Shown here in pieces: positions 1-64,000 of a stretch of 64,000 nt of DNA. The DNA lies in contig NC_089439.1 of assembly GCF_026210795.1 (NCBI RefSeq), forward strand, positions 2,356,001-2,420,000, read 5' to 3'. The stretch comes from Rhizophagus irregularis (taxonomy: Eukaryota > Glomeromycota > Glomeromycetes > Glomerales > Glomeraceae). The notes beneath the pieces were generated by a model. That model made no database searches and was not told the DNA's origin. It was given only the letters and a program-made list of their open reading frames with translations. Position 1 is the first letter of the stretch. Every line of letters starts with the position of its first letter. A program made the position numbers and the translations under genes.

Positions 1-2412
1 TATTAAAACGAAATAATAAAGTCAAATGAATGATTATTATTATACGCAAATAGATCATTAGCTAAAATAATAATAAGACGACGAAGTAAATATATTTTTA
101 GAAGATATCGGTCCTTTGTAGTAGAAAGAAAAAAAACTGCTGGAAAAAATAAAAAATGAGTTAATACTTAGTAATTCGCAATTCAATGTAAGCATCGCTC
201 GGTGAAATGCTAGGGGCAAATTATTATTATTTTTTATTAGTAAATGGTATTCAAAGTGCATTATAGTAGATAGACCCTCTGCTGATTCGTTACTCACCGG
301 TACAAAATGATCGGGCAAAATAGAATGCTGATTTCCAATTCGTCAATTTCTAACTAAATCGCTTGAAATTTTTACTGAAAAAACTTTTTGAGATTTCAGT
401 TTTTTATCCAAATATTTTAACATAATTTCCTTAAAGTTAAAAATTTTACAAATAGTTCAAATAGTTCCTTTTAGCAAATCCCGTTAGCATCTTTTATTTA
501 ATGAAAGTATTGGCTAGAAGTCTCAAAATTAACACATCATACTGTACACTTTTAATATATATTATATTTATAAAAAAAAGTAATTCAAAAAACATGAAAT
601 TTTTCACAAATTTGGATTAATAGCTTTGAATCCCTTTAAAAAATCGGTAATTTTACGAAAATTTCATTTTTTCCTATTTTTAAAGTTAAATAACTTAATC
701 AAATCGAAAATTTGAAACTTACTTAATTAATACGCAACTCCTACTGCAAACAAATATTCTAAATATACACAAAGTGTTTATTTTATAATTATTAAAGCGA
801 GCATGAGTGGTTGAGTGGCAGATCAGAAATTGAGAAATTATTGACACCAAGAAAAAAGATATTTTAGCTATAAAACATTTGACCAATAAATGAAGACTCA
901 AGATTTGAAATCCAAAAATTTGAGTTTTTAAATGTAAATTTAATTTAATTTGTATTTTTCGGTTAAATGAAACATGTTACACGAGTTTAAACCTATCGTG
1001 AAAACTCAAACCCCACGTGTATCAATGCTGCGAGAGTTTCCCCTATCTAAAAACTTGTATGTTGTATGACGAAAGTTAAAAATGAAGAATTATAGAACTG
1101 AAATTATATTTTGTAAGGAAAAAAAATCAGATATTTGAAGGAGGAACAGATACTTATAACTGAACTTTGATTTACTACATAAAATGTTCCTAAAAGAAAT
1201 TAAAATAAATTTTAACAAAGCATACCAAGAAAATAATCACAAATCTAAATTGCTTTTTGGAAATAATTTATAAAACTCGGCTGTTGCCGGGTCCAATCGA
1301 TTAGTTTTGTGCATAAAACAAATATGCATGCGAGTATTTAAAATCCAATGATCCCATTATTAGCACTTTTTAGTTTTAAGTGATTCTATTTATAGTATTC
1401 TTACACGTTATATTTATATTAATTTTTTTTTTCTATTCTGTAACAAATAACAAATATTAATTCATTAAATTAAGTTATAGAATCGATCAATCTATCTTGA
1501 TCAATAACATTCTATGTATTACGTTACGAAAAAATATTCAATGCATAATATGATTATTATGATTAAAGTATTAAAAATGTCGATAACTTATTAAAATAAA
1601 TAAATTATTAAATAAAATTTGGAAGCTAATGGGATTGAAATAAGTCCGGACTTAATAAAAATAGAAATAAATTCCAAAAATATTTCATAAACATTTTTAT
1701 CATTTGACACTATTGTATTATTACCATATCTAGCATCTACAACGGATAAATTTTCAATCAAGAATTCGGAAATTAATTATAACGAAAAATTGATTACAAT
1801 ATTACAATATAAAATAAATACTACTACAATAACGCGTAAATCTCACAAATAATTATTGTATGCGATTTAACTAAATTTTGGTATTTTGTATATGCACATA
1901 ATAACAATAAAAAGAAGAAAAGAAGGTATTTTCGACTTCCATTAATTAATAATATTAAAATCAGAGTTTTTAATACATTTAATTATGAATATTTTTAGAC
2001 ATCGAATAATGACATTATGATAAATTTATAATATTACACAAATTTATAAGTCTTTGGCTACAATAACAATACTATAATTTTAAGAGAATGCTTTTAGTTG
2101 ATTTAAGTTTAGGATTAAATTTTTGTATCTTCTTTGTTCAAAGAAACAATCTAAACAATCCGGCAATTATTTTGACCGTTTGATCATATGATCGAACAAG
2201 AATGTTAGCCTGATAAACCGGAGTTGTTATACGGTTCTTATTTTAAAATTTTCTTATAAAAAGCTCAGAAAATCCCGTATTAAAATTTACTTGTCAAAAA
2301 AAAAAACCCCTAAAAATCTTATTGTATAATTTTTTATTTCATTCTTGCAAATTTTTTTTTTAAAAAATAAAATTTCATTGCTGAAATTTCATTAAATAAC
2401 AATTTCATTCGA
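1..2412. other. Gene-free AT-rich stretch
   Basis: I see no supported gene here. The sequence is A/T-rich with many homopolymer runs. The open frames at 58-318 and 719-901 are short, low-complexity (Asn-, Ser-, Phe- and Tyr-rich) and show no family resemblance. The last 150 bases before 2413 are especially A/T-rich and would be the 5' flank of the small gene that follows. No terminal inverted repeats or tandem arrays were found by eye. Confidence 0.5.
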
Positions 2413-2679
2413 ATGTTATCTGAACGAAGAATGCGCGGGACGCGCAGAACGCGCAGGACACTGCGATTTATAAATAATGCATATAATATAAATCAATATC
2501 GAGTTTCACGAATTTTCCCAATAAATAATATAAGCACGATTTCCCGAATTTCTCAAATAACCATTCCACAAATTACACGTAACTCTTTTGAGAATGATTT
2601 CTTTAACGGGACAAGTTTTCATGAAACTAATAGTCTAGAATCTCTGATTTTACCCGCTGGATATGGATCATCGTTGTAA
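2413..2679 (+). CDS. Small basic protein, FFNG/LPAG family, copy 1
   Basis: This intronless frame encodes 88 aa. I do not recognise a described family, but it is one of seven related copies in the window, which argues that it is real. Residues 1-20 are strongly basic (many Arg and Thr). The middle is Ile/Asn/Ser-rich. The conserved block reads QITRNSFENDFFNGTSF, then ESLILPAG close to the C-terminus, ending in SSL. There is no signal peptide or membrane segment. The basic N-terminus could bind nucleic acid or direct nuclear import; that is inference. The start is the first ATG in an open frame and gives a length close to the other copies. Known database families were not searched. Confidence 0.6.
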   Translation: MLSERRMRGTRRTRRTLRFINNAYNINQYRVSRIFPINNISTISRISQITIPQITRNSFENDFFNGTSFHETNSLESLILPAGYGSSL

Positions 2680-5600
2680 TAATAATAAATACATTTTTCA
2701 AATAATGTATTATTTCATTTCAATTAAATAATAATCAATTTATGGCTAAATCTCAACTTTGATAGGACTCATAAGATGTTATAATAGTTAGTGTATTTTA
2801 AATTATTAAGATTTTATTCTGTAAGCATAACAATCATTATGTATTATTAATCGCGATGTAACTTTTAAGTAATTTTTGTGAGTAGTCAAGTTGATCATTT
2901 ACTAATGAATAGGCATTAGTAATAAAGTTATTTATATAACTAGATGCTATAGTATTATTTATCAATATAGAATTTAAGGTTTAATTTTGTTATTTACAAA
3001 AACAATTAAAAATTCAAAGTAATAAAAGAAAGCATGGAAGGTTGGATCCACAAGCTGTTGATCCGGCGTTACCAAATAAGTTTAAAACGGTTGTTTTTGG
3101 TTAATAGACTATATTCTAGATGTAATCGAAAAGAAGAATTTACATGTAACGTGACCACAATTTTTCGAATTTAATATGATAATAAATTGTTGCTAGTACA
3201 TGATCAATCATGAATATACCCGCGGTATGATTGGGCATACAATAGTTCGTTTGCATATTGTATAATCGAAGAGAATAAAAAAATCAATAGTTATTGCTTA
3301 ACTGGGCGATATGATAAATTTTCGTGTTAATTATTGTTCATTCATTTTTTTTTTGAAAACAATATCTTTTTAATTTAATGCATGAATATTATGAATATTA
3401 TGCATATTAATCTAAGAAGACAATACTGTAGCTGGATGTAAGGTAATCTTTATTATATCTTTATTGTACTACAGTGTACAGAATGATACTATGAGTTTAA
3501 TAGTCTCATAGAATTCCATTTTTTTTGAGGAACGTAAAACAATCATTTTGGTGAAACCATTTAATTGTTTTCGCACAATGACTAAAAAATTTTGTGATCG
3601 ATTATTATCAAAAAATTTGAAAAATATCATTAGAAGATGATTAACAACAATGCGCAAGCTTTAATTTTTGATAATCGATCGTTCAAATAATGATTTTTAA
3701 CATTTTGTATATCATTTTTGTTTGTTCGATTTTGAATTCTTTTCTTTCCATATTCAAAAAACTAACATTTTTATCTCTGCTAAACCTGCTGTCGTTATTG
3801 TTGTTTCCGAAGTAACAAAAAAACCAATCAACCCTACAAATCAATGTTCTATAATATAAACGATTACTGCTGACATTGTATATGACTTTATAACCTTTCA
3901 TACTTTGGACTATTTTAATTGGCTTGCCGCTACTATTTAAAGAAATATCTTTAACGATCTTGAAAATGAAATTTAGGTAGTACCCATTATCACTCATAAT
4001 TCACAATAATTCGTATTTTATAAAATTAATTTATTCTTTTATAATATTCGAATTTAAATATTCCAAGATTTTATATTCTATTAACTTATTATTTATGAAA
4101 TTATTAATCGCTTATTGCCTTTTTACTAATCAATACATTTCAGTAAGTTTTATTTATTATAGGTTCCTAAGATTAGTACAACCATATTACGCATAATATA
4201 TTATTGTGCATATGCATAACTTATACAGTATATTTCCGTAAGGGCAACATTTTATAATGAGTCGTTTTTTTTGCCATATTGGACTACTAATCATTGACAC
4301 TACAGTTAGTAAAATATAGTCTTTTCCCCATATTTTCTTGGTTGTTATTCTTATTCCATCCCTATCATTCAATTATGATACGTATCTGCATTTCCAATGT
4401 ATTATGATATATTGAAATAAGTAGAAAAATCTTGTTGCTACTTGCTGTAGACAGAACACCTAAGTAATAGATTATATAACTTTGTTAATAGAGTCAGAGT
4501 GGTTAGGAGTGTGCATTAGAACATAATGATAAAATGGGCAAAAAATCCTGAATTCTGTCTTAATAAAGTGAATTGAATGTAGAGTGACACTACCTCAATG
4601 ATAAGTATCCGACCTGCTTTTGCATCTGGTATATTTCAGAGAATAAACCGAGTTTCAGGATTCTACCTATATATATATATCTATCTAAGATGAAACAGGA
4701 ACATAAGCGAATAGGTATGCAATATAGTCAATCAATTAAGTCCATCTTCTCATTGTATTCAAAGTTAGGGTCATAGTAACTGTTTATCTCTTAGATCTCT
4801 TGATTAAAGGAAGGTAAAAAAAAAAAAAATAGCAAAATAAATTTAAATATGGCTGATGGGTAGGATTATGCTAAACCCTACAAAGAATACATTTTTTGGC
4901 TACTATACTTCCATGGATATTCGACTGTCTTCACTCACATGCCTTAAAATTCCGGAATCGCATACTCATTTTTTTTCGCTATTTTTTCCGTATGAGGAAC
5001 AAAAAAGGATACCACTCAAGTACTACATGCTTTCAACCTCAGCATTATATACGTATTCTCTCAGGTAAAAATACGTATGAAGAAAAAACAAAAACCAACA
5101 CGATATACAGTTGTTATTTTCATTGCAAAAATACATCACTGAGCATTATTGTTCCGTTATACACCAAAATTGCCTGTCGAGATATGTAGGTTAATTTCAA
5201 TTCCGTGAAAATACATTCCGATGCGGCCAAAAATTTGGAATGCATCATATTTGGTATTTAAAAATGATGAATGTTGCCAAAATCATTTACTATGCCACAC
5301 ACATAATCTAACCGAAATGGAATTTCCTTTGCTTTTTCGCATGATTTTTAGAAGATCCGATCATTTAAATTTCTACCACTAAAAAAAACTTGAATGGCTA
5401 TTGTCGAATTACCATCATAAAATAGATTAGTCTGATTAGATTAAATAAATCATTTGGACATTTTTAACGAACTTTAACATGAAACTTATACAAAATGAAT
5501 GTGCTCAAACCTTTTTTTAAAAAATAAAATAAAATTGAATGCAATGCTTTTTATTATTTGTTTTTTATAAAGAATATACATAAATAATAATGTTTCATAA

Positions 5601-5688
5601 TTTTTTTTTTTAAAAAATAAAAATACAAGTGATAATGATTGTTATAATGATAATAAATGAATCTATTTATATAAGAAAAGTCAATAAT
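2680..5688. other. Gene-free stretch between small gene and nitrite reductase
   Basis: No supported gene. Open frames of 60-104 codons occur on both strands (for example 3683-3997 minus and 4896-5189 plus) but overlap each other, have no recognisable domains and look like chance frames. The 3' end of the nitrite reductase gene abuts the right boundary; its untranslated tail probably lies within about 5500-5688, which is A/T-rich. Confidence 0.45.
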
Positions 5689-8600
5689 TTACCAATCCAA
5701 TTTTTTATCACCACCACATCCAACCGCCGCTGTATTTCCTAAAATTTCTATTTTGTTACTTTTTTTGTTATGACTCTTTGTCGAGAGTTTGTTAGAAACT
5801 ACCCATTTACTTGTTCCAAGAATTCTATCAAGTTCTTGTTCAGGGGGAAGATACAAAAATACGTAATCATCCTCAATTTTAATTTCAAAAGTCATTAGCT
5901 TAAGATCCGCATCTCCCGAAACACATTCACCAGTTTCCAACGCGAAATTTTTCTTATGCATTGGACAACTTACTCTCATTATACCATCATCTTCATCACC
6001 GAGTATTCCTTGAGATAATACAAAGGCTCTCTTGTGCGGGCACATATTTTGTGTTGCGTACCATTTTGTACGTTCATTGGTATTAAATATGGCGATTTGT
6101 GTATCTCCATATTTAATAACCTGACCAGCATCATTAGGAAATGCGCTAGCTGGAGCAATTTTCACCCATTTTTTCGATTCCAAGTTTGCCGACTTTTTGA
6201 TTTCTGAAATTTCTTTTTCGGTAACTGAACATTCCTTTGGCCAATCTGCTGGACGAGTTTGGCCACGTTCACTTACGGTTTCAATTTCATCTACGTTCTC
6301 ATCTGTATTTACAAATTGAGTGAAGTCCGCACGCCTTTTTGGGTCTTTTACGACTTTGGCCCACTTTAAAAATAAATAAAATAAATAATTAGATCGTCTC
6401 GACTCTTAATAAATTCATGATGATGTAATAAAGTTATAATTCCTTACCTCGCATTCATAAGTATATATTAAACGAGCCATGTCTTCTTCCAATTCTGCGC
6501 ATATACCAAGATAATCATCAACAATAACTCTTTTAAGATACTAAAATGATACGTAATTATGTTAAAAAAAAATGTATTCATATATTATACAATAATAAAT
6601 AAAATTATCATAAGTTACTTACTTCAATTCCTCCTTCCATTTTTTCTAACCATCTAGCTGTACGGGCCAATCTATCAGCGGTATGAATATAATACATCAA
6701 AAATCTATCAATATATTTTACGGCGGTATCAGGTGAAACGTCCTTTGCTAGTAAAACAGCATGTTTTGGTTTAGATCCACCATTACCACAGACATATAGG
6801 TTATAACCATTGTCAGTAGCAATAAGACCAAAATCTTTTCCTTGAGCCTAGAAAGAAGTCAAATAGCCAAATTAAAAAAAAAGAGAGAAAGAAAGAAAAT
6901 GATTTAACGTCTAAATCACTTAAATACTTACTTCCGCGCATTCCCTAATACATCCAGAAACGGCACCTTTAATCTTATGAGGAGCTCTAATTCCTTTATA
7001 TCTATTTTCTATTTCAATAGCGAATTGTACACTATTTTGCTGACCTGATCATTCGAACAAAAATAAATAAAAATTTAAAATTTGCATTTACGGAAGGGAA
7101 AACAGAAAAACTTCTAACAATTATACTTACCATAACGACACCATTCTGAACCGACACTAAAATATTTCCAAATAAAATAAAAGAAAGTTACGTTAATAAT
7201 AATGAAATGTTAGTGTAAATATTATAAAATATATCATTTAAAAATGCTTACCAAGATTTTACAGTTCTCAAAGCTTTTCCGTAAGCATGACCAGATTCAA
7301 AACCTGCATTAACGAGCTCTTCCCATATTGCAGGTAGATCTTGCTTTTTAGCACCGAAAAGATCAATTCTCTGACCGCCAGTAATTTTAGTGTATAAATC
7401 ATATTTTTTGCCAACTTCTCCGAGAACAACAAGTTTTTCAGGCGTAATTTCACCTCCAGCAATTCTAGGTACCACAGAATATAGTCCTCCACGTTGAAGA
7501 TTAGCAAGATAACGATCATTCGTGTCTTGTAAACCTGCATGATCTAGGATATGATCATTCCATAAACTAGCTAAAATTGACGCGATAGCTGGTTTACAAA
7601 TTTCACATCCGTTAGCTCCTTTTTTACCAACTTGTTCAATAATATCTTTGAAAGTTTTCAATTTCTTTATTTTGGCGACTTGGAATAATTCGGCGCGTGT
7701 TAAACTGAAATGAGGACAAAGCGCATTAGTCACTACGTGACCTAGTGCTTTCATTTCAGCTTGGAAAATTTCCGCAACAGCTGGAATACATCCACCGCAT
7801 CCTGTACCAGCCTTTGTGCATGATTTAACTTGACCAATAGAACGGCATTCATCAACTTTAACTGAATCTCGAATTTGTCCTTTTGATACATTATTACATG
7901 AACTAGTTATTTAAATAAATAAAGTATGATAAAAATTAGTTTAGATATTATAATAAATAATTTTTATAATTTAAAGTTAAAACCTACCAAATTTGAGCTT
8001 CATCAGGAAGATCATCCGCACCTGGAGCTTGACCTGATTTAACACCAAGTATAAGCTCACCAGGAGGAGCAATTAAAGGTTTTTTTGATTTCATCAAAGC
8101 GTGAAGTTTGGCATAATCATCAGTGTCACCGACCAAAATACCACCAAGCAAGTATTTGCCATCAATTGAGAATATAAGTTTTTTATACACTGAACTAAAA
8201 GGATCAGTATACACCAAATGCATAATAGTATCATCTTCTTTAGCAAAACAATCACCAAAACTAGCAACATGAACTCCCAAAAGTTTAAGCTTACTCGATA
8301 AGTCACCTCCCAAAAATCGCTTACCCCCACCCTTAATCAAGTTATTTACGACAACATCAGCCATATCATAACCAGGCGCAACAAGCCCATAAACCGCACC
8401 ACCATACAAAGCAACTTCTCCGATAGCATAAACATGTGGATTATTAGTTCGTAGGAGATCATCAACAAAGACACCACCACGTTGATGTGTTGAAATTCCT
8501 GATGCTTTAGCAAGATCATCACGTGGACGGATACCAGCAGCCATAATAACCATATCCATTTGAATAGTCTCGTTGTCAAATCGAATACCCGTAACTTTAC

Positions 8601-9358
8601 CATCTTCATCAGCGGTAATCTCCTTTGGTGGATTATCGACAATACATTTAATTCCCAACTTTTTGATTTCATTTATGAGCATTTTCCCTCCTGCGGTATC
8701 TAATTGTCTTGACATCAATACTTTATTTCTTTCAATAATTGTAACTTCCAACCCTAAATCCATTAGAGCTTTAGCGGCCTCGAGACCAAGTAAACCACCT
8801 CCAATTACTGCACCACGTTTTGATTTACTACTATATTTAATGATTTCTTCTAAATCATCGATTGTACGATATACGAATACGCCTAATTTATCGGAACCGG
8901 GGACTGGAGGTACAAACGCATAAGAACCTGTAGCTAAGATGCATGAATCATAATTCACGGATATTCCATTTGCCGAAGTTACATGTTTGGCGGTCGTATC
9001 GATATGAGTTGCTTTTTCATTCATGTGAACGATCACATTATTATCTGAATACCAACTTGCAGGCTGCATTAACATTCGGTCTTTTTCTCGATGAGAAAAA
9101 TATTGAGTCAAACCAACTCGATTATATGCAACTTAAAAAAATAGAAAAAATAGTATAAAATTTAATTATAAATCATAAAATGAAACTCGATTTTTTCTTT
9201 TAAAAAAAAAAATACAAATATTTACCATAGGGTTCTTCACAAAATACCTCAACCCTAAATTGTTTATCTTTGTCATTTTTTAATAATTTTTCAATAAAGT
9301 ATAATCCAACCATACCAAGACCACAAACTACTACGGTCCGTTTTTCAACAGGGGCCAT
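5689..9358 (-). CDS. NAD(P)H nitrite reductase, siroheme type, eight exons
   Basis: The enzyme reduces nitrite to ammonium with six electrons from NAD(P)H via FAD, iron-sulfur centres and siroheme, in cytosolic nitrate assimilation. Exons (minus strand order): 9358-9226, 9131-7988, 7902-7252, 7156-7131, 7044-6932, 6847-6623, 6540-6448, 6363-5689. All seven introns are GT-AG and 82-95 nt. The joined frame is 3060 nt and codes for 1019 aa. FAD-binding GLGMVG is at about 13-18 and NAD(P)-binding GGGLLG at about 155-160. BFD-like [2Fe-2S] cysteines are C426, C428, C461 and C464. The siroheme/[4Fe-4S] ligands are CVGSEWC (643-649) and CIREC (683-687). A Rieske domain has CPH (903-905) and CPMH (928-931). 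Length is slightly below the usual roughly 1100 aa of fungal enzymes. The start ATG at 9358 directly precedes the FAD fold. It appears intact; no nitrate reductase or transporter gene is visible beside it. Confidence 0.96.
7131..7156 (-). other. 26-nt microexon of nitrite reductase
   Basis: Exon 4 of the nitrite reductase gene is only 26 nt. It completes the first siroheme/iron-sulfur cysteine motif: the first Cys codon is split across the preceding intron (TG|T) and the exon supplies the second Cys of CVGSEWC. It is bounded by AG at 7157-7158 and GTAAGT at 7130-7125. Both phases join correctly to the neighbouring exons, which supports the call. Confidence 0.9.
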
Positions 9359-9544
9359 TATGAAATCAAATCAAATAATAAGGTGAAAAAGAAAGAAAGG
9401 AATAATAAAACAGAAGATAAAAAAAAATTTTTTTAAAAAATAAAAAAAAATAAATAAAAAAATAAATAAAATAAAATAAAAGATAACGAGAAAAAATGGA
9501 TATCTATAAATATATAAATATATATTATGGATTGAGGAAATACT

Positions 9545-9656
9545 GATAAGGAAATTATAGCTCGAGCATGATAATCTTATCACAAGATCGTTTAGATCGT
9601 TTGCAGAATGATAATTGCGGCAAAGAACGGAAATATGTTTGCTTATCTTTGATAAG
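9545..9656. promoter_or_regulatory. GATAAG cluster upstream of nitrite reductase
   Basis: Four GATAAG sequences lie 190-300 bases upstream of the nitrite reductase ATG: 9545-9550 and 9651-9656 on the plus strand, and 9576-9581 and 9642-9647 on the minus strand. Two more minus-strand sites are at 9864-9869 and 10020-10025. In ascomycetes, AreA/Nit2-type GATA factors activate nitrate-assimilation genes through such sites during nitrogen limitation. The same role here is inferred from spacing and gene identity. In AT-rich DNA some GATAAG matches are expected by chance, but four in 112 bases next to this gene is suggestive. Confidence 0.5.
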
Positions 9657-11613
9657 TTATCATGTTGCATACAATAATTTATGTATATCACTATTATTGT
9701 AATAGATTTTTATCAGAATTCAGAATTTAAAATATTTAAAATAAAGGTATAAAATTGTAAATATTCTCTATTATGGACTAAATTTACATGTTACGCAGCG
9801 TCAATTGTCAAAATTCTTCTAATCGAGAAAATATTTGGATTCACATGAAGACTTAAAGGCGATCTTATCTTCTGATGATCATAATAATTGATGAATTTGA
9901 TGATTGAGAAATGATTAAATTAAATTAAATTTAATTTCCAAGAATGAAAACTTGATTAAAAAAAAAAAGAAAGGAACATCGTATCGAAGATCAAATTTGC
10001 AAATAATTGGTGTATAAAGCTTATCAAAAGTATGTTATCTCTATTACTAAATCAAATAAAGTAAATGATATACGTATATGAATATCTATTTGTTTGGTTA
10101 GTTAATCAGTTTATTATTTGCTTTTTATTGCCTTTATTGTCTATTGTTGCCGTTATCAGTTATCAAACAAACCTATCTGAGGAACGTGATAAGGAAAGTT
10201 CTTATTGTCTAGAATTCGAGAATTATCGGGGAATAATGTGTATCAAGTGATACAATTAACCAATCTAAGTAAAATTATTAATAAATACTTGAATTTTAAC
10301 CAATTAATTTTTTTTTTTATTCGGGTCGCACAAATTTAGATTTCATTGCGATATGAACTGCATATTGAACTTCGCCATAAATGCACCCCAATCAACTAAT
10401 CGGAAGACCTTAGTTGAATTTCACGTGATAAAACATTGATAAGGGATAAATTAAAGTCTAGACCCTTGGGCTGTGCAAAATGAAAATTAAAGTCTTTTTA
10501 CGTGCAAAATTCTACCATTATAGTACAAAACATATTTTTAAAATGGGAATGTTTCTCTCTCAAGTAGAATTTTGGTGTAACCATACTTAACGACATTTTA
10601 CTTAATTTGTAAACACATATTGCGGGAATTCTTTCTTATCAATGGCGGTAAAATGGCTGTGAGAATCCACACTCAAAAAGGTGAGTTATAATTAAATATT
10701 CTCCAATATGTATTCTTCAAAAAGTAAATCACGTGATAATTGTATTATCGATTTTTCTAGTATAGCTATATACATTTGAGTAAAGAAAAAATACGCCGCT
10801 CTGAGTCTTTTCTACAATTTATAATAACTATTGTTTACGACAATTTTATTTTTTATCTTTTATTTTCGGTGGATTTTGTTTAAACATGTAGGAAGACGAT
10901 TGTTTTAGGGAGGCTTTTTCAGTTTCGTACTTAATAATTATATAGCTAGTTACCTGTAGTTTGTACCGAAATTGAATTCTTTTAAGATATAATCTTATAT
11001 TTACCTTCGAAACCACTATAAATATTTATTGATAAAAATTTTCTTGATATTATAATAATTTTATGAGTCAATTATTTTTCTTAATAATTTTAGTCCGAAA
11101 ATATTTTAACATTTTCATGAGATAATACTTATTTTTTTCCTATTAAATATTAACTAATGAAATTTAAGCAAGCAGTTTACTTTTATATCTAATGAATAAT
11201 ATTCCATAATTGAAATCCAATGATTTAATTATTGTATTGAATGCATTAAAAAAATGTCATATTTAATGCCAATAACTTTTAATTTGCGTTCACGTTTATA
11301 ATACTTTTTTTATAAACTACCTCTAACTTTCCTAATTTAGTACGTTAAATGTCCGCTGTTAAAAGCAAAATTAGTTTTTATTATAATATTACCTTCCCTT
11401 GAATCACTCATTTATAATCTTTCGTTATTGCAAATGCTTTTCCTACAATTACAGTACGTTCAATCTTTTAAAACTTTCAATTCGGATAATCGGATCTTAA
11501 ATAATAAAATTTTATTCTATTTCTGTAACGTTATACTTCCGTCTTCTATCTGTTCTATCTGTGACCAATGATCAACTTGCGAGTACATATTTGTATGCTG
11601 TCTCATCTATTTA
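9657..11613. other. Intergenic stretch with E-box palindromes
   Basis: No supported gene. The open frame at 10065-10250 has no family resemblance. Notable sites are TCACGTGA-type palindromes at 10422-10427 and 10730-10735 and two outlying GATAAG sites. The nitrite reductase promoter probably occupies the left part. Confidence 0.4.
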
Positions 11614-12233
11614 CACAAGCGATCGCGATAAATCGGATCTTCGATAAACCGGATTTGGTATTATTTCGGATTTTTCTCCCGGAATCAAATCTGTCATATT
11701 AAAACAATCGCGATATACCGAATTTTATTAGTAAAGTCGCTAAGTCGAATTTGATTCTATATCAGTTATATCAAAAGAATCTTGATATATCGAATTTTTC
11801 CAAATTTGGTGTGCCTTCGCACGATTACCTTTTCAAATTACGAACGATCCGTTTATATTATTGTAATTTTAAAAAAATGCTTAATTCCAGCTGAAATGGT
11901 TAATTTTGACCAGAATTAAAATTAATCATTTTATACCGAAGTTCTTTACAAATATTGCATACAATTTTACCATTTTAATATTTTAATCAAAGTTTGGAAA
12001 TAGCTTTATTTTTGATATATCGGATATCTTTCGCCTGTGTATAGCAGATAGTTCTTTTATAATAATAAAATTATATTTCGTTTTTGAATTTTAAAATTTT
12101 GAACGAAAAATCACGTGATATCTTGATATTTCGGATTTTTCGTATATTTTATATAAATCCGGTTTTCGGATGTCTTGATATATCGGATATTTTTGCTGGA
12201 ACCAACTGATCCGATTTATCGAGATTGCCTGTG
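11614..12233. mobile_element. TA-flanked inverted-repeat element, 620 bp
   Basis: The ends are inverted copies. The left end reads CACAAGCGATCGCGATAAAT and the reverse complement of the right end reads CACAGGCAATCTCGATAAAT, both continuing with CGGATC. Both sides are flanked by TA, as expected for Tc1/mariner/pogo-type insertions. The interior has many degenerate copies of a GATATATCGGAT motif in both orientations and no transposase frame, so it is non-autonomous. A further CCTGTGTATA end-like sequence at about 12034-12043 hints at a nested or internally duplicated copy. Confidence 0.65.
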
Positions 12234-12411
12234 TATACTGCAATATTGTTCTCATGGTAGTGAATGAAGCCACAATTTCATGACATGTATTAAATTGTTG
12301 AGAGTGTTTCAAAAACTTACCTCCAGGATTCTGGAGCGAGCTGGTATCCTATAAAAATGAATAAAACATTATTATTAAACCGTTTTTTGAGAAATGTTTT
12401 AAAATTGGTTC

Positions 12412-13015
12412 AAAACTTACTTGCATCAGGAAATTTTTTCTACTTAAAAACATGGAAATCCACATCGAATATTGAATAGTTTCAATTACTCTGTGACAAA
12501 ACACACGGTATTTTTGGCGTAGATCCACAAAATTCCGCGCAGGATATATAGGAATGTATGGAATTCCACATATTTCTGAACTAATCCATGTGGAAAACTC
12601 TTTTTTCTAGTTTTTATCAAGAAAAAAAATTTAGACGTGTGTTCAATTTTCCAAAAAATTTTTATAAGTTCGGTATCAAAGAGGGACAGAATTCCCCATA
12701 AAATAAAAAAAGGCTAATTAACATTTTTTCAAATAGGTTTAGTTAAAAAAAACTTTACCTAGTATGATGTACCTGTGTTTCGAACTTAATAAAATGTCAG
12801 CATCATGAAATTTTTAGGTAGATCGATCCATGCAATTCCATATGTATTAGTTCGGAAATATGTGGAATTCCATACATTCGGACATTCCCTTATATCCTAC
12901 GCCAGATCTACGCCGAAAATACCACGTGTTTTGTCACAGGGTATTTGGAAATATTAGAACTTATTCGGATTTCGAGGATTTGTGGATTTTTAATGGAAAA
13001 AATGTCCTGATGAGT
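12412..13015. repeat. Long inverted-repeat element
   Basis: Two diverged arms (about 12412-12600 and 12770-13015) are reverse complements. The left arm starts near TTGCATCAGGAAATTTTTTC, and the right arm ends in the inverse, CCTGATGAGTAAG. Shared inner blocks include GGAATTCCACATATTTC and GGCGTAGATC. No transposase frame is visible between the arms. A single arm of the same family occurs at about 31366-31566. Exact ends and target duplication could not be fixed by eye. Confidence 0.65.
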
Positions 13016-13575
13016 AAGCATTTGTAAAATAAATTAATGAAAAAATTTCCTGACTCCCCTTACCGAAATCTCACACTTCCAAAGTTTCAAAGTAGTTATC
13101 AACCATCTAAAAAAAAAAAATGAAATGTTATATAGTATCGTTTCGTTAAAAAAAAATTGAAAGGTGTCCAAAAAAATTCCGAGTTCCAACTGTAAATTCC
13201 ACGCTCTGGACCCGTCTAAAAAAAGAATACGAAACGTTAGAAGACATTTTTCATAAAAGAAATATATTAGAAAGAGTAAATAACCATGGAATTTGCGCAA
13301 ATTACCCAAGAACTTCTTAATGCTAACAAACCTCTACACGGAAAACAAAAAATCACAACTATTACCGAGATTACTACCTATAAAATAAAGAAAATTTTTT
13401 CATTTTCAGCAACCAAACTTATCAAATCAAAAAACTGGTTGTGACACTTTCAGAAGGAGGAAAAAAAAGTTATTAAAATAACTATTTTCAAGATGACAAA
13501 TTATTTGCTATTCAAGATTATTATCTATCACTAAAGACAAAGAGCCTATTCTTAATGAAAGTTTATGAAATTTTA

Positions 13576-13659
13576 TGGTGTACCGTAGGGAGCAAAACTT
13601 CAAAATTTCAAGGTTTCAATTTTTATAATTTTGTCACTTTTGGTCCCAACGGTACACCA
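13576..13659. mobile_element. 84-bp MITE with TA target
   Basis: The left end TGGTGTACCGTAGGGA and the reverse complement of the right end TGGTGTACCGTTGGGA match at 15 of 16 positions. TA lies directly outside each end. The interior is too short to code. The size, inverted ends and TA target fit a Tc1/mariner-type miniature element. Confidence 0.75.
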
Positions 13660-13859
13660 TAATAATTATCGATCCTCTATTGAGCAATCTTTTATTACTG
13701 AAAATGATGAATAATTTTATGCGTTATTGATTAAAAACCCAATTATTATTATTATTATTGGAGATCGTGGCAAAGTTAGCTTCAGACTAATGGAAATCTT
13801 TACCCCGTGGTAAGAAAAATTTCATAAAAATTTCGTAGCTACCTTACATAATTCAACTA

Positions 13860-14192
13860 CAGACAGAACCCAATATAGTGAGCTCTCTGTTCAGGCGATT
13901 TTGGGTCGTTATATTGAATACTCGATAAATCAAATATTTTTATTATATTAAAAAGTATAAAAATTCGATATATCTAAATGAAATTGAGACTCATAGATAT
14001 CAGGTGATTGCTGCGCTGAATAGTGCCAGCAGAGACTAAGTTAATTCTGGCTGGAATATCGGTCAAATAAGTAATGATTGACCAATATGTAATATCGCGA
14101 AATTTATAATAGTGATTAATTATAAATGGTTTTGGTTTAAGAAAAAAGTTCGTTATGGGTTTATTCCGAATCATTATATCGAGTTATGACTG
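13860..14192. mobile_element. Pogo/Tigger-like MITE, 333 bp
   Basis: The left end reads CAGACAGAACCCAATATAGT; the reverse complement of the right end reads CAGTCATAACTCGATATAAT. TA flanks each end. Termini starting with CAG and continuing into an ATATA core, with a TA target, are typical of pogo/Tigger elements. No transposase frame is present. It lies directly next to the left edge of duplicated block A and may have been involved in delimiting it; that is inference. Confidence 0.65.
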
Positions 14193-14903
14193 TATTTTTT
14201 ATTTATGGTAAGACCGTAAGAGTCATTTCAAAATAACCTTTTGTGTAACCTTTGTAAAGTTTAAAATTATGCATCGTGGCATCGTCTTTATTATATAAAC
14301 AACTAAAAAAAAAGAGATTTCCCGATAAATGATCGAAAAGGAAATTTTGTATAATCCATTAGAATTTAAAATTTTCTTGTGGATTTCAAGTAACCCGACG
14401 ACTTACTTTGTAAACATTAAGTGCATTTTGTCCCTTCCATGGTGAAACATAGTACCTGATTATACGGGTTTAATGATATAGGCGTGATACAGAATGAATA
14501 TCTGGACAACACTTATTTGTTTGTTTATTACTAACAGAAATTATGGAAATTTTAAATCATAGTGTAGAGAAGGAGACTTCCTTTTTTATTCAATTTAATT
14601 GTTGTTTGCCATTTTTTTAACAATAAAAACCTTGCATCAATTAATATTAAATGTTGTGGAATACTTCACCCTTAAATTCACACTGAATTTAGCGTATAAA
14701 TAAATTTATTATAGTAATAAATAAGGAAAAAATTTAATGATAAAAATAAAATTTTTTTTTATTCAAATAACTTAATTAGGGTTAACACTTACAAGGAAAA
14801 ATTATTGATTGACTATTTATTGTTTCTAAAAATTAAAGGTTTTTCACTGATCCGTGGCAATTTATCGTAATAAATATCAATAGATAACTTTTAGTACATA
14901 AGT

Positions 14904-14998
14904 ATTATTTATTTCATGGGGAGTTGGGAATAATAGAGTTTTTTTCCCGAAGGGAAAAAACCTTAACAGCTAATGTTCCCCTTCCCATGAAATAAATG
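14904..14998. repeat. Short hairpin element inserted in block A
   Basis: A roughly 95-base imperfect palindrome. The left arm is TTATTTATTTCATGGGGAG and the right arm ends CTTCCCATGAAATAAATGG. A small inner hairpin (TTTTTCCCGAAGGGAAAAAA) sits in the centre. It is absent from the corresponding place in block C, so it was probably inserted after duplication, or lost from C. Confidence 0.6.
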
Positions 14999-15002
14999 GG
15001 TA

Positions 15003-15208
15003 ATCCCCTGGAGCGTGTCACTCATTAAATATTAACTATTTTAAACTTAACTATTTTAAACTAAAATTAGTAATTTCCGGCTATCAATATGAGGACGGGA
15101 AATAAGTAAACGAAGATTCCCGGTCATTTATAAACTCAGCTAATCACGCGCAATTTTTAAAAATTAGTATGAAGGTGATCATGAGTGACACTTAGTGCGA
15201 CAGGGGAT
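15003..15208. mobile_element. 206-bp MITE with TA target in block A
   Basis: The left end ATCCCCTGGAGCGTGTCACT and the reverse complement of the right end ATCCCCTGTCGCACTAAGTG share the first eight bases, followed by a shared GTGTCACTCAT block. TA flanks both ends (15001-15002 and 15209-15210). No coding capacity. Block C lacks this sequence at the matching position, which supports insertion. Confidence 0.65.
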
Positions 15209-15633
15209 TATATTATGTATTTATTAAACACTAACAGATAAAAGTAATTTTTACTTATAATCTTTAAAAGGTTAAATAAAATTTTGCGTCTAGTTCCGAA
15301 CCTGTAATCCTCTAACAGTACTTATTTGTCTTTCAAGGAACTTTAATATCGTACTAAGTTCATTTTAAAATAACATATTTGAATATTATTTATAAATTAT
15401 ATAAATAACTGAAACGCTGAAACGCGTAAATATTTATTTCGGATTTTCAGGTAAAAATGGGAAATGGGTGGTACACCCGATATTGCATTACGAAACCATT
15501 ACAAATAACTTTTTTACAATATTTTTACAAAATATAAAGCTCAAATTCATATATGAAAAATCGGTTTTTTCGATCTTTCTATGATCTATCCGCAATAATT
15601 AGCTTTAATATATAACAGTCGTTTTACAATATC

Positions 15634-15940
15634 ATCAAAAATAATTAAAACAAAGAACTTCATATGTTCAAAGATTTAATTTAAGTAACATGAGAACTAG
15701 GAGGAAACCTCAAAAACTTTGTCCAGATTGTAAGGAAACGAACGACTGCATTAAGCTCTTATCTAATAAAGTTTATATGTGGAAAAAAAGAAGCTAAACG
15801 AATTTCTGTATTCAACGCAAAGTTCAATTTAAATAATGTACCTTGTGAATTGGAATATGATTTATCAAATTTCACGTTAGAAATTCTACAAAATTAGTAA
15901 CTTTTGCGAGAACAAGTAAATATAATGATAAGGGATAGTT
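15634..15940 (+). pseudogene. Broken copy of the 130-aa CPDC-protein gene
   Basis: This is the block A counterpart of the intact gene at 25845-26237. The start codon is ATA instead of ATG and the first codons carry an indel. The RTRRKPQKLCPDCKETNDC coding segment is retained, but about 60 bases are missing after the LLSNKV codons. That shifts the frame into a stop (TAA) soon after. The downstream VPCELEYDLS-encoding part is recognisable. It is clearly non-functional as written. Confidence 0.8.
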
Positions 15941-16000
15941 GTCAACCATCTGTTTTTTTCCGTCTTCTGACTTACAGAAGTTGAACATTCTTAATCCAAA

Positions 16001-16454
16001 ATAGTTCTTAAGTATTTTGTAGCAGTGATAGCCAGATTCCATTTTATTTATTTATTTTTTTATAATGAAATAAAATACTCAGAATGATAGTGAACAGCAG
16101 TACCTATAATAAATTTATCTGTAATGATGTTAAAATTTTTCGTTTTGATTTTTATTCTCACAATCATTAAAAAATTTATTATAACACTGTATAAACTTTA
16201 AAAGCGTGTTTCTTTAGGTTTGTTATTTTAGAATGTTACAAAGTATTAAAAAAAAAGGTAATTTAACATTTTACATAATATTACTTCCTTTCCTTCAGTT
16301 ATCATAAAATCCATAAAATCTACTTTCTCACGAAAGGGGTGGTCTGTGTGTATTAATTATAATGTATACTGTATGTTATTATTCACTTTATATAAAAAAC
16401 GAATTATTAAAAGAGTAATTTTATTAATCTTATTCAGTTCATTAATTAAACTTC
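16001..16454. other. Gene-free AT-rich spacer
   Basis: Nothing supported is visible between the broken gene of block A and the inverted arm that begins near 16455. Confidence 0.4.
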
Positions 16455-17400
16455 CTTAAAGAATACAGTAGAAAATCGTAAAAAACTTAAAAACAAGTTA
16501 AGAGATAAATTCGTCGTATAATTATTATTTATAAAGGTTACTGAATATAGATAGCGGTTGTTTAAGTTGTAGATGAATATTAGCTGAGTTTGAAAAATTG
16601 CGTTGTACCGTATAAAGTTCGCGTTTTACAAGAGTAAATTTTGCAATTTTACTAAAATGCTACAAGTTTGTATCGAAGGGATTATTAAATTAGGTTATCA
16701 TTAAACAAAAAAAAAAAAAATCTTAAAAATCTCTAATCTAGGTTCATTGTATGACTCTCATATATAATTTGTATAAAAATACAATTTGATTAAACGAATA
16801 TTTTAAAAAGTCTTATATAATACCATATAATAATTTATAAACCATAATAAAATATTTGAATAAAAATTTACAGACCACCATCTTAGTATAAAAATTATGT
16901 AAATTCTATTATAATGTTGTGTTTATGATGAAAAAAAAACAAATTTTCATAAAAATATTTTTCGAGATAGAAGCGCAGTTTCAAATTAAACTAAGTATGA
17001 AAAACATATTTTAACGAAACAATGAAGAGGTTGTTGAACATCCAGCAGGTAAAATTAAAGATTCGAAACTATTGTTATTATAAAAACTTGTTCCATTAAA
17101 GAAATCATTTTCAATGGAATTATTCGTAATTTGAGGTGTGTTTATTAGAGAAATTCGATCTATAGTACTAGAATTATTTATCAGTCGAATTTCTGCAACG
17201 CGATTTCGGTTTATATTGATATTATTTGTATTATTTGTTACATTAATAAATCGTGACGTTCCGCGTTGTCCATAATTTCTTGATGACATTGGAAGATGTT
17301 TTTTTGTGATGCTTGTACAAAAATCGATGAAAATTTTGCTGTATAAAATTAAAAATCTTTACCAAAGGAATTTTCGATGCTTTTATAAGAAAAAATCCTC
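16455..17400. repeat. Inverted arm 1 carrying small-family copy 2
   Basis: This arm is the reverse complement of about 19505-20440, with roughly 2.1 kb between the arms. Matching landmarks: ACAGTAGAAAATCGTAAAAA near 16465 against TTTTTTACGATTTTCTACTG near 20403; the small gene itself; and TTTCCTTTGGTAAAG-type sequence upstream of each gene. Divergence is moderate, with several indels, so the duplication is not recent. Confidence 0.75.
17011..17289 (-). CDS. Small basic protein, FFNG/LPAG family, copy 2
   Basis: An intronless frame of 92 aa. It opens MSSRNYGQRGTSRF, followed by an Asn/Ile-rich stretch, then NNSSTIDRIS, NTPQITNNSIENDFFNG and ESLILPAG, ending SSLFR. It is nearly identical to copy 3 on the inverted arm at 19607-19885, and the start ATG is conserved between them. 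The function is unknown. It has no signal peptide, membrane span or known catalytic motif. Preservation of an open frame in both arms despite indels in flanking DNA suggests selection on the protein, which is inference. Confidence 0.7.
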   Translation of the reverse strand: MSSRNYGQRGTSRFINVTNNTNNININRNRVAEIRLINNSSTIDRISLINTPQITNNSIENDFFNGTSFYNNNSFESLILPAGCSTTSSLFR

Positions 17401-17985
17401 AATATCTCTTTATTAAATTTCCAATTTGAGTTTGAATAAATTTTAATAATATAAAATTTTTCTTTGCCAACTTAGGAAGGTAAATTAATAACAATCGGCA
17501 ATTTGTTATTATTCGATTAGGATTTGTTATCTTTGTTTCAAAATTCCTTTCCTCGAAAATCCATCTATTTTTAGATTTTATTATTGATAAATATGTAATT
17601 TTAATTTTAGTTATCTTTCAGTTTCGATTCTTGTGCTTTTTTTTTTTGAAAGAACTGCATTGCATTTAAATTTTGCAATCTTTATATAATTGGGTGCTCA
17701 GGATGGGTTTTTAATTATGTTTATGATTTTATGTTTATTTACTTGATGAAATCATTATTATCTTATTAAGCGTTTCATGATAATAATGACAGTAATTATA
17801 TTAAACGTTTACGGAACATAAGATATTATATAATTATCCAATGGAAAAGGGAGAATAATATTATTTTTACTTGCTTATGGATTGGCTGAAAATAAGCCAC
17901 GATTAAGCCACGATAGTGGGTTGACTTTTGTATCAGAGAATTCAGGTATGATGATTTTCTGTGGTGATTAAAGTTAATTATGTAA
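17401..17985. other. Spacer, no gene seen
   Basis: AT-rich sequence between inverted arm 1 and a dispersed repeat. The minus-strand frame 17826-18014 overlaps that repeat and looks like chance. Confidence 0.4.
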
Positions 17986-17987
17986 AA

Positions 17988-18160
17988 TCCTGTGATTTGG
18001 CCAGAATTATGCAAGGTCGGCCAACATTACGATTCACAAATTCTAGCCAAACTTAATGTCGGCCAGCATTATGATGATTGCAAATCCTAAATCAGTCGAA
18101 AATTAAATAATCCTATTCTGTGATTTCTGTGAAATTCCGTGAAACACGGAAAATCATCGA
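17988..18160. repeat. Dispersed repeat with GGCCAGAATTA core, copy 1
   Basis: It aligns with 36424-36612. Shared runs are CTGTGATTTGGCCAGAATTA, GCCAACATTA, TGTCGGCCAGCATTA/TGTCAGCCAGCATTA and the end block GAAAATCATCG. The copies differ by many substitutions. Fragments of the GGCCAGAATTA motif also occur near 52667 and 55777. It has no coding capacity. It could be a decayed miniature element or a SINE-like repeat; I cannot tell. Confidence 0.6.
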
Positions 18161-18199
18161 TGATTGTGTATATCAGTGCAAAAATAATAGTAATATTTC

Positions 18200-19500
18200 T
18201 ATAATATTCTCTTATTTACTTTGCAACAAGTAATGCTTTGAAAATATAACGTGTCAATTTTTAACGAATGATATTTCGCCGTATCTAAATTAGCAAGATC
18301 ATCTCAATCATATCAACAGAAAAAAACCGAATTAAATTTAGTAAAAAGGCGATAGTTATTCGTACCCATTTTTGTTATTTGTATCCAACATTATTTAATG
18401 ACACGTGATATCGCTTGGCCAAATTTTCCTTAATTCTAGCCATGTGAGTACGAATAACAAAATTGGGTTATAAATAGCAATGGCCAATAAAAAAGAATTT
18501 TAAGAACTATGAATATCATACAACGAAAAAAAAGGAAATATTCCATTTAAACAAAGAAAATTAATTCGAGATCCGGAATTAAGCCCTATGATATATTTGT
18601 GCATAACAAATCAACAAATCAATTTTAATTATCCCAAAATCAGTATATCATTTTCTGTAAGGCGGCGTTATCTACAACAACAGTAAAATAACTAATCGGA
18701 ATAATCAATCAATATTATCATTAAATTGAAATTGGAAAGATTTATACTTTAACCAACCATAAGTCCATAACTGAAATCTTTTAAACTGTTGTGTTCGATC
18801 CCAGGATTACTACTTATAGACTGCAATAAAATTCCAAAATATCAACTATATTTTTTATTTATTTATGGTAAGTAGGTTTTTAATAATTTTGATCTGCAAC
18901 AATTTATGCATCGTCTTATTGTTGTTATATACAAACTACTAAAAAAATAAAAGGGATTTGCCAATAAATGATTAAAAAGGAAATTTTGTATAATACATTA
19001 GGAGTTTACTTGTGGATTTCAAGTAACCCGCTAAAACCCGACGACTTTGTTCCTTGCGAATTGGAATATGATTTATCAAATTTCACGTTAGAAAATTCTA
19101 CAAAATCAGTAATAACAATAATATGATAATGATAAGTAAAGATTAAAGTGTATTGATATTGAGACTACTACTACAAGATCCGTGATGCAATATCGGGAGC
19201 ACCTATCCCGTTCCGAAGTGGCACAATCTGACCAAATCAAATGGCTGAGATCGAAAACAGCAAAGTATTGCCTAAAGACCTATGCAATAAGTGCCGATAT
19301 GGAACTCATTTTTTCCTGAAAATTCCGAATTCCAAATATATTTTTACGCGTGTTGCCAGAATTATTTGATAATTCAATTATTTATATAATTAATAAATAA
19401 ATAATATTCAAATATGTTATTTTTAAAATGAACCTAGTAAAGGTTACTGTATATTTTAAGGTTCCTTGAAAGACAAATTAGTACCTTTTGAGGTTTAGTT
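18200..19500. repeat. Duplicated and rearranged block B
   Basis: The left part (18224-18680) matches 23707-24105. 18840-19042 matches the start of block C (24570-24790). 19043-19110 matches the 3' end of the 130-aa gene. 19180-19495 matches C in inverted orientation (reverse complement of about 25430-25660), with about 90 extra bases inside. So block B is a deleted and partly inverted copy. A 41-codon frame, 19241-19366, starting ATGGCTGAGATCG and containing CNKCRYG, crosses the rearrangement; I do not call it a gene. Confidence 0.65.
19043..19115 (+). pseudogene. 3' fragment of the 130-aa gene in block B
   Basis: About 70 bases encode CELEYDLSNFTLE, matching CELEYDLSKFTLE of the intact gene at 25845-26237. 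The rest of the gene is missing because of a deletion inside block B. It cannot be functional. Confidence 0.75.
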
Positions 19501-19606
19501 TATAGTGAGGATTTTTCTTATAAAAGCTTGAAAATTTCCTTTGGTAAAGATTTTAAGTTTATACAGCAAAATTTTCATCGATTTTTGTACAAGCATCACA
19601 AAAAAA

Positions 19607-19885
19607 ATGTCATCAAGAAATTATGGACAACATGGGACGTCACAATTTATTAATGTAGCAAATAATACAAATAATGTCAATATAAACCGAAACCGCGTTG
19701 CGCAAATTCGACCGATAAATAATTCTAGTACTATAGATCGAATCGCTCGAATAAACACACCTCAAATTACGAATAATTCCATTGAAAATGATTTCTTTAA
19801 TGGAACAAATTTTTATGATAACAATAGTTTTGAATCTTTAATTTTACCTGCTGGATGTTCAGCAACCTCTTCATTGTTTCGTTAA
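19607..19885 (+). CDS. Small basic protein, FFNG/LPAG family, copy 3
   Basis: 92 aa from the ATG at 19607. The frame is open upstream to an ATG at 19541, but the start at 19607 matches copy 2 (MSSRNYGQ), so I prefer it. It has NNSSTIDRIA, NTPQITNNSIENDFFNG and ESLILPAG, and ends SSLFR. Differences from copy 2 are mostly single substitutions in the N-terminal Asn-rich stretch. The function is unknown. The frame is intact, as in its inverted partner. Confidence 0.7.
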   Translation: MSSRNYGQHGTSQFINVANNTNNVNINRNRVAQIRPINNSSTIDRIARINTPQITNNSIENDFFNGTNFYDNNSFESLILPAGCSATSSLFR

Positions 19886-20224
19886 AATATGTTTTTCATA
19901 CTACGTTTCTATGTCGAAAAAAATATTTTTTATGAAAAATTTTTTTTATTTTCATCGAAAACACAACATTATAGTAGAGTTTACATGATTTTTGTAAGAT
20001 GGTGGTTCGTAAATTTTTTATTCAAATATTTTATTATGATTTATAAAATTATTATATGGTATTGTTTAAGATTTTTTTAAAATATTCGTATTTTAGTATT
20101 TATGAGAGTACCTAGATTAGAGATTTTTAAGAATTTTTTTTTTTCGTTTAAATGATATAATACCTTCGATACAAACTCGTAGCATTTTAGTAAATTTAAT
20201 GCAAAATTTACTCATGTAATGAAT

Positions 20225-20290
20225 ATTCCAATGCGAATTGGAATACGACCATCAAGTTTTACTTTAGAGTTATTACGGTACCAAGCAATT
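20225..20290 (+). pseudogene. Remnant of 130-aa gene on inverted arm 2
   Basis: The sequence CCAATGCGAATTGGAATACG followed by ACCATCAAGTTTTACTTTAG resembles the CCTTGCGAACTAGAATATGA segment of the intact gene that encodes PCELEYDLSKFTLE. Frameshifts are present. It lies about 340 bases downstream of a small-family gene, linking the two families on one arm. Confidence 0.5.
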
Positions 20291-20440
20291 TTACAATCTC
20301 AGCTAGTAATATCTATTCATCTAGTACAACTTCCTTAACGATGATCAACCGCGTTATTTGCATTCAATAACCCTTAATTATAGAATTTATCTTTTAACTA
20401 ATTTTTTACGATTTTCTACTGTATTCTTTAAGGTTAACTT

Positions 20441-21861
20441 GCTTTTTTTTTTAAAAAAAAAATAATAATAATTCAATATCGCAAAAAAAGAATAAATGCT
20501 TTTGCAGCTATTCTTTATATTTCACCTTAAGCACTTAAGCATTATTAGAAATATTGTTGTTTTAAAAATTATGTTTTTAATAAGGAAGTTTTAATTAATA
20601 AACCTGAATAAAATTCATAAAATTACTCTACAGTATTAAATCAGTTTAATAATCCGTATTTAATATATCAACCTTTTAAAGAGCTTTATAAAAAGAACTT
20701 GTTCATAAAATAAATAAAATGATTTTTTAGTTGTTTGTTTTTCTTTTTTTTTTTTAAGAAAAAAACAAAAAAATTTTTTAGATTTATATTTATAAAAAAA
20801 AATGCTTAAAGCTGCAGTCCTCGGAATTTTGATTTCCATATATACATATATAGTTACATAAAAATTGAAAATTTTATTTAAGGAATAACAATTCCGTGTA
20901 AATCCAACGGAGTTAGATGAGTAACATAAAATTCAAAATATAGACGGATTTCATTGTTTTGAACAGCCATTTATTTATTCATTGAAAAAGAAATTTTCCC
21001 TGAAAATGAAATAAAATAAAAAAAAATATGTTTATTCTGAAAGTTAAATGTTCAAGGATGATTGTATTAAAATAATTTTTCGGCGTACAATTTCAAATAA
21101 TACTTTGAAATTTTTTCTTCAAATACTCTTTTTTTAATCCGTTAAAGTAATTCTAAGAAGTAAGAATTATTTTATTACCATATTAAAAATTTTCATAAAT
21201 TTTTTTAAACAATAATAATAAATATATTGTATATATTTTACAATATATTTTAACGGAAAAATTATATAAGTGGCTGAGTATTTAATAAAACTAAACCAAT
21301 GTTAGAAATTGAATGATTAAGAAAATGATCGGTTGTGAACTTGTGGCTCGTAATTAGTTTAAAAAGTCCCAAATAAAGAATTGAAATTTTGATCTTATGC
21401 AAATTAATTTAAATCGAGTTACACACGTTTTATAACACATGAAGAAAAAGGAAACTTATAAACATAAAAGATTCGTTTTAAAAACTATTATTAGTAAATT
21501 GTTTTATGACGAGATCATGATGACCAAATGTTTCATTGATGAGGATGCTTTTAATTAAACCAATTCGTTGTAAATAAGTTTAGAATCCAACTACTTTTTT
21601 TGTCAGGTTTTCTCAAACATTAATGTAATATTTAATGTACCCTTGAGTTATGGATATCAGAGATCGTGCAGAGATCATGACAAGTTAACAACTATTATCG
21701 TGCTCCGTATATTAAATATACAGTAATTGCCGATAATTTTGTTATTTTTAAAAAATCAAAGATAAACTATAATTTAAAAGTTATAATTAAGCTAAGTCCA
21801 TACTATGGGTCACGCGATCGATAATATGATTGTTATTATGTTTTTCGAGTTTGCGTTGATA
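20441..21861. other. Gene-free AT-rich stretch
   Basis: No gene supported. Long A and T runs near 20446-20462 and 20740-20770; otherwise unremarkable. Confidence 0.4.
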
Positions 21862-21974
21862 AATATCACAATTATTAACCAATTCTAGCATTCTGCTGAT
21901 TGGATAGATTTTGACCACTACGTGACCAAATCTTTACCAATCATCTGCTATCATTGGTTAATAATTGTGATATT
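21862..21974. repeat. 113-bp palindromic element
   Basis: The left arm AATATCACAATTATTAACCA is matched exactly by the reverse complement of the right end, and the inner parts (CTAGCATTCTGCTGATTGG against TAGCAGATGATTGG) also pair. It is a hairpin-forming miniature element or a fold-back repeat. No coding capacity. Confidence 0.65.
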
Positions 21975-23689
21975 AATCATATTAATCGTTACAAAGCACA
22001 ATAACTTATAATTATTTGATTGAATAATTATTCAGAAACAATTCCCACCACAAATATTTATAACCGTTAAATCAAATAAAATACTAACAGAATATTCAAA
22101 ATATTGTTTATTTTGGCGGATGTAATATAAATGAAAAAGTTACTACATTTAATATCAATTAATAAAATTAATAAACTGGATATAATTAGCTCTAGAAATT
22201 TAGTTAATGTTTAAAACAATGCAAGCATCTAGTAGAAGGAAAAACAGATATTTGTAAGCAAATTTTATCTACCATTGGTTGGTAATCGACAAGGTATACC
22301 ATGAGCCAATTCTACAAGAACGATAAATAAACCAACAGCTAGGTTACAATTGATGTGAACGACTTCATGCAGCAATTTTATATATTAATAGAAAAGAAAA
22401 AGGTGAATACTTAAAGTAAATGGTTCAAAGTCGCAGTTAAATGCTATACATACATACATATATATATATATGCCAGATAGTAAGGAGTTTTATCCAAGAA
22501 CCCTATCCAACGAAACCTTTATCAATACCAATATTTAATGAAGCTGCAATTGTTTACTATTATTATCATGTGCACGAAAATCCAGGTATTAAATAATACT
22601 AAAAATTCAGATTCACCTCCAGTAGATGTATTTGAACTTGTAACTAACGATATACAGTATCTTTAAGTAATCTTCAGCATTATTTACACGTCTATCGACA
22701 AAAAAATCACAATTATTAATTCTGAATCAGTTCCCTACTTACTAAATACTGACAATTCTACTGATTGCTATACCAAAGGAATAAAACTTCGGAGCAATAT
22801 TTTAAGAATTATTAATATTATTACAATAAACAAAGAAATATGTTTCAAGATATTCGAAATTAGAGCGTGGCTTCAAATCAAGTAGTAATCAAAGTCTAAT
22901 AACACTTAAGTATCAAGTGTATCAAAGTGTATCAAGAGTATCAAGTGTATCAATAGTAAATATTATAAAAGAAAAAATTCTGAAATTTACAGGAATACTC
23001 ATTGAATTTTTAATGGTTTATAATTAGGCGAGTAATAAACATTTTGACAAATTTTTTGCAAAAGTATGGATTGGAGTTCGTCAAATTTAGAATCAAGTTC
23101 GTGCAATTTCTAGTAAAATTACGCTTATCCCAATCGTTCGCCCAGAATATAACTATTACATAGTAGTAGTATTTCTGTTTGCTCGTTTTTACATCTGATA
23201 TAAAATTTATTATTAATTCGTAATCCGTCTAAAAAGTGGAGAATTTAATTAATAAAATTCGGGGAAAGTATAAAATTATAAAACAGAACTTTACATGAAT
23301 TTTCTTTACCAAAAGTTGGTTTAACACCAATTTCTATATTAGTATACTTTGTATAATGTCATTTAATGATGCATACACGAAAGTTTATATGTTACACAGA
23401 AATTGCGATTGTTACACATGAATCTGTGAGAGTCGTACAAAAACTTTACCACATATAAAACATTTTTTTATTTCTTTTAGAAAAGGCACCAAACTTCAAG
23501 CAAATATAGCCAACTTAATGTATTCATATATATTTAGTTTTAAATTTGAAATTATATTTAAGAAATACATACTTGTCTATAAAGAATAAAATAACAAAGT
23601 TGCCCCGATTTTTAATAGTTTTAAAATTCTCTACGGATCACGAATTAATAATAAAATAATTGTAGTAAAATAGTAAACTTAGAATTTGT
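21975..23689. other. Gene-free stretch with a short tandem repeat
   Basis: No gene seen. At 22911-22955 a 9-10-base unit (TATCAAGTG and variants) is repeated about five times. An AT dinucleotide run lies near 22460. Confidence 0.45.
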
Positions 23690-26340
23690 ACTTTGTGCTG
23701 ATTGTGCAACAAGTAATATATATGCTTTGAAATTATAACGTGTCAATTTTCAACGAATGGTATTTCGCCGTATCTAAATTAGCAAGATCATCAAACAATC
23801 ATATGAAAGGGTGTCAAAGAATGTTTCAGAAAAAAAAAGTGACTCATCTTGACTATATATATTTGTCGTAATCTTTGCCACGGCTAAAATCGGGCTAAGA
23901 GTTGTGGCGTCACATATTTTGGCTCGGAATTAAATTTAATATCATACAAAAAAAAAAAAAAAAAAAAAAAATTTTTTCTTTAGAAATATTCTATTTATTT
24001 AAATGTTAAACAAAGAAAATTAGCCCTAAATCTATATTTGTGCATAAACAAATCAACAAATCAATTAATTTAATTATCCTAATCAGTATATCATTTTTTT
24101 TTTGTAAACAATAATAAATACGCGCGTAAATGTGATGTACTGTGTACTGTATACAGTAAATCAGTGAATTATTGAATTTGAGCGTTTTAGTTAATTATAG
24201 CGTTATCTAAAATAACTAATCGTAACAATCAATTACTAGCCTTTTATGAAACAAAGAAACACGCTTAATCAATGTTTTGAAATTGGAAAGAGAACAAAGA
24301 AAAGGACAATATATTTGTAAACAGCTAAGGATTATGAGAGTATATATAAATCAAAACATTTGGATCACAAGATAGTCAAAAATTACTCATGAATATCATG
24401 ATCATTAAGTGGGCTAAACTCCGTAAATCTTTACCCACCCCCTGATGATAAACTGGATAAAATGGATAAACTGGTAAAAAAAAATGCCTGCTGTGCCGAA
24501 TGAACCTTCCGAAACTTTTAAGGCTCACAAGGATTACTACTTATAGACTGCAATAAAAATTCAAAAAATTCAACAATATTTTTTTATTTGTTTATGGTAA
24601 GTCATTCCAAATAACCTTTTTGTGCGACTTTCGTAAGATTTTTAATTTTTGATCTGCAACAAATTATGCATCGTTATTACAAAATACTAAAAAAATAAAA
24701 GAGATTCGCCAATGAATGATTAAAAAGGAAATTTTGTATAATACATTAGGAATTTTCTTGTGGATTTCAAGTAACCCGCTAAAACCCGACGATTTTGTGA
24801 ACATTAAATGCATTATTTTGTCCCTTCCATGGAGAACCATGACACGATTGAAGAATGAATAATCTGGGGGATTAAGGTTTTGACACGTAAAATTCCTTAT
24901 TATAATCAATTTATCAATTCGTATGTAAAATCAATTAACAACACTTATTTGTTTGTTTATTACTAACAGAAAACTATGGGGAATAAAAGAAGGAGATTTC
25001 CTATTTAATTTCAATTTAATTTTGTTTACCATTTCTGTAGCGATAAAAAACTTTGCATCAATGCTGTGGAATATTTCACTCTTAAATGTATGCTAGTTTT
25101 AACGTATAAATAAAGAAATTATATATAAATAAGGAAAATTTTAATGATAAAAATGAATTTTTTTTTTATTCAAATAACTTAATTAGGGTTAACACTTATA
25201 TAATACGGAAAAATTAATGATTGACTATTTATTATCTCCTTGATCCGTGGGAAATTTATGGTAATAAATATCAATAGATAACTGAATAACGGTATATATC
25301 AGTACCATAAATTATGTATTTATTAAATACTACCAGATAAAAACTTGTGATCTTTAAAAGGTTAAAATATGACCTATTAAAAACTAAATTTTTTGAATCT
25401 AGATTTCGAACCTGTAATCCACAAATGGTATTATTAGTACTTATTTGTCTTTCAAGGAACTTAAATATACAGTAACCTTTACTAGGTTCATTTTAAAAAA
25501 TAACATAATTTGAATATTATTTTATTATAAATTATATAAATAATTGAATAATCAAATAATTCTGCCAACCACGCGTAAAATATATTTGGAATTCGGAATT
25601 TTCAGGAAAAAATGAGTTCCATTTCGGGACGGGGTAACCCGATAATGCATTATAATTCTCATTACAAATATAATTTTCATAATCATTGTGAATATATTGT
25701 CTATCAATAAATTCAACTTTATATAAAGATGGGATGAATTTTCTAGCCCTCAAAATTTACGTATGAAAAAATCGATCTTTTGGATCGTACCTATGATTAT
25801 ATCTTTTCACAATAATAAGCTTTAACATAACAATCTGTTTTACAATGTCATCAAAAAATAATTACGAACAAAGAACTTCATATGTTCAAAGGTTTAATTT
25901 AAGTAACATGAGTAACATGAGAACTAGGAGGAAACCTCAAAAACTTTGTCCAGACTGTAAGGAAACGAACGACTGCGTTAAGCTCTTATCCAATAAAGTA
26001 AATAAGGTAGAAGAAATCGTCAGCGATTTTTATAAAAATCTTCAAAAAAAAGAAGCTAAGCGAACTTCTGTATTTAACGCAAAGTTCATTTTGAATAATG
26101 TACCTTGCGAACTAGAATATGATTTATCAAAGTTCACGTTAGAAAATTTACAAAAGTTAGTGAATTTTGCGATACCAAATCACAACAACAATAATAATAA
26201 TAATGATAAGGATAATAATAATCCATCATCTGTTTAACAAATAAAATATATATTTTATTTATATAATATATGTCAAATATATCAGCAGAAAATGATAAAT
26301 ATAAATAAATAAAATCCCTTAAAAATTCATAGTTTGGATT
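23690..26340. repeat. Duplicated block C with the intact 130-aa gene
   Basis: This is the most complete of three related blocks. Its left part (23707-24105) matches block B; 24570-26340 matches block A in the same orientation. A run of about 24 A residues sits at 23948-23971. The intact gene is at the right end. Comparison with A and B identifies later insertions and deletions in those copies. Confidence 0.75.
25845..26237 (+). CDS. 130-aa CPDC-motif protein, unknown function
   Basis: An intronless frame of 130 aa that I do not recognise. It opens MSSKNNYEQRTSYVQRF, like the small FFNG/LPAG proteins. A basic stretch, RTRRKPQKLCPDCKETNDC (about 27-45), contains three Cys in a CxxC-plus-C arrangement that could be part of a metal site; that is inference. 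Residues about 46-75 are charged and could form a short coiled coil (LLSNKVNKVEEIVSDFYKNL). Then come FNAKFILNN, VPCELEYDLSKFTLE and a C-terminal Asn/Asp low-complexity tail. Broken copies exist at 15634-15940, 19043-19115 and 20225-20290. The start is supported by conservation of the upstream sequence in block A, where that ATG has mutated to ATA. Confidence 0.6.
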   Translation: MSSKNNYEQRTSYVQRFNLSNMSNMRTRRKPQKLCPDCKETNDCVKLLSNKVNKVEEIVSDFYKNLQKKEAKRTSVFNAKFILNNVPCELEYDLSKFTLENLQKLVNFAIPNHNNNNNNNDKDNNNPSSV

Positions 26341-29300
26341 TTTATGCCTTCTGATTTATAGAAGCTTCAGAATTTCTATTAATCCAAAAATAGTTCCTCA
26401 CAAAAAAAAACAAATGTATAAAATTGGTTTTATTTAATGTAACAAATAATTGTTTAAAATGCACCAATTTCGCATTAATAAATTCGACATCAATAATACA
26501 TAAAATAATAATTATAAATATGTTTTACAAATTTATACATTTGGTGTTTGGTTACTATTTCTGGATTATTTCGAATTTATTATTATTTCATTGATACATT
26601 GATTACATAAACAAAAACAATACAAAAATTGGGTTCATTTTCATTTTCAATGTTACCGAAATGGATTTCCAAAAAAAGAAATGATTTATTGTTAATAATG
26701 TATTATTATAATGAGATATTCTGTTTAAGGTGATTCATTTTAATTTCCATTTATTTAAAATTGATTCATTAATTGTAGAAAACATAAAAATGGTTCTTTC
26801 CTACCAACATATATATATATATATTAATTATAAATACTAAATTTCTTATTTCCCAATTTTAATGTTAGTATCGTCTTAAGGTTTTCTACATTATTATTAA
26901 ATTATCGAAACTATTATTATTAATATTATTACACTGCATAAAAAATTTGTATATCGTGGGAAACTCTAAAACAAATTATATAGAATATTCGAATCTAGAA
27001 CAACCCCAGGTAAAAAAATAAAAATTTGTTTGAAATATGCAAAATTCTCAACCTAATACTCATTTAGTATAAATTGAGATTGGTAGGTCAGCTGATTCGA
27101 ATGTTCGATGATTCTATTTACATTATACTAGCTTCAAGAAGAAAATTATGTAAAAATGCTAACATCATTATAACCCCAACATTAGTTGTATCATATGTAA
27201 GGGCTCAATAATTGAATGAATACCAATTAAATCTACTTTTTTACTGGGGGCGACACTTAAATTAATAGCAAATAATAAAACTTTAGAAGGTCATATCAAT
27301 TAAATGAAATTTAACCAATCAATGGCATTCCGTATTATGTATAAGTAAGCTAGAATTTTAATAATGCTCGTTACTGCATTTAATGAAAAATGCTAATTGC
27401 AACATAAATTCAAAGATTACACCATCATTTATCAACATTAATGGTTGAAAATGAATTTTTTTTTCTTTACTTCTAGAAAGTTTCATATGTATAAATGACC
27501 AATCTGAACTTTGTACAGACAATTTCACTTACTTTTAGCCCATACTATCAGAACTCTATATAGTCGGTCATTATAATATCACTATGTTGGGGTTTTTTAC
27601 GCCAAATATTTAGGTAACATATTTTTAACCAATCATTTACCTTCCGCAGGTAAAAAAAAAAAATTTAACAATGCACTGTTGCCCAAGCTTCCCCATTAGG
27701 AATGTTTCTATCTACAATATCTAGCCAAATAAATCATTTATTACGCTCGATTTTGTCTCATACTCACGTGCATTCTTACACGAAGAACAAGTAATAGAAC
27801 AAGTTGAAAAATCCGTTTTTTTTATACTTGGTAATATATTACATGTATAAAAAAAAATTCTCATCGGCATGACCAACATATTTATAATATCTAGTGTTTT
27901 TGATTGCAGATCAATGATCAGATTTGCTAACTATAAGTGTTCAAGTTCTCGCGTTATTATAAGCCAAAATTAGTAATAAGGAGGCAGTAGTTTCAACCGG
28001 CTATTGATTAATTAGTTATATCTAACAGCAGTATTAGATTACATTCGGTAAATAGATATTAAGCATAAATTAAAAAATCAATTGTTTCTAGTTTTCGGTT
28101 CAAAGCTTACATTAAAATTAAATCGATCTTTTGTTCATAGAAAATTGAATGAAGAAAAGCTTGAAATTTTTTTATATAAAGCGCTGGCAAAATCGTTGGT
28201 TAAAAATCTATGGATAATTCAAAAAAAAAATTCAAAAAAAAAAAAAAATAATGAAAATCACTCCTTTAACTAATTCTTTATTGATGACTCGCGCGTTATT
28301 AAGTATTTAGTGCGTTTGACATCATCATCTTTCTAAAAGAAACACAAAAGGCGCAGAAAATAAAAATATTTAAAATATTTTGAAAACTTCCGAGTTCCGA
28401 GTAAAACATTTTAATCCTTGGAAATGAAGTAAATTACGAAAAAAAACAAAAAAAAAAAAAATTTTTTCAAAGTGTTTAATTGGGAAGAAAAAAATTTTTT
28501 TTCCACAAACTTTTTACTATTAAAGTCATTTTTTTATTAGAAAAGATAATATTACGATTTTGCGTCGTAACAATTATTTATTTTTATAAATCTTCTAAAT
28601 AATAAATTTTGACAGATAATGTTAATGTCATTTATTTTCCATTTTATTTTAATTTATTATTCCTCCTTAAAAAAGCTTTGAAGTTCCTCCTAGTTCTCTT
28701 GTTATTATTTTATTACTAAGTATCTTTCATTTGATGACATTGAAAATTTTACCTATAAGAATTTTTTTTATATATATTTTATGATTAGGTTAACTAAATT
28801 ATTTATGTTTTTAAGATTTTGTGAAAAATTTTTTTTAATAAAGTTTATATAATCATCTAACATGATACGAGTTTAACCATTAAATATTATGATCATCCAT
28901 TCTCAGTTGAATTTTATGCACGAGCCATGCATAAGCTGATGATTGATTTTACAAGATCTTTTGTCCTCTGGGAAAATCTTTGTCGAATCTTTTTGTGAAT
29001 ATTCATTTAGTTGCTAGAAATAGCTCCTTTTTTATAAAAAAAAATGGATATATTAAAATAATTAAAATATTAAATTCCCTTTTATTGATTCGAATCTTTG
29101 CTTCGCTTTTTTTTTCATTATACTAGAATTTTTTAGTATACGCTATGATACTTATTGATAAGGCAAGAAGACTGGTAGAAGTTTGTTAAACATATGAAAT
29201 TAGGTACAACTCATTTCTAATTGGTTGAAATATTGGATACTTTTTAACTAACAAAGGAGAAAATCAATGGAAAAAAATATTTTCACTAATATCGCTGTTA

Positions 29301-31365
29301 TTTACGACATTTTTTAAAAAATTAGTAAATTAGTAGGGTTGTTTTACACTTTACGGGTGGCCTAATATTATACTGGCTTGCATAATAAAAATATAATTTC
29401 GCGTCTAGAATTTTTCACGAAGAGAAAATTTTTTTTCCTAACAAGTTATTGTTTATATCTATACTTTGTATAATTATGAAATTCATTAAATTGAGAAAAC
29501 AATATTAATTGCAAACAGCCTTTTCTAACAAATGTACATAAAAAATCTGTATAATAAATACGCAGTGATAATTAATAGTGTCATGTTAAATTGTCGTTAG
29601 CACGGTCACGTGTTGATGTTGATTGGCTATAATTCACGTGCTTGTATCTAAAAATTCAATGTTAATTTTTGGCCCGAATTATGATTTACTCGATTAAAGT
29701 TCACTACTTCATACAAAATGAAATATTCAATCGTTTTTATTAATGAAAACAAAAAGATCGCAAATCTATCTAGTACATACACCCAAAAAATATAATTAAC
29801 CGATATTTAAGTTTTATTTTTAATGCAACCTTTACTAGACATGTACAAGTCATTTAAAGGATTGAATAATAATAAAATAAAGAAAGTAAATTAAAAATAA
29901 AAACTTTTTTTCTTTAAAGTAAATAATGAATATAATTACATGTATTAAATGTTTCTTTTTTTTTATGCTTTAAGGTCCGATTTATAATTAATTTAAATCT
30001 AGAAAATTTGATTATTCCCCTTCTTTACAAATTTTAAATGCAAGTTTTCTGATAAAAAAATATTCGTCGATTTTTGTTCAATTTTTTTAAATCAGTTGGA
30101 CTTCTTACTTCAGTTATTGAAGTAAATATTGATTATATTTAAAATATATTATCAGAATGGGATTTAGACTAACAAATAGGTAATAATAGGATTGAATACG
30201 TTGTGGAATTTACGAAAGAAAGTGAGCTATTTATTTTTTTGCGCAAAAAAGCATAAGTGGAGTACATAGTGTTTCTGAAACATCAATAAATAACTAGCAA
30301 TAAGTTAAACCCTATTTGTTAAAACACACTAAGCACCTTGAATCCATCCTGTCTCTCCGTACAAAGCCCAGAGACTGCACGGGATCGTACAAAAGACTTT
30401 GCTTTTTTATTCTACTAAAACCTAATACATTCCACCCTCATGGACATTATAGTGAGAAATTCACTATACTGAAGATAATTTCTATTATATATATAAAAAA
30501 ATCTGTACTTGAATTTTTCTTCATTATAGCAAGTTATTCACTGTATAAAAGTTCGCTATAGAGAGGGTATAACAAAAATGTTAGTTAAAAAAATATATAT
30601 AACTTTTTACAAAATAGAAAAAAAAGAAAGAAAAAAATTACTTATAACTATGAATGGAGTGACAAGCGTTCCTATAAACCTACTTAGTAAAAGTGAATAT
30701 ATAAGAATTTGATTCTGCTAATTGGTGATGATTACTGGTAAGGTGTAAAGAACTAAATTATTAATTCATAAAAATTCGAAATAATATGAAAGAAAGCAAA
30801 ATTTTATCATTTCTCATTTCTGGGGTAAATTCTCAATAATATTTCTTTTAAGGAATAGTTAAAAGTATTAATTGTTTGGCTCATAAATAATTCGCTAAAA
30901 TTAGCAGGTATATCCTTTTCTTTTGGGGTTAACCTAGGCTAAATTTCCAATAAAAATAACCTCTTTACTGATAGTAAAATTTACCCTTCTAGTATGCCTT
31001 GTACATTATTGGAGAAGATACCAGTGTGGCAATACCGCAATAGCCATATACGATATAGAAGCGTAAGCAATAATACTCTTAAGATTAATTTGACGCAGGG
31101 GTACTTAGAGGCATAAATAATACTAATCGTACACAAGGTGTATATTTAAAACCATCTTACATATTAATAAAATTTGTGTTTGATTTGGTGTAGATTATTA
31201 TACGACCAATGAAATGAACCTTTTCGTTTGTAATCTTCTTTATATTTTCATATGATACATTGAAATCGCCCATGATTATTGTGTGGTAGTCTTTGTTACG
31301 AGCGAATTCCAATAAGTTGACCAAAGGAGTATAATAAGAAGAGGCCTCAGGGAAAAGAGGAACAT
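26341..31365. other. 5 kb gene-free stretch
   Basis: No supported gene. Short frames at 28082-28273 and 30316-30561 lack family resemblance. Features seen: AT dinucleotide run near 26813-26824; E-boxes near 27765, 29607 and 29633; and a weakly inverted pair near 30450-30565 (TATAGTGAGAAATTCACTAT, then GTTCGCTATAGAGAGGG) reminiscent of pogo-type ends but not closed by matching termini. Confidence 0.45.
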
Positions 31366-31566
31366 GAAATTTTTAGGTAGATCGGTCCACACATTCTCAT
31401 ATATCCTACGTGGATCCACGTAGAATTTTGTGGATCTACGCCGAAAATTCGATCGTTACCGGGTATTCGGAAAATATTGGAGCTATTCAGATTTCCACAT
31501 AATTCCACAATATTTGATGTGGATTTCCATGTGGATTTTACATGGAAAAAATTTCCTGATGAAGCA
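31366..31566. repeat. Single arm of the 12412-13015 element family
   Basis: It aligns with the right arm of the long inverted-repeat element: shared TTTTTAGGTAGATCG, GGATCTACGCCGAAAAT and AAAATTTCCTGATGA near the end. The second arm is absent, so it is a deletion derivative or a solo arm. Confidence 0.6.
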
Positions 31567-32059
31567 GAATTCGTAAATAACCGTAAGTAATAATATTACA
31601 CCGGCTAATAGCATGGAACTTGCCAAAGCCTCCGTATGAGTCAAGGAGAGTCAAATGTGAAAAAGGACAGGCGCAAATTCACCTGCTGATAGAAAAAGCA
31701 AGGCTTTAAAGAAAGCATGATTTACCAAATTAAAAGGGCCGCATTATACCCTATTTCACTTAATAAATAGTAAACTACTTTAGCTACTCCTCTATAAGTA
31801 ACCAAGCATCACAAGGATAGCGAAATCTCGTCAGGAACTATCATGTACATATGTAAAATAATAAATAATATAATTGCCTAATTCCAATTGTTTCTTGATA
31901 TTCAGAACTTTTGTCTCTACCGTAATGGTAATGTCCCTACCCATAAAAGCTCATTTCTAGTACCTTCCACCTAACACATCGACTAATAATTAAAGTAGCG
32001 CTTGAATGGGCCATAGGTTCGACTTTATGCCTCGCTTCTTCTTGGAATTAGCCGCTTGT

Positions 32060-32151
32060 CCCTATAAAAAATTTTTCAAAAAAATAATCATGTGTCTGTT
32101 TCTTAGAAAAATAATCATTTATCGGAGTTTTTTCCAGAATTTTTTATAGGG
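32060..32151. mobile_element. Miniature element, CCCTATAAAAAATT ends, copy 1
   Basis: A roughly 92-base element. The left end is CCCTATAAAAAATTTTTC; the reverse complement of the right end gives CCCTATAAAAAATTCTGG. The interior has two AAAATAATCAT copies and TATCGGAGTTTTTTCC. A related element is at 33879-34040. No clear target duplication was found. Confidence 0.55.
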
Positions 32152-32551
32152 CGTACTTCTTATCCTTTTTCGCGTGATAAGTTTTTTTTTGAGGAAAAAA
32201 AAACAAATTATCTAAATATGTTCATAATTGACTACTTTCCTTGATTAAAGTGCCCCATTTAGGTTCTTTATTTTTTATTTTTTATTAAAAAAAATTTATC
32301 TGAACAAAAAGATGTCATATGCTTCTCCTTCTGATTCTTTTTTGTTTTTCTGACTTGAATCCTTCCTCTTTTGTTTCTTGAGATCCTTACTTGACGCTTG
32401 AAAAAAATCTACAGGGGCTCTTATATGAAAACATTCATTTTTAAGAGTCAGAGATCCTTCATAATTGTTGGAATCATGATTGTTTCTTAAAGTCTATCGT
32501 GAGAAGAATATACAAATGTTTTCAAATATAAATAAATAAATATATTTTAAG

Positions 32552-33081
32552 GATTACGGTACGTTTCGCCGAAGTCAATTTCGCCGAAACCCATTTCGCA
32601 GAAGGAAAGTTTTGCTGAAGGGATATTTCGTCGAATGGGCGTTTTGTCGAATAAACATTTCGCCGAATCCTTTTCCCCGGATCATTCATTTCGTCGAAGG
32701 ACATTTCGCCGAATCTTTTTCCCCGAATTATTCTTTCGTCGAAGGACATTTCGCCGAAAATAATAGTGATTAACATAATTCCTTAATCAATACAAGAAAA
32801 TAAAAAATGTTTTTTTTTCGAATTGATGATAAAATTAATTTTCCTTTACTGTAATTAAAATAAAATGAACAAACGCAACTTGTAATGTGTAAATAATTCG
32901 TTTGTCTTATAAATCCTATATCTTCGATGAAATGTCCCTTCGCCGAAATGGCTTCGGCGAAATGTCCTTCGGTAAAATGTCCATTCGGTAAAATGGCACT
33001 TCGGTGAAACATCTTTTTGGCGGAATTGCTTCGGTGAAATGGGTTTCGGCGAAATGGACTTCGGTGAAAAGTCCGGATACC
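32552..33081. mobile_element. Mutator-like miniature element, copy 1 (530 bp)
   Basis: Flanked by 9-bp direct repeats TATTTTAAG (32543-32551) and TATGTTAAG (33082-33090), 8 of 9 identical. The left terminus GATTACGGTACGTTTCGCCG pairs with the right terminus (reverse complement GGTATCCGGACTTTTCACCG). Both arms are built from repeated TTTCGCCGAA-type units, about eleven on the left and about nine in inverse orientation on the right. The centre is AT-rich and non-coding. Long inverted ends with 9-bp target duplications are characteristic of Mutator-like elements. Other copies: 44656-44995 and 60741-61037. The minus-strand frames across it are a by-product of the repeats. Confidence 0.8.
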
Positions 33082-33090
33082 TATGTTAAG

Positions 33091-33878
33091 TACTTCTACT
33101 ATGTTATTTGAAATAACTAGTATTTTCAACCAGTTTCGGTGACCGAATCTGGATCACATAATTAATAAAACGGTTTGTTATGCCTAATAGTTTTTTGGCC
33201 CACACTTTAACTTTGACTCGCTCGCGTTAAATTAGTTTAATCCTGACTCGATAAGGCTCTTTGGATCAAAAAATCTCGAATTGACTCGCTCTGATTTGAA
33301 TTAAAACCTAATTAATGGAAGTGGGAAACATTTTGCGAAAAGAGTAATAGTTTGATCATATAGAATATTTCATTCTCTACCATTTTTAATTAATTATAGT
33401 AAAATCGTAAAAGGTGTTTATCCTTTGGCCAACGAGAAATTGAATTGATTTATTTCTTTAACGGTAAAACATAAACAAATAAATATAGATAAAGAAACAA
33501 ACCAAATTATTTTGTTTCTAACTACAGCATTTACTGTAATTTACATGATATTTGTTCCTAATAAAATTATTTATCCTATTAATAACTGAACACTAATTTT
33601 CTCTAATTATTATATTAAGTGTTAAGTCCAAACACTAACCGTTAATTATAATTTTTAGTTTTTTCGTTAATTGACAAAGAAGAAATTCATAAATACAGTA
33701 TTTATTTGTTTACTTATTTTATTTGTAGGCTGTACAATGTATTTTTTCTACGAGATTGTGATCTGTGGTTAATATCTATTATATTCGTTATATGATGTGT
33801 TGTAAGTTAACCTAAAAGAGGAAATCGATAGAATAGAATAAATTTGTGTTTTCATAGTAATGTACTTTTTTACAAATC
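33091..33878. other. Spacer, no gene seen
   Basis: An AT-rich spacer; the part at 33190-33310 contains repeated GACTCG motifs but no convincing array. Confidence 0.4.
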
Positions 33879-34040
33879 TTTATAAAAAATTTTTTAGAAA
33901 ATTAATCATTATGTCTCACATGTCGGAGCTTTTTTTTTTGGAGAAAAATGATATCAATTTGTCGGAGTTTTTTTTCTTTTTGAAATAAAAACTAGAAAAA
34001 TGATCATTTGTCGGAGTTTTTCTCAAAAATTTTTTATGGG
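33879..34040. mobile_element. Miniature element, CCCTATAAAAAATT family, copy 2
   Basis: About 162 bases with ends CTTTATAAAAAATTTTTTAG and, on the reverse complement, CCCATAAAAAATTTTTGAG. It carries three TGTCGGAG motifs, matching the TATCGGAG of copy 1, and ATGATCATT cores. It is longer than copy 1 by an internal repeat. No coding capacity. Confidence 0.55.
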
Positions 34041-35102
34041 AAAACATAAACTCTAAATGAGACAATCTGTCGATTCTTGAACCGTGAATTATTATTATTT
34101 TCTTAAATAGTTATTGATTAGATAAATAGTTACTTTTTCGTCATTTTATAAAAAGAAAAATAAAATAATAAACTCCCCGTTTTCGCGGGCGTTACAGAAA
34201 AGATTCATATAATATAAACATATATATATAATTTTTTATTGTTTTAGGTTTTTTTTTTATGATGTGAAACAGCATTGGAACTTTATAAAATCTAGACGTG
34301 TGCGTATTATTTCACCCCATAGTATGCAGCTTACACATTGATTACATAAATTTATTCTACCACAAACTATAAAACATAAATAAACAAAGAAAGAAGCTGA
34401 GAAAAAAAAATTTTTTCTTTGATCGAATTCTTATTAAAAAAAAATAGGGGATAAAATTCAGTTCATAGAAAAAATAGTGAAAGGTTTTTCTGTAAATATT
34501 ATATAGAGTAAAATAATTCTACGAGGAATTCAATTCTTGGAATGGATACCTTCATATACAACTTGAGTTCCTTGTGACACTTATTTATTACATTGCATAT
34601 TTTTTCAATGACGATAATTTTTGTATAATTTGTGTAATGCGAAATGCTTGGATTAGAAAAAAAAAAGATTGCTGTCCTCTTACAGATTTCCATTTTGCGT
34701 TAGATTTTCGGAAAAAATTTGCCGAATCAATTGATCTGATGCATTTATTTAATTCGGGTTGCCTAAAAAATCGAAAATTCCAATTTAGATAAATCTTAGA
34801 ACTTTATGAAAAGGGGGTGTTTGTGGAAAAATCTTTTTTTATAAAGTAAAATAAAATGGAAATTATATTTTAATTACTATTGAGGTAATATTCGGTCATT
34901 AAAAAATGCGAATTTTTAATAGTAACCACTAAACTTCATCTGTAATGGCTGTGATACATTATTTGTTCAAACTGCTACGAGAAAATAATTCGTTACATTC
35001 GGGTTTGATAAGGAAATTCATTTTTTAAATTATACAATTATATTGTTTTTAACATCAGTGGTCTATTTTTAACGGAAAAAAATTCGAAATGCATTCACCA
35101 AA
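34041..35102. other. Gene-free AT-rich stretch
   Basis: Overlapping opposite-strand frames at 34499-34792 have no recognisable domains. Nothing else supported. Confidence 0.4.
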
Positions 35103-35110
35103 CAACAGAC

Positions 35111-35660
35111 AGGACCCAGAAATATATATATAGGGGTCAGGTGGCGAAAAATTTTTTTACTATGAGCTGTACGCAGAGACTTTTTATATGAGTAGTACGC
35201 ATAATTGACACCTGATATTGAAAATCCTGCAAAAATACGCAAATAAAATTTCAGACATTAAGCTATTAATTATTTTATCATGGCTTCTATATTATTTATA
35301 AAACCAAATACTAATGTGAAAAATAGAATTTACCATTTTTTCAATAATATTTTTCTAAAATTTCACTTTTTAACCCTTAGAAATTTCTTTCAATTAATAC
35401 TAAATATTACAATGCGGTTAATTAAATAAGTACGTACAGTAAATATATTATATATAAGATTAGCCAAATTTAGGCCAAAAATACGCAAACTAATTTTTTA
35501 CATATAAAAATTTTGATAAAAAATACGCAATATTGATGACCTAACTATAGATGAAAAATTCTAAAATTGTACGCAAATCAAAACTTTACTCCGTCTAATT
35601 CCACTATGATGGCGACGCATCTGTGTACCCTACCCCTGTATATATATATATCTGGGTCCT
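35111..35660. mobile_element. hAT-like non-autonomous element, 550 bp
   Basis: Flanked by a perfect 8-bp direct repeat CAACAGAC (35103-35110 and 35661-35668). The left end AGGACCCAGAAATATATATA and the reverse complement of the right end AGGACCCAGATATATATATA differ at one position in 20, and both continue to AGGGGT. An 8-bp target duplication fits the hAT superfamily. Subterminal and internal TACGCAAA-type motifs recur (near 35238, 35486, 35524, 35570 and relatives near 35168 and 35206), as expected of transposase-binding sites. No transposase frame. Confidence 0.75.
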
Positions 35661-36238
35661 CAACAGACCACAAAAATAATTTGCACGAAAATTATTGAAA
35701 CCATTTAGTAATAATGCAATGTCACATTAATATGTACATCCATCTTCTTGTATTTCCCCCCCTCGTAAGTTTTACTTACAATAGTCGTCTTAACTTGGAA
35801 AAGAAAAAGTGTCCTCTTATGGCTGAAATCTTTGTTATGTATTAATCACGTGACAACATATCATTCATAATGAAACTGAATTTAATGATAATTACCAAGC
35901 GGGACGATTCCCAGATTGTTTTGTACACCGCTCTGTTCTTGTCTTTATATTAAAAATAAAAAATAAAATTACGTGATAATTTACCAGCAATAAAAAACGT
36001 TCAATAAATTATCAAAAATTCTATGTACGTTAACCCGTTTTTTTTCCTAAGAAAGACAACCAAGATCATGTAGATATTCGGCTGGAGTTTATTTACTGAA
36101 TGAGATTATTCAAAGATAATAATGGCATTTAAAAGGTTAAAAGAAAAATCCTAATATTAGTAATAATAATGAACCAGTTCGGTAATGGCCTTTGATCATC
36201 CAAATTTGTAAGTGATAAATGACAAAAACAGAAATTTA

Positions 36239-36290
36239 TATCATTTGTCATTTATTCATTCGTCATTTATTCATTTGTCATTTGAAAAGT
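36239..36290. repeat. Short minisatellite, TCATTTGTCATTTATTCAT type
   Basis: About three copies of a roughly 15-base unit (CATTTGTCATTTATT and close variants) in tandem. No gene nearby. Confidence 0.6.
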
Positions 36291-36423
36291 CTTTCAGAAT
36301 GAATACTATTATATATATATGTATAGAAAACTTTCGGTACACTAATACACTAGGAAACAGTGTCGTCTAAAGTTTTTGTTCATAGTCACGTGCCGGAGCT
36401 CGTCACTAGTGTTACACTTAGAG

Positions 36424-36612
36424 CCAATTCTGTGATTTGGCCAGAATTATGTAAAGTCAGCCAACATTATATTCGCAAATTCTGGCCGAATTTAATGTCA
36501 GCCAGCATTACGATGATTGCAAATTAATAAATCAGGCAAAAATTTAAAAGTTATCAACATTTTTATAACTCTATTCTGTGATTTCCTGTGATACAAAGAA
36601 AATCATCGCATC
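36424..36612. repeat. Dispersed repeat with GGCCAGAATTA core, copy 2
   Basis: The counterpart of 17988-18160, in the same orientation. Shared CTGTGATTTGGCCAGAATTA, GCCAACATTA and GAAAATCATCGCA-type end. No coding capacity. Confidence 0.6.
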
Positions 36613-38532
36613 CTGCACTTCATGGACTAAAATGGGCAAACGTCCGGGACAGCTTTTTTAGGAACAAAATAAGAAAATATATCCAAATATTTGCTGATTA
36701 ATTAATAGAAATGTTTAAAGTTGAATGGACTTTTTCATATTCTTTTGAATCATTAAATTTCGGAATCAGATACTGTGATCGAACCGAGAATGTTGTAGTT
36801 ATGCAAAGATGATCTCTTTGATATTTATTTATTTATTTATTTATTTTTTACAAAGTTTCATACGTGTTTTTTTCCTCATAGTAAAATTGTTCTTTACGAT
36901 TATAATTTATTTATTAAAATTTCGATACATAATTTTTATTAGTACTGTATATTTATTTTACAAATAAATATTTGTTCAGATGACGGATAAATTCTGATTT
37001 CCTTCCTTTGATAGTATAATACCAATAAAATTTTTGTGTATTAAACGCCCTTTTTCAAATTGAAAAATGTTTCGCTTTTTACAAAATCTACAACTACAAC
37101 TATAATATAATAAATAAATTTCTTAAAATAAAATTCGCAAATTGTTATTATAACTTGACTTATTTATCTGAGTAACCAAATGACAAATTGTATTTCAGTT
37201 GATCGCTTACAAATGCGTTGGAATTAAAAATCCATGCAAGTTATCAAAAGTTTTTTACGGAGAATTTGAAAAAACTAAAGAATGGGTAGATATCTAAATT
37301 TAGAAAACAAAATTAAAATGATGATTAGATATTTTTTTACGGGCAAATACAAACATCAATAAAATTCCGAGTATAAGATTTCATTATGAGAATGTTTGTA
37401 TGCAAATGAATTGATGTTTTCCCGAATTCTATGATATGCAAGCACAGGACAAATATTATTATTCGCTAAGACATTTTTTTAGTGCCATAAATAACGTTGT
37501 GGTGTTATCATGCTTGAATTTTTCCCATTATACGATTGTACGGTACATTTTTACTTATTTTGGAATAGATAAAGATTCACTGAGCATATAATATAACACA
37601 ATTAAAACCTACACTGGGTTAAATATCCGGTAAAATTTGTTTAATTAACCTTGATCGGATTGTTTTTTTTTCGTCCGGCTCGGAAATTCCGTACATTGTA
37701 ACACATTGTTATGTCTTTTAAACTGTGTTCTATAACTTTCTTTTTTTGATGGCGTAAGATAAGATGCTATTAATAGTTGTTATTTATAAATGGTATCTGA
37801 TATGTAAATATGTTAATTATATAAAGACAGATATTATACAAGAATGTAAATAAAAGCACACACTAACCATATACATGTAGATAATGTAATTTTTCAATTG
37901 TTTCAAATTCAAATATTTTCGTCATATCCGCTTGTACAGTAAGTAAAATTGATACTCTAACTGATTTCATTAAAATATTAAATAGATTGTGTAATTGCCC
38001 ACATTAACTACATCACATCAGTGCCCGATCCAAACCATCTTTTTTTTCAATATGCTAAACAATAGATATCAATCAATCATTATTGTTTTCCGATTAATTA
38101 TCAAGAGCGATGTATATAAGAAGACTGTTATCTTCAACAGATAACATCAATAAATCGTATTTTATATTTCAAAATAACTTGTTTTCAAAACTTTGATGAC
38201 GAAAATCACCGTAAGTGAGCCTTTATTAAAAAATTTTTTAATAAACTTAAAATTTTACTATAACAATTAAATAATAATTTTCTCTGGCTACAAATGGCTA
38301 CAAATTACTAATTATATCTTATAGAAGAGAATCTTAATCTTAAAAAATCTTATTACTGTAACACTTATTATAGTTATTATAGTTTAGATGCATGCATCTA
38401 ATTATTAATAAAAAAAAAAAATCTCTATTCAAAAGGTTTAAAGAATGTAGTTTGTTTATAATAAATTATTAAAAAAGAAAGGGTTGGATATGGATACGAG
38501 AGAGAAAAAACAATGAAATACAATGAATTTAC
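36613..38532. other. Gene-free stretch
   Basis: No supported gene. An ATTT tetranucleotide run at about 36822-36847 is the only tandem feature noted. Confidence 0.4.
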
Positions 38533-38769
38533 TTAGGGAAATAACGTAGACCTTGAAGATCCGGCGGGTAAGAATAGGGATTCGAAATTGTAATCATTGT
38601 TGAATCTCGTCCCGTTAAAGAAGTTATCTTCGAAAGGATTGTTCGTAATTTGCGGTGTAGTTATTCGAGTGATTCGATCAATTGAGCTTGAATTATTTAT
38701 CGGACGAATCAATCTTAACATCCTTCGTCTAGTATAACCTCTTTGTCTATAGTTTATGGTTGACGGCAT
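38533..38769 (-). CDS. Small basic protein, FFNG/LPAG family, copy 4
   Basis: An intronless frame of 78 aa, the shortest intact copy. It opens MPSTINYRQRGYTRRRM, with a clear basic patch, then NNSSSIDRITRI, TTPQITNNPFEDNFFNG and ESLFLPAG, and ends STLFP. It lacks the Asn-rich spacer seen in copies 2 and 3. The start ATG is the only one giving the family's N-terminal motif. Function unknown. Confidence 0.68.
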   Translation of the reverse strand: MPSTINYRQRGYTRRRMLRLIRPINNSSSIDRITRITTPQITNNPFEDNFFNGTRFNNDYNFESLFLPAGSSRSTLFP

Positions 38770-41700
38770 TGGTTGGTTTTCTTCCTTTCTTTTTTATAAA
38801 ATTTCTTCTGTGGTAACGATCGATTACCATGCGGATTTGATGTTAATTTTTAATAAGGTATTTACAAGACAATTTTCGAAGAGCTTTTATAAAAAAAATT
38901 AACATTTAAAGTTTGCACTGCATTTCAAACTAAAAGGGTATGACTTATTCCGCATAAAATTATAAATACTTTGTAAACTTACTTCAATCGATCGTATGAT
39001 TAATATGTAACGATTGTAACGCGTAATTTTATCATAGATCTTACAACCAATATCTTCATTACACGCATGTTGTTTTAATAAATATTGCATAAATTAAATT
39101 AATTAATCTCCTGTCTACATTACTATTGTTGCAATTTGTTTGGATATTTAAGTAAACACATTGTATTCGTCCCAAATAAAGATATAGTTTTATTCAATGT
39201 AATATCCGAATCATCTCCGGTCCCAAAAATAGTAATAATTGAATGAATTGGTCTAATTAAACACGTAATTATCACACCAAAGTTGAACTTATAAACAGAT
39301 GAAACTTTGATAAAAATCTTTCTATAAAACTATAATTAGATTGATTAAACAATAGCTACACGTTCGAAAATAAGGATCTCTAAAAAAAATGTAACGTAAC
39401 ATAGAAACTAAACAAGGAGACTTACTCGGAAAATTTCTAGAACTAGCGCAAAGATGATGTTATATTTATTTGTTTTATTTTTTTATCAAGTTTTTACTTT
39501 TAGCCATTCAATAGTTATCATAGCAAGAATACTAATTCTATACTATTGTTTCTATTTTACAATCGATTGGTTCGTCATTGTTAAATAATAACGACTATCT
39601 GTTGAAATATAGTACGATGATCCATTGGCAATTTCAATTTTTAATTTAGAAACAAAATAAAAAAAAAAAGATAATAAATTGCGTCATTTTTTTAAAGGTA
39701 CGCGTTACCAATTCATTTATTATATTTGATAAGGTCAACAATTACAAACTTTCATTTAAGTTACTTAATAGGATATTTGCGTGACTACGTTTATATTAAT
39801 TAATACATGAACTTATTTATATTATGTACTTTTATACAATTTATTATGGTAATAACTCCGGTCAGTTATAGCCGGTACGATTATTATTTTAATCACCCCT
39901 TTTTATTTAATTTACTTAATTTACTTCAAAAGAAAAACAAAAGATAACCAATCGGAAAATGACCGAATAATGAGACGGTCGTTCTTTTGAATTATAGAAG
40001 AGTATGTGGATATGAGATTAAATATTCTCTCGGAGTAAGAGAAATATGCAAATTTAAATAACATTTTTCGTTAGATCATCATTTCTCTGTTTCCTAGATT
40101 TGTATGTTGATCAGCAAATTGATCAGCAAATTGGCTAATTCGACTAAAATTACTAAAATTCGACTGATTTGCTAAAAATAAATAGGACCGAATGTGACGC
40201 CACACCCGCAGCGCCAAGTTCATTGATATAAGGCAAATTCAGTATAATAATTGTGTTACAAAAAATTAAAAAATTATTGATAAACTCATTTTTCTTTCCA
40301 AAAAAAAAAAAAAATGCATTTTTTTTTGTGGTCGTGTACGATATTAGCAATTAATAGTCTTAACGACTTTGATTTCTTTTATTCTAAGATAACCTTTTAC
40401 GAAAAAGTAGTACAATGATTTACATAATTATTCTATCAAAATTTTCCTTTTTTTTTAAATTCTAAAATACTTTACCTCGAAGGGATAATACAGTAGGGAT
40501 AAAGGAGAGTTTCATTAACCCTATTTCTAAGTATTTTTATTATAGATTATTTTCGGTATATTTTTTTATCAATGAAAAGCTTTGTAGGAAATAAAATTAT
40601 CAAGCTTATTTTACGCGATTATAACAGATGTGGTGTCGTGTTTTATTCGTTGATATGACAAGTTGGCATGTGGGAAAATGTGGTATTAAACTGTTATAAA
40701 CTAGTAAAGTGAGTATCTTAATAATATACCGTAATACATTCAATTGTTTGATAAAATGATGCATCATATTTAAACATATGATAATGAAACGTGTATTTTT
40801 TGAAATATAGGATGTTTCAGTCTCTCAATATCTTGGAAGTTATGGATGTTTGTTTAGTGAATATTAATCTAACTCACATATACATAATAACTTGGTCGGT
40901 AACCGAACATCGGATTCGATATGCTACTAAATACGAGTATAACGTCATTTTTGCTATTGAAAATTTGTTAGAAAAAAAGTATCAATGTCCGGAAAATCTT
41001 CAGTTAAATTAAGTTTTACGCTGACAACGAATAGTATATAGACCAGAACAACATAAATCTCAAGCAAAGAATTTTAATTCAAAATTCGAAAGTCAGTCGC
41101 TAGTCAACAATATTAGTTAAAAAGGACCTAGTTAATCTATTTAATATTTAATATCATAGAGAATGAGGATTGGAAAAAGAATAAAATATGTTATTTATCA
41201 TCCAATTGACATATTTATTCCTTCAAAAAACATTTTTTTATTTTTTTGAAGTAACATTACACATTGAGCTTTCTGACCGAACTGTTTTGAAACTTAATTC
41301 AATGTTTCCTATCAAAGCCATCCGTAATTCTTATTTACTTACAAACAACCCGATTACCAACACTATCATATAGTTTGTAGACGAAATACGAGTACAAACA
41401 AGATATATTGCGTAAAATTACGTAATTACCAAAATCATGACTTGCTTTAAAATTGACTGACAATTTAATTTATTAAAAAAAATTGTGAGTATTAGGAAGA
41501 AAAATGTTAATACGATATCAAATGTTAAGAAACTGAAATTGAAGAAAGTAATTTACACTCGTAAGTCCATTTGTGTTTAGTCAAGTGTAAACTCGTCACG
41601 AACTCTCCATGGATCAGGTTACATTTTATTAAATCAGGAAAGGGAGCTACGAGTGGAGGTCAGCCTTAATGCGGAATGAAAAAACAATATACAAGGATAA

Positions 41701-42191
41701 ATAAATAGTTAGAGGTTTCAAACCAAACCTGGCAAAGACTTTTAAGAAAAACAAAATTTTTTAAAAGCGCTTTAAATGTTCATAGTTTATTTTTAGTTTT
41801 TATATTTAGATATTTTATTTAGTTTAGTCTTTTAGGTCCGCAATGATCCTAAACTAATGGTGAGTATATGAAAGAAAAAGGATGTCAGAAATTAATTATG
41901 ATAGAAGAAATTCAGAAAGTGGTTATTAACGAAAAGATTTACCGAATTATTATAAAAAGAGTAAAACAGAACTTGGGCAAATGTATATTGAACATTTTAT
42001 TATTAATAAAGGATTATATTTTATATGAAAATTGAACTTGCAGGCGATCTGGTTGGCAAAGGAAATTAATTTCTTAACTGAATGTTGCGGGGTCGTCCAG
42101 CACTGACAGATACGGAATACCAAATTACACTTAATAAAGAGAGATTTTAAATTTTTTTCCCAAGTTTTGTATTTTATAATTACATTAAGAA
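38770..42191. other. Gene-free stretch
   Basis: No supported gene. Frames such as 40791-41012 and 41188-41373 lack recognisable domains. Poly-T and poly-A runs are frequent. Confidence 0.4.
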
Positions 42192-43572
42192 ATGTCTGAA
42201 AAACCATAATCTAGTAATCCTACTGGACGTCCAAAAAAGTCTATTTGGCGTTTTTTTGAACAAGAAGAAGTAGGCAAAGGTCATTATGTTGCAAAATGCT
42301 TAGCTAGTAACCAGACTTTCCGACCTGGAAAGACAGCAGTAATGGAAAAACATAAAAAAACATATAATTAATAATTGTTCAAAGGTGGACGTGAAGCTAT
42401 GGTAGAAACACGTGAGCCCTAATCTTACCGGGCAAATTGAAAATGATCATACAACCTTAGATGATTCAGGAACGAAGGAAACTATTGATAAGTTCTTGTC
42501 AAGGTTTTTGTATGCTGTGGCTCGCCATGGCATCTAATCGACCATTCATTCATGATTGAAGACGCTAACTAATACATTATTGATAGAAGAAATTTTGCGG
42601 ATTAGTGTAGAAAATGAGAATAATTTTACGTTAAGTAAGAGTTTCTTTTGGGAATTATTATTAGAATAAAAAGCTTTAGATGCCCATCAGGAAAACTTCT
42701 CTGGAACTTCGTCATCCATCTCACTGATCTCAGTAATGGCAGGGTTTTTCTTTGGAAAATTGGAGATTTTTCTAATGAAAGTCTCACAACCGAATTTCTT
42801 GCACAACAAATACGACTGATTCTTAACGAGGTGTCCAAAAATTTGCAGGTATTGTAACGGATCAAACGTTCATTCCGCACGAAATTTAATTTTGGAAATT
42901 TTTTCCACATATTCTTAATACCCGATGTATTGCTCATTCATTCATTTAATTTAATTACAAGATCTAATAAAACATGCATTTGCCAAAAAATGGTGCATCT
43001 TTGACGACCAACTAATAAATTTGAGATGATCATGTGATATTTCGTCAGAATGCAATAAAGACTTTTAATGAACGCTTTAAAATATATGACTTCAATGAAT
43101 ACCTTTTAGCATATTATATTCATCCTGGATTCCTGGTTATGAAGGTGAGAAAATTTGATATTTATCAATTTTCCAATACAAATGTTTTAAAAAATCAATC
43201 AATAAATTTAAGGACTTGGCGTAAAGAAATACAATACCAAAACATTCAAGCTATAGCTGCACGTATTTGGCAACAAATGTTAAAAATTCCTGATATTGCT
43301 GCCTATCTTAAAAGCACAGCCACTCCAAAAGACAATCCGCAGAAGCACTTTTAGCGCAAATTGGTGAGTTTCATTTCCAAACAGCATCATATAATCCACC
43401 ATACATTTCACAAATAAATACTTGTGGAGAATGTGCGTACCTACCCCATATAATCTCCAACTACTTGCAATAAAATTATTTTCCATTATTCCCCATGCAG
43501 CTAGTTGCGAACGAATTTGATCAATTTGTGGGTGGCTGATTGGGAAAAGAAGGACACGACTATCAATAGACA
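42192..43572 (+). pseudogene. Dead hAT-family transposase gene
   Basis: Degenerate pieces lie in the right order for a hAT transposase. The N-terminal BED-finger-like region starts at 42192 with a stop at codon 6, then GRPKKSIWRFFEQEE and KCLASNQTFRPGK. A central part around 42690-42840 includes VIHLTDLSNGRVFLW and TEFLAQQIRLILNE. RCIAHSFNLITRDLIKHAF is near 42925-42980 with stops nearby, and NERFKIYDFNEYLLAYY lies at 43067-43120. The C-terminal dimerisation region at 43455-43570 reads LAIKLFSIIPHAASCERI, then TGA in place of a Trp codon, then CGWLIGKRRTRLSI. Multiple stops and frameshifts mean no active enzyme. Terminal repeats were not found by eye. Confidence 0.8.
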
Positions 43573-44646
43573 TAGAAGCTATGTCAAAAAATTTATGTTA
43601 CTAATGTAAATCTGAATTAGCTAATTATGGTAAATAGACAGCTGAAGAATGAATGATATTCGTTATGTTGAAGAAAAATACGACGAAATTGATAATTATA
43701 ATGATTATAATGAAGAGGAAATTGTGACACAATCCACATAACTTTCTTTTATCTTTCCTACCTATCCCTCTCTTTTCAAATTCAACTACATCACTACAAC
43801 TCAGCAACCAAATTTTAGATCATGTTTCATTCAAGAATTCATTGCATACTTGAATAATCTTTGTTTTTTCTTTTCTTACTTCCGAGTCTGAGAAGATTTT
43901 AATCACGAGTTAATTTCTTTCATAATGAATATCCGTGCATAATTTTAGATGGTACCAATCCGTACATGACAATCTCTTTTAATTTATCACTAACTAATGG
44001 CTGATAGCTAATTCCAAAACTTCACTCCATATCTGCCACTCTGTAATTATGGTTCCATGATTCGACTTCTAAATAACTCGCACATTCGTTAGATTTAATC
44101 CCCAATACTTTTTTTTGTATAAAATATCATAAATTGGTAATGTTTGAACCTGGGGAGAATTGCATGACATAAAAGGGCAGATTTGGAACGCTAGTTGGGT
44201 AGCTATAAAGTGTTGTCTGAAGTAGGAACGCGTGTAGTAGTGGTTGTGACTTGTGATCATTTGTCGTAAAATATCTGTAAAGTTGCGGGAACGTAATTTT
44301 TCACACAGATGTCAAGGTAACTAGATTATTTCAAATATTTGACTTTAAGACGTGTATGTAGTAAAGTTATTAAGAAATTCGCATTGATAGTACGATATGC
44401 AGTGACATTATTGGTATAAAATATATGATATATAATTTCTCTTATTTAAACTAACGCTCGTTTCCCAATCGTCTCTTTGCTGTTACTACAGCAGTCTACA
44501 AGCATCAAACATATATATATATATATGTGAATAAGTCTGATATAATTGTTACTATTTATAATATGACGGCCTTATCGGTAAATAAACATGTACGTTATTA
44601 TATACTTACTATGTGATGTAGCATAAATTAAGTGTAGTTCAACTTA
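43573..44646. other. Spacer, no gene seen
   Basis: Nothing supported. A short palindromic AT run lies near 44510-44528. Confidence 0.4.
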
Positions 44647-44655
44647 CGCTCTAAC

Positions 44656-44995
44656 GGTTACGGTACATTTCGCCTAAGTCCATTTCGCCAGAGGACTTTC
44701 ACAGAAGCCATTTCATCGAAAGGATGTTTCATCGAAGAGACATTTTGTCGAATGGAAATTTCGCTGAATGGCCATTTCGCCCGAATATTTTCTCCGAATC
44801 ATCCATTTCACTGAAATATACTTCACTAAATAGCGATTGACATTTTATCATTAAGAATTCAACGATTTTTTATTATTAATATTAATTATTAATAATGGTT
44901 TAGTAACAAAATTTCCGTAAATATCATATGGATATTTTGGAAAAATATGATTAGAAATTTTCGGCGAAATGACTTCGGCGAAATGTCAGGATACC
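44656..44995. mobile_element. Mutator-like miniature element, copy 2 (340 bp)
   Basis: Flanked by CGCTCTAAC (44647-44655) and CACTCTAAC (44996-45004), 8 of 9 identical. The left terminus GGTTACGGTACATTTCGCCT pairs with the right terminus (reverse complement GGTATCCTGACATTTCGCCG). Arms carry TTTCGCCGAA-type units; the core near 44870 is AT-rich. Same family as 32552-33081 and 60741-61037. Confidence 0.8.
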
Positions 44996-45004
44996 CACTC
45001 TAAC

Positions 45005-45884
45005 CACGTCATCTAATAATTAATCATATTTTCAAAAACAACTCGTAAAAGGTTATATATATAGTGCATTCTCTTTTACAATCACGTTTACATACTAGTT
45101 ACACTTAATGACAATTATAATGAATAAAAGACATATAATCAATAATATACTGTTAAGTGTTAATGATAATAAAATGTACAATAAGATAGTTTTATTTGTT
45201 CGATGAATGCATTTGATTACGACTGAACTTATTGGTAAATTCGTTCATAATTCTAATACAAATAGATCGACAGTTTCGCAAATAACCTTCGCACTGTCGT
45301 TCAATAAATGACTAGTACAACTGTACGACGTTAAGATTAATTCCTTCACACAATACTTAACAAACAATACCTATCTATAATTGTATTATCGTGCATAACA
45401 ATGATCATAGACAAAGTTTGCATTATACTTTAAATAAAGAAAACAAGGTAATTTAATTTATCGTTCTAACAATATGAATATTAAAACTTATAATTTTCGG
45501 TCCCAATTTATTATGGGTCTTACTTCTTTTGCATTTTGAAATCTTCATATCGAATAACAAAGTTTCAAACAACGATGTCTTAAATAAATGAAAATAAAAT
45601 CTCAAAACTTTCATACAAACGTACAAAACAAAAATTCAATCTGCCAGACCAGTTTTTATTGACTCCACAAACAATGCTCTCGTTCCGTGCATGATGGCGT
45701 GATCATTTGAATGACTTTGAACAAATATCAGGTGACCTTATAATGCTACTTTTATTGCTAACAACTTTACAAATGTTCTAGGTTATTTAAAGGGCATAAT
45801 AGGCATAATAAGGAATAATAATACTAATTGATTAATTTATTTAGGATTGGCTGTTGGATTGCATCATTGAGATAGGGTCTAGCT
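45005..45884. other. Gene-free stretch
   Basis: No supported gene or repeat seen. Confidence 0.4.
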
Positions 45885-46180
45885 CATTTCACCGAAAATC
45901 ATTTCACCGAAAGTCATTTCACCAACAGTTTTGAAATCCTAATCCACTTACCTAAACCTTATCCCAACCCTAATCCTAACCCTAATTCCTTACCTAACCC
46001 TAATCCTAACCTCAAATTCCTACCTAACCCTAATCCTAACCCTAATTTTCTTACCTAATCCTAAATTCCCTTGTCGGTGAGATAATTGTCGGAGAAACAT
46101 TTGTCTGTGAAATGACCCTGTCGGTGAAACGTCTGTCGGTGAGTGAAATGATTGTCGGTGAAATGAATGCGACCCTCTTA
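45885..46180. mobile_element. Fold-back element with TTTCACCGA arms
   Basis: The left arm near 45889-45932 has TCATTTCACCGAAAATCATTT repeated units. The right arm near 46070-46172 has the inverse (GTCGGTGAAATG repeated six or so times, some degenerate). The terminal GGGTC is mirrored as GACCC. The units resemble the TTTCGCCGAA units of the Mutator-like family, with C/T and G/A changes, so the two may be related. No matching target duplication was found. The frame 46112-46375 partly overlaps it and is not called. Confidence 0.55.
45950..46068. repeat. Interstitial telomere-like tandem repeat
   Basis: Three to four copies of a roughly 30-base unit made of CCTAACCCTAATCCTAACCC followed by a TAATTCCTTA-type spacer. 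The CCCTAA core is the complement of the TTAGGG telomere repeat common in fungi. It lies inside the fold-back element rather than at a chromosome end. Confidence 0.65.
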
Positions 46181-46803
46181 CGAAAGCTCCATAAGGTAAA
46201 TTTACAAAGTAAATTCGAACAAATTAGAAAAAAGTTAAATGTCCGGAGTACTTTCCTCAGACAATTTTACTTAATTTGTTTATATTTTTGTAGAATTAAG
46301 GTTTATTGTAATGTAATTATTAATATATCTCGTGTTTATGGCAGCACTTATGTGCAGCTATTAAACTTTTATTGAATACACTCAATGTAATTATAACGCT
46401 AAACTAAGTTCAGCGTTTTCTTTGTGAGTCACATACTATCATTCAACAAGATACAGATTATCATCACTTAATCATTAGTATAGTAGTTATTTACAGGTTT
46501 ATTTCGTTTCGTTCGAATTTTTTTTTATAGCTTATAATCTAATAAAATAAACTGAATCAGTAAAGAATATCAAAGAAATCACGTTAAGATTTTATTTAGG
46601 CTCCGAGATAACAATTTTTTTTTTATAAATACTCGAAAATTTTCTCTGTCGAAAATTCTTAATATATTACTACTACAGAAAAAAGATCCTGTAAAAACGG
46701 CAATACTCAGTATAATATTCTTTATTAATATTTCGATATTTATACAAAAAATTTCGGTTTTCTATTGATATTTATACAAAAAAGAACGTAAAATCATAAT
46801 TCG

Positions 46804-47052
46804 ATGTCACCGAGAAATTTCAGACAAAGAATCAATAAACGAAGAACGCGCAGGTCGTCACAATTTGCTAACCAAGACCGTGTTTTACGAATTAATAATG
46901 CCACAACCATCAATCGAATCGTTCGAATAACTATACCGCAAATTACAGAAGACCTTATAGTAAATAATTTCTTCAATGGATCAAATTTTCATGATAGTAA
47001 CGATAACTTTGAATCATTAATTCTACCTGCAGGATCTTCGCAGGATCAATAA
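46804..47052 (+). CDS. Small basic protein, FFNG/LPAG family, copy 5
   Basis: An intronless frame of 82 aa. It opens MSPRNFRQRINKRRTRRSSQ with a dense Arg/Lys patch, then NNATTINRIVRI, IPQITEDLIVNNFFNG and ESLILPAG, and ends SSQDQ rather than the usual LFR/LFP. The ENDFF element is altered to VNNFF. Function unknown. The opposite-strand frame 46794-46976 is a shadow. Confidence 0.68.
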   Translation: MSPRNFRQRINKRRTRRSSQFANQDRVLRINNATTINRIVRITIPQITEDLIVNNFFNGSNFHDSNDNFESLILPAGSSQDQ

Positions 47053-48608
47053 TTAGAAATATTTAGAAATATTTTAGAAATATTATTAACATGAATATCT
47101 TTTGATTGTTCTAAATTTAATATTCTTTATTAGACGTATTTTTTTACTTGTTAGAGAATGTGTTTACAATTTAGGTACTATAATTATCATTGGCGTTTGA
47201 CGATCCCGTTTCAGAATTTTTTTTGTATCATGTATTCTGACATCAGAATAAATAATAATGTAGACACAAAAAAAGAGATTTTTTATTTTTTAATCGATCA
47301 TCTTTATATATACTGATCTAAAAAAAAAAAATGTAATACACGATAGAAATTTCATTGAAATCGGAGAACTATAGACAATATCTAATTTCAATAATTTCAA
47401 TGTGTTTAATTGGATATTGTTTGTTTGTCACATTTTGATATATTTTTTCTTTTATTTTAATTATAACATTTTGACAGCTGAATAGGAAATTAGGCTTTAG
47501 AAATTGTTTGCTGCATTGTATTAAATATTTGAAAATATTTAGCAGATCATAATCAACTTTTGTTTCATTCAAAGTTTTTTTTATAATAATATTCAAACCT
47601 CTTATTCTACGTTTAAAGTAAACGAATTGAACCTTTATTGGATATATGATATGATTTGTCTAACAAATTGTGGACAAATTGAGAAAGTAGTATTAAAAAT
47701 TTAAAATTATTTATATACATGTTTTTTTTTCTAAGGGGTAAAATTAAAATTAAATATTTGTCAACGATTCAGATTTAAAAGTAATTATAGTACGCGAGAT
47801 TTTAAATAGTGATAACGACATGAAATTATTATTGTGAATTTATCTCCACAAATCAATTCGATAGATAGTATACGTTAATATATTATCTAATTTATAAACA
47901 AGTATCTGAGCTGCTAAGTCTGACCGCGTTAATTTCGCTAAATTTCGCTACATTTCGCTACATTTGGAAAGTTTTTGAAACGTGGGGCTGGTTTGCAGTG
48001 GATTGAGTGCTATATCGGTTCAGTTAAGATTATGGGCTTACGTACTTATTTATTTATCAAATGTTGCAAAAATCCCTCAAGTAAACAAAATGACTCATAG
48101 CGAAAATGCACTAGTACATATTTAGAAGTTTTAACAATGATAGTCGTAGTAATATCTTGTATAAATATAAAAATAAATTTATTTATTAAAGAAAATTAAT
48201 TAGGAAAAATTATTATCATGAGATCTTCACAAGTTAGATGCATAAAAATGTGAAAATAGGTATAAATAATAAATTTGGATTAATTGAAGCGAATTGTATC
48301 ACAAAGATATAAATAATTTATAATAAATTTATAATAAATTATCTTAGTTTATGTAATCTTACAATAGAAATTAGGAATGAGTTTCCAACATCTTTAACTT
48401 GTCAGATTACCAATGTAACCACGTTTAATGTCATAGAAAAAACAATGTTGACGTTTTTTTACTATATACAGTATGTATTTACTATTAATTCTGGTCAGAC
48501 TTGCATAATGCCAATTAGTAATTATAAAATACTCGGAATTATCTAATCATGCACCGAATATATATGTTGAACTATTTTAATTCAACATGATACATCTACT
48601 TCTTACAG
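47053..48608. other. Gene-free stretch
   Basis: No supported gene. A TTTCGCTAAA/TTTCGCTACA unit is tandemly repeated about three times at 47934-47968. Confidence 0.4.
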
Positions 48609-49453
48609 CTAAGTCCGAAAATGAAATTGATTTATTTTTTGATAAGATTCAAACAGCTGAAGAAAATACATCTGGTTTGTAAATTTTTAATTTTTGTAGT
48701 TTTTTAATATAATTTTATGACAATATTATTAATTAATTTTTTTTTATTAGATTGGATTTCATTTTATCAGCAAAAGTGGGTGATTGGATCTTTAAATAAG
48801 AATATGTCAAAGATAGATAATGAGATTTGGATAAATGCTCCTAACAGCACCAATGCTGCAGAAGCTGCGCATGCACTAAGTAATCGTGGAGGAAAGAATC
48901 TCAAATTAGTTACAACGATTTTTCAGTATGTAGATATTTTTATTATAGCAAAAAAACAAACATAATAATATATATTTTTTTATTATTAATTATAGAGGAA
49001 GAAAATTAGACAAGGTAAGATTTACTACTATTCATGTTCATAAAAAATTTAATGTGCCTAATCAGGGACATGACAAAAGCCTTATTGCTTGTAACATTCA
49101 GTCTAAATAAGCATAAAGGTAATGTTAAAATTAATAAATTATATATTTAATTTATTTGATTTGAATACATTTCTAAAATTTATTTAATTTGATTTAATTT
49201 ATACATCAGCAAATGCACAGTCTAAGAAAAAAAATATAATTCCTGCAAAATGAAAATGTGCAAACTCTAGTAAAAAGACTACAAAAGTTATTACAATTCA
49301 TTCTGATTCTGATTCTGAAGATGATTGTAATGAAAATACTGAAGATAATAAAGAAAACATTCATAATAATCTAAATTTCAAAGAACTTGAATATAGAGAA
49401 AAAGACCTTGCTTTAAGGGAATGGGAAGCTAAGGTTCGTTTAATGGAATTATG
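48609..49453 (+). pseudogene. Decayed multi-exon gene of a dispersed repeat family
   Basis: Exon-like segments join in frame across GT-AG introns: 48609-48674 (KSENEIDLFFDKIQTAEENT), 48751-48924 (ends LKLVTTIF; contains INAPNSTNAAEAAHALSNRG) and 48996 onward (GRKLDKVRF, then a stop after NIQSK). A downstream segment around 49290-49453 encodes an acidic Ser/Asp-rich stretch and a charged helix (LEYREKDLALREWEAKVRL). Stops near 49110 and 49250 break the frame. The STNAAEAAHALSNR-type motif resembles proteins I associate with repetitive, possibly transposon-derived genes in Glomeromycotina; this is recollection, not a search, and the function is unknown. Confidence 0.5.
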
Positions 49454-51719
49454 ATAGCAAATCTTGAAAAGGAGCATGATTTAGCTAAAAAAATGATAAT
49501 ATTCATATATTACCATAAATTCTAAACAATTCAATAAATACAAAGTATAATTTGTAATATTGTCTTAAATTTTCAATTTTTTTACCATTTAAGAAAAATT
49601 TAAAGAGATTTAAAATTAAACAAAAAAAATTAAAAATTAAAAATAATAAAAAAAATAAATTAAAATAAAAAAAAATCATGTATTGAATAAATTTTAAAAA
49701 ATTAGTTATTGCAAAATAATTAAATTATACAATACTTTTTTACTGAGTATGGTAAAATAATTAAATTATACAATATATCTTTCAAACATTAATAATATAC
49801 ATACTACTACTCCCAACCCATATACCTAAACCACTATTGTATAATATATCACATGCCCCTCAGAATCATCATCCAACTCTTTGTTATAACTAAATGTTCT
49901 TACAAATTTCTTGTGGGACATCTATAAATTAAAAGGGATGGTTAGCTTTTGCTAAGTACTCTACTTAAGTATTTCATCCACCATCTGGTAGTGACGTGAG
50001 GCAGTATCCTTCTAAAGTATCAAGTTTCATAACGAAGCAGTTCGGATCTTCTTCCTATATATTAGTGTCGATATTTTCACTGTCCGTTCCTGAAAACTGC
50101 ACAATAAAAGGTAAAGCTACGAGCATCTGTTTGAAAGAACTTACAAAAACACAGCTTTAAGTTATTGTGTCCTTTCACCGACATCTCTCCTGGACACACA
50201 AAGATTTGTTATCATCCAGAAATTCTGAAAACAGAGAAGGACATTCACAGTAAAACTGTGGCCACGAAGTGCTTCCAGTTCTCTGAATCCAAAAGTCCTC
50301 AATGAGAACAAATCAATTGCATGAGTCAAAGTTGAGGAAGGCACATAACTATTCCTCATTGTGGAACAGTAGACCTCAACACTGAGAAGATCTTATTCGT
50401 ATCTCAGCCAGGTCCGTCAGTTAACAGAGTTATCATAGATAGACCTGCCAGCTCACAAGGTTGCCATAACTTCCTTGATCATTGCATCCACTTGTTCACC
50501 TTACCAGAAATGAGGGCAGGCAAAGCCCACTCTCTTTAGCTTTATGAAACAGTTTGACATACCTTTATGCATCCAAAAGTCTAAAAGAGGTAAAGGAAAA
50601 GCTAATGGAACTGGTCTACTGACTCCATCACAAAGTTCAAGGCAGAAGTTGGTGAAGCTATTGGAAAAGGCCAGAGAAAAGAAGGTCCGGAAGAGGGACA
50701 ACAATGAGAAATATTGAAATAATGCAACATTACCATCATTCGAAGTCACGTGATTTCACGTAAAATAACAAATTGTTTTTCAGGTGCAACGAGTGCTAAG
50801 GGTTTGTTGAATGGGTTCTTGGAATACTGGGCTGGACGACTCCTCCCAAACCAGTGGTGTTTAACTTTGCAGGGTAGTGAGGAATATTTAATTATGGTTT
50901 ATGCTTTTGTTTAAACAATGTTGGCTGTTCAGCTGTAATCCTTCCTAAAAATCATTAAAGTCTTTTTTAATATATTTAATCTTTTTAATAAAAAATATAT
51001 ATATATTAATAATATCAAGAAAATTGATGATAATATTTTTCATGAAATTATACCTTCTTTATTATACTAACAAGTGTACTAAAATAACAATAGGAAGTCT
51101 TGATTAATTTGACCAAATTTTTTTTATCGTATCATCACGCCTTGGTAGATATATTAGGGAGCTCTTTGCTGTAGGTCACGTAACTTTTAAGTTCGTGCCT
51201 CTAGGTATTTCTAAAATTAATATATGTACTCATTACTTAAAAAATATATATATATATTTCCTTAGACAAACAGTGAAAAGGAAAGTTATAAAAATTGACT
51301 ATGGGCTAGAGGAAGGGAAGAGACGACAAAATGAAGCTGTGAACCTACAAAAGAGAAAGCCAAAACGTAGGTGTCCGGAGAGCCGTGGTCCTAGATAACA
51401 AAAGTGAGGATAGAGGGTTTTTATATTTACATCATAAAAATTTTTCCATAAAAGATGACTCATAATTATATTCGATTGTTACGCGTTGCGTATAATTATA
51501 ATAGGAAATTGTAACTGATCAAAATCACAATTTGAGGTTCCGATTTCCGCAGTTTTAGATATATTAGTATTTGTATTTGTTTAACAATTTTAATATTTGG
51601 TATACAAACAATACTATATAATACATTTAATAGTATCCTGGTAATATATTGGTTCATAAACACAATAAAAGGTGGCTGATTTCGGGTTGTCAAAAAGAAT
51701 TGGATTAGCGTCCAAACAA
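49454..51719. other. Unassigned region with a GC-richer block
   Basis: 49500-49850 is extremely AT-rich. About 49850-50900 and 51290-51400 are noticeably GC-richer than the rest of the window, which usually marks former coding sequence here. A plus-strand frame at about 50566-50716 encodes a Lys/Arg/Ser-rich tail (LVKLLEKAREKKVRKR). A similar short stretch (GGCTGGACGACTCCTC near 50831; GGCTGGGCGATTCCTC near 52536) recurs. I cannot assign a gene; a decayed gene or transposon is likely. Confidence 0.4.
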
Positions 51720-52194
51720 TTAAACAATTAAATTTATTTGGAATAATTCCTCACGTTGATCCAAAAATTTTTAGTAAACGAAAAAATAATAAAAATTCAA
51801 CACAATTATTCTCATATAATGAAAAGAGTGACATATATATATATAGTATTGGTGTATTGCTATGGGAGATATCTAGCAGGAAATCTCCCTTTTCTACCGA
51901 AGAATATGATATTGATTTGGCTATAGAAATTTCGCAAGGTCTTAGAGAAGAACCTATTCTTAATACATCTGAAAATTATATAAGACTTTATAAAGGTAAA
52001 TAATGTTTAAACTTTTTTTTAATATATTGTTAAATTATATATACTTTTTTAGGTTGTTGGGATGGTGAGCCAGATAATCGACCAACTATAAAACAGGTGT
52101 AGAAAGATTAAAAACGATAGTGACAACAATACCTAGTATAACAGGCCTTCAATTATCCAACCAACGTTATTACCTCGTCAAATCACGTGATTAA
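51720..52194 (+). pseudogene. Truncated, frameshifted TKL-type protein kinase
   Basis: Only the C-terminal half of a kinase domain remains. It starts at the activation-segment end (LNLFGIIPHVDPK), then EKSDIYIYSIGVLLWEI (helix F region) and LAIEISQGLREEPI. A GT-AG intron at 51996-52052 follows, then CWDGEPDNRPTIKQV. A one-base deletion converts the next Val codon into TAG at 52100-52102; beyond it the +1 frame continues ERLKTIVTTI to a stop at 52192-52194. The ATP-binding lobe and catalytic loop are absent upstream, so it cannot be an active kinase. Such tyrosine-kinase-like kinases form very large families in Rhizophagus. Confidence 0.8.
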
Positions 52195-52752
52195 TACATT
52201 ATCAAGAAATTTAGAATCAGATGTTGTAGCACGAAGAGAAGTAAGAAATCAAATTAATACGAATTTTAGACAAAATAGGAATTTAGCAAATGAAATAATT
52301 GGAAATAGTGTGTTTGTAAGAGGACATGAAGAAGATATTGAACAACAATTACAAATAGGGATACCAATTTGGATAGAAATGTATTTCCCAGAAGTAACAA
52401 GAGATGAAATACCATCACAATATCAAGGAATGACAAGACGATGATTGATTACTTATATCTGTCTAAAATTATTCAAAATTTTGATAGAATGAATACTTCG
52501 TGATATCCGGTTTTGCCTAGGATTCGTTGAATAATAGGCTGGGCGATTCCTCTCGTATTCCTGGGGGATTGGATATGAACTTGTATATAAGAAAATCACG
52601 TGATTAACATCCCAATTTCAACCAGAATTAAGCATCAATTAATTTAGGCAAAAATTAAGTGGTTCTAATTCTGGCCGAAATTAATTAATTTCAGGCGAAA
52701 TTGGCAAATCATGTGACTAAGTTAAAATTTTTATAATATAAAGCGGTAAATC

Positions 52753-52770
52753 AATAAAAGTTCGGTAAGT
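52753..52770. repeat. Left 18-bp target site duplication
   Basis: AATAAAAGTTCGGTAAGT occurs here and again at 55288-55305, flanking the insertion with the 607-aa ORF. The exact match and position argue for a target duplication made on insertion. Confidence 0.75.
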
Positions 52771-55287
52771 AAAAAAAAAACTCTTTCCCCTTTCCATTTT
52801 TTCACATAGAAATCCGCAGTTAAATACTGTTTTTTTTTTTACACTTTTTTACGTTTGTTAACGCTCGAGAAGAAAGAGGACCACTGGGTGGCCTCTTATG
52901 GAAAGGTTCTTCTCCTTATCACCCGACTTCTGAAAGAAGTTTTTATAATAAAATATTTTTTTTTCGTCTTCCACACCCATACAACATATTAAAAATATGG
53001 TTTCTTTTTTCCCTAAACATATTTCCTTGGGAAAATTTTCTTTCGATATCTCATTCCACAAATTTCACGTGACTAGACCCAAACGGGCTGGATGTAACAA
53101 GATTTATGAAATCAGGAGATCAAAAAGTTTCTTTTTTGAGTTAGTCGATCCTTCAACAAACACCAATGATATTCATCTTAAAATACACACAAATGATTAT
53201 CACATGAAATCGACCCCTATTAGCTACTCTTCCACCTGTAGCTTTCCTAATCTGAAATACCAGATTAGTAAGATGTTACAACATTTTTTTTCCCATCAAA
53301 AAGTCATCCCCCGCTCTATTCAAAAGAAATATTTTAATCTTATTCGTTGCAAATTACTTGATAGATATTTTCTTATCAAATCACGTGCTGACAAAGTCAC
53401 ACAAAGAAATTCCCGCACAAAAACTTTCTTTAATTTTTCCTATAAACGTTACCGTTTTTACTTTGGTATTTTCACACCATGTAACTTCTCCACTACTTAC
53501 AATTTTGGAACTGAGCACACACAGTTGTGTAGTGTCCCCTCTCCTTTCATTATGTCTCATAATAGACGAGCCTGCGTTTCTCATCACAAAAATTTAGACA
53601 TTTTTCATAATGTCAAGAAACACACCCCGTTATTGACCCATAATGATACTATTAACCACAAAGAATATCACGCATTGGGCACTTATTTTAACTGGAAACA
53701 TGGCACGAAAAAACACGTTTACTCAAATCGTTTAGGCATTTCGTACGATGTCTCGTACTCAGCGAATAATCACAAACATTTTAACATGCAGAAGAAACAC
53801 CTCATGTACCGTAAACGGTTGGATAATTTCCGTTCACACCATTCTGACAATAGTAAAAGGAGTATCAAACAAAAATCCCGCTTTCAGCGGGCATGTAGAT
53901 CAGTTTTCTACAATCGTGGCAATAATAGAAAGTCACAGAGACGTGTGGATAGTCTTGAAGAAAAACTTCAGCGTGCTAAACAACACCGTTTTCTATTTTT
54001 ACCTTCACAACATATTTACAAACCTATACAACATGTGAATTACCATTATCCGTTTCGCCAACCCGCTCCACGTTATCCAAGGGATGATTCAATTAGTGCG
54101 ACAAATACTAGCTCGCCTGCCACCAACTTACAACCCGTTCCCATCGATGATGAGAACATTTGGCACGACAAGTTGGGTATTTGGATTCCTAACAGTCTCC
54201 TTCCTTACGTAACCGATGACCCTGTTTATACTTCTAACAGACAGGCCAAAATCAAAGGTCAACATTTTACGCCAGGCTGTGCGTATTGGTTTGATGGTAT
54301 TAAAAAACGTAAAGAAGCTCATGAATTAGCTTTACGTCAACAAAAAGATCAAGAAGCATATGATATTGCCCACCTCACTCTTGAAAAAGAACTTTCTGCC
54401 AGAGCTCAACTCTGGGGTACCTCTGTCAACCGTATAGAATATCGTGAAGATATGACAAAAGATCTCACCAATTTCCAAGATCATTATCACAAGAAAATCA
54501 CGCCTCTGATTGAGCGTCGTGCTGTTCTAGAGAACAGGCTTAAACAAGGAAAAAACATTTATAAAACTAACAAACAATTACTCCAGTTAGAACAGGAGCT
54601 TGGTCGCTTTAATATCGACTATTTCTCAGTCATGAACGATGATGAATCCCATTACCGCTATAAAGGACACACATCCGATGAAGCGAAACAACTTGAAATC
54701 AGACCTCATAAACGTCCTCCTGTCTCGTCTACAAATGCAGATAGGCAGATCACTGACATCAAAAAACTGAGACCTGATACTACGTCTCCAGAAGACTTTA
54801 AAGTCTTCGCTTCAGTCTAACAATTTTTAGAACACCTATCAGCTTTTTTTTTATTTTTAGTGTCACGCTGATAGTTATAGTTTACGTTTTCACCTAGGCA
54901 CTTTTTTTTTCTCTTTTTGTCATTTTTTTTTTGACTAGTATTTTAATACATCTTTTTTTTTGGGTAACCCCCACGTACACTTTTTTAACAACGTACAACA
55001 ATAAGAATAGTGTGAACCATTCCACCTATTACAGTATTAACAGGTGGCGGTCTTTTCGACCGAAAGAAAAATATGGGTCTATGTTTAGATTGCCTTTACT
55101 TTGGTTATTAGGGATGTGATGTCGTGTTAGGGACTCCCCGGATTCGTCAAAAGTACCAGAGTGGCGCTGTCCTCGGGCGGTTTGATTATAACTTAGTATC
55201 AGATAGCGTTCGACATTTGTATTATCTTTTGTTCTTGTCTATCTTTCTATAATCTTGTTCACGTGGTTTTAAAAATAAAAATAAAAA
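52771..55287 (+). mobile_element. Retroposon-like insertion carrying one long ORF
   Basis: A 2517-bp segment lies between 18-bp direct repeats (52753-52770 and 55288-55305). The downstream end, read in the ORF direction, finishes in an A-rich tail (AAAAATAAAAATAAAAAAAT). Direct repeats of 15-20 bp plus an A-rich 3' end are the signature of target-primed reverse transcription, as used by LINEs and elements they mobilise. The only long frame is 52997-54820; no reverse transcriptase or endonuclease is present. The 3' untranslated part (about 55030-55200) is GC-richer and may fold, which could serve RT recognition. Alternatives: a LINE that lost its second ORF, or a retroposed host gene. Confidence 0.65.
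52997..54820 (+). CDS. 607-aa basic protein of the retroposon-like insertion
   Basis: The longest uninterrupted frame in the window (607 codons). Codon use is less AT-biased than the flanks. I do not recognise the family. The protein is rich in His, Lys, Arg and Tyr. Residues about 285-330 are strongly basic (NRKSQRRVDSLEEKLQR). About 354-410 is Pro/Ser/Thr-rich and then reads WHDKLGIWIPNSLLPYV. About 437-536 is charged and probably coiled-coil (KKRKEAHELALRQQKDQ to LLQLEQELGRFN). A basic protein with a coiled coil suits a nucleic-acid-binding ORF1-type protein, which is inference. The start is the first ATG after an in-frame stop at 52949; another start a little downstream is possible. No signal peptide or membrane span. 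Confidence 0.7.
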   Translation: MVSFFPKHISLGKFSFDISFHKFHVTRPKRAGCNKIYEIRRSKSFFFELVDPSTNTNDIHLKIHTNDYHMKSTPISYSSTCSFPNLKYQISKMLQHFFSHQKVIPRSIQKKYFNLIRCKLLDRYFLIKSRADKVTQRNSRTKTFFNFSYKRYRFYFGIFTPCNFSTTYNFGTEHTQLCSVPSPFIMSHNRRACVSHHKNLDIFHNVKKHTPLLTHNDTINHKEYHALGTYFNWKHGTKKHVYSNRLGISYDVSYSANNHKHFNMQKKHLMYRKRLDNFRSHHSDNSKRSIKQKSRFQRACRSVFYNRGNNRKSQRRVDSLEEKLQRAKQHRFLFLPSQHIYKPIQHVNYHYPFRQPAPRYPRDDSISATNTSSPATNLQPVPIDDENIWHDKLGIWIPNSLLPYVTDDPVYTSNRQAKIKGQHFTPGCAYWFDGIKKRKEAHELALRQQKDQEAYDIAHLTLEKELSARAQLWGTSVNRIEYREDMTKDLTNFQDHYHKKITPLIERRAVLENRLKQGKNIYKTNKQLLQLEQELGRFNIDYFSVMNDDESHYRYKGHTSDEAKQLEIRPHKRPPVSSTNADRQITDIKKLRPDTTSPEDFKVFASV

Positions 55288-55305
55288 AATAAAAGTTCGG
55301 TAAGT
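55288..55305. repeat. Right 18-bp target site duplication
   Basis: The second copy of AATAAAAGTTCGGTAAGT, directly after the A-rich tail of the insertion. Confidence 0.75.
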
Positions 55306-56997
55306 CGAGAGTTCATTACATCGTGATCAGACTGTACAGTACTTTGCAAAGAAGGATTATTCACTTGAAAAACATGATGGCTTTCTTTAATATGATTTTT
55401 TTTTTTAGAATTAAAATCTTTCTAAATGTGGAAGATGACTTCTCCGATCAATAATCATTATAATGCTAGAGAAAACTACCAAAAATTTTACTAATAATGG
55501 TTGTTTTTATTATCACACGGAAGATATCCTGTGAATGCATGGCTCGAATGAAAAAAGTTTAATATTTATTGTACAACTTTTTCTCAGAAAATCTTACCAC
55601 GCTACTCCTGGGTGTCTAACTGTCACCGTTTACGTGAATGCCATCTGTCACTCTCCCTCGGAAATCACCTGTGTTAACATAAACATATAGACGTTGCATG
55701 GCAAATGACCTAGTCATTTGTCATTTAAGTCATTTAAATTTAATGCTAAAATTAATTCAGGCTAAATTTATGATGCTGGCCAGAATTACAAATTTATATT
55801 ATCACGTGATATAATTTATCCTCGAAACAAAATAATTTTGGCCAGAATCTAGGTAATGTTGAAATTGACCCAGGGTGGTACAGTATCTAAAAATAACGGT
55901 GACCACACAAAAATAAATTTTAAGTTCGAAACACGGAATGTAATACAAAAGATTCTTGGAAGTAAAAACAATGTAAATCGGGAATCATCATTTATATATT
56001 CTTTATAATTTCGTTATTACTAAATTTACTAAATCAAAATTTTCTCATCAAAATACATAAATACTGAGTGAGATAAGAAACCTTATATGAAAAACTATAC
56101 ATTACGATCTCCTGGGTTAAATATTATTATAATAACAATTTTTTTTTTTTTCAACTAGCCTTCCTTTAATTGCCCTATAAAAGTAAAAACTCCGTAAAAA
56201 TGAGCCTTTCACGGATCCATTCACGGAAATTCCATCCGGGATATAAGGTTATTAATTCCGGAAATATGAGCCTTTTACGGAAAAAAAGATGGAATATAAA
56301 AAACGGATCGACTTTTTTTACAGTTGACTTGCTTGCTAGCGTAATCATTAATATCATATGATACGAATGTTTGGCAAATGAAATCTTAAAATAATTGCCC
56401 GTGAAATTCGGACATTTCCTGTTTCACAGTTTTGTGGGAATATAGGAATATATAAAAACAATCAATCAAAGTAATTAAAATGAAATGTAATTTTTTTTTA
56501 TTATTATAATTTTCTTCTAGCGCGACTTTAAATTGAACTTTGCGATATGGGAGGTTTGTTTTGCATATTATTGCATTTATTAAAATTTTTAATAAAAAAA
56601 TGAATATTTAGCGTAAGTGGCTGATATAGTCGAGTTTATGATTTGAATGAGTAATTATTAGTTATTAGTTTGAAAGTGTTGTGTATAATTTATTTAATAA
56701 TATATTGGTTTAAACGCATTAACGGCTGAAAAGAAATCCATTATTATCAGAAGGGATCTTATTTAAACCAAATTAGTTTATTAAAAGAAAAAAATCAAAA
56801 AATTCATGTGTAAATGAATAAAAAAAAAATCGAAAATTTTAATTGATTTTTATTGATGAAATAAAAACTGAGAAAATCACGTACATTAAAATAATCCTAT
56901 AAAAGCTCTATTAAATAACCTTTCCTCTAAAGTAATCCGCAATATTACAAAAATTTTTAATACAAAAATAAAAAAAAACTTCATAAATAAAGGCAAA
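55306..56997. other. Gene-free stretch with short repeats
   Basis: No supported gene. A GGCCAGAATTAC motif and a TATCACGTGATA palindrome lie near 55776-55810, echoing the sequence left of the insertion (52600-52700). Two direct copies of a roughly 24-base unit containing ATGAGCCTTT, each ending in ACGGA, are at 56193-56216 and 56258-56281. Confidence 0.45.
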
Positions 56998-57258
56998 ATG
57001 CTGTCAAGAAATTTATATGAACAAAGAAGAATACACAAAGCACGACTAAGAAGAATACGCAAAGAACAACTTTTAAGAAATATTATAAACAAAACCTACA
57101 CTAAAAAGACCAGTACTTTCGACCAAATTGTTCGATCGATTCCACCTCAAGTTAATACGGAAACTCCTTTGGAAAACAACTTTTATAATGGCGCAGTATT
57201 TCAATATCATACCGACGTTCTCGAACCTGCAGGATGGGACCTTTCTCTGTTTCCTTAA
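56998..57258 (+). CDS. Small basic protein, FFNG/LPAG family, copy 6 (diverged)
   Basis: An intronless frame of 86 aa and the most diverged intact copy. It opens MLSRNLYEQRRIHKARLRRI, very basic. The core reads TFDQIVRSIPPQVNTETPLE, then NNFYNGAVF and VLEPAGW, ending LSLFP. The FFNG becomes FYNG and LILPAG becomes VLEPAG, but spacing and the C-terminal LFP are kept. Opposite-strand frames are shadows. Function unknown. Confidence 0.65.
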   Translation: MLSRNLYEQRRIHKARLRRIRKEQLLRNIINKTYTKKTSTFDQIVRSIPPQVNTETPLENNFYNGAVFQYHTDVLEPAGWDLSLFP

Positions 57259-60200
57259 AATAATTTGCCGTATATAGAATTTTTCCGTCTTTTGCTTTAA
57301 AATTATAAAATAAATCAAAATACCTTGAATCACATTTTTTTAGCGATTTTTTTTTAAAAGCTATCAGTAGTTTTAGTTTCAATGATTTTTTTTTTTCGTT
57401 TAAATTTTTGGACCTTAACTTGAAAATAAATGTAACAATCGATTTCTTGTATAATTGATTACAATATAAATTAAAATGCTTATTTTTGTTATTTTGAATA
57501 ATAAAGTATATCAAAAATCTATACAAAAAAAAAAATTAATAGTAATGCTATATAAATTTTTAATATTAAACACATATTTGTTTTAAGCTAAACTGAAGAA
57601 AGTATAATTATATATTAATTTGGAGATTTTGAATGATGCTTCACGCCTTTTCATTTTTTTTTTCTTTCAGTTGTTCCAATAACCGAAACCGAATACTTTA
57701 ATAAGGAATTAAATCATGTGTACTTCGCTAGTTCCCGTTGCATAAATTAAATAATTTATTCATTTTGAGAAGACCAAAAGACTATTCTGATACTTATTTG
57801 TTCGATATTTTAGCCCACATTCAAGAATTTCTTTTTATGAATTTTATTTGCAACATAACTTTTCTATTGTTAAATTGTTGATATTAAACCTCGTGTTGTT
57901 GCAGATTGAATGAAAGGTGTCGATTTTAGTTAGACCAATGATTTCAAATATTTAATTCTCCTGTTTCATAATAAAGTTTAACATAATGTTTAGCCTTCTT
58001 ACAGTCCCTTACATATTTTGATCTATTAAATTGTAATTTATATATATAAGAGAGTAAATATTTTAAGATTTTCAAATCTATACCTAAAATTGATCTCAAA
58101 TTTAGAATAAAAAATTTAAATATTAATAAAAAAGAGAAAATCTTTTAAATAATAACTTGTTTAAACTAGTATTATGGCTGGGGAAAAAAATTTATTTTAA
58201 ATTTAGGTTTTAAATAATTATATTCTAATTTAGGTTTAGTATTTGTTTAAGCATAATAAGCATAATAAGTATAATTTATAACACGATTAGGTTAAATGCT
58301 GAAGGTTTAATACAGGGTATTAAGCGTCACATACATACATATAACGTGGGCTGTGATATGCTTAATATGTATGCAGACTTACATTTATTTAACTATATTG
58401 AGAATAAAAATATTAAAATAAATAAATATATTATTTATTTTTTAAAAAAAGAAAAAAACGAAAAAAAAAAATGAAAAAATCATAAAATTATAAAATTTTC
58501 TTTTAAATAGTTTGTTTGTAACGCACGAAACAATCAGCTTTTTGTATTTCTATTGTACTTTATAAAGAAACAGAAACTATAATTAAATTATCAGAACCAA
58601 TCATAGCATGTATAAATATAAAATTTCAAAATATATTATCATAAAAATAACTTTTTTACGTGTTCAGTCGTAGTTTCAATTCCTGTCGATCCGTTACTAT
58701 TGGAATATTAAAATAAATAAATAAATAAACAAATAATATAAATAATATATGAATACAAGAACAAAGAACTAGTACCTCTGCGATATCTGATATGTTTTAA
58801 ATATATATTATTTTGGAAAACAAGCGCTTTCTTTATATAGTCTTATTATTTTAAGAACTTTTCTTTTTTTTTATTATAATGAAGTTATAAAAGTATTAGC
58901 AATTATAAAATTATTTTTAGATCGATGAATTTTTACACAAGTTCAATATAAAGTGTGTGTAAATAGTCTTTTATTACAAAGTAATTGAATATTTATCAAT
59001 ATTAAAGTATATATACATTTGGATATATGTCCGCCGGGAATCATTAATTGAATTTCTCCGCTGTATTATACTATAATGTTAATCCCTGTAATACATATAA
59101 TATTATAGTAGGATTAATTTGCCTATCAGCAGTAGTGATTTTAGGAGGTTGTAATACCATTTTTCTGCATTATTTTACAGGGTTATGCAAAAAGCTCAAT
59201 GAAGAATAAAATTAAATTAATGAATAAATAAATGATGGCTTAATTATCACATCGTCATTGTAAACTTACTTACTAGATTAATTATTCATAGTATTAAACA
59301 TTGCAGCGCAGTATATAAGATTAAAGTAATTTAAATTTGCGGAAAAATTCATATTCTATCTTAATTAATTTAGGAATAATATTGGTATAATTAAGAGTGC
59401 ATGAGAATTTGCTTCTTTACATAATAATACTATGTATTATGTGATATGGCCTAATCGCATTGTAATTATGCACAATATACTTTCAGTTAATTTTATATAC
59501 TATCTAAGGAAACAATCGTAATGAGATGAAAAAAATGATGCCTTTCAAATTTTCACATTATAACAATATGAATTTGATTTCTTTAAATATTAATTAAGTA
59601 AACGATAAAAGAATAAATTTTGTTATATGATCGAAAAGTTAGTAATAGCTTTAAGTTGTTAATAATTTGTGTTTATTTATCTATGAAAGTCAACCATGTT
59701 AAAGCCCTCAGAAATCTGTACGAGAAAATATCATTAGTTTGCAAGTCCTGGAATCGTTTCCTTGTAAATGCACAGCCACAACTGTAACCTTAATTGTCTC
59801 GTCTGGACTTCAATAATTTTTCGTTAACGCTTCTTTACATTAGCACAAAGAATGTAAGAAATGTATAATGAAGTTGATTATCAAAAGATTTCAACCATAT
59901 ATGTTACATTTATGTTGGGTATACTGTATACCGTATTCGGATATGAATACGAACGTAACGGAAAATATGGCTTGAAAGTTTAATATTTGTACGACGTTAA
60001 ATTTTTTGCATAATATTAAAAGTAATTGTCATTAATGTGCACAATATTTACAATAATGGTATACATAATGAAGAGTTTCAAAGTGAGAATATTAATAACA
60101 CTAAGAAGAAAAAAAATTTTAATCATCTAATAATATTTGTTTTGTAATTTCGTTTTGCCTCGAATAATATAAATATGACTCCATTCAGTTTCTTCATCTC

Positions 60201-60731
60201 GAATAATTAAACAAAATAAAATCAAAATTCTCATAAAAACAAACCAAACCAATATCGCTAAGCAATTGTTGCTTCTGAAGTAATAGAAAAACCGCAAAAT
60301 CAATGAACTTTTACTTATAATTTCTTATGGAATGGCACGCACAAAGTGCCTGAAATTCTCTATATAATTTTGAAAGCCGCACATAAATAATTTATATATA
60401 TCTGATATACAGTATGTAAGAATTTAGCAAAAAAGTTTATGTTAAAAACAATTGCCTATAAAATTTAGGGTCAACGTACACATAACAAAAAGTTTAGGAG
60501 CATATATAATCATCGCACAACTTTTTTTTTATCTGCTTTTTATATTGTAAACCCGAGGAAAACTATATAATTTCCAATTAAAACTGATTAAATTTATTAA
60601 AATATTAGAAATTTGTATGCTCAACATAACATTGATGTAAATTATAACGGTTATTACTCACATTACATTGTATAGTTAGTTGTAAGATTTGCAGATGGCA
60701 GTTAAAAGGCAATTGCAATTTTGATATACCT
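57259..60731. other. 3.5 kb gene-free stretch
   Basis: No supported gene on either strand. Very AT-rich, with AT runs near 58040 and 60390. Nothing else found. Confidence 0.4.
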
Positions 60732-60740
60732 TTTATAGCC

Positions 60741-61037
60741 GGTTACGGTACATTTCCATTTCGCCGAAAGGACGTTTCGCCGAAAAATAGGGCCAACATT
60801 ATGCAGAATTATAAATAACTCAGGATGACAAACAAGTAAACGAAAAGGCACCATCAAGGGCTCCAAGATGGACCCTTGCCGGATATAATGGAAGCTTGAA
60901 AAAATACGTACTAGAAGATTACCGTAAAAGCTGGTACCCGGAAATACAAATACGTAAAAATCGGCAAAGTCCAGAAGACTCAGGTGAAGAAGAAAAGGAC
61001 GACCAGAGATTATTTTTCGGCGAAATGTCCCGATACC
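60741..61037. mobile_element. Mutator-like miniature element, copy 3, with a coding-like insert
   Basis: Flanked by a perfect 9-bp direct repeat TTTATAGCC (60732-60740 and 61038-61046). The left terminus GGTTACGGTACATTTCCATT, followed by TCGCCGAA, pairs with the right terminus (reverse complement GGTATCGGGACATTTCGCCG). The arms are short (about 45 and 30 bp). The centre (about 60790-61010) is GC-richer than the surroundings and holds an open frame, unlike the AT-rich cores of copies 1 and 2. Confidence 0.82.
60812..61010 (+). pseudogene. Captured coding fragment inside the Mutator-like element
   Basis: An open frame runs through the element's centre, including DDKQVNEKAPSRAPRWTLAG, then LEDYRKSWYPEIQIRKN and an acidic tail (SPEDSGEEEKDDQRL). 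Amino acid and base composition look like normal coding sequence rather than AT-rich noise. It has no start ATG of its own upstream and reads out into the terminal repeat. I interpret it as a host gene piece carried by the element (Pack-MULE style). The donor gene is unknown. Confidence 0.45.
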
Positions 61038-61045
61038 TTTATAGC

Positions 61046-61167
61046 CCTATCAAAAAAAAGAATGTCCGGAAATTGTCGTCAAAAATGTCCGGAAAATTGA
61101 CATTTTCCGGACATTTTCCGGATACTTTCGACGACAATTTCCGGACATTCTTTTTTTTATAGGATAG
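61046..61167. repeat. Palindromic element next to Mutator-like copy 3
   Basis: Left arm 61046-61097 and right arm 61102-61167 pair over most of their length. The shared blocks are AAAAAAAAGAATGTCCGGAA, then ATTGTCGTC and AATGTCCGGAAAAT, around a TGAC loop. The right arm has a short extra segment. It overlaps the right target duplication of the Mutator-like element by one base, so it was either inserted immediately beside it or already present at the target. No coding capacity. Confidence 0.65.
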
Positions 61168-61913
61168 ATTTTTTTCCGGTTACTCTGTTTATATATGACG
61201 TTTTGTCACAAAAAACTTGAATATATTATCTAAATCAGCTTTGGCTGATAAAATTTTCCTTTAAATCTTTGTTACGTATTTTTGTTTTAGTTCTATTGCG
61301 GAGTATTGTCACCGAAAGATTTCTTTCAGTAAATCAAAATCAACTTAAATAATTTAAATAATGCATTGTTTTATTGTAAAAAATTTTTATCGAAAGAAAA
61401 ATTAGTTTAATGTTTCATATATTAAAAAATTTATGAAGTTTGAGAAGTTTGATTAACATGATAGTGAAACACTGTTATCTATTTTTAATATTCAAAAAAG
61501 CAGGTAATTATGTAAAGTCTAACCTTCCGACGCAACACCCTCTCTTCTACCAAACTTCATTCATAAAAGAGATGAAAACTTTTGCCAAATATAGAAAAGT
61601 TGTCTCGATAATAAATATTATAAAAGGTCCAAAACAAGTTCTCGATGTACTTCGTTATTTATTTCCCACGCCAAGAATTGAACGGACTTAATTTTTACAG
61701 AGTTCTATTATTAGATTAAACCTTTTGGGATCAAGTGATCAAGCCTCTACCATATCATTACGGAATTAAAATATACAAAGTATGATTAGTAATTAATGAT
61801 TAAAACTCATAAAAGCCTCCAAAATTCTCTAATAGATATCATTCCTTGATAATTTCTTTAATTCTTTTACAAAAAAAGCTTAAATCCGCATTTTCCAAAT
61901 TTTAAAAATAAAT
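61168..61913. other. Spacer with one weak open frame
   Basis: A frame at 61440-61691 contains NLPTQHPLFYQTSFIKEM and a basic C-terminus. It matches nothing I recognise, so I leave it unassigned. Confidence 0.3.
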
Positions 61914-62095
61914 ATGGCAAATCAAAACGAGTTTCACGACAGATTTATTAATAAATTATTCAAATACTATATACTACAAGTCACCAGCAATAATTTCGGG
62001 AATAATTTTCTTACCGGAATAACTTTCATGATAACGATAGTCTCGAATTTTTATTTTTACCTGTTGGATTCTCGACCTCACTTTTCCTTAAATAG
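61914..62095 (+). pseudogene. Small FFNG/LPAG family, copy 7, frameshifted
   Basis: It starts MANQNEFHDRFINK; the family core is recognisable as QVTSNNFGNNFLTGITF. A missing T in the run before CATGAT at about 62026 shifts the frame. In the shifted frame the rest of the family C-terminus appears: HDNDSLEFLFLPVGFS, then SLFLK and a stop at 62093-62095. As written, the frame instead runs on to 62108 with an unrelated tail. A sequencing error is an alternative to a true frameshift. The core substitutions (FFNG to FLTG, PAG to PVG) favour real decay. Confidence 0.7.
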
Positions 62096-63059
62096 ATTTG
62101 TTATATAAAATATTTTTTTTTTCCAAAAAAAAAGTCACAATTGCAAATAAGAATAATTAATAACCGGAGTAAAATAAAGGCGATTTAAGATTTTATTCGT
62201 AGTGGTTTAAAATAAGCCCCAAAAACTATCGGCAAGATTTTGAATTACGAAAATGTCAGCTAGTGCCTAAAAGATAATATAAATAATATGATTTACATAG
62301 TACTTAGTAATAATAATTAACAAATGTTCTTTTTATTTAAAATTAGCCATTGGGATTAAGTCCTAATTCAAGTCCTATTTTTAGTCCTTACAGTCCGGCC
62401 ATATGCTAGGACCTGTAAGTCTTGAGACTTTAACCGCACTGTAACGGACTTTCCATTATCTATTTCTCTTAGTGATAAATAAAATAAATTTATAAATTTT
62501 TTAGCGAAATTTAAATATAAATCTTTATTTAATATAATCTAATATTAATTTTTCTAACAAAATTCAAGAGAATAATATTATTACAACAACACATATTTAA
62601 TTTCCTTCTAAAATAAAGTGGAGAATATTAGTTTCTTTGCGGACTTTACTTGTGTCATTAGCCCAAAGATATTAAAATTATGCTCAATTAAATCTTCAAC
62701 TGATCATATTAAAATGATGTTAGTTGTCAAAAATTCGTGAAAAACCTCATTAAAAAGACGAAAAATTTTCTGAATAAATTTTTTTTTTTTTTAAGAAAAA
62801 TTGTAATCTGATCTTGTTATATATTTTAAATGTTACAACTTTTTCAATTTACTAGAATTATAATAAAAAATAGACTTCAACATTGACATATAAATTAATC
62901 AACTATTATATATATGTTGGCATTAACAAATAATAGTCTTTTTTTAAAAAAAATAATATTTCTGTAATTATTAGAATTATCTACACATGAGAAAAAGAAT
63001 TTTTTTTTTTTAGGATTTAATAATTACAATAATTGACCGGATATATGTCCACGCATTAT
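62096..63059. other. Gene-free stretch
   Basis: No supported gene. Long T runs near 62780 and 63000. Confidence 0.4.
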
Positions 63060-63140
63060 GAAAAATGATCAATCACGTGAATTTATTGTCCCTCACGTGA
63101 CGACGTGACGTTATCCAATGAAATCGCAAATCGGAGTTTT
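63060..63140. promoter_or_regulatory. Promoter-like cluster of E-boxes and a CCAAT box
   Basis: CACGTG at 63074-63079 and 63094-63099, a GACGTGACGT sequence directly after the second, and CCAAT at 63115-63119 lie within 50 bases. They are about 160 bases upstream of the frame that contains the Hsp70 fragment. These are binding sites for bHLH, bZIP and CCAAT-binding factors in fungi generally; a role here is inference. Confidence 0.4.
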
Positions 63141-63351
63141 ATCTTTCTTTTCGCTCCGGACTTACAACGGTTTTCTTTCCTAGTAACTATTTTAATCTAT
63201 AAGTTTTGTATTATACAATAAAATAAGATATAGCTAACACAGATTTTTAACGGCAACATAGGGCTTACCATATAAGTAAATAGTGCCGACAAAAGCATAT
63301 GTTATGAAGGAGCTGAGGACTTCGCAATTCCGAGATCCTGCTTCTATTTGT

Positions 63352-63480
63352 GAAGATTTTGACAATCGTCTTGTAAATCATTTTGTACAAGAATTCAAAA
63401 GTAAATTTAACAAAGTCATTTCATCCAATACATATGCTATCCGTCGTTTAAGAACGGCATGTGAACATGCAAAACGTTGA
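63352..63480 (+). pseudogene. Truncated Hsp70 fragment
   Basis: Forty-two codons match the Hsp70 ATPase-domain segment that begins [16 protein letters not shown] and continues to [13 protein letters not shown], where a TGA stop follows at 63478-63480. In complete Hsp70 this segment lies about one third into a roughly 640-aa protein and continues with TLSSS. Neither the preceding nor the following Hsp70 sequence is present. The frame extends upstream to an ATG at 63283 through unrelated codons. Retention of only a short internal piece implies a non-functional relic. Confidence 0.85.
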
Positions 63481-64000
63481 AAGTGTGAAGAGTCTTCACG
63501 ATTGTCATATGACACCATTAATATTTTGTCAGAGAAATACACAAGAAGGTAATAGGGAGATGTGTAAATCCTATCTTTTATTTGTCAATCACATATCCTA
63601 TAAAAATGAAATGTGTTAAATTCATTTTATATTTGTGTTCATGTGTAAAAAACATCTAAAAAAGCACCATTTTGTCCGATTTATGTCTTATTACAAAAAA
63701 ACAAAAATTAAACAAAATGGTACTTCTTTTAGACATTTATTGTACATGAGCAACAAATTTAACACATTTCGTTTTTATAGGGGCATTATTGATACGTTCT
63801 TTGCTTTATTGTTAGGTCAAATATGTGCTAGTTCGAAATTACTATTAGCGGAAAGCTACTTTTTATTAGTAAAACTATACTTTCATTATTTGTAAATATC
63901 GGGTTTCGTAATGAATTATTTATAATCAATTAATTTCACATTATCATCAAAAGTTTCAGCTATAATTAAACATATACATGTGAAAAACAATGAAAGCGAC
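63481..64000. other. Right-edge stretch, no gene seen
   Basis: The frame 63635-63895 (86 codons, Phe/Leu/Lys-rich) has no recognisable features and I do not call it. The sequence continues beyond the window. Confidence 0.35.

Follow-up and report, generated by a model that had tools for sequence, protein, structure and literature searches.

The 64,000-nucleotide stretch of the Rhizophagus irregularis genome studied here (contig NC_089439.1, positions 2,356,001 to 2,420,000 of the forward strand; hereafter, the window) holds several similar small open reading frames (ORFs), raising the question of whether these are working genes and, if so, from what they derive and what they might do. An earlier note, made from the letters alone, described seven related copies, six of them intact, and suggested selection on a real small-protein family with a possible link to the fungal MATA-HMG genes. 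Our analysis indicated that the window ORFs are real genes, tail-only members of a family with long, HMG-derived members elsewhere in the genome.

Small ORFs in the window

The seven copies (one broken) are as follows, with E-values from a blind profile made from 13 family copies outside the window:
2413..2679, + strand: short-form ORF, 88 aa, intact (E 3.2e-31)
17011..17289, - strand: short-form ORF, 92 aa, intact, inverted duplicate of the 19607 copy (E 2.9e-40)
19607..19885, + strand: short-form ORF, 92 aa, intact (E 1.2e-41)
38533..38769, - strand: short-form ORF, 78 aa, intact (E 6.8e-27)
46804..47052, + strand: short-form ORF, 82 aa, intact (E 1.9e-24)
56998..57258, + strand: short-form ORF, 86 aa, intact, most divergent (E 7.6e-8)
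61914..62095, + strand: broken copy, tail split over two frames (second piece, E 4.1e-5)

When the blind profile was searched over 1981 six-frame window segments, the top six ranks were taken by the six intact ORFs (E 1.2e-41 to 7.6e-8), all of which run from ATG to stop, in agreement with the earlier note. The next ranks went to two frames of the 61914 copy (E 4.1e-5 and 0.1), the weaker of which is no better than chance since the following segment had an E-value of 0.11. Chance is excluded for the six intact ORFs and the tail of the 61914 copy, which proved related but not intact, as the note had it. The 17011 and 19607 copies form an inverted pair, 94% alike across 303 nt, and the divergent 56998 copy was not among the matches listed for a genome search with 19607 as the query.

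The motifs that the note ascribed to all copies are present, but its wording was too strong, as they are exact in only part of the six intact ORFs. The M-S/L-S/P-R-N start does not hold throughout (MLSERR in 2413, MPSTIN in 38533), and ENDFFNGTxF is exact in three of six. ESLILPAG is exact in four, being ESLFLPAG in 38533 and reduced to LEPAG in 56998, while the SLFP/SLFR end is exact in three, with TLFP in a fourth. AlphaFold models of the six window proteins were uninformative (pLDDT 49.5; pTM 0.12).

Selection and a shared promoter element

Purifying selection acts on the short copies, most strongly in the tail, so that they are probably working genes rather than debris. Codon models, applied to subsets of 5 and 14 among the 19 short coding sequences (and also run on 6 and 8 long forms), gave an omega of about 0.30 for the short copies and about 0.2 in the tail, and omega = 1 was rejected (2dlnL 27.8 for 5 copies; 137.9 for 14). 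In the N-terminal part of five recent copies, this rejection was just marginal (2dlnL 4.1). Indels in the coding part occur solely in multiples of three, and the flanks are full of gaps. The dN/dS comparison that the note had named as a check thus gave a value for which neutrality is rejected, and its idea of a selected small-protein family gains support from omega, the in-frame indels, and a common promoter element.

The short forms share their own predicted TATA-type promoter element, placed in the window as follows:
2248..2271, + strand: element of the 2413 copy (locus L008), placed by motif fit 165 nt upstream of its ATG
17358..17389, - strand: element of the 17011 copy (locus L002), motif fit
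19517..19548, + strand: element of the 19607 copy (locus L001)
38875..38898, - strand: element of the 38533 copy (locus L010), placed by motif fit 129 nt upstream of its ATG
46617..46640, + strand: element of the 46804 copy (locus L018), placed by motif fit 187 nt upstream of its ATG
56891..56914, + strand: weaker element of the 56998 copy, placed by motif fit 107 nt upstream of its ATG
61801..61824, + strand: element still present at the broken 61914 copy, placed by motif fit 113 nt upstream of its ATG

The motif fit used 17 of the 22 short-form upstream regions, leaving out L001, L003, L004, and L005 (near copies) and L021. It reached a log-likelihood ratio of 195.5 versus 96-112 in 12 dinucleotide shuffles, which serve as the test, because the motif scored in the 17 upstream regions had been fitted to those very regions. 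The element was not found in eight HMG upstream regions or in 17 from family B, a second gene family of the same region; the latter had a different motif (fit 131.9, without shuffles of its own). A 26-nt consensus with up to three mismatches matched once, upstream of the 17011 copy; it is too strict to recover the other copies and so says little about other genes.

Long relatives and their HMG ancestry

At least 44 loci of this family (family A, with the FFNG...LILPxG tail) were found in the 147-Mb genome. Tail-only short forms are concentrated at C11:2.01-2.54 Mb, and 16 of the 33 strong genome matches are of the short type, all within one C11 region. Long forms (134-183 aa), in which an upstream domain precedes the same tail, are scattered over C2, C7, C11, C12, C18, and C21. 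Short and long forms matched across the tail only (hhalign Prob 99.5; E 4.2e-23), with the common pattern RI-x-x-x-x-PQIT ... ENDFFNGTxF ... ESLILPxG, and the long-form profile met the 19607 ORF at profile positions 90-156 (E 1.3e-23). In Pfam, the short, long, and bridging proteins alike had matches at chance level only, the best at E 0.0058 and not to an HMG family, and a PDB sequence search returned two matches (E 0.47 and 3.8) with no HMG chain among them. Scans of viral and other genome contigs, with one short peptide pattern each, confirmed no viral or bacterial relatives. No description of family A was found in a survey, short of full reading, of the openly available literature.

Profile comparison indicates that the upstream domain of the long forms is a decayed HMG box. 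Against HMG proteins of the same genome, the long forms gave a profile-profile E-value of 7.2e-7 over 91 colinear columns, with scores of 51.5 when the HMG side was whole and 49.6 when it was trimmed, compared with column-shuffle maxima of 18.8 and 24.4 (100 shuffles each); reversed alignments of the two gave nothing, and the unrelated family B, used as a control, reached E 0.64. The signal was strongest in the ten least-derived of the 19 long forms (Prob 96.7; E 3.8e-10) and fell to Prob 8.5 in the seven most derived alone, two (L037, L041) being left out of both subsets. The HMG alignment (A3) comprised eight proteins, six of which overlap PF00505 matches over the cut-off, whereas L048 and L049 were included by similarity only; PF00505 scoring of the genome covered 150 of 275 candidates. 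Two of the eight HMG proteins (L033), taken alone, did not match the long-form profile.

A degenerate ORF at C18:2785991 bridges the HMG proteins and the long forms, as judged from its matches to HMG loci (E 5.7e-11) and to long forms (E 0.04-0.6) and from profile comparison with each (Prob 97.6 and 92.3, respectively). HMG genes occupy C18:2.78-2.81 Mb, and a few kb or less separate them from a long form at C18:2788234. In the residues, the HMG N-x-F box start (N50 and F52 invariant in all eight HMG proteins) is replaced in the long forms by x-x-G (LTG in 9 of 19, by inspection), with G57 nearly invariant, while the helix-2 tryptophan (W88) is present in all 19, aligned with the HMG tryptophan, and absent from the six window short forms. 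The HMG family of Pfam was detected in neither the 6 short (E up to 1) nor the 19 long proteins (E up to 10), although an HMG protein of the same genome passed PF00505 (33.6 bits; cut-off 25.4). The MATA-HMG link proposed in the earlier note is therefore real but indirect: the short forms themselves gave no significant match to HMG profiles and are related instead to the tail of longer proteins, in which the domain upstream is a decayed HMG box.

Origin and possible role of the short forms

We lean towards an explanation in which the short forms are real tail-only genes that lost the HMG part, retaining no more than the last part of HMG helix 3, and whose products may act as microprotein-like modulators competing through their tail. 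The long forms would be regulators, and the tail of the short proteins, presumably nuclear, would bind and titrate, or locally supply, the same partner as that bound by the long HMG-derived proteins. Among possible roles, such modulation, by competition for the partner of the long forms, appears the most likely on present sequence data.

A rather unlikely alternative is that the tail existed earlier as a small protein in its own right, that the long forms arose when HMG genes were fused to it, and that the short type is ancestral, with a role unrelated to transcription factors. Consistent with such a fusion, the short forms carry no significant HMG remnant and have their own promoter element, and a tree of the tail gave no supported nesting of short within long forms, nor did it separate one origin of the short form from several. 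An alignment extending 57 nt upstream of the 19607 ATG prompted a test of 19 short copies for HMG remnants, in which shuffled upstream DNA equaled the two best copies in 6 and 7 of 100 trials and the remaining copies in 11 to 99 of 100; no remnant was accepted. Within the coding part of five recent short copies, the N-domain profile reached no more than 2.5-8.4 bits. Box loss rather than fusion is what we infer from the distribution of the two forms: the short type, almost half of the strong matches, sits in one C11 region, whereas the long forms occupy six contigs, with one long form beside the C18 HMG genes, and the alignment of the long-form profile with the short ORFs starts, though weakly, within helix 3 (position 90). 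An extension of box loss, that coordinately expressed tail-only microproteins from a decayed HMG branch regulate an HMG-type network, possibly in self-recognition or mating-type responses, is speculative and, in our judgment, unlikely.

Effector-like families typically consist of clustered, fast-duplicating, lineage-restricted small genes. The short genes share these features, which fits a cytoplasmic or symbiosis-related role (e.g., as unconventionally exported effectors) with the tail reused for something new. We consider this improbable, as the N-termini are polar and mostly basic rather than hydrophobic (by inspection) and the long HMG-derived forms share the conserved tail. The N-terminal part has a net charge of at least +3 in 15 of 19 short forms and is probably disordered.

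It is very improbable that the copies are mobile-element remnants or recently dead genes that look conserved only through youth: at least one window copy (61914) is broken and further genome matches contain stops, but an omega of 1 is rejected, copies at dS 0.4-0.6 and beyond are still open, and no terminal repeats were seen by eye around five recent copies, whose similarity extends for about 105-145 nt upstream and for several hundred nt downstream before fading.

Comparison with known systems

Family B (window position 25845, + strand) shares the chromosomal region with family A, 17 of its 20 best matches lying at C11:1.95-2.38 Mb, and is likewise under purifying selection (omega 0.18-0.19), with the first seven to eight codons near-identical to those of family A in some copies. 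It differs in lacking profile similarity to family A or HMG, and its 17 upstream regions lack the family A promoter element.

MicroProteins, or small interfering peptides, are small proteins related to larger regulators but without their DNA-binding part. The short paralogs described here likewise retain a single conserved segment from a larger family and lack its DNA-binding-type domain, and they are also under selection, with their own promoter element. The likeness is one of sequence, and the segment kept is the tail, not a known dimerization domain.

Large HMG-box families of arbuscular mycorrhizal fungi have been discussed as possible players in cryptic mating (PMC4771724, PMC7490403), and a published homeodomain MAT locus is said to lie on chromosome 11 (PMC11414155). 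Two homeodomain searches of this genome found 8 and 11 matches, all away from C11, and contig numbers may differ from chromosome numbers, so no linkage to that locus is claimed. If our interpretation is true, a branch of the HMG family would be invisible to HMG profiles, and counts made with such profiles would understate the size of the family. The DNA-binding domain would have decayed while selection kept the tail, suggesting that the working part can be short and is probably a protein-binding tail. The expansion of a transcription-factor family would here have given rise to new small genes, with the tail as a concrete interaction bait. Compared with the MATA-HMG/HMG-box (PF00505) proteins, the long forms are colinear with those of their own genome across 91-98 columns, the pre-box segment among them, retain the helix-2 tryptophan throughout, and in one case adjoin HMG genes on C18. 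In contrast, they lack a Pfam HMG match, carry x-x-G in place of the N-x-F box start, and add the conserved FFNG...LILPxG tail, whereas the short forms are without the box.

Family copies and architectures

The window (C11:2356001-2420000; GC 24-35%, measured in 4-kb steps) belongs to a genome of 146.7 Mb in 32 contigs. The window was scanned for family A, whose members end in a conserved FFNG tail (RI-x-x-x-x-PQIT, ENDFFNGTxF, and ESLILPxG), with a profile that drew on 13 short copies located elsewhere in the genome, so that the window ORFs were tested without circularity. Among 1981 six-frame segments, the six ORFs described in the earlier note as intact (named by start position: 2413, 17011, 19607, 38533, 46804, and 56998) ranked at the top (E 1.2e-41 to 7.6e-8), and all are present and intact. 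Two frames of the seventh copy, 61914, ranked directly below (E 4.1e-5 and 0.1); this copy is broken. The best segment after these reached E 0.11. The sequence motifs that the note had assigned to all copies hold for most of them, but not for all.

With the 19607 protein as the query, the genome search returned at least 67 matches at E ≤ 10, at least 33 of them at E ≤ 1e-6. A long member returned at least 51 matches, including 11 loci at E ≤ 1e-6 that were new at that level, thus giving at least 44 family A loci; these match counts are lower bounds, and both lists lack 56998, which is divergent, and 61914, which is broken. C11:2.01-2.54 Mb holds 16 of the 33 loci, one of which (2151111) is a broken fragment. 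Two architectures were found: short, tail-only forms (73-115 aa) and long forms (134-183 aa, single open frame), in which an upstream domain precedes the same tail. Long forms occur at C11:0.40-0.54 Mb, C12:4.57-5.06 Mb, C21, C18, C7, and C2; short forms were also found at three positions away from the main region (C12:5065471, C11:231047, and C11:264674).

Relationship to HMG-box proteins

Judged by profile comparison, the upstream domain of the long forms is HMG-derived. Direct domain searches detected no HMG box in the long forms. Among the weakest genome matches of the long-form query (11 rows, E 0.0106 to 1.24) were four loci whose HMG boxes were found independently.

HMG-box loci among the weak long-form matches (HMG box over the curated cut-off)
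C18:2795955
C18:2799884
C18:2793366
C1:6791008

In profile-profile alignment, 19 long forms were colinear over 91 columns with 8 HMG proteins encoded by this genome (E 7.2e-7). The alignment scored 51.5, and none of 100 column-shuffled controls exceeded 18.8; when only the first 130 columns of the HMG side were kept, the score was 49.6 and the highest control 24.4. Reversed alignments of the two gave no match, and a control with the unrelated family B gave E 0.64. The ten least-derived long forms matched HMG at E 3.8e-10, the seven most derived reached a Prob of only 8.5, and two of the eight HMG proteins, taken alone, did not match the long forms.

The degenerate ORF C18:2785991 matched HMG loci (E 5.7e-11) and, more weakly, long forms (E 0.04-0.6), and both sides were also matched by profile; it has no Pfam match over the cut-off and shares one stretch of C18 with several HMG genes and one long form. 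Because of the long-form/HMG homology, this bridging ORF, and its neighbours, we read the loci as a decay series, in which an HMG box would have given way to a degenerate box, a box with the FFNG tail, a more decayed box with the tail, and the tail only. The HMG gene cluster at C18:2784000-2812500 (L031-L033) also contains degenerate HMG-like ORFs (L031:1923-2444 and a 116-aa ORF in L032) with no Pfam match over the cut-off, and their position inside the cluster suggests decay in place.

The short and long profiles matched each other in the tail (E 4.2e-23); against HMG, the short profile gave no match. Positions 90-156 of the long profile align to the 19607 ORF, with the start falling inside helix 3. 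Loss of the box is the more probable direction of change for the short forms, although a direct test found no further HMG sequence upstream of 19 short ORFs, and the five recent short copies scored just 2.5-8.4 bits against the N-domain profile in their coding part. The tail tree is compatible with one or several origins of the short form.

Selection on the coding sequence

The earlier note's suspicion of selection on a real small-protein family was borne out for the short copies, with omega about 0.30, well under 1, in a codon model without a transition-bias parameter (five youngest copies: 0.30, 2dlnL 27.8 vs omega = 1; 14 copies: 0.29-0.31, 2dlnL 137.9). Among the five youngest copies, the ten pairwise dN/dS values spanned 0.17-0.51. 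Omega was 0.19-0.25 for the tail alone and 0.37-0.49 for the N-terminal part, where omega = 1 was rejected just marginally for the five youngest copies (2dlnL 4.1); long forms gave 0.27-0.31 (two sets, 6 and 8 sequences). Coding-alignment gap columns, always multiples of three, numbered 0-3 in six of the ten pairs and 45-48 in the four involving locus L005; in the same pairs, the 110 nt of upstream flank held 6-34 gap columns and the 300 nt of downstream flank 44-156. Flank substitutions between 17011 and 19607 (9-11%) are similar to those at synonymous sites (0.10), which favours selection and disfavours recent conversion of the coding part; this argument is limited to that pair, and conversion may apply between other copies.

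Family B and other window features

25845-26237 (+), family B member, 130 aa, NVPCELEYDLSKFTLENLQKL core
near 15645-15894, decayed family B piece
near 19049-19111, decayed family B piece
5689-9075 (-), pieces of a nitrite reductase-like gene, with domain matches in separate ORFs (Rieske, nitrite/sulfite reductase ferredoxin-like, pyridine nucleotide-disulphide oxidoreductase)
52997-54820 (+), 607-aa ORF, no Pfam match over the cut-off

Family B, a second unnamed family, has at least 134 genome matches at E ≤ 10, with 17 of the best 20 on C11:1.95-2.38 Mb, and showed no Pfam match over the cut-off; profile comparison linked it to neither family A nor HMG. A set of 13 copies gave omega 0.18-0.19, and omega = 1 was rejected. 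A dense, mostly broken array occupies C11:2113000-2118900, where four copies are regularly spaced at 383 nt. Over their first 7-8 codons, the young short copies and some family B copies (window starts 17289 and 19607; loci L057, L058, and L063) show 88-100% DNA similarity, which begins about at the ATG, with upstream sequences little alike; recombination or convergence may account for it.

Promoter element and proposed mode of action

An element like TTTTTCTTATAAAAGCTCTGAAAA is common to the short copies 79-194 nt upstream of the ATG, and the broken 61914 retains it. A motif fit on 17 of 22 short-form upstream regions reached a log-likelihood ratio of 195.5, while 12 dinucleotide shuffles gave 96-112. 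The fitted motif scored high in one of 23 long forms (L020, 20.9 bits) and at best 3.1 in 8 HMG and 4.9 in 17 family B upstream regions (99% null, 11.6). Free fits reached 168.7 for long forms and 131.9 for family B, both with motifs different from the short-form one. The shared element is a hint that the short copies may be transcribed.

In 15 of 19 short forms the N-terminal part carries a charge of at least +3, and the tail is negative in 18 of 19; we infer from sequence that the short proteins are small, mostly basic, and disordered. Given this anatomy, the conserved acidic tail would serve the short forms as a binding motif, and short and long forms would compete for a common partner of the tail, competition being the simplest model because the long HMG-derived proteins bear the same tail. 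This microprotein mode of action is a tentative proposal. Genealogy and selection, taken jointly, are quite probable, and the whole explanation, microprotein mode included, is somewhat favoured.

We also examined whether family A is linked to the published homeodomain MAT locus, and the results did not support this. Literature searches limited to openly available papers turned up no description of the tail or of members consisting of it alone. Large HMG families are on record for arbuscular mycorrhizal fungi (PMC7490403, PMC4771724). We make no claim that the short forms belong to the HMG-box family; the long forms fall outside it by Pfam but belong with it by homology.
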